Program-made: the position numbers and the translations under genes
Shown: positions 1 through 36,158 of the stretch, one piece after another
Layout of the letters: each line of letters opens with the position of its first letter
How positions within the stretch are numbered: the first letter of the stretch is position 1
The notes under the pieces: generated by a model
The model's database searches: none
What the model was told of the DNA's origin: nothing
The model's input: only the letters and a program-made list of their open reading frames with translations
Assembly: GCA_944321645.1 (NCBI GenBank)
Contig: CALUMB010000023.1
Coordinates: 1-36,158, forward strand
Reading direction: 5' to 3'
DNA: 36,158 nucleotides
Origin: an uncultured Prevotella sp.
GTDB lineage: Bacteria > Bacteroidota > Bacteroidia > Bacteroidales > Bacteroidaceae

Positions 1-2
1 TT

Positions 3-512
3 TTCCTTGTCACGACGTCGATGGAAACCGACAAGGGCATAGCCCGCCAGTTGCCTCCTATGCCTGCCGGCGGCGAGCAGTCGGTAAACGAAGTGAAGCG
101 GCGCAACGTGATGGTGATAGACATTGGAGCAGGCGACAGCCTGGCTTGCAATGGCCGGCCCGTTGACATGGCCTCGCTGAAGGGGCGGGTGATGGAGTTC
201 GTCGACAACAAGTCGGGTAGTTCTGCGCTGCCAGAGCGCATAGAGCGCGACATACCTTTGCTCGGCAAATGTGCGGTAACGGCCAACCACGTGATATTCA
301 TCCATGCCGACCGTGCCGCTACCTATAAGGCGTATTTTGGCGTTCAGGATGCCGTTACGGCGGCATACAACACCCTGCGCGACCGTCTGGCGGAGGAACG
401 CTTTGGCCGCCGCTACTCCGAATGCACCGACGCGCAGCAGGAAGCCGTGCGCGAATACTACCCCATGCGGTTGTCGGAGGGCGACCTGGAGGAGAAAGGA
501 GGCCGCCGATGA
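3..512 (+). CDS. exbD: ExbD/TolR-family biopolymer transport protein (5' truncated by window edge)
   Basis: The reading frame is open from base 3 and encodes FLVTTSMETDKG before any upstream start can be seen. This is the end of the single N-terminal membrane helix of ExbD followed by the typical METDKGI segment, so the start and most of the helix lie outside the window and the Met at 21 is internal. The rest is a periplasmic domain of about 160 residues. ExbD works with ExbB and TonB to pass proton motive force to outer-membrane TonB-dependent receptors. It overlaps the next gene by ATGA at 509-512, so the two are translationally coupled; a second ExbD directly after the first is common in Bacteroidota. 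An insertion around residues 75-150 makes it longer than the enteric protein. Confidence 0.85.
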   Translation, partial: FLVTTSMETDKGIARQLPPMPAGGEQSVNEVKRRNVMVIDIGAGDSLACNGRPVDMASLKGRVMEFVDNKSGSSALPERIERDIPLLGKCAVTANHVIFIHADRAATYKAYFGVQDAVTAAYNTLRDRLAEERFGRRYSECTDAQQEAVREYYPMRLSEGDLEEKGGRR

Positions 513-970
513 GCAGGTTCCGACCGTCGCGCCGCGAGGTGCCGGGGCTTAATACGGCCTCGCTGCCCGACCTCATTTTCACCGTTCTCTTCTTCTTTAT
601 GATTGTCACCCACATCAAGGACGATGCCGTTGGGGTGGACTACACGCCGCCCAAAGGCTCGCAGGTGGAGAAATTGGCCGGCAACTCCTCTGTGATGCAC
701 ATCTACATAGGCCGCCCGGCGGGTGGCGCAAGCGCGGAAGGTGGCGGGGAGATGTGCGTACAGATAAACGACCGCCGCGTCGGCGTGGCCGACATCCCTA
801 AGTATATAGCCGGCGAGCGCTCGCGCATGACCCCCGCAGAGGCGCAAAACGTCACTGTGAGCCTGCGTGCCGACAGTGCCGCGCCCATGGGGCTGGTAGA
901 CGACGTGAAGCGTGCCTTGCGCTCGTCTCAAGTTTTAAAAATTGTTTATTCTGCCCAAGAAAGCGACTGA
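509..970 (+). CDS. exbD: Second ExbD/TolR-family protein
   Basis: This 153-residue protein begins with a basic cytoplasmic stretch (SRFRPSRREVPGLNTASLPD), then one membrane helix (LIFTVLFFFMIVTH, about residues 21-35), then a periplasmic domain ending LRSSQVLKIVYSAQESD. The pattern N-x-ASLPDLIF with an Asp just before the helix matches the proton-pathway Asp of ExbD/TolR. The ATG at 509 was chosen because it overlaps the upstream stop as ATGA and sits just before the basic segment; upstream in-frame starts run through the previous gene. It is probably the last gene of an exbB-exbD-exbD type operon, since an AT-rich gap with its own promoter follows. The central periplasmic part contains a Gly/Ala-rich insertion (PAGGASAEGGG) that is likely a flexible loop. 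Confidence 0.85.
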   Translation: MSRFRPSRREVPGLNTASLPDLIFTVLFFFMIVTHIKDDAVGVDYTPPKGSQVEKLAGNSSVMHIYIGRPAGGASAEGGGEMCVQINDRRVGVADIPKYIAGERSRMTPAEAQNVTVSLRADSAAPMGLVDDVKRALRSSQVLKIVYSAQESD

Positions 971-1014
971 CCGTTACATTTTAAGCATATTTTTGCAACA
1001 TAACTTATAGTTTT

Positions 1015-1046
1015 GTTGGATGAATGGAATTTTATTTATATCTTTG
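1015..1046 (+). promoter_or_regulatory. Bacteroidota-type promoter for the Lrp/AsnC gene
   Basis: TTG at 1015-1017 is followed after 21 bp by TATCTTTG (1039-1046), which fits the TAnnTTTG -7 consensus. Predicted transcription start is near 1053, downstream of the ATG at 1024 and upstream of the ATG at 1069, so it decides in favour of the 1069 start. Confidence 0.6.
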
Positions 1047-1068
1047 TGACCATATTAAAAAAACAATA

Positions 1069-1572
1069 ATGGTATATCAAAGATTGGACAAATTAGACAA
1101 ACAGATTCTGCGCCTCATCGCTAACAACGCCAGAATCGCGTTTCTTGAGGTGGCACGCTCGTGCAATGTGAGCGGGGCGGCCATCCACCAGCGCATACAG
1201 AAGCTGACTAACATGGGCGTGCTTAAAGGCTCGCAGTTTATAATCGACCCCGAGAAGATTGGCTACGAGACTTGCGCATACATAGGGCTTAACCTGAAAA
1301 ACCCGGAGGATTTCGACAAGGTGGTGGCAGAGTTGCGCAACATTCCGGAGGTGGTGGAGTGCCACTATACCACGGGAGATTTTGATATGTTCATCAAAAT
1401 CTACGCATTCAACAACCACCACCTGCTCAACATCATCCACGACAAACTCCAGCCCCTCGGCCTTTCGCGGAGCGAGACCATCATTTCGTTTAACTCGGCG
1501 ATAGACAGGCAGTTGCCCATCATGGACATCCCGGGGATAGAAGACGACGAGATAGTGGAGCCTGCCGAGTGA
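1069..1572 (+). CDS. Lrp/AsnC-family transcriptional regulator
   Basis: The 167-residue product has the two-domain layout of the feast/famine regulators. An N-terminal winged helix-turn-helix (LDKLDKQILRLIANNARI then VARSCNVSGAAIHQRIQKL, about residues 5-45) is followed by a RAM/AsnC effector domain (about 65-150) with the usual EVVECHYTTGDFDMFIKI strand. Such proteins form dimers or octamers and bind amino acids, often leucine or asparagine, to control amino-acid metabolism. The start at 1069 is preferred over 1024 because a TAnnTTTG promoter box lies between them and the longer form adds a hydrophobic extension not expected in the family. The C-terminal tail (PGIEDDEIVEPAE) is acidic. Monocistronic, with a terminator at 1655-1707. 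The effector cannot be told from sequence. Confidence 0.92.
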   Translation: MVYQRLDKLDKQILRLIANNARIAFLEVARSCNVSGAAIHQRIQKLTNMGVLKGSQFIIDPEKIGYETCAYIGLNLKNPEDFDKVVAELRNIPEVVECHYTTGDFDMFIKIYAFNNHHLLNIIHDKLQPLGLSRSETIISFNSAIDRQLPIMDIPGIEDDEIVEPAE

Positions 1573-1654
1573 CGGCAGGTTTCCGCAAAGCGTAAGGGCG
1601 CATCGGGCCTGGCTGTCCAGGTGCGCAGGCTTGTTGCCTTTAGACGGTAACCCC

Positions 1655-1707
1655 CCGCCTGCGGCGGCTTTCCTTATGTGGGAGGCCAAGCGCAGGCGGT
1701 TTTTTTT
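1655..1707 (+). terminator. Rho-independent terminator after the Lrp/AsnC gene
   Basis: CCGCCTGCG (1655-1663) pairs perfectly with CGCAGGCGG (1691-1699) and is followed at once by eight T (1700-1707). The 27-nt interior can form a second partial helix (GGC..TCC with GGA..GCC). The T run is on the plus strand, so it serves the Lrp gene. Confidence 0.8.
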
Positions 1708-1742
1708 GTTTGCCTACTGCCATGTTTGCCCGCCGTTGCGGC

Positions 1743-1952
1743 TTACCTCCTGTGTGGAGGTGCTGGTGGCGGAGGCGTGTGTTTCTTCGGCTTTTTGGGC
1801 TTCTTTGGTGGCTTGGGCTTCTTGTGGTGCTTGCCGTGGCCTGGCCCGTCTACAACAACTGGCGGATGCCTGTGCGGAGGCCGCGTGATGCACGATGTTG
1901 CACTGAAACCTATCGTCGCGGCCAGCAGGGCGTATAATACATATTTTTTCAT
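1743..1952 (-). CDS. Small Pro/Lys/His-rich lipoprotein
   Basis: This 69-residue product starts with a clear lipoprotein signal: a basic MKK, a hydrophobic core (YVLYALLAATIGF) and a lipobox SATSC with Cys21 as the predicted lipidated residue. The mature part is very low in complexity: a His/Pro segment (RPPHRHPPVV), a Lys/Pro block of repeated KPKPPKK / KKPKK type, and a PPPPAPP stretch before the end. No enzymatic domain is visible. Tiny lipoproteins of this composition occur in Bacteroidales; a role in envelope electrostatics or metal binding by the His residues is only a guess. The polyproline run would be expected to need EF-P. It converges on the Lrp gene and is divergent from repeat copy 1. 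Confidence rests on the signal peptide. Confidence 0.7.
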   Translation of the reverse strand: MKKYVLYALLAATIGFSATSCITRPPHRHPPVVVDGPGHGKHHKKPKPPKKPKKPKKHTPPPPAPPHRR

Positions 1953-2040
1953 ACAAAAGTCGTTTTTATTTGTATGACGCGGGGAGGCTGTTAAAGTTTA
2001 AAACCAACTTGCCGATATGGGCCATTCACATTCTGCCAAT

Positions 2041-2259
2041 ACTTGCAAATATGTAACTAAAAAACGTTCCCCCGCGTCCGATTTTCTGTGTGCGCCATGT
2101 TTGTGCCACGAAACGGCCTGTTTCGGCCTGCGATATGGCCTGTTTCAGGAGCTAAAACGGCCTGTTTTGCAATCCAAAACGGCCTGTTCCGCAACACGTT
2201 GGAAGCCAAGCGTTTAGCCGAAATGCCGGTTGCCGTTGTTTTTAACGTAAAAATGTTAA
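2041..2259 (+). repeat. 220-bp dispersed intergenic element, copy 1
   Basis: Starts with the degenerate dyad ACTTGCAAATATGTAACT (2041-2058). Four contiguous 22-bp units occupy 2110-2131, 2132-2153, 2154-2175 and 2176-2197; each carries GGCCTGTT and three begin AAAACGGCC or GAAACGGCC. It ends AACGTAAAAATGTTAA (2244-2259). The TTTAACAC box is replaced here by TTTTCTGTG. It fills most of the gene-free stretch 1953-2323, between the start of the small lipoprotein gene and the stop of the secreted-protein gene. No ORF in it looks coding. Confidence 0.85.
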
Positions 2260-2323
2260 CGGCTGTTGGGCGTGGCGAATGGCGTTTGGGCAGGCTGTAG
2301 CTGTGTTCCTTGCGGCAAAAAGT

Positions 2324-2770
2324 TCACCGCCTCTTTTTAAATTCCAGCTTCTTGGGCAGCTTCTGCCATTTGCCCTTGTTCGGGACTTTCAGCGTGCTTC
2401 CGCCTTCTTGGGTCAGCACGAAGGTGCTGTCGTCAACCATTTTTAGCGTGGCCTTCAGGTCTTCGCTTCCATAGTCGTTGATAAGCTCCAGCTCGGCTTC
2501 GTCTTCCCCAACCACTTTTCCTGCAGTTACGAGCCAGAAGAAGCTGTTGCGCCTTTTGGCGAGATAGCCGGGCAGCTCGCCGAAAATCTCGTGGTTTGGC
2601 ACTATCATGCCGTTGCCTTCGATGTTGAGGTTCATGTAAACCTCGTATTCGTTGTTGTTGAAGTTGCCGGTGAAAGGCTTGTTTACGTCTTGCGCGGTTG
2701 CCTGCAAGGCTGCGAAAGCCATTGTGGCCGCGAGTAGCAGTCTTGCGAAGCCCGGTTTCTTGTTTTCCAT
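2324..2770 (-). CDS. Small secreted protein of unknown function
   Basis: I do not recognise this 148-residue protein. It has a standard signal peptide (MENKKPGFARLLLAATMAF then AALQATAQ), with likely cleavage near ATA-QD at about residue 27. The mature part of about 120 residues is predicted mostly beta (NNNEYEVYMNLNIEGNG, DDSTFVLTQEGGSTLKV) and ends in a very basic tail (KLPKKLEFKKRR). A start at 2794 (MDKKKRHIMENKK) is also possible; 2770 gives the more normal signal peptide. A TACCTTTG box on the minus strand at 2898-2891 would give a leader of about 110 nt. Repeat copy 1 begins 64 bp beyond its stop. A lipocalin-like or beta-sandwich periplasmic role is a guess only. Confidence 0.7.
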   Translation of the reverse strand: MENKKPGFARLLLAATMAFAALQATAQDVNKPFTGNFNNNEYEVYMNLNIEGNGMIVPNHEIFGELPGYLAKRRNSFFWLVTAGKVVGEDEAELELINDYGSEDLKATLKMVDDSTFVLTQEGGSTLKVPNKGKWQKLPKKLEFKKRR

Positions 2771-2890
2771 TATGTGTCGTTTTTTCTTGTCCATAATCCG
2801 TTTCTTGTTTGTGCGCCTGTCGCCTATGTGCGGCGGTTGGTAGGACAACCGTTGCCGTTTGGCGTTAAAAATGTTTGCGGAGCGATGCTG

Positions 2891-2898
2891 CAAAGGTA
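2891..2898 (-). promoter_or_regulatory. TAnnTTTG -7 box upstream of the secreted-protein gene
   Basis: On the minus strand TACCTTTG (2898 to 2891) matches the Bacteroidota -7 consensus. No clean TTTG is present at the right distance upstream, so only the -7 element is supported. It would leave a leader of about 110 nt. Confidence 0.45.
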
Positions 2899-2950
2899 GC
2901 GAAAGAAAATCATTAAAACGCACGTTTACAGAAGATTAAGCAGTTTTTTG

Positions 2951-2981
2951 TTTGAAAGTTCACATTTTTTTCGTATATTTG
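2951..2981 (+). promoter_or_regulatory. Bacteroidota-type promoter of the glycogen operon
   Basis: TTTG (2951-2954), 19 bp, then TATATTTG (2974-2981): a close match to the TTTG / TAnnTTTG consensus. Predicted transcription start is about 2987, leaving a leader of only about 8-14 nt before the ATGs at 2995 and 3001. Confidence 0.75.
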
Positions 2982-2994
2982 CGCCGCTAAAAAA

Positions 2995-4674
2995 ATGTAT
3001 ATGGGGAAATGTAAGTTCACCCCCGACTATGTTTTAGAGTCAAGTTGGGAAGTTTGCAATAAAGTTGGTGGCATTTACACGGTTTTGTCTTCGAGGGCAA
3101 AAACCTTGCAAAGCGCCATGCGTGACAAGATTATATTCATCGGGCCGGACTTCGGCGGCGATGTGCAGTCTGAATATTTCAGCGAAGATGCTTCGCTTTA
3201 TGCCGAATGGCAGGACGCTGCCGCCAAGGCCGGAATCAAGGCCAGGATAGGCAGGTGGAACGTGCCGGGCAACCCTGTGACCATTCTCGTGGACTTCAAG
3301 CCGTATTTTGAGGTTAAGAACCGGCTTTACGGGTGGCTTTGGGAGCATTACGGAGTTGACAGCCTCCATGCTTACGGCGACTACGACGAGGCTTCCATGT
3401 TCTCATACGCAGCCGCGCTTGTGGTTGAGAGCTTTTACAACGCCTGCGCCAAGCCGTCGGACAGGGTCGTCTACCACGGCAACGAGTGGATGACTGGGCT
3501 TGGACTGCTATACGTTAATAATAAGTTGCCGCAGGTAGGCACGCTGTTCACCACCCACGCAACGAGCATAGGCCGCAGCATCGCCGGAAACATGAAGCCG
3601 CTTTACGACTACCTGTTTGCCTACAATGGCGACCAGATGGCCGGGGAACTGAACATGCAGAGCAAGCATTCGATAGAAAAGCAGACGGCATGGCACGTGG
3701 ACTGCTTCACGACCGTGAGCGAGATAACCGCAAACGAGTGCAAGGAGCTGCTCGACCGCCCGGTTGACGTGGTGCTGCCCAACGGGTTCGACGACAGCTT
3801 CGTGCCAAGCGAGCCTTCGTTTGCCGAAAAGCGCAAGCTCGCCCGCAAGCGGCTGCTTGCAGTTGCAGGCGCGCTTATAGGCGAAAGCCTCGCTGACGAC
3901 ACACTGATAGTTTCTACCAGCGGCCGCTACGAGTTCCGCAACAAGGGCGTGGATGTCTACATCGAGGCCATGAACCGCTTGCTGCGCGACAAGGAACTTG
4001 GCCGGAAGGTGGTCGCTTTCATTGAAGTTCCCGGTTGGGTAGGGGAGCCGCGTAAGGACTTGCAAGACCGCCTGGCCTCCGGCGACAGCTACGACACGCC
4101 GCTAAGTGTGCCGCTGGTCACCCACTGGCTCCACGAAATGAGCCACGACCGCGTGCTCGATATGCTCAAGTACTTCGATATGCACAACAGGAAGGAAGAC
4201 AACGTGAAGGTGATATTCCTCCCGTGCTACCTCGACGGGCATGATGGCATCTTGAATATGCCGTACTACGACATTATATTGGGCAACGACCTCTGCATCT
4301 ATCCCTCCTATTACGAACCGTGGGGATACACTCCGCTTGAGGCCATCGCGTTCAAGGTGCCTTGCATCACGACAGACCTTTCAGGCTTCGGCCTGTGGGC
4401 CAACAGCCAGTTTGGCCGCTATGGCGAGCTTTCGGACGGCGTAAAGGTGATCCACCGCACCGACTACAACTATTCTGAAGTGGCGGACTGCATAAAGGAT
4501 GCCGTTGCGGAATATTCCAACTTCACCCCCGAACACATATCGGAAGCACGCGAAAACGCTTCCGCGCTATCAAAGAAGGCACTTTGGAGCGAGTTCATAA
4601 AATACTATTACGAGGCTTACGACATCGCATTGTCAAAGGCTGAAGCCCGTAAAACATCGTCGAGACAATCATAA
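2995..4674 (+). CDS. Glycogen synthase, GT3 (eukaryotic-like) family
   Basis: The protein (559 residues) transfers glucose from a nucleotide sugar, in GT3 enzymes UDP-glucose, to the non-reducing end of glycogen. The N-terminal [20 protein letters not shown] matches the eukaryotic glycogen synthase signature ([14 protein letters not shown]) and not the KTGGL motif of bacterial GT5 GlgA. The C-terminal half has [15 protein letters not shown] (from residue 436) followed by TTDLSGFG, again GT3-type, with Glu441 as the expected catalytic-site acid. It is much shorter than the roughly 700-residue animal enzymes and lacks their regulatory ends. Start: the promoter allows 2995 or 3001 ([10 protein letters not shown]); the latter fits homologues about equally well. 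It is 19 bp upstream of the phosphorylase gene and surely co-transcribed with it. Confidence 0.93.
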
Positions 4675-4693
4675 GTTTTTTACAGTCAGTTAT

Positions 4694-7267
4694 ATGAAGA
4701 TTAAAGCAGATTACGTAAACGTTCCACAGTGGACGGAATTGAACGTGAGGGCTGTGATGCCAGACCAGCTGAAATGCCTGGACGAGTTGGCCCACAACAT
4801 GTGGTGGTCTTGGAACTACGAAGCCCGCGATCTCTTCAGGGAACTTTCGCCCGAGCTTTACAGGAAAGTGAACCACAACCCTGTGCTCCTGCTTGAAAGG
4901 CTCAGCTATGAGCGCAAGGAGGAAATCCTGCAGGACGAAAACTTGATGAAGAAAATCAAGACAGTCTACACCCACTTCCGTGAATACATGGACGTGAAGC
5001 CCGACAGCACGAGGCCGTCTGTCGCATACTTCTCGATGGAATACGGACTCAACCAAGTCCTCAAGATATATTCTGGCGGTCTTGGAATGCTTGCAGGCGA
5101 CTACCTTAAGGAAGCTTCCGACAGCAACGTCGATATGTGCGCCGTCGGTTTCCTCTACCGCTATGGCTACTTCACCCAGTCGCTGAGCATGGACGGCCAG
5201 CAGATTGCGAAATACGAGGCACAAAACTTCAACCTGCTCCCCATTGAGCGCGAGCTTGATGCCGACGGAAACCCGCTGGTGGTCGAAGTTCCCTATCCCA
5301 ACTATTTCGTACACGCATACGTCTGGAGGGTAAACGTTGGCCGTATCAAGCTGTACCTCCTCGACACTGACAACGAAATGAACTCCGATTTCGACAAGCC
5401 CATAACCCACTCACTCTATGGCGGCGACTGGGAGAACCGCCTTAAGCAGGAAATACTCCTCGGCATGGGTGGCGTGCTGTTGCTTAAGAAGCTCGGAATC
5501 AAGAAAGACATATACCATTGCAACGAAGGCCACGCCGCATTGTGCAACCTCCAGCGTCTGTGCGACTACGTTGACAGCGGGTTGACATTCAACGAGGCGT
5601 TGGAACTTGTGCGCGCATCGTCGCTCTACACAGTCCACACGCCGGTGCCTGCCGGCCACGACTACTTCGACGAAGGTTTGTTTGGCAAGTACATGGGTGC
5701 TTATCCGGCAAAGCTTGGCATTTCGTGGGATGAGCTTATCGGCATGGGCCGCAACAATCCCGACGACCATTCGGAGAAATTCTGTATGTCGGTGTTCGCC
5801 TGCAACACCTGCCAGGAAGTCAATGGCGTGAGCAAGCTGCACGGATGGGTGAGCCAGAAGATGTTCTCAAGCATCTGGACCGGCTATTATCCCGAGGAAA
5901 ACCATGTGGGCTATGTGACGAACGGCGTCCACATGCCGACATGGGCCGCAACGGAATGGCGCAAGCTTTACGCCAAGTATTTCGACGATTCGTTCATGGG
6001 CGACCAGAGCAACCCGAAGATTTGGGAAGCAATATACAATGTGCCTGACGACGAGATATGGGATACGCGCATGGCATTGAAGAACAAGCTGGTAGACTAC
6101 ATCCGCATTCAGTTTAAGGAAAAGTGGCTGCGCAACCAGGGAGATCCCGCCCGCGTCGTGTCGTTGCTTGAGCGCATCAACCCCAACGCGCTCATGATAG
6201 GCTTCTGCCGCCGCTTCGCCACATACAAGCGCGCACACCTGCTTTTCACGGACATTGACCGTTTGGAGAAGATTGTAAACAATCCGAACTTCCCCGTGCA
6301 GTTCCTGTTTGCCGGAAAGGCACATCCTGCCGATGGCGCGGGCCAGGGGTTGATAAAGAAGGTTTACGAGATCAGCCAGCGCCCGGAGTTCCTCGGCAAG
6401 ATAATTTTCCTCGAAGACTACGACTACCAGCTTGCGCGCAGGCTCGTTTCCGGCGTGGACATTTGGATGAACACGCCGACCCGCCCGCTCGAGGCTTCTG
6501 GAACGTCAGGCGAGAAGGCCGAGATGAACGGCGTGGTGAACCTCTCCGTGCTCGACGGATGGTGGCTCGAGGGCTACCGCGAGGGCGCAGGCTGGGCCTT
6601 GACGGAGAAGCGCACCTACCAGAACCAGACTTACCAAGACCAACTCGATGCCGCTACTATCTACAGTATGCTTGAGCGCGAAATCATCCCGCTCTACTAT
6701 GCAAGAAACGAGAAGGGCTACAGCGAAGGCTGGGTGAAGGTAATAAAGAACTCAATCGCACAGATTGCCCCCCACTATACGATGAAACGCCAGCTCGACG
6801 ACTACTACCGCAAGTTCTACGAGAAGGAGGCTGCCCGCTTCAAGGTGCTTTCCGACAACGACAACCTCGTCGCAAAGGAAATTGCCCACTGGAAGGAGGC
6901 TGTCGCCGAGCGTTGGGATTCCATCTCGGTCGTTTCGTGTGAGTGGGACGTTTTGCCCTCCGGCATAGAGACGGGCAAGGAGTACACGCTGCGCTACGTT
7001 ATCAACGAGCAAGGGCTTGACGATGCCATCGGCCTGGAATTTGTATCGGTGAAGAGCGGCAGCGATGGCGACAACTGCATCTCGAGCATCTACCCGATGG
7101 AGGTTGTGGAGCACAATGGCAACAACTATACTTTCGAGGGAAAGATAGAAGCCGACAACGCCGGCTCGTTCAAGGGTGCTGTCAGGATGTATCCTAAGAA
7201 CTCCAAGTTGCCCCACAGGCAGGACTTCTGCTATGTGAAGTGGCTCACATTGCCAGAATATAAGTAA
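4694..7267 (+). CDS. glgP: Alpha-glucan (glycogen) phosphorylase, GT35
   Basis: This 857-residue enzyme releases glucose-1-phosphate from glycogen with a pyridoxal-phosphate cofactor. It belongs to the short bacterial type: the N-terminal region ([18 protein letters not shown], about residues 31-48) is the DUF3417-like cap seen in these proteins. The active-site lysine lies in [14 protein letters not shown], with Lys608 as the likely PLP-binding residue, followed by [12 protein letters not shown]. The last 100 residues or so form a beta-rich extension beyond the catalytic core. The gene follows glycogen synthase by 19 bp and ends 12 bp before a perfect terminator, so synthesis and breakdown are encoded in one two-gene operon. 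Control is therefore probably allosteric or post-translational rather than by differential transcription. Confidence 0.95.
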
Positions 7268-7279
7268 TACAACAAGGTT

Positions 7280-7318
7280 GCCCCCAACCAGCCGTCGGCT
7301 GGTTGGGGGCGTTTTTTT
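7280..7318 (+). terminator. Strong Rho-independent terminator of the glycogen operon
   Basis: A perfect 14-bp stem, GCCCCCAACCAGCC (7280-7293) with GGCTGGTTGGGGGC (7297-7310), a 3-nt loop, then G and seven T. Confidence 0.95.
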
Positions 7319-7390
7319 GTTGCCGCGCCTGCAAATCCGTGCTTTGCTGTGGCCAAGGTTGCCATGGCGGGTGGTTTTCCGCATTGCAAA

Positions 7391-7431
7391 AGCTAAAGGT
7401 GGCGAAGCGCACCGCTTCTCCACCTTTAGCT
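7391..7431 (-). terminator. Terminator of the RNase G gene
   Basis: A long inverted repeat, AGCTAAAGGTGG (7391-7402) with CCACCTTTAGCT (7420-7431), extended inward by GAAGCG/CGCTTC with one mismatch. On the minus strand the stem is followed by TTTTGC. It starts within the stop codon of the RNase G gene. Confidence 0.8.
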
Positions 7432-9005
7432 TATTTAGTCTCGATTTCTTCCTTCATGTCGATGAAGTTGCCTTTCTTGTCGTAGAATTCGTATTGCAGG
7501 AAGGCCAACTTTTGCGATGCCACAACGTTAAGCCCGAATCCATACTTTACCTGCCATTGCCGTTTCAACGAAAACAGGCCTTGGTTGATGTAGGCGGCTA
7601 CGTAAGGATGCACGTGCAAATTGAACTTCTTGACCCCTATTTTGTTGACCAGCCTGTCTATTTTGCTTTCAAGTTGGTCGGTAAACAAGATGCTCGACTT
7701 TATCTTTCCCCTGCCGAAACAAGTTGGGCAGGTCTCCTCGACGTTCACGTCCATGGCCGGGCGGACTCTCTGGCGGGTGATTTGCATGAGGCCGAATTTG
7801 CTTAGCGGCAGTATGTTGTGCCTTGCCCTGTCCTTCTGCATGTTCTTGCACATCCGCTCGTAGAGCATCTGCCGGTCCTCGGCCAGGTTCATGTCGATGA
7901 AGTCTATGACGATGATGCCGCCCATGTCGCGCAGCCTTAGCTGCCTTGCGATTTCGTCGGCCGCGCCCAAGTTCACCTCGAGGGCGTTGGCTTCCTGCCC
8001 GTTTTCGGCGCGTGTCCTGTTGCCGCTGTTCACGTCTACCACGTGTAGGGCTTCCGTGTGCTCTATTATCAGGTATGCTCCGCGCTTGTAGTTCACCGTC
8101 TTTCCAAAGGCCGACTTAATCTGTTTCGTGACGTTGAAGTTGTCGAAGATGGGCACTTGGCCTGTGTATCTCTTTACGATGTCGATTTGCTCCGGGGCAA
8201 TCAGGCTAAGGTATTCCCTTACTTGGGTAAAGACTTCCTCGTCGTTTACGTAAATGCCATCGTAGCTTGAGTTGAACAAGTCGCGCAGCAGGGCAACCAC
8301 CCTGCCTGTTTCCTCGTGTACGACTTGTGGCAACTTGGCGCTCTTCTGTGCCTTTGTAATCGCGTCGTCCCATTTCTTCAGCAGGGCTTTCATTTCTTTG
8401 TCAAGCTCTGCCACGCGCTTGCCTTCGGCAGAGGTGCGGACGATCACGCCGAAATTTTTTGGCTTTATGCTCTGTATGAGCTGTTTGAGCCTTGTTCTTT
8501 CCTCGCCTTTCTTGATTTTGGAAGAGACGGAAACCTTATCGTTGAACGGTATCAGTACCATGTATCGGCCGGCAAAGCTTAGCTCGCAGGTGAGCCTTGG
8601 CCCTTTTGTTGAAATTGGCTCTTTTACGATTTGGACCAATACCTCCTGCCCGACTTTCAGTGTGGTCTGCACGCTCCCGTCTTTTTTCAGGTCTGGGAGC
8701 CTTGAAGCCTTTGAGATTGGATAAAGTTTCTTTTTGTCGCTGAGTACTTGTTTAAGATATTTCTGGTAAGAGTCAAACTGCGAACCTAAGTCAAGATAAT
8801 GCAAAAAGGCATCCCGCTCGAACCCGACATCCACGAAACTGGCATTAAGTCCTGGCATGAGTTTCTTTACCTTTGCCAAATAGATGTTGCCGACAGAAAA
8901 AGACGCCGACCTCGTTTCGGTTTGGTATTCCACGAGGTTCTTGTCCTCGAGCAATGCAATCGAAATTTCTTTTGGCCGTACATCAATGATTACTTCGCTT
9001 GTCAT
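7431..9005 (-). CDS. rng: Ribonuclease G/E
   Basis: The 524-residue endoribonuclease has the catalytic-core layout of RNase E/G. An N-terminal S1-like region (SVGNIYLAKVKKLMPGLNAS then FVDVGFERDAFLH) carries an insertion at about 75-115. The RNase H-like/DNase I-like core holds the two metal-binding aspartates, Asp324 in HVVDVNSGNR and Asp368 in IIVIDFIDM, equivalent to D303 and D346 of E. coli RNase E. A Zn-link CPTC (Cys426, Cys429) mediates dimerisation. Length fits RNase G or the short RNase E without the degradosome scaffold. It cuts single-stranded AU-rich RNA in rRNA maturation and mRNA decay. The gene lies 267 bp downstream of the mS38-like peptide gene, and a stable hairpin in that gap (9045-9066) could be a leader element. 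Confidence 0.95.
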   Translation of the reverse strand: MTSEVIIDVRPKEISIALLEDKNLVEYQTETRSASFSVGNIYLAKVKKLMPGLNASFVDVGFERDAFLHYLDLGSQFDSYQKYLKQVLSDKKKLYPISKASRLPDLKKDGSVQTTLKVGQEVLVQIVKEPISTKGPRLTCELSFAGRYMVLIPFNDKVSVSSKIKKGEERTRLKQLIQSIKPKNFGVIVRTSAEGKRVAELDKEMKALLKKWDDAITKAQKSAKLPQVVHEETGRVVALLRDLFNSSYDGIYVNDEEVFTQVREYLSLIAPEQIDIVKRYTGQVPIFDNFNVTKQIKSAFGKTVNYKRGAYLIIEHTEALHVVDVNSGNRTRAENGQEANALEVNLGAADEIARQLRLRDMGGIIVIDFIDMNLAEDRQMLYERMCKNMQKDRARHNILPLSKFGLMQITRQRVRPAMDVNVEETCPTCFGRGKIKSSILFTDQLESKIDRLVNKIGVKKFNLHVHPYVAAYINQGLFSLKRQWQVKYGFGLNVVASQKLAFLQYEFYDKKGNFIDMKEEIETK

Positions 9006-9044
9006 TCCTTAAACGGTTTTGTTCTTTCGTTCGTTGTTTGTCAT

Positions 9045-9066
9045 GCGCGGCAAGGCATTGCCGCGC
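9045..9066. other. Stable hairpin in the RNase G leader region
   Basis: GCGCGGCAA (9045-9053), a 4-nt loop, TTGCCGCGC (9058-9066): a perfect 9-bp stem. A T-rich tract (CTTTCCTTTTT) follows on the plus strand, but no plus-strand gene precedes it. On the minus strand it would lie 40 nt upstream of the RNase G start. It may be a cleavage or autoregulation site, or an orphan terminator. The rest of 9006-9272 shows nothing I can name. Confidence 0.5.
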
Positions 9067-9272
9067 CTTTCCTTTTTGGTGGAGCCATGCTGCTGCAGTG
9101 GTGAATCCGCTGCGCCTTGCCTGTGCCGCCATGCTGGCGTGGCCTGGCAAGCTTGTGCCGTGAAGGCTCCTGCATACATAAACAGAAAGGGTGTGCCACC
9201 ATCCCCACGGACATTTTGACACACTCCTTCCATAAGATTATCCGAATAGACCCTTGAGAGGTCTGCAAAGGC

Positions 9273-9362
9273 TTACTTGCTCTTGTGCCTATTCTTTCTT
9301 AATCTTTTCTTACGCTTGTGAGTTGCCATCTTGTGGCCTTTCTTCTTTTTTCCGCTTGGCAT
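9273..9362 (-). CDS. 29-residue mS38/AURKAIP1-COX24-like basic protein
   Basis: The minus strand at 9362-9273 encodes a 29-residue peptide of MPSGKKKKGHKMATHKRK type, followed by KRLRKNRHKSK and a TAA stop. More than half of the residues are Lys, Arg or His. This matches a family of tiny Bacteroidota proteins carrying the AURKAIP1/COX24 C-terminal motif, related to the mitochondrial small-subunit ribosomal protein mS38. Its likely place is on the ribosome, wrapped in rRNA. It lies 24 nt after the HU gene in the same direction and upstream of RNase G, a context of nucleic-acid binding and RNA processing. It is easily missed because of its length; identity rests on my recall of the family and on the strong compositional match. 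Confidence 0.8.
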   Translation of the reverse strand: MPSGKKKKGHKMATHKRKKRLRKNRHKSK

Positions 9363-9386
9363 AGCTTATAATTTTAAATGTTACAG

Positions 9387-9674
9387 TTAATTTGCTTTAT
9401 TCTTCATCATTGCGATGAAACTCTTGGCCGGCTTGAATGCCGGATAGTCGTGCGCTTCTATTGTGATTGTGATGTTCTTTGAAATGTTGCGGGCCGTCTT
9501 TGGCGCCCTCTTCTTGACGATGAAGCTCCCAAAGCCTCGCAGGAACACGTCTTCCTTGCGCTTAGTGAGGCTTTCCCTCACCTCTTCCATGAAGGCCTCG
9601 ATTGTAGTGGCCACGTCTTTCCGCGACAGTCCCGTGTCCTTTACAATGTTATTAATTATTTCAGCTTTTGTCAT
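9387..9674 (-). CDS. HU/IHF-family DNA-binding protein
   Basis: The 95-residue product is a histone-like HU protein: a helical dimerisation half (TKAEIINNIVKDTGLSRKDV then TTIEAFMEEVRESL), the FLRGFGSF turn (residues 45-51), and the DNA-gripping beta-arm (about 60-77) ending YPAFKPAKSF. The arm lacks the RNPxTGE proline motif of proteobacterial HU and instead has ARNISKNITI, the form usual in Bacteroidota. As a dimer it bends and compacts DNA. The start at 9674 is chosen because MTKAEII is the conserved N-terminus; the extension upstream to 9731 runs through the promoter. It is the first gene of an HU, mS38-like, possibly RNase G transcription unit. Confidence 0.93.
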   Translation of the reverse strand: MTKAEIINNIVKDTGLSRKDVATTIEAFMEEVRESLTKRKEDVFLRGFGSFIVKKRAPKTARNISKNITITIEAHDYPAFKPAKSFIAMMKNKAN

Positions 9675-9728
9675 CTCAGCTTGTAATGTTTGAAGTTGTG
9701 ATTTTAAACCGATTCTGATTTCGGACTG

Positions 9729-9736
9729 CAAATATA
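9729..9736 (-). promoter_or_regulatory. TAnnTTTG -7 box of the HU gene
   Basis: TATATTTG on the minus strand (9736 to 9729), about 55 bp upstream of the HU start; the -33 element is weak (TTTCC). Confidence 0.55.
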
Positions 9737-9909
9737 GCTATTTTTGGCCGTTCGTGGAAATTTATCATGCTTTTTTTGATAAAAATGGGGCGATTTGGTC
9801 TTGTTGAGCCATAAAATGCACACATATAGCGGGTTACGCCGTCTCCTTTGTCGGTGTGTGGCGGCCTCTCGTCCTTTCGTGCCGGGCGTTGTCGCGCACC
9901 GGGTGCGTT

Positions 9910-10129
9910 AGTTGCATATATGCAAGCAAAAGTCGCCTCGCGCCCCTTCTGCTTTAACACAGGCCGCAGACGCCTTGCAAAACATGCCGTATTGGCTTCC
10001 GTTTCGTGCCGTTTTGCACGCTGAAAGGGCCTGTTTCGGAAGGCAAAATGGCACGTTTCGCAAGACGTTGGCAGCCAGTGCGTTGCGCGAGGAGGGTGGC
10101 CTTGCGGCCTGTTAAGTTAAAAATGTTAA
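9910..10129 (+). repeat. 220-bp dispersed intergenic element, copy 2
   Basis: Dyad AGTTGCATATATGCAAGC at 9910-9927; CTTTAACACAG box at 9952-9962; four contiguous 22-bp units at 9979-10000, 10001-10022, 10023-10044 and 10045-10066; terminal GTTAAGTTAAAAATGTTAA at 10111-10129. Unit phase relative to the dyad is identical to copy 1. It lies between the divergent HU gene and the AraC-type gene. Confidence 0.9.
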
Positions 10130-10307
10130 TCCGGCTGCCGCGCTGCCTGTGCTCGAAGTTCTGCCCTTGGGCGCAGCTGTGCTTCGGCCCTTTGTGGCGT
10201 TGGCCGGGCTTGTGCCGGTCAGGGCGCTTGGCTTGCTTTCCGGCTTCCTTTTTTGCCGGACTTGGAAAATTGTGCCCCCGAAACCTCGCAATGTCAAGAA
10301 TAATTTG
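10130..10307. other. Gene-free stretch between repeat copy 2 and the AraC-type promoter
   Basis: GC-rich sequence with no open frame of coding character, no strong hairpin and no recognisable RNA. Together with the HU promoter and repeat copy 2 it makes up the 727-bp intergenic region 9675-10401. Confidence 0.5.
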
Positions 10308-10315
10308 TAAATTTG
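10308..10315 (+). promoter_or_regulatory. TAnnTTTG -7 box of the AraC-type gene
   Basis: TAAATTTG at 10308-10315, with no clear -33 partner. It predicts a leader of about 80 nt before the ATG at 10402. Confidence 0.5.
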
Positions 10316-10401
10316 CGTCAAAGATTGGAAGGGCTGACGGAAATTAAAGCGGTGTACTTTGTTTCGACGCGGCAGGAACATCTAAAAAATTAATCAAAAT
10401 C

Positions 10402-10833
10402 ATGACCAAAGACAACTCTGAAGAAGCCACAAACCAGGCCAAGACCTACCGGGACTTGGTCAACCCCCGGATAATGGACATAATGCGCGACAAGATTGTG
10501 GAAATAGTCGACAAGCAAAAGAAATATAAGGAGAAGGGATTTTCGGCCAAGAGGCTTGCCGGAGAACTGCACACGAACACGAGGTACATTTCGGCAGTGA
10601 TGAGGATGCGCTTTAACATGAACTACACATCTTATATTAATAGGCTGCGTGTTGAGGAAGCCACCGCCATCTTGGCCGACAAGCGGTTTGCCGACTTGAA
10701 GATGGAAGACGTGAGCTTCATGGTGGGATTCTCAAACCGGCAGTCGTTCTACACAGCTTTTGCAAGGGTGGTGGGCACGACCCCGCGTGCTTACAGGCAA
10801 AAAGCCCTCACAGGCGGGCAGGGCGGTGACTGA
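10402..10833 (+). CDS. AraC-type helix-turn-helix protein without sensor domain
   Basis: This 143-residue protein is essentially a single AraC/XylS DNA-binding domain. The first helix-turn-helix is in FSAKRLAGELHTNTRYISAV (about residues 50-70) and the second is marked by MEDVSFMVGFSNRQSFYTAF (about 102-121) followed by the diagnostic GTTPRAYRQK. Only about 40 residues precede the domain, mostly one predicted helix (NPRIMDIMRDKIVEIVDKQKK), so there is no classical cupin sensor. Stand-alone domains of this type are common in Bacteroidota and may dimerise through the N-terminal helix. The gene is preceded by repeat copy 2 and followed by a terminator at 10904-10933, so it is probably monocistronic. 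Targets are unknown. Confidence 0.88.
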   Translation: MTKDNSEEATNQAKTYRDLVNPRIMDIMRDKIVEIVDKQKKYKEKGFSAKRLAGELHTNTRYISAVMRMRFNMNYTSYINRLRVEEATAILADKRFADLKMEDVSFMVGFSNRQSFYTAFARVVGTTPRAYRQKALTGGQGGD

Positions 10834-10903
10834 CGGCATGGCGGGCGTTCCATTTGGGCCAGCCCGTTAGCCGTGCAAAATGTCCGGCCATTCGTGGCCT
10901 GCT

Positions 10904-10933
10904 GGCAGCCGCACATTGCTGCCGCTATTTTTT
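10904..10933 (+). terminator. Terminator after the AraC-type gene
   Basis: GGCAGC (10904-10909) with GCTGCC (10918-10923), 8-nt loop, then GCTA and six T. Confidence 0.7.
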
Positions 10934-10959
10934 GTTTTAGAACTGTTTTATAAAGAATT

Positions 10960-12903
10960 ATGGAGAATTTCAAGTACACAGACATAAAGTTTGCCGACAT
11001 ACAAATGTTGAGGTATAGGCTCGACGGTTTTGAAAACCTGACGCTTAGGCAGAAAATCTTGGTTTATTACCTCTCGGAGGCCACGCTGTGGGGGCGCGAC
11101 ATCACGTTCGACCAGTTCGGCAAGTTCAACCTTAAGATTCGCAAGACGCTCGAAGCCATCTACACCGACGGCGGCATCCAGCACGACACTCCCGACTTCA
11201 AGGCGCTCGAGGTTTATCTGATGAGGGTGTGGTTCTCCAACGGCATCTACCACCACTATGGCTGCGACAAGTTCGTGCCTGCGTTTGGCGAGGATTACTT
11301 CCGCCGTTGTGTTGGCCTGGTCTCGCCGTCGCGCTTGCCTCTGTCGGCCGGCGAGAGCGTGGCAGAGCTATGCGATGAGCTGGTGCCGGTAATTTTCGAC
11401 CCATCGGTTTTCCCGAAAAGGGTCAACAAAGAGGCCGGGGCAGACTTGGTGGAAACGTCGTCGTGCAACTATTACGAAGGCGTGAGCCAGCGCGAGGCGG
11501 AGAACTTCTACAACGCACTCAAGGCTGCGCATGGCGACCGCTCGCCGTCGTTTGGGCTTAACTCCAGGCTCATAAAGCGTGGCGGGCGCATCTTTGAGGA
11601 CGTCTATCGCGTAGGCGGGCTTTATGGCAAAGCCATCGAGCGCATCGTCTATTGGTTGGAAAAAGCCTGCGGTGTGGCCGAAAACGACAGGCAAGCCGGT
11701 GTCATCAGGAAGCTGATAGACTACTATTCCACCGGCGACTTGTCTGTATTCGACGAGTATTCCATTGATTGGGTCGGCGAAACTTCCGCAAACGTAGACT
11801 TCGTAAGCGGTTTCATCGAAGTCTACGGCGACCCGCTCGGGCTGAAAGGCTCGTGGGAAGGCATCGTGGAATACAAAGACATTGAGGCCACGAAGCGCAC
11901 GCGCACCATAAGCGAAAACGCGCAGTGGTTTGAGGACAACTCGCCCGTGGACGCGCGTTTCCGCAAGCCCAAGGTCGTTGGCATAACGGCCAACGTTGTG
12001 TGTGCAGCCATGCTCGGCGGCGACGAATACCCTTCTACGGCCATAGGCATAAACCTGCCCAACGCCGACTGGATTAGGGCCGAGCACGGAAGCAAGAGCG
12101 TGACCATCGGAAACCTTACCGACGCATACAACAAGGCTGCCAAGGGGAACGGCTTTTACTCTGAATTTGTGGCCGACGAAGCGACCATCGGCCTTATCGA
12201 AAAATACGGCGACGCCTGCGACGACCTTCACACCGACCTGCACGAATGCCTCGGCCACGGCAGTGGGCGACTGTTGCCGGGGGTAAGTCCCGATGCCCTG
12301 AAAGCCTACGGCAACACGATAGAAGAGGCAAGGGCCGACCTCTTCGCCCTGTATTACCTCGCCGACGTGAAGTTGGTCGAGCTTGGCCTCACGCCGTCGT
12401 CCGAGGCTTACAAGGCGCAATATTACACATACATAATGAATGGGCTTATGACTCAACTCGTCCGCCTTGCCCCAGGCAGCTGCATCGAGGAGGCCCACAT
12501 GCGCAACAGGGCCTTGATAGCCAACTGGTGCCACGAAAACGGCGATGTCATTGAGCTTGTAAGGAAGTCTGGCAAGACTTACGTCAAAATCAACGACTAT
12601 GCCGGGCTGCGCGCGCTTTTTGCAAAGCTGCTGGCAGAAATACAGCGGATAAAGAGCGAAGGCGACTTCGCGGCGGCACGCGACCTGGTGGAGAGGTATG
12701 CCGTTAGAATCGACCCCGCTCTCCACAACGAGGTGCTCGAGAGATATGCCAGACTTGGCATTGCGCCCTACAAAGGCTTCATAAACCCAGTGCTGACCCC
12801 TATCGTAGGCGCAAATGGCGACATAACGGATGTCGCGGTGGACTACTCGGAAGGCTATGTTGAGCAAATGCTGCGTTACGGGGCAAGCTATTCGGCTCTT
12901 TGA
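10960..12903 (+). CDS. Dipeptidyl peptidase III (peptidase family M49)
   Basis: The 647-residue zinc exopeptidase removes dipeptides from peptide N-termini. The family's special motif HEXXGH is present as HECLGH at residues 428-433, with His428 and His433 as zinc ligands and Glu429 as catalytic base, followed by GSGRLLPG. The second motif, EEARAD at 455-460, supplies the third ligand and matches EExRAE/D of family M49. There is no signal peptide, so the enzyme is probably cytosolic and takes part in peptide turnover; many Bacteroidota use peptides as nitrogen sources. The ATG at 10960 follows a terminator and an AT-rich gap but no good TAnnTTTG box. It is followed closely (43 bp) by the AlkD-like gene. 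Confidence 0.92.
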   Translation: MENFKYTDIKFADIQMLRYRLDGFENLTLRQKILVYYLSEATLWGRDITFDQFGKFNLKIRKTLEAIYTDGGIQHDTPDFKALEVYLMRVWFSNGIYHHYGCDKFVPAFGEDYFRRCVGLVSPSRLPLSAGESVAELCDELVPVIFDPSVFPKRVNKEAGADLVETSSCNYYEGVSQREAENFYNALKAAHGDRSPSFGLNSRLIKRGGRIFEDVYRVGGLYGKAIERIVYWLEKACGVAENDRQAGVIRKLIDYYSTGDLSVFDEYSIDWVGETSANVDFVSGFIEVYGDPLGLKGSWEGIVEYKDIEATKRTRTISENAQWFEDNSPVDARFRKPKVVGITANVVCAAMLGGDEYPSTAIGINLPNADWIRAEHGSKSVTIGNLTDAYNKAAKGNGFYSEFVADEATIGLIEKYGDACDDLHTDLHECLGHGSGRLLPGVSPDALKAYGNTIEEARADLFALYYLADVKLVELGLTPSSEAYKAQYYTYIMNGLMTQLVRLAPGSCIEEAHMRNRALIANWCHENGDVIELVRKSGKTYVKINDYAGLRALFAKLLAEIQRIKSEGDFAAARDLVERYAVRIDPALHNEVLERYARLGIAPYKGFINPVLTPIVGANGDITDVAVDYSEGYVEQMLRYGASYSAL

Positions 12904-12946
12904 CGGCATCTTCTAACAAACCAATAACCAATTGTATTTCAGTAAG

Positions 12947-13570
12947 ATGGAAAATATTTCTGAAGTAAACGATAAGTTGATGCGCATAAAAAGGTCGTTC
13001 AGGCTGGTGATGAACGGCGTTGCGGCACAGTCGATGCGCGACAAGGGGCTTGTCTACCACATGAATTGGGGCGTTGCCCTGCCGTCGTTGAAAGCCATGG
13101 CGGGCGAATATGGCAAAGACCGCGGCCTGGCTGTGGCCCTGTGGAACGAAAACATCAGGGAATGCAAGATATTGGCCACTCTCATAATGCCGCCAGACTC
13201 GTTCTCGGAAGCCGATGCCGACGTGTGGATGGAACAGACGCCTACCGTTGAAATAGCCGAGCAGGCATCGTTCAACCTATACCAGCACCTGCCGTTTGCA
13301 GAGGGAAAAGCCTGCCAATGGATAGCGTCCGACAGCGAATTGTACAATTTGTGCGGCTACCACACGCTGTCCAGGCTGTTTATGCGCGGCCTGAAGCCAG
13401 GCGCAAAGTGCGCAGGCGAGTTCCTTGGGCGGGCTGCCGAGGCTTTGCGCGGCGACTCGGTTGCCGTAGGCAAGGCGGCGTTGTCGTGCCTGTTGCGCTT
13501 CGCCGAGCTTGGGGAAGGTTATGAGTCGTCCGGCAATATGGCCCTGAAGGCAGCCGGTGTGTCGTTTTGA
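12947..13570 (+). CDS. DNA alkylation repair (AlkD-like HEAT-repeat) protein
   Basis: This 207-residue all-helical protein resembles the Bacteroidota AlkD-like family (PF08713 type). Indicative parts are MRIKRSFRLVMNGVAAQSMR near the start, the GLVYHMNWGVALPSLKAMA segment, and LWNENIRECKILATLIMPPD, where Trp and Arg/Glu pattern as in the first HEAT repeats. AlkD proteins are DNA glycosylases that remove bulky or cationic alkyl-purines without base flipping, but several Bacteroidota relatives have no shown activity, so the enzymatic role here is inference. The ATG at 12947 (MENISEV) is preferred over 12932. It lies 43 bp after the peptidase gene and 19 bp before a glycosyltransferase gene, probably in one transcript. 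Confidence 0.72.
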   Translation: MENISEVNDKLMRIKRSFRLVMNGVAAQSMRDKGLVYHMNWGVALPSLKAMAGEYGKDRGLAVALWNENIRECKILATLIMPPDSFSEADADVWMEQTPTVEIAEQASFNLYQHLPFAEGKACQWIASDSELYNLCGYHTLSRLFMRGLKPGAKCAGEFLGRAAEALRGDSVAVGKAALSCLLRFAELGEGYESSGNMALKAAGVSF

Positions 13571-13589
13571 TTTCCGTAAATTTTGAGCC

Positions 13590-14582
13590 ATGCAAACCGC
13601 TTCCAGCAATGTTCCTTGTCCTAAAGCTCCACTTGTGAGTTTTGTGGTCACGTTCTACAACCTTCCCGTAGAATGGCTGAAGGAGTGCCTCGACAGCATA
13701 CTCAACTTGTCGTTAAGCGCTTCCGAGCGCCAGGTTCTCGTTGTAGACGATGGCTCCGACGCAAGCCCGTTGGCGGAACTTGCCTCTTACATGGACTCCA
13801 TTACGTATATTCGCCAGCCGAACAAGGGATTGAGCGAGGCGCGGAACACAGGCATCGGACTTGCTGCGGGCAAATATGTGCAGTTTGTCGACGGCGACGA
13901 CAAAATCATTTCTGGCGAATATGAGCACTGCCTCGACATCGTAAGGTACAACGACCCGGACGTGGTGATGTTCCGCTCCACAAGCGGCGCTGCCGCAAGG
14001 CACTCTGCCAAAGAGGCGATAGCGGTAGGCGGGCCTGCATTCATGGCCCACAACAATATCCGCGCGGCGGCTTGGGGCTACATATTCAGGAAGGAAATGT
14101 TGGGCGGGCTTAGGTTTACGCCCGGCCTGTTGCACGAAGACGAAGAGTTCACGCCTCAGCTCCTCTTGCGTGCCGTAAGGCTGTTCGACACAGACTATGA
14201 GGCATATTTCTACAGGATACGCCAGCAATCGATAATCACGAGCAAAGACAGGAAGCACATTTTGAGGCGGTTGAACGACTTTGAGTATGTTCTGTTGCGC
14301 CTCAACGCAATGGCAGCCACGCTCAGTGGCGTCGAGTCCGAAGCAATGAGGCGCAGGGTGTCGCAGCTTACTATGGATTATATATTCAACATTGCCACGC
14401 TGACTTCATCGGGAAACCAGATGCGCTCAAGGCTGGAAAGGCTGCGGCAAGCCGGGCTTTTCCCGTTGCCGGGGCGCAATTATTCGCGCAAATACGCCCT
14501 TTTCAGCAAGGTGGCAAACAACAAGGTTGGCCTGTTTGTGTTAAGGAATGCGTTGGCGGCGTTCAAAAGCAATAAGCGATGA
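13590..14582 (+). CDS. Glycosyltransferase family 2
   Basis: A GT-A fold glycosyltransferase of 330 residues. The nucleotide-binding start LVSFVVTFYN (residues 15-24), the VVDDGSD motif (51-57), the SEARNTGI loop (about 82-89) and the metal-binding DGDD (101-104) are all present. The family's acid motif appears in LLHEDEEFTPQLLL (about 178-191). The C-terminal third is helical and basic and may sit on the membrane surface. The nucleotide sugar and acceptor cannot be deduced; proteins like this usually extend capsule, O-antigen or exopolysaccharide. Its stop overlaps the start of the next glycosyltransferase by ATGA (14579-14582), so the pair is translationally coupled and probably acts in sequence on the same glycan. 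Confidence 0.9.
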   Translation: MQTASSNVPCPKAPLVSFVVTFYNLPVEWLKECLDSILNLSLSASERQVLVVDDGSDASPLAELASYMDSITYIRQPNKGLSEARNTGIGLAAGKYVQFVDGDDKIISGEYEHCLDIVRYNDPDVVMFRSTSGAAARHSAKEAIAVGGPAFMAHNNIRAAAWGYIFRKEMLGGLRFTPGLLHEDEEFTPQLLLRAVRLFDTDYEAYFYRIRQQSIITSKDRKHILRRLNDFEYVLLRLNAMAATLSGVESEAMRRRVSQLTMDYIFNIATLTSSGNQMRSRLERLRQAGLFPLPGRNYSRKYALFSKVANNKVGLFVLRNALAAFKSNKR

Positions 14583-15688
14583 AGATACTTCTCTTAGGCG
14601 AATATAGCAACGTCCACGCGACTCTTGCCGATGGGCTAAGGCATCTCGGCCACCAAGTGACCGTAGCTTCCAACGGTGATTTCTGGAAAAACTATCCCCG
14701 CGACATATCCTTGGCGCGCAATCCAGGCAAGTTTGGCGGTGCGGGATTGATGCTGAAGCTATACGCCTTGCTGCCTCTGTTCAGGGGATACGATGTTGTC
14801 CAGCTTATAAACCCCATGTTCGTGGAGTTGAAGGCGGAAAGGATATTCCCCATATACCGCTATCTGCGGCGTCACAACGGGAAGGTTTTCCTTGGCGGCT
14901 ATGGCATGGATTGGTATTGGGTGAACACTTGCATAAGCGAAAAGCATCTGGATTACAGCGACTTCAACATCGGGGCGGAGCTTCGGACGAACGCAGATGC
15001 TCTTAAAGAAAGGCAAGACTGGATTGGCACGGCCAAGGAAAGGCTTAACAAGCACATAGCCGCCGATTGCGACGGGATAGTCGCCGGACTGTTTGAATAC
15101 TGGAGTTGCTATTCCCGATACTTTCCGCAAAAGACGGCATTCATCCCGTTCCCGATCAAGGTTCCGCAAAAAGCTCGCCGCGATTTTTCTTTCACCGGCT
15201 ATCCAGTGAAAGTGTTTATTGGAATAAATAAATCGCGTAGCGAATACAAAGGCACCGACATTATGCTGGAGGCTGCAAGAGACGTTGCAAGCAAACATCC
15301 CGGCAAGATGTCCATCATAAAGGCCGAGTCGGTCCCTTTTGCCGAGTACCAGAAGCTGATGGAAGGCTGCGACGCCATATTAGACCAACTGTACAGCTAC
15401 ACTCCGGCCATGAACTCATTGCTGGCAATGTCGAAGGGCATTGTCTGCATCGGCGGTGGTGAGGAAGAAAACTACGAAATAATAAATGAAAACGCGCTCC
15501 GCCCGATAATAAACGTGAGGCCGTGCTACCAAAGTGTGTACGACGAACTCGAACGACTGATACTGCACCCGGAGGTAATTCCCGACTTGAAGAGGCAGAG
15601 CGTGAGTTATGTGGAAAAGCACCACGACTACATCAAAGTGGCGAGGCAATACGAAAGCCTCTATAACGGAAAGGCCGGAACACGATGA
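14579..15688 (+). CDS. GT-B type glycosyltransferase (GT4-like)
   Basis: This 369-residue protein starts with MKILLLGEYSNVHATLADGL, a Rossmann first strand and glycine loop typical of GT-B enzymes. A second Rossmann-like half begins near KVFIGINKSRSEYKGTDIML (about residues 210-230) and includes AILDQLYSYTPAMNSLLAMSKG (about 262-283) and the GGGEEENYEI segment, positioned like the EX7E donor site of GT4. The donor is unknown. It is coupled to the preceding GT2 by an ATGA overlap. The stop codon lies in the loop of a hairpin (15670-15702) that forms the operon terminator, so the last codons double as the 5' arm of the stem. No membrane segment is evident. Confidence 0.82.
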   Translation: MKILLLGEYSNVHATLADGLRHLGHQVTVASNGDFWKNYPRDISLARNPGKFGGAGLMLKLYALLPLFRGYDVVQLINPMFVELKAERIFPIYRYLRRHNGKVFLGGYGMDWYWVNTCISEKHLDYSDFNIGAELRTNADALKERQDWIGTAKERLNKHIAADCDGIVAGLFEYWSCYSRYFPQKTAFIPFPIKVPQKARRDFSFTGYPVKVFIGINKSRSEYKGTDIMLEAARDVASKHPGKMSIIKAESVPFAEYQKLMEGCDAILDQLYSYTPAMNSLLAMSKGIVCIGGGEEENYEIINENALRPIINVRPCYQSVYDELERLILHPEVIPDLKRQSVSYVEKHHDYIKVARQYESLYNGKAGTR

Positions 15689-15717
15689 ATGTTCCGGCCT
15701 TTCATGTTTTTTGCCAA
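15670..15717 (+). terminator. Terminator overlapping the end of the GT4-like gene
   Basis: AAAGGCCGGAACA (15670-15682) pairs with TGTTCCGGCCTTT (15690-15702), loop 15683-15689, followed by CATG and a T run. The stop codon TGA (15686-15688) starts in the loop. The convergent rpsP gene ends 20 bp beyond; the stem could also help stop its transcript, although the minus side has no long T run. Confidence 0.8.
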
Positions 15718-15736
15718 TCAAGTTCTTGGCATTGCC

Positions 15737-16288
15737 TTAAGCCTCGGCGGGAGCTTCGCCGGCATTTGCCTCGGCGGCGCTCTCTTCAGCGGCTTTCTGT
15801 GCCTCTGCTTCGGCCTTTGCAGCCAAGGCGGCGGCTTTCTTGTCAGCCACTTTCTTGGCAATGGTCTCGTTCACTTTCTTCTCGGCCTCGATGCCCTTTG
15901 CGTAAGCTTCCTTCTTGGCCTTTTCGTCCTTCTCGCGGATTGAGTCAAGCCCTTTCACCTTGTCGGCCTTCCACGCATCGAACTTCTTCTGTGCGGTAGC
16001 CTCGTCGAATGCGCCCTTCTTTACGCCGCCACGCAGGTGCTTCATAAGGTAGACACCCTCACGGCTTAAGATGTTGCGCACCGTGTCGGTGGGCTGTGCG
16101 CCCGTTTCCACCCAATAGAGGGCGCGGTCAAAATTCAAATCTACTGTGGCCGGATTGGTGTTAGGATTGTAAGTACCAATTTTCTCAGTAAATTTACCAT
16201 CACGTGGTGCTCTAACGTCGGCAATCACAATGCTGTAGAAAGCATATCCCTTGCGGCCGCCGCGTTGTAATCTGATTTTTGTTGCCAT
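15737..16288 (-). CDS. rpsP: 30S ribosomal protein bS16 with long C-terminal extension
   Basis: The first 90 residues or so are a clear bS16 ([54 protein letters not shown]), an rRNA-binding protein of the 30S body. A roughly 90-residue tail rich in Ala, Lys and Glu follows ([20 protein letters not shown] and further to [11 protein letters not shown]), predicted to be a long, possibly coiled-coil helix. Classical bS16 is 80-90 residues long; the long tail is a Bacteroidota habit and would project from the ribosome. The ATG at 16288 is the conserved start; a TAACTTTG promoter box lies about 55 bp upstream. The gene stands alone, without the rimM-trmD-rplS neighbours found in other phyla. Confidence 0.95.
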
Positions 16289-16342
16289 TGATTTTGTTTG
16301 TTTGTAAGGTTTGAATTTGCTAATAACTCGTAAAAGCGGGTG

Positions 16343-16350
16343 CAAAGTTA
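16343..16350 (-). promoter_or_regulatory. TAnnTTTG -7 box of rpsP
   Basis: TAACTTTG on the minus strand (16350 to 16343); predicted leader about 50 nt. The -33 match is poor. Confidence 0.55.
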
Positions 16351-16391
16351 CAATAAAAAGTGCAAACGGGAGTGGCGACGTGGCTGTTTTT

Positions 16392-17048
16392 TTATTTTTT
16401 AACGAGCGTCAGTCCGGCATTCATCCCGTCGATGCCTTTCATTAGTGTGGAGATCGTCTGGATGTTGGAGTTCGACGATTTGCTTGCGATTCCTTTTATG
16501 AGGTCGAGTATTTTGGTCGCGTCCGTCACTATCATCAGCTTGTTCCCGTTCAGCTGCGTGTTGATGGGGATGGCCTTTTGGCCGAATACGAGGTTGAGCT
16601 TAGAGTCTTCGACCTTCCACTTCCCTTTGATGCTTTTCTCGCCGAAGGTTTCGGTAAACGTGCCGTCTTCGTTGAAGGTGATGGTGAACGCACCTTTGTC
16701 TATGCCGATTTTCGACAGCTGCTCCTGCAGCTTCTCTTCAAGCTTGTTTGAGGCGATGCCGGCCCCGGCCTTAGTCAGGAGGTTGTCAGACTCAAATGTT
16801 ATGGCCGGTTCGGAGTATTCCCACGTGCCGACTATGTTTTCTGTCGATGCCTGCTTGTCTTTCGAGAAAATCGAAGTAAGCCCCGAAAGCAGCCCGGAGG
16901 CAGAGCTTGCTTCCGAATTCTCGCCATTGCCGTTCTTTCCTGCAATGCCGCTTAGGATGTTGCCCAAGTTGATTTGGGCGTTAGCGCAGGCGCTGCCCAT
17001 CAGCATGGCGGCCAAGACCAATACTTTTGCAAATACAATCTTTTTCAT
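16392..17048 (-). CDS. Secreted DUF4923-like lipocalin-type protein
   Basis: A 218-residue exported protein. The signal peptide is [20 protein letters not shown] then CANAQ, with cleavage probably after CANA near residue 24. A Gly/Ser-rich linker with [12 protein letters not shown] and LLSGLTSIF follows. The main domain starts at about 80 ([20 protein letters not shown]) and has repeated strands such as [20 protein letters not shown] and [18 protein letters not shown], the lipocalin-like pattern of the DUF4923 family found in Bacteroidales. The function of the family is unknown; binding of a small hydrophobic ligand in the periplasm is conceivable. The start at 17048 is preferred because the promoter (17073-17104) leaves a short leader and MKKIVF starts the signal peptide. 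Possible lipobox GSAC is not optimally placed. Confidence 0.8.
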
Positions 17049-17072
17049 GTCCTTTATATTTTTAGTGCGCGG

Positions 17073-17104
17073 CAAAAGTAATATTTTATCATAACATAAA
17101 CAAA
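17073..17104 (-). promoter_or_regulatory. Bacteroidota-type promoter of the DUF4923 gene
   Basis: On the minus strand TTTG (17104-17101), 20 bp, then TACTTTTG (17080-17073): an excellent match with correct spacing. It is divergent from and about 40 bp away from the plus-strand promoter at 17120-17150. Confidence 0.75.
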
Positions 17105-17119
17105 TATTATTTACGAAAC

Positions 17120-17150
17120 TTTCCCGTTTAATTTTATTTTGCTACTTTTG
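17120..17150 (+). promoter_or_regulatory. Promoter of the GT2-rhaM unit
   Basis: TTTC (17120-17123), 19 bp, TACTTTTG (17143-17150). The predicted transcription start near 17156 lies after the possible GTG start at 17153, which argues for the ATG at 17177. Confidence 0.6.
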
Positions 17151-17176
17151 CTGTGATATTGAAAAAGCAAACGACA

Positions 17177-18079
17177 ATGCCGCAACCCGATGCCATGCAA
17201 GAAGGACTGTCTGTCCTGATTCCCGTCTACAACCACAAGTGCCTGGAGACGGTGAGAAGGATAAAGCATGTCTGCGACGGCACGCCGGGGCTTGCCTACG
17301 AAATACTCGTGGCCGACGATGGCTCCACCGATGCCGACGCATTGGAATGCAATGCCGCCATTGGGGAGATGGCCAATTGCAAGCTCTACAAGAGGCAGCA
17401 AAACAGCGGCAGCGCAGCCACGCGGAACTTCCTTGCCGAACAGGGCGCATACCCTTGGCTGCTGTTCCTGGATTGCGACGTTGACATTCCTGACGACGGA
17501 TTTGTGGGGAAATACCTGCAAAACAGGGTGGACGGAGCCGTTGTCAGCGGTGGGGTGAAAACCTGCCGCGAGAGCAAAAGGCTTAAGTCTAACTTACGGT
17601 ATGTTTACGAACACAATGCCGAGGCGTCTTATACAGCCGCCATGCGGAGCAAGCGGCCTTACAAGTCGTTCCGCTCCGTCAACTTCCTCATGCAGAAGGA
17701 CTTGTTCCTTTCCGTCAGGTTCAACGAAGGCATGAAGAGGTTTGAGGACGTTTTCTTTGGGAAAGTGCTACAGGAACGTGGCATACACATCCGCCATATA
17801 GACAACCCGGTGGAGATGGGCTATTTTGAAGACAATGCGGCTTACTTGAAGAAGATAGAGACCGACCTGCTCATGTTAGACTTGTTCCGCGAGGAACTGT
17901 CCGGGTTTTCCACAATGTTGGATTGCGAAAAGGCCCTCCGTGCGCCTTTGTTGCAATCTTCCATCAAGCTGTGGCACAAGCTGTTCGGCCGGCTCGAGAG
18001 GCGCGTGCTTGTGGGCGGCAGCCCAAACCTTGCCGTTTTCAACTTATACAGGATAGGATTCTTTATTTCAAACCAATAA
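17177..18079 (+). CDS. Glycosyltransferase family 2
   Basis: A 300-residue GT-A enzyme. Motifs from the chosen start: LSVLIPVYNH (11-20), ADDGSTD (46-52), SGSAATRNFLAEQG (77-90) and the metal-binding DCDVD (99-103). Later the family-typical VNFLMQKDLF and RFEDVFFGKVL follow, with the ED pair likely at the acceptor site. A GTG at 17153 would give a longer form but precedes the predicted transcription start; the ATG at 17195 is also possible. The basic C-terminus (KLFGRLERRVLVG) could be membrane-associated. Donor and acceptor are unknown. The rhamnose mutarotase gene follows after 14 bp, which hints at a rhamnose-related glycan, but this is weak evidence. Confidence 0.88.
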   Translation: MPQPDAMQEGLSVLIPVYNHKCLETVRRIKHVCDGTPGLAYEILVADDGSTDADALECNAAIGEMANCKLYKRQQNSGSAATRNFLAEQGAYPWLLFLDCDVDIPDDGFVGKYLQNRVDGAVVSGGVKTCRESKRLKSNLRYVYEHNAEASYTAAMRSKRPYKSFRSVNFLMQKDLFLSVRFNEGMKRFEDVFFGKVLQERGIHIRHIDNPVEMGYFEDNAAYLKKIETDLLMLDLFREELSGFSTMLDCEKALRAPLLQSSIKLWHKLFGRLERRVLVGGSPNLAVFNLYRIGFFISNQ

Positions 18080-18093
18080 AATTACAATTTATT

Positions 18094-18411
18094 ATGAAAC
18101 GATTTGCATTTAAGATGATTCTGAAAAAGGGCTGCGAGAAGGAGTACGCGAGGCGCCATGCAGCCATCTGGCCCGAACTTAAGCAGATGATAAAGGACCA
18201 GGGCGTAAGCGATTACAGCATTTTCTGGGACAAAGAGACTAATTTGCTGTTTGCGGTGCAGAAGTGCGACAAGGACACGAACAGCCAAGATACGACCAAT
18301 GTAGACCCAATCACACAAAAGTGGTGGGACATGATGGCCGACATAATGGAGGTAAACCCCGACAATTCGCCTGTGTCGATTCCGCTCGAAGAGCTGTTCC
18401 ACATGGACTGA
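18094..18411 (+). CDS. rhaM: L-rhamnose mutarotase
   Basis: This 105-residue protein matches RhaM closely. Tyr18 and His22 sit in EYARRHAAIWPELK, the active-site pair of the E. coli enzyme; WW (77-78) precedes DMMADIM; and NPDNSPVS (88-95) is a signature shared with E. coli RhaM. It interconverts alpha- and beta-L-rhamnose, supplying the anomer needed by the isomerase, and acts as a cytosolic dimer. The other rha catabolic genes (isomerase, kinase, aldolase) are not in the window. It is encoded 14 bp after a glycosyltransferase gene, perhaps by operon shuffling. The following gene starts 112 bp later. Confidence 0.93.
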   Translation: MKRFAFKMILKKGCEKEYARRHAAIWPELKQMIKDQGVSDYSIFWDKETNLLFAVQKCDKDTNSQDTTNVDPITQKWWDMMADIMEVNPDNSPVSIPLEELFHMD

Positions 18412-18523
18412 CGTGAAAGTCTGTCGGCCATGTGTGGCCCGGCAGGCCAGGCAATACGCAGACTTCCCAAGCGGTATGGCCGATTGGGGAGTCTGTCTTT
18501 CGCTATACAGAACAAATGTTCCC

Positions 18524-19582
18524 ATGGTTTTTCATGCAAAAAGATTCTTTCCCTGGGCCGTGGCAGCGGCGGCTCTGGCCATTCCCCGCTGCGGGCAACC
18601 GGCCCATGCAGCCGACAACATATATAATAAGGTGGTGCTGGTAAGGGAAAACAGGCAGCGTTCGTTCCGCTCGACCGTTCCGGCTGGGAATTATAGCGGA
18701 ATTGCGCACGTCGGCGGGCGGCGTTATGCCGTGGTAAGCGACAAGGCTTCGCCCGACGGTTTCTTTATGTTCGACGTGGTGGTAGACACGCTTTCCGGCA
18801 AATTGCGTGGTGTGGCCAACCAAGGCTTCGTGTCATCGCAAATGCCGAACAGAGACCAGGAAGGCGTCGCATACGTGCCACGGAAAGGCACTCTTTTTAT
18901 ATGCGGCGAAGCTGACAACCGCGTCTTGGAGTTTGGGCTTGACGGAAAGCCTACCGGCAACGAGCTTGAAGTGCCGGATGCCTTGCGTGGGGCGAAGGGC
19001 AACTATGGACTTGAGTCGCTGGCATACGACGAAGAGGCACATTGCTTCTGGAGCATTCCCGAAAGCACTTTGCCTTGCGACGGAGAGGCTGCCACATACG
19101 CCAACGGCGTGGCCAACCGCTTGAGGCTGATGTGCTTCAACGACAGCATGGAGTTGGCGGGGCAGTTTTTCTACGAGATGGACAAGCCAACCGCACGCAA
19201 GAAGCCGCGGCTCTACGCCTTTGGCGTAAGCGAAGTTTGCCCGGTGGGCGGTGGGCGCTTGCTGGTGATGGAGCGCGAGTTCTTCGTGTCGCGCCGTAAG
19301 TTAGGCTCTTGGGTGAACATCAAGATTTACGTTGTCTGCCCGACGGACACATTGAAAGGGAAAACTCTGCCAAAATATCTGCTGACGGAGTTTAAGACGC
19401 GCCTGAACTTATTCCGCTACAACCTCGCAAACTATGAGGGAATGTGCCTCGGCCCACGGCTGGCCGACGGCAACCGGGTGGTCATTCTGGTCAGCGATTC
19501 GCAGAATCGGTATGGCGGAGTGTTGAAGGACTATTTCAAAACCATCGTAATAAGCGATGGTTCCGATTCCGTCCGGCAATAG
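18524..19582 (+). CDS. Esterase-like phytase-domain protein, secreted
   Basis: The 352-residue product has an N-terminal export signal (FHAKRFFPWAVAAAALAIPR, then CGQPAHAA). The rest resembles the esterase-like activity of phytase domain (PF13449 type), a beta-propeller fold: GNYSGIAHVGGRRYAVVSDK (about 55-75), NRDQEGVAYVPRKGTLFICG (about 109-128) and NYGLESLAYDEEAHCFWSIP (about 160-180), then the late ANYEGMCLGPRLADG. The repeated G-[IL]-[AS]-[HY] pattern with acidic residues nearby is typical. Members hydrolyse phosphate esters or act as periplasmic sensors or binding proteins; the substrate is unknown here. The ATG at 18524 is preferred since the open frame from 18413 would bury the signal. 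Repeat copy 3 begins 30 bp after its stop. Confidence 0.72.
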   Translation: MVFHAKRFFPWAVAAAALAIPRCGQPAHAADNIYNKVVLVRENRQRSFRSTVPAGNYSGIAHVGGRRYAVVSDKASPDGFFMFDVVVDTLSGKLRGVANQGFVSSQMPNRDQEGVAYVPRKGTLFICGEADNRVLEFGLDGKPTGNELEVPDALRGAKGNYGLESLAYDEEAHCFWSIPESTLPCDGEAATYANGVANRLRLMCFNDSMELAGQFFYEMDKPTARKKPRLYAFGVSEVCPVGGGRLLVMEREFFVSRRKLGSWVNIKIYVVCPTDTLKGKTLPKYLLTEFKTRLNLFRYNLANYEGMCLGPRLADGNRVVILVSDSQNRYGGVLKDYFKTIVISDGSDSVRQ

Positions 19583-19612
19583 TCGCGTTTTCTGGAGGCG
19601 GGCTTTCTGGTT

Positions 19613-19831
19613 AGTTGAATATATGCAACTAAAAACGGCTGTTGCCCCGTCGCTTTTTAACACGGCCCAAATCGCCGTGCAAAATGGCTCGTTTCGCACG
19701 GCGAAATGGCACGAATCAGACGCTAAAACGGTGCGTTTGGGAGACCAAAGTGCACCGTGTTCGCAACCGGTTGAACCTCAATCGGTTAGGCGGATGCCGC
19801 CGCTCGCTCCTTGTTAAGTTAAAAATGTTAA
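19613..19831 (+). repeat. 220-bp dispersed intergenic element, copy 3 (219 bp)
   Basis: Dyad AGTTGAATATATGCAACT at 19613-19630; TTTTTAACACGG box at 19654-19665; four contiguous 22-bp units at 19681-19702, 19703-19724, 19725-19746 and 19747-19768; terminal GTTAAGTTAAAAATGTTAA at 19813-19831, identical to copies 2 and 4. One base is missing in the part before the units. It lies 30 bp downstream of the phytase-like gene, in the same orientation. Confidence 0.9.
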
Positions 19832-20025
19832 TGCTGGCAGGGCGATTGGCGTTGGTTTGCTTCATCCGTTTCCACCTTACAGGCATGGCGCGACTTGCAC
19901 CTGAATGTCCGTTTGCATGAGAGGGGGGAGCTAATGCCAGGCTTGCCATTTGTCAGTACGCATTGGCAGACTGCCGAAATAAAACCTAAAACATCGAAAA
20001 AATAGACAAACACCCGACTGTCGGC
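19832..20025. other. Gene-free stretch after repeat copy 3
   Basis: No coding frame, strong hairpin or known RNA is visible. With repeat copy 3, the promoter at 20026-20056 and the MITE-like element it accounts for the long gap between 19582 and the small membrane-protein gene. Confidence 0.5.
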
Positions 20026-20056
20026 TTGCCTGCTTCGGCCAAAAGGCTTAACTTTG
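20026..20056 (+). promoter_or_regulatory. Bacteroidota-type promoter upstream of the lemA region
   Basis: TTG (20026-20028), 20 bp, TAACTTTG (20049-20056). The predicted start near 20062 would give a leader of about 245 nt to the small membrane-protein ATG at 20308, running through the inverted-repeat element 20059-20221. Confidence 0.6.
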
Positions 20057-20058
20057 CG

Positions 20059-20221
20059 AAAGTTTAAAAATGAATGTCCGCATTTAGCCAAAACAAATAA
20101 AATAAGGAAGCGGAGAAGCCTACGTCCTCTAACTTCTTAGCGGAACGCAGTGGAGCGATGACTTCTTATGGCTCCTTTAACTCCTTTGAATTGGAGCTTT
20201 GCGGATATTCAAAAGTTTAAA
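20059..20221. repeat. MITE-like element with inverted ends and flanking direct repeats
   Basis: TGAATGTCCGCA (20071-20082) and TGCGGATATTCA (20200-20211) are 12-bp inverted repeats with one G-T wobble. They are flanked by the direct repeat AAAGTTTAAA at 20059-20068 and 20212-20221. The interior (117 bp) has no ORF and contains ACTTCTTA/ACTTCTTAT and CTCCTTTAACTCCTTTGAATT-like short repeats. It could be a miniature inverted-repeat element with target duplication, or a structured mRNA leader. Confidence 0.5.
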
Positions 20222-20307
20222 TAGGCATGGCGGGAGCCTTGGCAATGGCTTTTTCGCTGGTAGCCAAACACCGCCGGAAACCGGAAAGACAGGAACGAGG
20301 TGTCGCC

Positions 20308-20538
20308 ATGGCACTAAGAATTGAAATGAACGTAGACAAAGACAATTTGATTACGAATGCCGCGCTCGCCATTGTGGCACTATTGTTGCTGTGGATATGC
20401 GTGAGGAGCATAGGCAGTGGGGCAAGTGGCGCGGCTGCGCCGCCGCCTGCCGACAGTTGCGCGAACGAGGCTTCCGCGCCGCCGGTTGCATTGCCCGCCA
20501 CGGGGCGTGATGCGTCTGCGGCATGGGGCGCGAGATAG
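20308..20538 (+). CDS. Small single-pass membrane protein of unknown function
   Basis: An unrecognised 76-residue frame: MALRIEMNVDKDNLITNA, then one membrane helix (ALAIVALLLLWICVRSIG, about residues 18-36), then an Ala/Pro/Gly-rich tail with two Cys. The open frame can be extended to an ATG at 20227, but that part is basic and unlike the rest. Base use in the third codon position is GC-rich like neighbouring genes, which mildly supports coding. It precedes lemA by 65 bp on the same strand and may be co-transcribed from the promoter at 20026-20056. No homologue comes to mind; it might be a spurious frame in GC-rich DNA. Confidence 0.4.
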   Translation: MALRIEMNVDKDNLITNAALAIVALLLLWICVRSIGSGASGAAAPPPADSCANEASAPPVALPATGRDASAAWGAR

Positions 20539-20603
20539 CCAAACTTGCCTCGGGCGCGGAAATCAAGAGACTAAATCATAAAAGTAATATCAACGAAACG
20601 AAA

Positions 20604-21197
20604 ATGAACATGAAGAAACATTTGGGATGGATTGTGGCGGGAGCCGTTGTGGTGGTCTTGCTGCTTTGGTGTGTGACCGGCTACAACGGACTTGTGTCTA
20701 TGGACGAGCAAGTGTCCGGGAAATGGGCGAACGTGGAGACGCAATACCAGCGCAGGGCAGACCTGATACCGAATCTCGTGAACACGGTGAAGGGCTACGC
20801 CACGCACGAGCAGACCACGTTGCAGCAAGTGGTGGAGGCGCGGAGCAAGGCTACGCAGGTCACTCTGGATGCCACCGACATTACCCCCGAAAAGCTGGCG
20901 CAGTACCAAAAGGCACAGGGCGACGTGTCTGCCGCGCTCGGGCGGCTGCTCATGGTGGCGGAGAACTATCCGCAGCTTAAGGCCAACCAAAACTTCCTCG
21001 AACTCCAGTCGCAGCTTGAAGGCACCGAGAACAGGATAGGCGTTGCCCGCAAAGACTTCAACGACGCTGCCAAGGCTTACAACGTGGCGATACGCCGTTT
21101 CCCCAAAAACATATTGGCCGGGCTGTTTGGCTTTGAAAAGAAGGCATATTTTGAGGCTGCCGAAGGTGCTGAAAAGGCACCCGAAGTGAAATTCTGA
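20604..21197 (+). CDS. lemA: LemA family membrane protein
   Basis: The 197-residue protein has an N-terminal membrane helix (HLGWIVAGAVVVVLLLWCV, about residues 6-24) followed by the LemA core. Diagnostic pieces are YNGLVSMDEQVSGKWANVET, YQRRADLIPNLVNTVKGYA, and the C-terminal TENRIGVARKDFNDAAKAYN followed by RRFPKNILAGLFGF. The core is a long helical bundle facing the outside of the cytoplasmic membrane. LemA proteins are widespread and poorly understood; they are often next to TPM-domain proteins, as here, and have been linked to membrane stress. The ATG at 20604 or 20610 is likely; both keep the basic pre-helix residues. The TPM gene starts 7 bp after its stop, so the two are co-transcribed. 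Confidence 0.92.
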   Translation: MNMKKHLGWIVAGAVVVVLLLWCVTGYNGLVSMDEQVSGKWANVETQYQRRADLIPNLVNTVKGYATHEQTTLQQVVEARSKATQVTLDATDITPEKLAQYQKAQGDVSAALGRLLMVAENYPQLKANQNFLELQSQLEGTENRIGVARKDFNDAAKAYNVAIRRFPKNILAGLFGFEKKAYFEAAEGAEKAPEVKF

Positions 21198-21204
21198 CGG
21201 TGGG

Positions 21205-22137
21205 ATGGCAAGGCGTTTAGCATTGTTCGTGGCGTTGGTTCTCGCCTTTGCCTTGGGTGCCAAGGCGAAAGGCGGTAGCGGCGTGTACACCGTTGAGACT
21301 GTGCCAAACGTGCATATAGCCGATGCGAGCCAGTATGTGACCGACCCCTCCGGGTTTATGTCTGCCGCCGCGCGCGACACGGTCAACGGCATGTTCGCCC
21401 GCCTCGAAGCCACAACCGGCATTGAGGTGGCCGTCGTGCTGCTGCCGTCTGTTGGCGAGGCCTCGCCGTTTGACTTTGCGCAAGACTTGTTTCGCAAGTG
21501 GGGAGTGGGCAAGGCCGATAACGACAACGGGCTGCTCGTGCTGTATGTGGCTGACGCCAAGAAGATAAGGTTCCACACCGGCTATGGCCTCGAGGGGCTG
21601 CTCACCGACGCTATGTGCAGGCGCATTCAAGAGCGACTGATGGTTCCGGCGTTTGCCCGTGGCGACGTTGACGGCGGCATGGTGGCCGGAATGTCGGCGG
21701 TGTGCTCTTTGCTCGATGGGTCGATGGAGCCGCAACGCGACGGTGACGGCGGTTTTGGCCTGTTGCCGGTGTTGGCGTTTGTTGCCATACTCGTGGTAGT
21801 GCTCATAATGACCGGGACTATCGGTGGGCGCAAGAGGCGCTGTGCCGCCTGCGGGGTTGGCCACCTTAAGCTGGTGTCCACCGACTATTTCCGCTCACGC
21901 GACGGTCGCCGCTTCCGTAAGGATGTCTATGTGTGCAGCCATTGCGGCAGGGTGACTGTGGAAAACACGCCCACTGGCGACGGCGGGCAAGGCCCTTCGT
22001 CGGGCCTGGGCGCATTCTTGGGCGGAATGATGCTCGGTTCCATGTTGCGCGGCGGCCATGGCGGCGGTGGCGGCCCGGTGGGCGGCAGCTTTGGCGGCGG
22101 CGACTCTGGCGGCGGCGGGGCTGAATCGAGCTGGTAG
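21205..22137 (+). CDS. TPM-domain (YgcG-like) membrane protein
   Basis: A 310-residue exported membrane protein: signal peptide (MARRLALFVALVLAFALGAK), TPM domain at about 40-175 (YVTDPSGFMSAAARDTVNGM; VVLLPSVGEASPFDFAQDLF; KWGVGKADNDNGLLVLYVAD; IRFHTGYGLEGLLTDAMCRR), one membrane helix (LLPVLAFVAILVVVLIM, about 186-202), a cytosolic zinc-ribbon-like CxxC pair (Cys213/Cys216 and Cys244/Cys247), and a Gly-rich tail from about 262. The TPM fold was first described as an acid phosphatase of thylakoids. With LemA upstream it forms a common but functionally obscure pair at the cell envelope. The four-cysteine module in addition to the Gly-rich tail is a less usual elaboration. Confidence 0.87.
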   Translation: MARRLALFVALVLAFALGAKAKGGSGVYTVETVPNVHIADASQYVTDPSGFMSAAARDTVNGMFARLEATTGIEVAVVLLPSVGEASPFDFAQDLFRKWGVGKADNDNGLLVLYVADAKKIRFHTGYGLEGLLTDAMCRRIQERLMVPAFARGDVDGGMVAGMSAVCSLLDGSMEPQRDGDGGFGLLPVLAFVAILVVVLIMTGTIGGRKRRCAACGVGHLKLVSTDYFRSRDGRRFRKDVYVCSHCGRVTVENTPTGDGGQGPSSGLGAFLGGMMLGSMLRGGHGGGGGPVGGSFGGGDSGGGGAESSW

Positions 22138-22162
22138 GCTGCCTCGTTTTGTGTACTATGAT

Positions 22163-22242
22163 AACGGATGGCGGAGGGTTTTGGTTGCGTTTCGCGCCCT
22201 TGAATGTCCAAAGGGGCATTTGGAACCTCTCCGCCATCCGTT
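22163..22242. other. Large hairpin between the TPM and J-domain genes
   Basis: AACGGATGGCGGAG (22163-22176) is perfectly complementary to CTCCGCCATCCGTT (22229-22242), extended by GGTT/AACC with one bulged base. The 48-nt interior can fold further. No T run follows on the plus strand, so a plain terminator is uncertain; a processed leader, attenuator or small RNA is possible. Confidence 0.65.
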
Positions 22243-22317
22243 GCAATATTTTGGCATTTTTGGCGTCTATTGCGCAGTTCAGGCACATTTTTTGCAGTGC
22301 AACAGGCAGACAAAATT

Positions 22318-22323
22318 AGGAGG
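22318..22323 (+). promoter_or_regulatory. AGGAGG Shine-Dalgarno-like site before the J-domain gene
   Basis: AGGAGG is 7 nt upstream of the ATG at 22331. Bacteroidota ribosomes largely hide their anti-SD and other genes in the window lack such a site, so this one stands out and supports the chosen start. Confidence 0.6.
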
Positions 22324-22330
22324 ATTTCTT

Positions 22331-23017
22331 ATGGCATTTATCGATTACTACAAGATTCTCGGCGTTAGCCGTGATATTCCGCAGAAGGATGTGAAGCGTG
22401 CCTACTTGAAGCGCGCAAAGCAGTTCCACCCTGACCTTCATCCCGACGACCCCAAGGCAAAGGCTAAGTTTCAGGCGCTGAACGAGGCTTACGACGTAAT
22501 AGGCGACCCGGAAAAGCGAAAGAAGTACGACCAGTACGGCGAACAGTGGCGCAATGCTGACGCATTTGCCAACGGCGGCGGTGGCGGCTCGTATAGCTAT
22601 TCTACCGGCGGCTCGCCTTTTGAAGACTTCGACTTTGGCTCGTTTCAAAATGTGGGTGGCGGCTTCAGCTCGTTTTTCGAGCAGCTCTTCGGCAAGGGCA
22701 GGCATCGCGCCGGCCAGGACTTTGGCGGCTACGATGGTGCGCGTCGCCATTCGGGCGAGATGAACGCCAACGTGAACATCGACTTGTACACGGCGTTGCT
22801 CGGCGGCGAGATAATGATACAGCTTAAAGACGGCTCGAGGATAAAGCTAAAGGTGAAGCCTGAAACCCAAAACGGAACGAAAGTCCGGCTGCGTGGCAAA
22901 GGCTATGACCGGGGCGATGGCACGTTCGGCGACTTGATAATAACGTATAACGTGAAGTTGCCCACGAACCTAAGCGACCGCCAAAAGGAGCTGCTTAGGG
23001 AAATGAGGGGCGAGTGA
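22331..23017 (+). CDS. Short J-domain (DnaJ/CbpA-like) co-chaperone
   Basis: The 228-residue protein has an N-terminal J domain (residues 1-68) with the Hsp70-stimulating HPD motif at 33-35, a Gly/Phe/Ser-rich linker (about 80-135), and one C-terminal beta domain (NVNIDLYTALLGGEIMIQLK, then VRLRGKGYDRGDGTFGDLII). There is no Zn-finger (CxxCxGxG) domain. CbpA-type proteins normally carry two C-terminal substrate-binding domains; this one corresponds to the second only, so it is much shorter than the usual length of about 300. It probably delivers clients to DnaK. A CbpM-type modulator gene does not follow. The start is fixed by the conserved FIDYYKILGV and by the AGGAGG 7 nt upstream. Confidence 0.9.
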   Translation: MAFIDYYKILGVSRDIPQKDVKRAYLKRAKQFHPDLHPDDPKAKAKFQALNEAYDVIGDPEKRKKYDQYGEQWRNADAFANGGGGGSYSYSTGGSPFEDFDFGSFQNVGGGFSSFFEQLFGKGRHRAGQDFGGYDGARRHSGEMNANVNIDLYTALLGGEIMIQLKDGSRIKLKVKPETQNGTKVRLRGKGYDRGDGTFGDLIITYNVKLPTNLSDRQKELLREMRGE

Positions 23018-23029
23018 ACTTAAGGTTTT

Positions 23030-23108
23030 GAGTGTGGAACCAAGGGCGGTGGGGAATTGGCCATAGACGGAACATGGCCAATTCCCCACCGCCCTTGGTT
23101 CTCCACTC
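23030..23108. terminator. Very long bidirectional hairpin between convergent genes
   Basis: Arms of 35 bp (23030-23064 and 23074-23108) match at 33 positions, with a 9-nt loop. It fills the gap between the J-domain gene (plus) and the fbp gene (minus). Its position suggests a bidirectional terminator, although no long T run is present on either side. Confidence 0.75.
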
Positions 23109-23120
23109 TTGAATTTTGCG

Positions 23121-25106
23121 TCACCTTCTCCGCTCTTTTATTATGCCGTGGCGGTAGGCGTAGAGCAGTGCATTGAGGTCGGCAATCTGCTCTTTCAGCT
23201 CTGCCCCCCTGTCGGTGTCGGCCACAAGCATACGGTGTGCCGACATTTCGACAATTTGTGTGGTGCTTTTAATGTCGGTGCCTTTGTTGATGGCGTCGGC
23301 AGTGCTCGTGAAAGGCTCGTGCTGCACGAGCTGGAACCCGCGGCTGTGGTAAACGAGCGTATATCCGGCTATGCCTGTCTCGTTGTGGTATGCCTCGCTG
23401 AACCCGCCGTCGATCACCATTAGCTTGCCCCCGGCCTTGATGGGATTCTCGCCTTTCGAGGCGTGGACAGGCACGTGGCCGTTTATGATGTGGCGGTTAG
23501 GCCCTTTCACCTCGAAGGCATCGAGTATGTGGTCGCACACGGTTTCGTCGTCGCGGAGCTTGAAGTAGTAGCCTTTCTCTTCTTTGTATGTGGCCTTGTC
23601 TGTGAGGAAGTAACGCTCAAAAGTGGCCATCTTCGACTTGTCGAAGAGCGGGCTGTCCGGGCCGCACCAAAGATAGAGGAAAAAGTCTACCGCAAAGCTT
23701 CGCTCCGCTGCGGGCGTGTCGGCGGTGAAGGCCGAGCGGATTGTCATCTCCACTTGGTGCATCAGCTCCTTGCCGCTATATTCGCCGTCGCCTATCCTTA
23801 CAGGCTTCAGCTTGCCTTCGGCATTCAATGGCACCGAAGCGTGGAAAAGCAGGTTGCTGTTGTAGATGGCGTACATATTGCCGTGGCTGAGCATTATGCG
23901 TACATGGCGGTGCAGCTTTTCGCATACGGTGAACGAGTGGTGCAGGCGTTTCATCAACGTTTCTTCCTCGTCGGACAGCTTGTAGGGGTCGGAGGCATTC
24001 AGCGTGGGGAAGTTGCACGACTTCATCTCGTAGTCCTTGCCGTCTATCACGCACACGCCGCGCCCCATGTCTACGCAGCCGATGAGGTTGCGGTCTGACA
24101 TCCCCCATTCGGGGTGGCGGTTGAACACTTGGGCTTCGACCTTGAATTGTATTACGCTGATGGCCTTGTGCATCCTCGCCACGAGCTGTATGGTCTTGTC
24201 GTCAAGCGATGAGCTTTTGCCGAGCTTGGGCATGAACTCCTTGCAAGGGTCGTCTTTGTATGTGTCCATTGCGAAGGTGGCGAGCGGCACGAGGTTTATC
24301 CCGTAGCCCTCTTCGAGTGTGGCAAGGTTGGCGTATCGCAGCGAAAGGCGCAGCACATTGCAGATGCAGGCGTCGTTGCCGGCCACCGCGCCCATCCAGA
24401 GAATGTCGTGGTTGCCCCACTGCAAGTCCCAGCTGTGGTAGTCTTGCATGAAGTCCATTATGATGTGTGCGCCCGGGCCGCGGTCGTAAATGTCGCCAAG
24501 GATGTGGAGCTGGTCGATGGCAAGCCTTTGGATGACGTTGCACAGGGCAATTATGAAGTCGTCGGCGCGGCCGGTGGTGATGATCGTGTCGACTATCACG
24601 TTCACGTATGCGGCCTTGTTGCTGTCGTCGGCACTTTCGTGGAGCAGTTCCTCGATGATGTAGCTGAAGTCTGCGGGCAACGATTTCCTGACCTTCGAGC
24701 GCGTGTATTTGCTGCTTACGTCGCGGCACACACGCACGAGCTGGTGGATGGTGATGTGGTACCAATCGGCCAGTTCTGGCTCTACGGCCTTGACAAGCTC
24801 GATTTTCTGTTCCGGATAGTATATTAATGTACACAGTTCCTTCTTTTCCGACTCGCGAAGGCTGTTGCCGAAAAGTTCGTTGACTTTCCTCTTGATGTTG
24901 CCCGAAGCATTTTTGAGCACGTGTTGGAAAGCCTCGCTTTCGCCATGTATGTCGGCCAGGAAATGCTCTGTGCCTTTGGGCAGGTGCATGATGGCCTCTA
25001 AGTTTATTATCTCGGTGCTGGCCTCGGCTACGGTAGGGAACAGCTTAGACAGCAGTCCGAGGTAGTGGGTCTCGGTGTCGGCCCCGATAACTTTCGTGTC
25101 TGTCAT
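23121..25106 (-). CDS. fbp: Fructose-1,6-bisphosphatase, class III
   Basis: The 661-residue enzyme dephosphorylates fructose-1,6-bisphosphate in gluconeogenesis. It is the large Firmicutes/Bacteroidota type (FBPase_2), a metallophosphatase unrelated to class I. Metal-site motifs are visible in order: ADIHGE (51-56), GDIYDRGPG (204-212) and GNHD (231-234), with further His ligands in MLSHGN and IINGHVPVHASKGENP. Length is normal for the class. It is the last gene of the 11-gene directon and starts inside the stop codon region of the upstream glycosyltransferase gene (overlap 25103-25106), so it is translationally coupled to it. In peptide- or organic-acid-fed Bacteroidales it supplies hexose phosphate for sugar nucleotides and glycogen, which fits both the glycosyltransferases and the glycogen operon nearby. 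Confidence 0.95.
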   Translation of the reverse strand: MTDTKVIGADTETHYLGLLSKLFPTVAEASTEIINLEAIMHLPKGTEHFLADIHGESEAFQHVLKNASGNIKRKVNELFGNSLRESEKKELCTLIYYPEQKIELVKAVEPELADWYHITIHQLVRVCRDVSSKYTRSKVRKSLPADFSYIIEELLHESADDSNKAAYVNVIVDTIITTGRADDFIIALCNVIQRLAIDQLHILGDIYDRGPGAHIIMDFMQDYHSWDLQWGNHDILWMGAVAGNDACICNVLRLSLRYANLATLEEGYGINLVPLATFAMDTYKDDPCKEFMPKLGKSSSLDDKTIQLVARMHKAISVIQFKVEAQVFNRHPEWGMSDRNLIGCVDMGRGVCVIDGKDYEMKSCNFPTLNASDPYKLSDEEETLMKRLHHSFTVCEKLHRHVRIMLSHGNMYAIYNSNLLFHASVPLNAEGKLKPVRIGDGEYSGKELMHQVEMTIRSAFTADTPAAERSFAVDFFLYLWCGPDSPLFDKSKMATFERYFLTDKATYKEEKGYYFKLRDDETVCDHILDAFEVKGPNRHIINGHVPVHASKGENPIKAGGKLMVIDGGFSEAYHNETGIAGYTLVYHSRGFQLVQHEPFTSTADAINKGTDIKSTTQIVEMSAHRMLVADTDRGAELKEQIADLNALLYAYRHGIIKERRR

Positions 25107-26203
25107 ATCTTAGTGTGTTTAATTATTCTTTTTATAATCTTTTTCGCTTTCCATCCGCCTTTTGCCGGCAGTGGCATGAAGCCTTCTTCAAGCCCTGTGG
25201 TTGCTGAAAGGGCGTACATCAATTGCGACGCGAACTTTGCCAGTTTGCTGTCGGTGAGCTTTTTTGCCAGCAATCCTTCGTTGTAGTCGGTGTGCCTAAG
25301 GTTGTCTGACAGCTCGATGAGGTGCCGCATTCTGAGCGACTTTGCGTGAAGGAGCTTTTTTGAAAGCTTAAGTGCGGCAATGAAGGAGCCTTCATTGTCC
25401 TGTGTCGCTTTTCCGAAAAGCGCAGGCAAGTCGTCGGGTAGCGGCGGGTCGTAGCTGCAAATGGAAGTGTAGAGTGGGGCGAGGCCGGACAATTGCGTCA
25501 CGGCAATGCCCTTTTCAATCGTCTGGTTGATGTCTTCCTGGCAGGAAAACACGGAGATTTTGTGCCATTCTAACGGGGCGATTTCCTTTATTGCCTCGCT
25601 TTCTTCAGCGTCGAGCCATTGCGGGTCGCCAGACAGTCCAGCCTTTACAATGGCGCGTAAGGCAAGCTTTGTGTTCTCCTGCATGAGGCTTGTGATGTCA
25701 GAGTCCATCACTTTCCTGTATATTGCAAATACCTCGGCAGCCATTTCGGCGCTGCTGATGGAGTTGGTTACTATCGAATTTAGCACGACCTCAATCCTTG
25801 GGTTGTACCCAAGCTCTTTCAGAAAGCCGGCTTCCATGCGCCCGAATGTTATTATGGCGTATGCCTTGCCGATGCAACGGCGTTGGTAGAGTATCGTTTT
25901 GGGCAGCTTTTCTGTGAACCTTTTCTGTTTGAGCACCCATGGTTCGAGCTTGCCGTGAGGCGAGACCACCACCCTGGCTCCATTCTTCAAGGCTGCCCTG
26001 CAAGCCAAGGCGATGGACAAATGCCAGCAGCCGTGTAGGTGGACAATGTCTGGCTTCCACGTCTTGAGGGTCTTTCGGAAGGCAAGAAAGTTTTTGCACG
26101 CCATGTTTTCTGCCTCGCCGCACATTGCACTTGATAGGGTGTCGATGTACAGCGACTCATCTTTGTCAGACTTGTGGCAGTAGTGCAAAATCTTCATTCC
26201 CAT
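25103..26203 (-). CDS. Glycosyltransferase-like protein with GT4-type N-terminal half
   Basis: The first half of this 366-residue protein is GT-B-like: MGMKILHYCHKSDKD, then WKPDIVHLHGCWHLSIALAC (about 49-68), VVVSPHGKLEPWVLKQK (about 80-96) and a segment IITFGRMEAGFLKELGY like the end of a GT4 N-terminal domain. The rest (about 150-366) does not show the second Rossmann domain or its EX7E site; it is mostly helical (AEMAAEVFAIYRKVMDSD, AIKEIAPLEWHKISVF, KKLTDSKLAKFASQLMYALS) and ends very basic (KAKKIIKRIIKHTKI). It may be an inactive or divergent transferase. It starts directly after the stop of the GT2 gene (0 bp) and overlaps fbp by 4 bp, so all three are coupled. Confidence 0.65.
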   Translation of the reverse strand: MGMKILHYCHKSDKDESLYIDTLSSAMCGEAENMACKNFLAFRKTLKTWKPDIVHLHGCWHLSIALACRAALKNGARVVVSPHGKLEPWVLKQKRFTEKLPKTILYQRRCIGKAYAIITFGRMEAGFLKELGYNPRIEVVLNSIVTNSISSAEMAAEVFAIYRKVMDSDITSLMQENTKLALRAIVKAGLSGDPQWLDAEESEAIKEIAPLEWHKISVFSCQEDINQTIEKGIAVTQLSGLAPLYTSICSYDPPLPDDLPALFGKATQDNEGSFIAALKLSKKLLHAKSLRMRHLIELSDNLRHTDYNEGLLAKKLTDSKLAKFASQLMYALSATTGLEEGFMPLPAKGGWKAKKIIKRIIKHTKI

Positions 26204-27343
26204 TTAGTTGTTACGGATGAAATCGTTCTTGTCGGCTAATTTATGGCGGATGATGAATGCCAAGTTCTGCCATGCGACCCTAACCTCCATTAGCGGCACA
26301 AGCAACGGGGGCAGCGATTCGCCGAAATGCCGCAACGCCCTTTTGGCAATCAATGTGCGGAGGGTGAGCGTGAGGGCAAATGCGATTGCCGCCGCGCAGG
26401 CGAGCGGCAGCTTGTTAGTTGAAACGGCGAACGCGAATGTGGCCGCTTCGAACAAATAATTGCCGTGCAGCAATATGTTGTCGGCGCACGACAATGCCCT
26501 TGCACGCAGGCTTCCGTGCAGGTGCTTCCTTGTTTCCATGTAATAGATGTGCCTGTTCCTCCATTGCCTCGGCGTGGGCTTGTCTTGTATTATGTGCGCT
26601 TCAGGCTCTGAAGCCGTGTCGGCTTTCTGCGGCGTAGCGTAGTCGTTGGCAAGAAAGTCGTACTCGCCCCTAAGGTACTTAAGGTTGTTCAGGAATCCGT
26701 TGCCATCGATGAAGGCTTTGCGCCTTATGGCGAGGTTATGCCCATTGTAGCTGTACGTCCAGCCTTTGCCCGCAAGCCAAAGCGAGTGGCAGGCGTTCAG
26801 CAGGCGCTCAAAGCGGTAGTACCGTTTAGCGTCTTTCTCGTAGTTGGTATAGCCGAGCACGATGTCTGTGCCGTCGGTGCAGTGTGTTGCCAACGCAGAA
26901 AGCCATCCTTCGCCGTTTGGCCGGCAGTCCGTGTCGGTGAATATCACCCAATCATTGTGTGCGGCCTTTACGCCAATGGTCATGGCGAGCTTCTTCCTGC
27001 TGATGTAGTGGCTTGAGTTCGGGATGAATGTCGTGTAAAGGTTGGGGTAGGTCTGCCGCAGCCTTTTGAGCACATCGTCTGTCGAGTCTGTCGAAGACTC
27101 GTTTACTACGATTACTTCCGGGGTCGGGTCGTAGTCTTGTGACAAGAACAACGGCAAGTTGCGCTCCAATTCCGAGGCTGCGTTGTGGGCAGTCATTATT
27201 ATTGAAAACGAAGGCTTGGTTGCCTGCCTGCCATTCCTTTTGTGGCGGGCGGGCAACCTTACCAGCGCGTTGCAAGCCGGTGTGGCGATTGCCGCCAGCA
27301 GCAACGCGATGCAAGTTATGATGAATACAGAGTCTGTCTGCAT
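26204..27343 (-). CDS. Membrane-anchored glycosyltransferase family 2
   Basis: A 379-residue GT2 enzyme with an N-terminal membrane helix (VFIITCIALLLAAIATPAC, about 6-24), then the GT-A domain: SFSIIMTAHN (45-54), VNESSTDSTDD (80-90, replacing the usual DDGSTD with N-E-S-S) and the metal-binding DTDC (137-140). Tyr/Trp-rich YNGHNLAIRRKAF and LRGEYDFLAND carry the acid residues of the acceptor site. Two or three hydrophobic segments near the C-terminus (about 300-345) probably return it to the membrane. Layout resembles polysaccharide-synthesis enzymes of the cytoplasmic membrane. The gene follows lysA by 15 bp and abuts the GT4-like gene, with which it probably works. Confidence 0.88.
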   Translation of the reverse strand: MQTDSVFIITCIALLLAAIATPACNALVRLPARHKRNGRQATKPSFSIIMTAHNAASELERNLPLFLSQDYDPTPEVIVVNESSTDSTDDVLKRLRQTYPNLYTTFIPNSSHYISRKKLAMTIGVKAAHNDWVIFTDTDCRPNGEGWLSALATHCTDGTDIVLGYTNYEKDAKRYYRFERLLNACHSLWLAGKGWTYSYNGHNLAIRRKAFIDGNGFLNNLKYLRGEYDFLANDYATPQKADTASEPEAHIIQDKPTPRQWRNRHIYYMETRKHLHGSLRARALSCADNILLHGNYLFEAATFAFAVSTNKLPLACAAAIAFALTLTLRTLIAKRALRHFGESLPPLLVPLMEVRVAWQNLAFIIRHKLADKNDFIRNN

Positions 27344-27358
27344 TGCGAAAACGTTCCT

Positions 27359-28519
27359 TTATGCCAGTTCGTCGCTCGTGTATGCGGCCGGAAGGCGGCG
27401 GCAATTATATTGTGAGGCCATTATTTCGCCGTAAGCTCCGGCAGAGCGTATCGCGAGAAGGTCTCCCCTGTGGCATTTGTTGAGTTCGGCTTGCTTGGCG
27501 AATACATCGCTTGACTCGCATATTGGCCCAACCACATCGTATGGTTCGGGCTGCTCGTCGCTGCTGATGTTCTCTATTTTGTGGTAGGCATGGTATAGCG
27601 CGGGGCGGATTAAGTCCGTCATTCCGGCATCAACGATTGCAAATTTCTTTGCTGTGCCTTGTTTCACATAGAGCACTTTTGTGACCAGCGTCCCGCATTG
27701 TGCCGTTATGGAGCGGCCCAATTCAAAGTGGAGCTTTTGCCCGTCTCTCAATTTCAGGTGCTTGGCGAATGTGCCAAAGTAGCTTTTAAAGTCGGGCAGT
27801 GGCACGCGGTTGGGGTGCTGGTAGTCGATGCCAAGGCCGCCGCCAACGTTTATGTGCTCGATTTTTATGTGCAGTTGCTCGAGCCGGTCTTGTATTTGGT
27901 TCACCCTGTTGCACAAAGCCACAAAGTCGTTCATGTCGAGTATTTGCGAGCCAATGTGGAAGTGCAGTCCGATGAACTTGACGTGAGGCAGTTGCTGTGC
28001 GTACTTGATGGCTTCTTCCATGTCTTCCATGGCAATGCCGAATTTGTTTTCGGCCAGCCCGGTGGTGATGTTTGCATGGGTGTGTGCGCCGATATTTGGG
28101 TTTATGCGTAATGCAACATTTGCCGTTTTGCCTTTTTTCTCGGCGAGTTCGTTGATAACGCACAATTCCGGCACGCTCTCCACGTTGAAGCAGAATATGC
28201 TTTTGTCGAGTGCCAGGTCTATTTCCTTGTCGCTTTTGCCCACTCCGGCGAATACGATTCCGGCAGGGGTGAACCCTGCTTTGGCCGCCGCCTCGATTTC
28301 GCCGCCGCTCACGCAGTCTGCTCCCAAGCCTGCCTCCCTGACAATTCCCAGAATCTTTGGGTTGGCGTTGGCTTTCACCGCATAATGTACGACAAAGTTT
28401 TCGTGCTTACCGCATTCCTCCCTTACGGAGGCCAATGTCTGGCGCAGCAATTCTGTGTCATAATAGTAAAACGGCGTTTCTATTGCCTTGAATTTATCTT
28501 TAGGGAATGTTCCTTTCAT
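27359..28519 (-). CDS. lysA: Diaminopimelate decarboxylase
   Basis: The 386-residue PLP enzyme performs the last step of lysine synthesis, meso-diaminopimelate to L-lysine. It has the alanine-racemase-like barrel with the PLP lysine in HYAVKANANP (Lys49), the phosphate-binding glycine loop GGGLG (226-230), HFHIGSQ (186-192), the ELGR motif (266-269) and the active-site CESSDVF (334-340, Cys334/Glu335) donated across the dimer. The ATG at 28519 (MKGTFPKDKF) was chosen because this is the conserved start; an ATG at 28567 would add 16 residues. It follows lysC by 54 bp, placing first and last enzymes of the lysine branch together; the dap genes between are not in the window. Confidence 0.95.
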   Translation of the reverse strand: MKGTFPKDKFKAIETPFYYYDTELLRQTLASVREECGKHENFVVHYAVKANANPKILGIVREAGLGADCVSGGEIEAAAKAGFTPAGIVFAGVGKSDKEIDLALDKSIFCFNVESVPELCVINELAEKKGKTANVALRINPNIGAHTHANITTGLAENKFGIAMEDMEEAIKYAQQLPHVKFIGLHFHIGSQILDMNDFVALCNRVNQIQDRLEQLHIKIEHINVGGGLGIDYQHPNRVPLPDFKSYFGTFAKHLKLRDGQKLHFELGRSITAQCGTLVTKVLYVKQGTAKKFAIVDAGMTDLIRPALYHAYHKIENISSDEQPEPYDVVGPICESSDVFAKQAELNKCHRGDLLAIRSAGAYGEIMASQYNCRRLPAAYTSDELA

Positions 28520-28573
28520 ATATTCTCGTGTTTTGTCAATTTGTCCCGCTCCGGCTTTTATGTCCACGCGCCT

Positions 28574-29899
28574 TCAGTCTTTGCCGTTGAATAACGTGTC
28601 GCTGAGGCTTTGCAGCGCCCTTTTCTTGTCGCTCTCCTTAATGAGGAATGAGATATTGTAGTTTGAGCCGCCGTATGAAATCATTCTCACGGGGATGTCC
28701 TTCATCGCGTCCATCGTGAGAGTCTCGAAACCGACGTTGCTCCAGTCGAGGTCGCCAACGACACAGACGATGCACATATTGCTGTCCACGGTCACGGTGC
28801 CGTACTTTTTAAGCTCGTCTACTATTTCGTCTAAGTGCGACACATTGTCGATGCTCATCGAAACGCCTACTTCCGACGTGCAAACCATGTCGATTGGAGT
28901 CTGGTAGCTCTCGAATATCTCAAACACCTTTCTAAGGAAGCCAGTTGCCAGCAGCATTCGGCTACTCTTAATCTTGATTGCCGTGATGTTGTCTTTGGCG
29001 GCCACGGCCTTAATCCTTCCCCGCTCTGTGGCGTTGCTTATAAGCGTACCTTCGGCTTCCGGGGCCATCGTGTTCAGCAGCCTTACAGGTATTCCGGCAA
29101 ATTTTGCCGGCTGTACGCAGGTGGGATGCAGGATTTTTGCTCCGAAATAGGCAAGTTCGGCAGCCTCCTCGAAGTGGAGGTGGTGTACGGGCGATGTCTT
29201 GTCCACCACGCGCGGGTCGTTGTTGTGCATCCCGTCTATGTCGGTCCAGATTTGTATTTCCTCCGCGCCAATGGCTGCTCCGATGAGCGATGCCGTATAG
29301 TCGCTGCCCCCGCGTTGCAGGTTGTCTATCTCGCCGTAGGCATTCCTGCAGATGAAGCCCTGCGTGATGTAGACCATCGCGCCTTTGCGTGCGTCGAGTA
29401 TGGCGTTCAGCTTCTCCTTGATGTATGCGGGATCCGGCTCGGAGTTCTTGTCCGTCCTCATAAAGTCGAGCGCGGAGAGCAGCTCTACGTTTATGCCGCA
29501 CTCTTGCATATAGTTGGCCATCATGTTCGTGCTGATCACCTCTCCCTGTGCCACGATGCACTTTTCCTCGAAGCTCGTGAACAGTTCTTTGGTGAAAGAG
29601 CGCAGGTACTTGAACTCTTCCAAGAGGAACTGGCGCGTCTTCTCCTTCCACTCTGCCGTAGAGTACAACTCCTCCACGTGCCTGAAGTATTTCTCCTCCA
29701 GCTTGTTTATTATCTCGTTGGCTCCCTCGGGGTTCTTCTTGAAGAGGTAGTTGGATATTTCCACGAGTGAGTTTGTCGTGCCGGACATGGCCGACAGTAC
29801 CACGAACACAGGCTCGTCGCGCCTTGTTATCAGGCGTGCCACTTCTTTTATGCGTTCAGGCGACCCTACGGAGGTGCCGCCAAATTTCATTACTTTCAT
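28574..29899 (-). CDS. lysC: Aspartate kinase
   Basis: This 441-residue enzyme phosphorylates aspartate, the committed step to lysine, threonine, methionine and diaminopimelate. The N-terminal amino-acid-kinase domain starts MKVMKFGGTSVGS (Lys5 in KFGGTS) and contains RGGSDYTASLIGAA and WTDIDGMHNNDPRVV, which bind ATP and aspartate. Two C-terminal ACT domains follow (about 300-441; ITAIKIKSSRMLLATGFLRK and MCIVCVVGDLDWSN), the site of feedback control. It is monofunctional: no homoserine dehydrogenase domain is fused. The gene lies between ftsE (61 bp) and lysA (54 bp) on one strand and no promoter box is visible before it, so read-through from upstream is likely. Confidence 0.95.
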   Translation of the reverse strand: MKVMKFGGTSVGSPERIKEVARLITRRDEPVFVVLSAMSGTTNSLVEISNYLFKKNPEGANEIINKLEEKYFRHVEELYSTAEWKEKTRQFLLEEFKYLRSFTKELFTSFEEKCIVAQGEVISTNMMANYMQECGINVELLSALDFMRTDKNSEPDPAYIKEKLNAILDARKGAMVYITQGFICRNAYGEIDNLQRGGSDYTASLIGAAIGAEEIQIWTDIDGMHNNDPRVVDKTSPVHHLHFEEAAELAYFGAKILHPTCVQPAKFAGIPVRLLNTMAPEAEGTLISNATERGRIKAVAAKDNITAIKIKSSRMLLATGFLRKVFEIFESYQTPIDMVCTSEVGVSMSIDNVSHLDEIVDELKKYGTVTVDSNMCIVCVVGDLDWSNVGFETLTMDAMKDIPVRMISYGGSNYNISFLIKESDKKRALQSLSDTLFNGKD

Positions 29900-29960
29900 G
29901 CTTGGTATGTTTTGTTTGTTTTTTGTTTTGCCTTGTCTCTTGCTATCGTTCCTGCGCGGT

Positions 29961-30710
29961 TCATGCCATGGACGTTGGCTGCTGGGTGTCGGCGGGTGCC
30001 TCGTCAGCGTCGTCGGCGCACTCCATCCGGTTGAAGTCGTTGGTCACTTCCCTTAGGCTTCCGTTCTCGCAGCGGTAGACTATTCCCGGATATTTGTCGA
30101 GCAATGGCATGTTGTGCGTGCTCATTATCACCGATGTTCCCGTCTGCGAGATGTGGCGGAGCAGCCTGATGATGTTTTCGGCAGTCTCGGGGTCGAGGTT
30201 GCCCGTCGGCTCGTCGGCCACAATCAGCTTCGGCTTGTTGAGTATGGCCCGCGCAATGGCTATGCGCTGCTGTTCGCCGCCAGACAGCTCGTGCGGCATT
30301 TTGTCGGCCTTGTCTTCCAGGCCCACGTCGCTCAGCACTTCCTTAATCCTTTCGTCAATCTGTTTCTTGCCTTTCCAGCCAGTCGCGCGTAGCACGAACC
30401 GCAAGTTCTTGTACACCGTGCGGTCGCTCAGCAGCTGGAAGTCTTGGAATATCACGCCCATCTGCCGGCGCAGTGCCGGCACGTGTTTGCGCTTCAGTGT
30501 GCGCAGGTCTTGTTCCATCACCGTTGCCTTTTCGGCCTCTTCTATGTCGAGTTCAAAGTAGACTGTCTTAAGCAGCGAGCTTTTGCCGGACCCTACGCGC
30601 CCTATCAGGTAGATGAACTCCCCCTCGTCCACATGGAAGTCCACGCCAGACAGCACTGGCTTGCCTTCTTGGTGGTATATGTTGACCTTCTGGTAATCTA
30701 CTAACATCAC
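29961..30710 (-). CDS. ftsE: Cell-division ATP-binding protein FtsE
   Basis: A 249-residue ABC ATPase of the FtsE type. Walker A is GRVGSGKS (37-44), the Q-loop lies in [10 protein letters not shown] (85-94), the signature is LSGGEQQR (142-149) and Walker B LIVADEP (162-168), with the H-loop in [13 protein letters not shown]. The Walker A variant with R-V in place of P-S occurs in Bacteroidota FtsE. FtsE with FtsX activates peptidoglycan hydrolases at the septum. FtsX is not next to it. A C-terminal acidic tail ([20 protein letters not shown]) exceeds the usual length of about 220. It sits between hisIE (75 bp) and lysC (61 bp), a placement unrelated in function. ATGs at 30710 and 30707 are both possible. 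Confidence 0.88.
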
Positions 30711-30785
30711 AGTTTTTGTTAATCCGTTTGCAATGGTTTCTTGCCGCAGTCGCCGCCGGTTGTGCTTGGCCTGCGGCCTGGCCCC

Positions 30786-31400
30786 TTAGTGCTTGTGCCA
30801 CGACGGCGAGTGGCGCACCTGTAGTTCGCGCACGAGGTCTTCAATGCGAAGCCCCTTGGCCGTGAGCAACACTATCAGGTGGTAGAGCAGGTCGGAGCCT
30901 TCGTACACCAGCCTTTCGTCAGTGCCGTTCACGGCTTCTATCACGGCTTCAAGCGCCTCTTCGCCAACCTTTTGCGCCATTCTGTTAATCCCGTCCTTGA
31001 ACAGCGACGTGGTGTAACTCCCTTCCGGCATTTCTTCGTGGCGTTTCTCAATGAAGTCTTGCAGCGTCGAGAGGAAAGCCACCGGGTTTGGCTCGTTTTT
31101 CTCGCCCCAGCAAGTGTCTGTACCTTTGTGGCACACGGGGCCTTCCGGCGAAACTTTCACGAGCAGTGCGTCGTTGTCGCAGTCTGCGTCGATGCTCACG
31201 AGGTTCAGGAAGTTGCCCGACGTTTCGCCCTTTGTCCAAAGGCACTGGCGGCTGCGGCTGAAGAAGGTCACCCGCTTTGTCTCCACGGTCTTTTCGTATG
31301 CTTCGCGGTTCATGTAGCCGAGCATCAACACTTTTGCCGTGGCTGAATCTTGTATGATGGCAGGCACGAGGCCGTTGCTTTTGTCGAAGTCTATTGTCAT
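30786..31400 (-). CDS. hisIE: Bifunctional phosphoribosyl-AMP cyclohydrolase / phosphoribosyl-ATP pyrophosphohydrolase
   Basis: This 204-residue fusion carries out steps 2 and 3 of histidine synthesis. The HisI half (about 1-105) has the metal-binding DADCD (71-75) and zinc cysteines Cys90 and Cys97 (PVCHKGTDTCWGE). The HisE half (about 108-204) has KVGEEALEAVIEA (144-156) and EGSDLLYHLIVLL (167-179), with the acidic residues that bind Mg. The fused form is normal in Bacteroidota and enterics. It begins 7 bp after the hisF stop and is the end of the his cluster; hisG, hisD, hisC and hisB are not in this window. Confidence 0.96.
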   Translation of the reverse strand: MTIDFDKSNGLVPAIIQDSATAKVLMLGYMNREAYEKTVETKRVTFFSRSRQCLWTKGETSGNFLNLVSIDADCDNDALLVKVSPEGPVCHKGTDTCWGEKNEPNPVAFLSTLQDFIEKRHEEMPEGSYTTSLFKDGINRMAQKVGEEALEAVIEAVNGTDERLVYEGSDLLYHLIVLLTAKGLRIEDLVRELQVRHSPSWHKH

Positions 31401-31407
31401 AACTGTC

Positions 31408-32166
31408 TTACATTCTTATGTTTATGTTTTGCTCCCTAAGGTAAGCCTTGAGTTCTGGTATCTTTATCTCGCCGAAGTGGAAAACGCTTGCCGCCAAGGC
31501 CGCGTCGGCGCGTCCTTTGGTGAATGCGTCGCGGAAATGCTCCTTCCTGCCTGCGCCGCCACTGGCTATGATCGGTATGGAGAGAAGGCCTGCGAGTTCC
31601 GCCAGTATGTCGTTGGCGTAGCCGTTTTTCACGCCGTCGTGATCCATGCTGGTGAACAATATCTCACCCGCGCCGCGCCCTTCAGCCTCCCTGGCCCATT
31701 CCTTCAGCTTGAGTTCGGTGCGCACGCGGCCTCCGTTCACGTAGCAGAACCACTCGCCACCCTCTTGCTTGGCGTCGATGGCGCACACGCATACCTGCCG
31801 CCCGAACCGCGCGGCTATCTCGTCTATCAGCTGCGGGTGCCTTATTGCTGCGCTGTTCACGCTCACCTTGTCGGCCCCGGCGTACAGCAGGCGTTCCACG
31901 TCGCCTATCTCGTTGATGCCGCCGCCCACGGTGAACGGTATGTTGATTTCGCCGGCTATGCGCGTGACTATTTCCGTGAACGTCTTCCTTCCCTCGCTGC
32001 TGGCCGTTATGTCGAGGTAGACCAGCTCGTCGGCCCCGGCCTGGCTGTATGCCTTGCCAAGCTCCACGGGGTCGCCGGCCTTGCGCAGGTTTACGAAGTT
32101 TGTGCCTTTTACTGTCTCGCCGTCCTTCACGTCGAGGCACGGTATTATGCGTTTTGCCAGTGCCAT
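31408..32166 (-). CDS. hisF: Imidazole glycerol phosphate synthase subunit HisF
   Basis: The 252-residue (beta/alpha)8 barrel is the cyclase subunit that joins ammonia from HisH to PRFAR, giving imidazole glycerol phosphate and AICAR. The start [16 protein letters not shown] is standard, with catalytic Asp12, and Asp131 in [12 protein letters not shown] is the second one. Phosphate-binding loops [10 protein letters not shown] and [10 protein letters not shown] are intact. Its start overlaps the end of hisA by 22 bp, longer than the other junctions in the cluster but needed to include the conserved N-terminus. The AICAR it releases is recycled into purine synthesis. Confidence 0.96.
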
Positions 32167-32870
32167 AGGCCCTCCATGTCTATCTTGCCCTCGTATATTG
32201 CTTTGCCGAAAACCACGGCGGGTATGCCGTTGCGGGCCAGCTCGTGTATGTCTTCCTCGCCTGCGACCCCACCGCTCGCTATCAGGTGCAGGGTGGGGTG
32301 GGCTTCCATTATGCCTTTGTAGAGTTCCGTGGCCGGGCCGGCGAGCATCCCGTCTTTGGAAATGTCGGTACACAGCACGTTCCTCGCGCCGTGGCCTACA
32401 TAGAAGTCGAGGAAGTCGCTAAGGCCGATGGCCGACTCTTCTGTCCAGCCGTGTATGGCAATCTTGCCGTTGCTCACGTCGGCTCCGAGTATTATCCTGT
32501 CTCCGCCGTATTTCCCAATCCACTCTATGCACTTTGCCCTGTCCGTCACCGACACCGACCCTATCGTGGCCATGGCCGCGCCGTTGTCAAACACTTGCTC
32601 GATGTCGGCGTCTGTCTTTATCCCCCCGCCGAAGTCTATCGCCAGGCTTGTGCTCCCGGCAATGGCCTTTAGGGTGGCAATGTTTACGATGTGGCCGGCC
32701 CTTGCCCCGTCTAAGTCTACGAGGTGCAGCCTCTTGTAGCCAATCTCCTCGAAGCGCCTTGCCATCGAGGCGGGGTCGTCGCCGTAGACGGTCTTCTGCG
32801 CGAAGTCGCCTTTGGTCAGCCTCACGCACTTGCCGTCCATTATGTCTATTGCTGGTATCAGCTCTATCAT
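32145..32870 (-). CDS. hisA: ProFAR isomerase HisA
   Basis: The 241-residue (beta/alpha)8 barrel isomerises ProFAR to PRFAR (Amadori rearrangement). It starts [18 protein letters not shown], with Asp9 as the first catalytic residue; other expected residues are Asp131 in ILGADVSNG and Asp169 in [10 protein letters not shown]. Phosphate loops are [11 protein letters not shown] (80-90) and [11 protein letters not shown]. The gene overlaps hisH upstream by ATGA (32867-32870) and hisF downstream by 22 bp, so the three subunits are made in a coupled fashion. Sequence similarity with HisF reflects the known common ancestry of the two barrels. Confidence 0.96.
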
Positions 32871-33460
32871 AGGCTAAGGAAGTTTTTCAGTATTCTTTCG
32901 CCCACGCTCCCGCTTTTTTCCGGGTGGAACTGCGTCGCGTAGAAGTTGTCTTTGCCTAAGGCCGCGCTGTAAGGCAGTATGTGTTCCGACGTGGCGATGG
33001 TCTCTGCGCACACCGGCACGTAATAGCTGTGTACGAAATACACGTAGTCGCCCTCGGCCACGCCGTCGAAGAGCCTCGACTTCAGGCCCGTCAGGGCGTT
33101 CCAGCCCATGGCCGGCACTTTGTCTTCGTGGCGCGCGGGCCTGAACAGCCTCACGTCGGCGTCGAACACGCCGAGGCACTCCGTCCCGCCGCCCTCTTCC
33201 GAGCTCTTGCAGAGCAGCTGCTGGCCTATGCAGATGCCGAGCACGGGCTGCCGCAGGCTTTTTATCACACGGTCAAGCCCGTGCTCCCTAAGGTAGGCCA
33301 TGGTGCTGCTCGCCTCGCCCTGGCCGGGGAATATCACCTTGTCGGCGCTTGCCAGCTCTTTGGCGGAGTCGGTAATCTGCGGCTCGATGCCGAGCCTACG
33401 CAGCGCGTTCACCACCGAGAGCACGTTGCCAGCGTTGTATTTTACTATCGCAACTCTCAT
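32867..33460 (-). CDS. hisH: Imidazole glycerol phosphate synthase subunit HisH
   Basis: The 197-residue class I glutamine amidotransferase supplies ammonia to HisF. The catalytic triad is complete: Cys77 in LGICIGQQLL, and His179 and Glu181 in QFHPEKSG. The oxyanion-strand region PGQGEA (45-50) is also standard. The start at 33460 is chosen because it shares its A with the purU stop (TGATG), giving coupled translation, and because MRVAIVKYNAGN is the family start. It is the first his gene of the block. Confidence 0.96.
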   Translation of the reverse strand: MRVAIVKYNAGNVLSVVNALRRLGIEPQITDSAKELASADKVIFPGQGEASSTMAYLREHGLDRVIKSLRQPVLGICIGQQLLCKSSEEGGGTECLGVFDADVRLFRPARHEDKVPAMGWNALTGLKSRLFDGVAEGDYVYFVHSYYVPVCAETIATSEHILPYSAALGKDNFYATQFHPEKSGSVGERILKNFLSL

Positions 33461-34323
33461 CAGCTGAATATGATGGTCTTGTTCTTATACGTCAGCACCT
33501 TGCGCTCTATGTGCTTAGTCACGGCGCGCGAAAGCACTATCTTCTCCAGGTCGCGCCCTTTCAGCACGAGGCTCTCTGGTGTGTCTTTGTGCGTTATGCG
33601 CACCACGTCCTGCTCGATTATCGGGCCTGCGTCTAGTTCGGTGGTCACATAGTGGCTCGTCGCGCCTATTATCTTCACGCCGCGCTCCCACGCCTGGTGG
33701 TAGGGCTTGGCCCCAACGAACGCCGGCAGGAACGAGTGGTGTATATTAATAATGTGGTTGGGGTATTCGTCTATCAGCCTTTCGCTGATAATCTGCATAT
33801 ACCGGGCGAGCACGATGAACGACACCTTCTCTTTCCGCAGCAGCTCTATCTCCGCCTCTTCCACCTCGGCCTTGTTGGAGTGGTCCTTGTTTATCTTCCA
33901 TACGTAGAAAGGTATGTCGAACTGGTCGGCCACGTAGCGCAGGTTTTCGTGGTTGCTCACAATGCAGGGTATGTCCACGCACCACTCGCCGGCGTTGTAG
34001 CGTGCCAGCAGGTCGTAGAGGCAGTGGCTCATCTTGCTCACGAATATGGCCATCCGCGGCCTCACCTCGTTGAAGTAGAGGTCGAAGTTCAGCTGGTAGC
34101 GGCGCGAGTATAGCGTGTCGATATATTCCTTAATCTTCTCGCGCGGTATCAGGAAGGAGTCAAGCTCCCATTCTATCCGCATGAAGAACACCCCGTCCAG
34201 CCTGTCCACGTACTGGTCGAGGTACACAATGTTGCCTTGGTTGTCGGTTATGAACTTTGTCAGTTCGGTTATGATGCCCGGCTGGTCGGGGCAGTGCAGC
34301 AGCAAAATCGCAGTTGGCTTCAT
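33460..34323 (-). CDS. purU: Formyltetrahydrofolate deformylase
   Basis: The 287-residue enzyme hydrolyses 10-formyl-THF to THF and formate. An N-terminal ACT domain (about 1-85; AILLLHCPDQPGIITELTKF) is followed by a formyl-transferase domain with the catalytic Asn193 and His195 in NIHHSFLPAF and Asp231 in TELDAGPIIEQD. The combination ACT plus these residues distinguishes it from PurN. It is the promoter-proximal gene of the his block, with a TAACTTTG box 40 bp upstream, and its stop overlaps the hisH start. The link may be metabolic: HisF produces AICAR, which needs formyl-THF to re-enter purine synthesis, so tuning the formyl-THF pool beside his genes makes sense. This last point is inference. 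Confidence 0.94.
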   Translation of the reverse strand: MKPTAILLLHCPDQPGIITELTKFITDNQGNIVYLDQYVDRLDGVFFMRIEWELDSFLIPREKIKEYIDTLYSRRYQLNFDLYFNEVRPRMAIFVSKMSHCLYDLLARYNAGEWCVDIPCIVSNHENLRYVADQFDIPFYVWKINKDHSNKAEVEEAEIELLRKEKVSFIVLARYMQIISERLIDEYPNHIINIHHSFLPAFVGAKPYHQAWERGVKIIGATSHYVTTELDAGPIIEQDVVRITHKDTPESLVLKGRDLEKIVLSRAVTKHIERKVLTYKNKTIIFS

Positions 34324-34363
34324 CGTTCTCTCCGGTTGTTTTATCCATTGTCCAATCGTTTGG

Positions 34364-34371
34364 CAAAGTTA
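34364..34371 (-). promoter_or_regulatory. TAnnTTTG -7 box of the purU-his directon
   Basis: TAACTTTG on the minus strand (34371 to 34364), about 40 bp before the purU start. The -33 element is weak. This is the only convincing promoter box seen for the 11-gene directon. Confidence 0.6.
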
Positions 34372-34439
34372 CAAAAAATATGTCACAATCGCTTTCCATT
34401 AGCAAAAATATTGCATTTCAAACACCCATAAACATCAAA

Positions 34440-34617
34440 ATGTAATGAAACGCGAACGATTGGGAGCCATTTTATAACTGCATCGGCCTCAAATCGGGCG
34501 ATTGCTCCGGCCAAGGAGTGGCAGCCGCCGGGCGCGAGGCATCGTAACGCGCGGGCTGTGCAGGCTGGATTTGTGTGGAAGGGCCATCCATGCTGCCTTG
34601 GCTTGTCTGCTCGCGCG
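34440..34617. other. Gene-free stretch between the purU promoter and repeat copy 4
   Basis: No coding frame or RNA was recognised in this GC-rich sequence. With the promoter and repeat copy 4 it makes up the 592-bp region 34324-34915. Confidence 0.5.
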
Positions 34618-34837
34618 TTAACATTTTTAACTTAACGCTCCGCCATGCCGCGCCTCTTTGCTAACAGCCTGTAATACAACGCTTTGCTAAACGTGCCGTT
34701 TTGGCCTGCGAAATGGGCCGTTTTGGCTTGCGATTCGTGCCGTTTTGCGGCTTGAAACGGGCCGTTTCGCAATGTGGTTCCGCCCTGTGTTAAAATCGTG
34801 CGGCGCATGGCGGGCTTTTAGTTGCACTATTGCAACT
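34618..34837 (-). repeat. 220-bp dispersed intergenic element, copy 4 (inverted)
   Basis: Read on the minus strand: dyad AGTTGCAATAGTGCAACT (34837-34820); GATTTTAACACAG box; four contiguous 22-bp units at 34768-34747, 34746-34725, 34724-34703 and 34702-34681; terminal GTTAAGTTAAAAATGTTAA (34636-34618). It has the same phase as copies 1 and 2, and like copy 3 follows a gene (here the LRR gene) in the same orientation. Confidence 0.9.
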
Positions 34838-34845
34838 ATCGCAAA

Positions 34846-34878
34846 GGGGCGGAAGTGCCATTGCGACATTCCCGCCCC
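34846..34878 (-). terminator. Probable terminator of the leucine-rich-repeat gene
   Basis: GGGGCGGAA (34846-34854) pairs with TTCCCGCCCC (34869-34878) with one bulge. On the minus strand the stem is followed by a short TTTG, so termination may be weak. Confidence 0.5.
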
Positions 34879-34915
34879 CCATTTAATCGTCACTTTAGAT
34901 AATGCGTTGGCTGCT

Positions 34916-36158
34916 TTATATTGCCAGCTTTACGGTCTTGCCGTTCAGCTTCACTATGTAGACATGGCCTGCGGCCACGGGTATCGACATTGTAGCCCCC
35001 GTGGCGGTTGCCGTGCTCACGAGCCGCCCGCCCTCGTCGTAGATGCTTACAGGCTCGCCGCTCTCTGCGCCCGTCACCACGATGTTGCCACCCGTGGCGT
35101 AGACCCTCGCGTTGCTTGCGGCTGCGGCGGATATTGCCGAGCTGGTTGACTCGAAGGTTATGGCGAGTTCGGAGTTTTCGGTTATGTCAGAAATGCGCAG
35201 CTCGCCTGCCGCACCCACGGTGGAGGTTATGTCTGCGCCGTTGAGCGTGACGGAGTGCAGCTTCCAGCCTTCAGACGGCTCGACCACAAACTCGTAGGTG
35301 CTCCACCCGTCCACTTCCATCTTCATACAGCCGCCCTCGGCCTGCTTTATCGACAGGTAGACTGGCTCCGGCTCCACGTAGTTGTGGCTCCATCCCACGA
35401 CTATTGAGGTGTTGTCGCTTATGGTCAGCGTAAGCTTGTTGTCCTCTATGGCCGATACCATCTCCCTGCCGTCAACCATTACCGACGAAACCTTGTATTC
35501 TTCCGACTTAGGCACAAATTCTATTGTAAGGCTCTCGCCAACCGTTGCCGACAAATAGCCACCATTGCCAAAAGTCTTTCCGCCTGCAACGATGTTTCCA
35601 TAATTTTCGCTTGATGATATGCTTACCGAGCGCACGTTGTCAACTATGCTCGCATCCTCAACGATGTTTAGGAAGTTTTTCCAGTTTTCGGCGTTCATGT
35701 ATTTCTCTTTCGCCCCGGCAGGAACCACAAGCGTTACGTTGAGGTATTGTTGCGGGGCGAACGTATACTCTGGAATGGCAACGGGTATGGCGCCGCAAAC
35801 TGTAATCGTTTTTAACGCGGTGCATTCGGCGAACACTTCTTCTCCAATATAGATAACGCTTGCGGGGATTGTTGCTGATTCAAGGGATGAGCACATGGAA
35901 AAACTTCCATGACCTAATGTAGTCAATCCTTTAGGCAAGTTTACGTTCTTCAAATTTGAACAACCCTCAAATGCAATAGAAGATAAGATTTTTAGACTTG
36001 GAAAATTAAAGGATGTAAGAGAGCTACAGCCTGCAAAAGCTCCTCCGCCAATTAACGAAACATTTTCGCCATTTATTTCTGGTAAATCTGTATAAGGAAT
36101 ATAGCTATTTGAAATTAAATGAGTTAGAAGAATTACCTTGTTTTGGGGTAACGATTTG
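34916..36158 (-). CDS. BspA-like leucine-rich-repeat surface protein, C-terminal part (truncated by window edge)
   Basis: The minus-strand frame is open to the window end, so the N-terminus and signal peptide are missing; 413 codons are visible. The N-terminal part has LRR_5 (BspA/TpLRR) repeats of about 23 residues with C-S-S-L/C-S-N-L/C-T-A-L caps: GAFAGCSSLTSFNFPSLKIL, AFEGCSNLKNVNLPKGLTTL, SFSMCSSLESATIPASVIYI, VFAECTALKTITVCG. Then comes VPAGAKEKYMNAENWKNFLN, the usual closing segment, two beta-rich domains, and a C-terminal domain ending GHVYIVKLNGKTVKLAI, which looks like a type A T9SS sorting signal. Such proteins are displayed on the cell surface and bind host or bacterial partners. 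The upstream end is clearly AT-richer than the C-terminal part. Confidence 0.85.
   Translation of the reverse strand, partial: KSLPQNKVILLTHLISNSYIPYTDLPEINGENVSLIGGGAFAGCSSLTSFNFPSLKILSSIAFEGCSNLKNVNLPKGLTTLGHGSFSMCSSLESATIPASVIYIGEEVFAECTALKTITVCGAIPVAIPEYTFAPQQYLNVTLVVPAGAKEKYMNAENWKNFLNIVEDASIVDNVRSVSISSSENYGNIVAGGKTFGNGGYLSATVGESLTIEFVPKSEEYKVSSVMVDGREMVSAIEDNKLTLTISDNTSIVVGWSHNYVEPEPVYLSIKQAEGGCMKMEVDGWSTYEFVVEPSEGWKLHSVTLNGADITSTVGAAGELRISDITENSELAITFESTSSAISAAAASNARVYATGGNIVVTGAESGEPVSIYDEGGRLVSTATATGATMSIPVAAGHVYIVKLNGKTVKLAI

Follow-up and report, generated by a model that had tools for sequence, protein, structure and literature searches.

Symmetric intergenic repeats of fixed length and near-even spacing in Prevotella genomes

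Results

Four copies of one element in the window

The window analyzed here, a stretch of 36,158 nucleotides from an uncultured Prevotella sp. (GCA_944321645.1, contig CALUMB010000023.1), contains four copies of an element of about 220 bp, the last of them inverted (Table 1). The initial annotation had proposed four copies sharing one plan at these positions, consisting of a left dyad, a TTTAACAC box, four 22-bp units, and a terminal string, and all four were recovered by profile and by checking the letters. The box is unrecognizable in copy 1, and the fourth unit of copy 3 is one base longer. The terminal string, GTTAAGTTAAAAATGTTAA, is exact in copies 2 to 4, but the claim that all copies share it fails for copy 1, which reads TTTAACGTAAAAATGTTAA instead. 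Copy 4 and one element from genome G010 gave no match when compared with plasmid records.

Table 1. Coordinates of the four elements and of their parts within the window
Feature	Positions	Strand	Parts	Support
Copy 1, full element	2040..2260	+	left dyad 2041-2058; units 2111-2123, 2133-2145, 2155-2167, 2177-2189; tail dyad 2241-2260	profile E 7.6e-44, letters checked
Copy 2, full element	9908..10129	+	left dyad 9910-9927; box 9953-9960; units 9980-9992, 10002-10014, 10024-10036, 10046-10058; tail 10111-10129	profile E 5.0e-41, letters checked
Copy 3, full element	19611..19831	+	left dyad 19613-19630; box 19656-19663; units 19682-19694, 19704-19716, 19726-19738, ~19747-19761; tail 19813-19831	profile E 4.4e-38, letters checked
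Copy 4, full element, inverted	34617..34838	-	left dyad 34837-34820; box 34794-34787; units 34767-34755, 34745-34733, 34723-34711, 34701-34689; tail dyad 34636-34617	profile E 5.9e-44, letters checked

Copy number, length, and symmetry in the host genome

The tail pattern GTTAANNNAAAAATGTTAA matches the host genome 19 times and its reversed-pattern control not at all, so the pattern is not due to chance. Eighteen of these matches lie inside complete elements read in the same direction; the remaining match (L011) falls on the dyad tail of an element on the minus strand (C24:24952-25162). The profile scan of the full genome (2.70 Mb) that the initial annotation had proposed found further copies: there were 152 matches, many of them both strands of one palindromic element, and merging 150 matches left at least 132 distinct loci, a lower bound because 150 of 964 candidates were scored. 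An exhaustive scan of contigs C1 to C4 and the window (404.6 kb) yielded 31 loci at 40 bits or more, which extrapolates to about 200 copies per host genome, and on that basis the earlier estimate of hundreds per genome holds.

For sequence comparison we used 89 of the 90 top-scoring host loci (C82 left out). The model-fitted length, in which unaligned ends are extrapolated, is 222-225 in 86 of the 89 copies; the aligned part by itself spans 219-223 bases in 81 and 189-217 in eight. Pairwise identity among the full copies averages 60.5% and reaches at most 81.5%, and a pair of copies differs by 86.0 substitutions as against 1.15 internal gap events (75 substitutions per gap event), which upholds the earlier claim of constant spacing despite diverged sequence. 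In the 89-copy consensus a dyad is followed by four dyads at 22-bp steps and by a further dyad, the distances between dyad centers being 67.5, 22, 22, 22, and 67.5 bp, and the arrangement is mirror-symmetric. The two ends of these copies, here termed class 1, are self-dyads that differ from each other; the class 1 consensus has four units and a near-constant length. Judged by eye, unit number may vary in other species.

The elements are intergenic, as first described: none of the 89 copies overlaps simple gene calls, and no element midpoint lies inside a called gene in any of four sets (0/31, 0/60, 0/45, and 0/62). Their positions turn over between species. Among gene pairs conserved between the host and genome G082, which at 22 are too few, an element is present in both genomes for one pair, in G082 only for two, and in neither for 19. 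Around the RNase G gene, the matching intergenic region of one relative (L239) holds an element of different type and orientation, and another relative (L238) has no synteny. Matches to four profiles were found at five of the 80 RNase G loci kept from 486, one of them (L280) at just 18-20 bits, a survey of limited weight, given that each species has its own unit sequence.

Spacing of elements along the chromosome

Host elements lie at strikingly even distances, with a spacing CV of 0.49 versus 0.89-0.91 in three nulls (26 spacings; 0/2000 in each). Comparable values were obtained for G082 (CV 0.40 versus 0.88-0.96; 60 spacings; 0/3000) and G113 (0.25 versus 0.84; seven spacings; p 0.0006), and in G113 an under-3-kb test by itself was not significant. 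Evenness is weak in G004 (0.76 versus 0.91-0.96, p 0.016-0.061), and it is absent in G017 (CV 1.03). The best 150 matches in G108 have uncut CVs of 1.06 on its contig C1 and 1.93 on C2; when cut at voids greater than 40 kb, C1 gives 0.69 versus 0.95 (p 0.0003) and C2 0.99 versus 0.97. Spacings of less than 2 kb among these 150 matches are absent from C1 (0/84 versus 12.7% expected) and fewer than expected on C2 (5.7% versus 19.3%). Strands are mixed by eye on both G108 contigs, with no replication-strand polarity.

Shifting the class 1 copies against the others abolishes the evenness (p 0.0013 in the host, 0/4000 in G082, and 0.0003 in G113). By motif, the class 1 tail dyad is missing from all non-class 1 copies (10/10 in the host, 47/47 in G082, and 6/6 in G113) and the left dyad from 9/10, 45/47, and 6/6, respectively. 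Copies with and without class 1 ends thus avoid each other, and the spacing therefore goes with the core. None of the titles listed in the literature on evenly spaced intergenic repeats concerned Prevotella.

Relatives and the PINSR repeat

Matches to the family were restricted to this genus, and conservation of spacing extends beyond the four window copies, with fixed lengths recurring in G082, G017, and G108. At E<=0.001 the window model matched G108 at least 150 times, with a best value of 1.2e-13 and with antisense doubles counted. There the family is 188 bp long in 24 of 25 measurable copies among 30 read (with a single duplicate among the 24, L334 being the same as L333), and the 89% mean column identity of 23 chosen copies shows that elements do spread. 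The 188-bp repeat shares with the window family its ladder of four 22-bp units and its 3′ motif, but not its ends.

The initial annotation recognized no described family, a statement that no longer stands: the 188-bp repeat is probably PINSR, matched by description rather than letter by letter, and PINSR is very probably a member of one superfamily with the window family. In the parts of the source available, PINSR is described as a 188-bp intergenic repeat with no coding capacity, present in 177 and 184 copies per genome and limited to the P. intermedia group (PMC4755523). The window and PINSR families are both high-copy, intergenic, noncoding, and of fixed length (in the host, at least 132 loci, with 0/89 overlapping genes), but PINSR measures 188 bp and the window family about 220 bp, and unit sequence and ends are unlike. 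The best 150 matches are split 95:55 between the two contigs of G108, versus 120:57 and 122:62 for published PINSR. An element also adjoins the best tnaA candidate of G108, which is weak evidence, as four of the five PF01212 loci examined hold one. In the available text of the PINSR paper, the description mentions neither a unit array nor symmetry nor spacing, and the words evenly, interval, and spacing are absent from the main text (PMC4755523); the available parts of PMC5771137, PMC3733652, PMC12306157, and PMC2267715 contain nothing on this family. The symmetric architecture, the single core with differing ends, and the near-even spacing are new here.

Two other repeats were compared by their published descriptions. 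BrickBuilt, a MITE of Porphyromonas gingivalis, carries 1 to 22.8 copies of a 23-nt unit, spans 84-991 bp, and occurs 19 times per genome with IS5-type inverted ends (PMC4596501). It is likewise intergenic, with a short tandem repeat between leader and tail (PMC4596501), but the Prevotella element has a 22-bp unit, four units, fixed length, and many more copies, and the self-dyads at its class 1 ends have another sequence; membership in BrickBuilt was rejected on the differences in ends, in unit length, and in the number of units. E. coli BIMEs are mosaics of 20-40 bp REP units tied to Y1 transposases (RAYT), and gyrase binding has been reported for some BIME-2, with a topological role proposed (PMC6379681). 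They too place several palindromic units in each of many intergenic elements, whereas the Prevotella element has a fixed length and four phased units. A REP/RAYT assignment was rejected, a Y1 transposase (PF01797) being found in one of five genomes.

Discussion

A rigid symmetric site repeated at strikingly even distances suggests neither an RNA gene nor mobile DNA of the usual kind but a protein-bound landmark of chromosome organization. We give even chances to the reading that the elements are chromosome-organizing protein-binding sites, kept by selection at one per 6-13 kb.

The initial annotation had offered a structured RNA or a nucleoprotein site; its constant spacing despite divergence holds, and selection on a nucleoprotein site is supported. 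A structured noncoding RNA or RNA processing element would suit the palindromic units, the three pairs with two-sided change found by RNAalifold, and a weak covariation of the tail dyad with its flanks (43 versus 32.5 of 82, p 0.004), which a hairpin or the kinship of the copies could explain. However, the alignment fold of 19 copies totals just -2.54 kcal/mol, no Rfam family matches the window at the gathering threshold, elements occur in both orientations relative to genes, and the promoter pair TTTG/TAnnTTTG is found in 0/89 copies on either strand, so that a promoter role was rejected as well. The suggested check for covarying base pairs found compensatory changes in excess in none of the unit sets examined (host class 1, the mixed-class host set, and G082), leaving the tail dyad as the one part with weak covariation. 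Opposite-position double changes in class 1 units number 6 versus 19.0 expected (0/2000 shuffles as low), in the mixed-class set 7 versus 8.7 (3/7 Watson-Crick), and in G082 0 versus 2.8 (p 0.046), where 5 units with both arms altered versus 6.9 expected is not significant; since the copies are related, values from shuffling cannot be read as strict probabilities. A clear depletion is confined to class 1, whose units, from their pattern of changes, appear to behave as half-sites rather than hairpins. Given that the units lack a compensatory-pairing excess, a structured RNA is unsupported, and we consider it very improbable. Somewhat less remote, and still improbable, are transcription-boundary elements, either insulators or terminators working in both directions, at the ends of operons, with an evenness that only mirrors that of transcription units. 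Neighboring genes lie a median of about 160 bp from host copies, and convergent gaps are enriched in the host (13 elements in 34 convergent versus 14 in 207 tandem gaps) and in G017 (18 in 36), but G004 favors divergent gaps (21 in 30), G082 holds elements in convergent (16 in 38) and divergent gaps (18 in 39) alike, and a null retaining gap-type preference still yields a CV of 0.88-0.89. Terminator-like matches in the 20 kb scanned are weak in copies 1 and 3 and absent from copy 2. That the preferred gap type varies between species counts against our preferred explanation, as do the weak evenness in G004 and its absence in G017, the uneven spacings on G108 C2, the turnover of positions, and the spread of copies in G108.

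Non-autonomous MITE-like elements, in the manner of BrickBuilt, spread by a trans-acting transposase, with rigid length reflecting a need of the transposase and evenness reflecting either target immunity or the removal of closely placed pairs, are a weightier rival, which we nevertheless think unlikely. High copy number, intergenic location, differing ends around one core, the greater likeness of G108 copies, and the turnover of positions all speak for mobility, as do the ends of the 188-bp copies, which by eye are similar (left TGTAAAGATAATT, right end reversed TGTAAATATTTTT). The ends of the 188-bp type, read by eye, match in part, and class 1 has two different self-dyads; Naito et al., by contrast, report no terminal inverted repeats for PINSR in the text available (PMC4755523). 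Against mobility, target-site duplications are not above shuffled pairs in 89 host and 25 G108 copies, and no near-identical pair exists among the 89 host copies, which are diverged with few indels. A search covering PF01797 alone among transposase families found one member in G004 and none in the host (89.6% complete), G017, G082 (80% complete), or G108. Avoidance between copies with and without class 1 ends is not what end-specific immunity would give. Two strains have about three quarters of their PINSR regions in common, and PINSR is missing from most conjugative regions specific to one strain (Naito 2016, PMC4755523).

If the elements are instead sites of chromosome organization, each copy would be no gene but a stretch of DNA that serves as platform for a symmetric multiprotein complex; protein binding, dimers, and a role in domains are inferred. 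A dimeric protein would bind the four dyad-symmetric 22-bp units, which, at about two helical turns apart, would lie on one face of the DNA, and the end dyads, 67.5 bp from the nearest unit, would bind either that protein or another one. The result would be a mirror-symmetric complex about 220 bp long, probably bent or wrapped. Selection would keep such sites between genes, and they could act as regularly spaced landmarks, either anchoring topological domains or loading gyrase or a nucleoid protein, as proposed for BIME in E. coli. More tentatively, and at rather less than even chances, the sites may form a genome-wide ruler: selection would place hundreds of symmetric six-dyad protein-binding sites at nearly regular intervals (about 6 kb in one species and 12-13 kb in two), and the complex nucleated at each would mark off a topological domain. 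Unit sequence would drift between species along with the binding protein, and the geometry would stay the same.

Bacteroidota are a dominant gut phylum, and to our knowledge little is known of their chromosome organization. A class of evenly spaced repeats with fixed geometry would provide topological domains with a visible landmark, and the sequence of the element can be used as bait in a search for a binding protein. The findings also suggest that PINSR, so far a group-specific repeat of unassigned role, belongs to a family found across the genus.

Copy Number and Range across Genomes

All four copies of the intergenic element that the initial annotation claimed for the window are there and match its description. 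A search of the 2.70-Mb host genome with the tail pattern returned 19 matches, against none for a reversed-pattern control; 18 of these lay within a full same-strand element with its left dyad ~200 bp upstream, and the remaining one came from a minus-strand element, whose tail is palindromic. A sequence-only profile built from 19 host copies (R1) gave 152 matches, elements being matched on the opposite strand too because the units are palindromic. Merging 150 matches left at least 132 distinct loci (90 full or nearly full), a lower bound since the search scored 150 of 964 candidates. An exhaustive scan of contigs C1 to C4 and the window (404.6 kb) detected 31 loci at ≥40 bits, which by extrapolation gives ~200 copies per genome and bears out the predicted hundreds.

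Of 398 Prevotella genomes, 21 (host included) were matched by R1 at E ≤ 1e-12, and the best matches in five of them, G082, G113, G352, G309, and G126, include full-length ones of 220 to 222 bp. The possibility raised initially, that no further copies exist or that related genomes lack them, is contradicted by these matches and by the host loci. A first sample at E ≤ 0.001 gave matches in 17 of 35 non-host Prevotella genomes and in none of 24 from other families of the order. A model of the 188-bp repeat of another Prevotella genome, G108 (R2), matched 9 of 399 family genomes at E ≤ 1e-8, host included, all in Prevotella (1 of 30 genera). Absence of matches is weak evidence because unit sequence differs between species and the wide searches filter more strictly. 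Comparison with named relatives assigns the window to uncultured Prevotella sensu lato, the nearest RNase G being 92% identical.

Common Core and Differing Ends

Consensus distances between the centers of the left dyad, units 1 to 4, and the tail dyad are 67.5, 22, 22, 22, and 67.5 bp, and the element is therefore mirror-symmetric around its midpoint, a feature absent from the initial annotation; an asymmetric motif, GCAAnnCnnTGnnnnnCAnnnnnTT, is present 3′ of unit 4. Sequences of 89 of the best 90 host loci were compared, the C82 locus being left out. Model-fitted length, which extrapolates unaligned ends, was 222 to 225 in 86 of the 89, and the aligned part alone comprised 219 to 223 bases in 81 and 189 to 217 in 8. 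Mean pairwise identity was 60.5% (maximum 81.5%); a pair of copies differed by 86.0 substitutions, with 1.15 internal gap events.

Among 42 partial host loci, 20 were read: the units and the 3′ motif are shared, and the class 1 ends (left dyad and tail dyad) are mostly missing. A pattern search detected a GTGTTAAGGCTTCTTAA-type left motif in 6 of these 20 loci, 2 of the 6 having a matching right motif, and partial loci L159 and L174 are alike in a third way, judged by eye. On the scanned contigs of the host, G082, and G113, the class 1 tail dyad was absent from 10/10, 47/47, and 6/6 non–class 1 copies and the left dyad from 9/10, 45/47, and 6/6, whereas 19/21, 12/15, and 2/2 class 1 copies have the tail dyad, indicating a common core flanked by differing ends. 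Other species have tandem 22-bp palindromes of their own sequence; by eye, locus L056 (G006) has apparently six and L069 (G027) apparently five, and some species may thus depart from the four-unit plan.

The Prevotella intermedia repeat PINSR is described (Naito et al., PMC4755523) as 188 bp, intergenic, without terminal repeats, and present in 177 and 184 copies (published splits 120:57 and 122:62), with one copy downstream of tnaA. In G108, a genome of two contigs, 30 copies were read and 25 could be measured; 24 of the 25, including one duplicate, extend 188 bp from TTTGTAAA to TTTACA, and 23 of these align gap-free across 188 columns. The 150 G108 copies listed are split 95:55 over the two contigs, close to the PINSR ratios. 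One lies just past the best tnaA candidate, a weak correspondence since four of five fetched loci of the beta-eliminating-lyase domain family (L388 to L392; 3.3 to 4.1 kb each) hold an element, a frequency above what average density would suggest. This description of PINSR leads us to infer that G108 comes from P. intermedia or a near relative, and that PINSR and the window elements are members of one superfamily.

Two G108 loci ~670 kb apart (L333 and L334; see table) have identical elements and printed flanks, probably because a circular contig overlaps itself redundantly; G108 counts therefore contain at least one duplicate. Across L329 to L358 (G108), the order of units 2 and 3 differs from copy to copy (CCTACGC/CAGCCGC), as would be expected if copies recombined their units.

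Positions of selected features
Feature	Sequence	Position	Strand
RNase E/G gene region; copy 2 ~0.9 to 1.1 kb upstream of gene	Window	7431–10129	
BspA-type leucine-rich-repeat protein with DUF6383 domain, adjoining copy 4	Window	34916–36157	−
Closer element pair	Host C67 (<30 kb)	4291 and 7252	
L333	G108 C2	31231	
L334	G108 C2	701091	

Spacing and Placement

On the host contigs of ≥30 kb with loci (30 contigs, 80 loci then known), the closest pair was 6.4 kb or more apart, and the 50 spacings had a CV (low when even) of 0.47 vs. 0.87 for randomized placements (0/5000); the shorter contigs include one closer pair (see table). The exhaustive host set, with one 3.5-kb spacing, gave 0.49 vs. 0.89 to 0.91 under uniform, gap, and gap-type nulls. 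G082 has 62 loci in 394.6 kb (mean spacing 6.1 kb; CV 0.40 vs. 0.88 to 0.96, 0/3000), and the 16 spacings along its contig C22 range from 4.6 to 8.6 kb. For the eight G113 loci in 90 kb (one at 40.5 bits), CV was 0.25 vs. 0.84 (p 0.0006), and a test for spacings under 3 kb was not significant. Among the 150 G108 copies listed, those on C1 are nowhere closer than 3.2 kb and have a CV of 1.06, or 0.69 vs. 0.95 with voids >40 kb removed; the C2 values are 1.93 and 0.99 vs. 0.97, with spacings <2 kb rarer than expected. G004 (CV 0.76, p 0.016 to 0.061) counts against evenness, and G017 (1.03) is not even. Shifting class 1 relative to the other copies raised CV in the host (p 0.0013), G082 (0/4000), and G113 (0.0003), with the limit that shifted positions may land in genes; copies with and without class 1 ends thus avoid one another, and the spacing rule therefore belongs to the common core.

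None of the 89 host elements overlaps a gene call (simple codon-usage script; starts and small genes approximate). Among the 80 with both neighbors, 29 are convergent, 33 tandem, and 18 divergent, and 9 others lie at contig edges. The exhaustive host set places 13 elements in 34 convergent, 14 in 207 tandem, and 3 in 31 divergent gaps. Convergent gaps hold 18 elements per 36 in G017 and 16 per 38 in G082, which also has 18 in 39 divergent gaps; G004, unlike the host, has 21 in 30 divergent gaps. At relative locus L239, the intergenic region matching that of copy 2 holds an element of different type in the opposite orientation.

RNA, Protein Site, or Mobile Element

The structured RNA proposed initially as one option is not supported. 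RNAalifold gave −2.54 kcal/mol for 19 copies, an Rfam search of the window returned no match, and changes in class 1 unit arms were not compensatory: opposite-position double changes numbered 6 vs. 19.0 expected (2/6 Watson–Crick) and units altered in both arms 33 vs. 47.0. The corresponding counts were 0 vs. 2.8 (p 0.046) and 5 vs. 6.9 (not significant) in G082, 1 vs. 1.3 and 3 vs. 15.2 in G017, and 7 vs. 8.7 (not significant; 3/7 Watson–Crick) and 17 vs. 17.7 in the mixed-class host set. The tail dyad differs in that its flanks covary weakly (first position, 43 vs. 32.5 expected of 82; p 0.004). Because the copies are related, all of these shuffle values serve as a guide only. At the sequence level, the arm changes would fit independent half-sites of a putative protein dimer better than hairpins.

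The main rival to such a protein site is a slow mobile element. Copies are more alike in G108 (89% mean column identity, 23 chosen) than in the host (72%, 19 copies), and full G017 copies average 69% (maximum 89%; some flank included). Of 22 gene pairs conserved with G082, an element is in both genomes at 1, in G082 only at 2, and in neither at 19, so element positions turn over; with the likeness of copies, this means that spreading occurs. Target duplications were looked for in the elements and none was found, and a search for the Y1 family of transposases found one in 1 of 5 genomes. On G017 contigs C91 and C92 (L218 to L237), many copies stay similar beyond one or both ends of the 215-bp element, a hint that it is part of a larger composite repeat. 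Any selection on geometry and spacing would follow spreading. The family is lineage-wide and related to known repeats, has properties not reported in the literature consulted, and would most likely serve as a chromosome-organizing nucleoprotein site.
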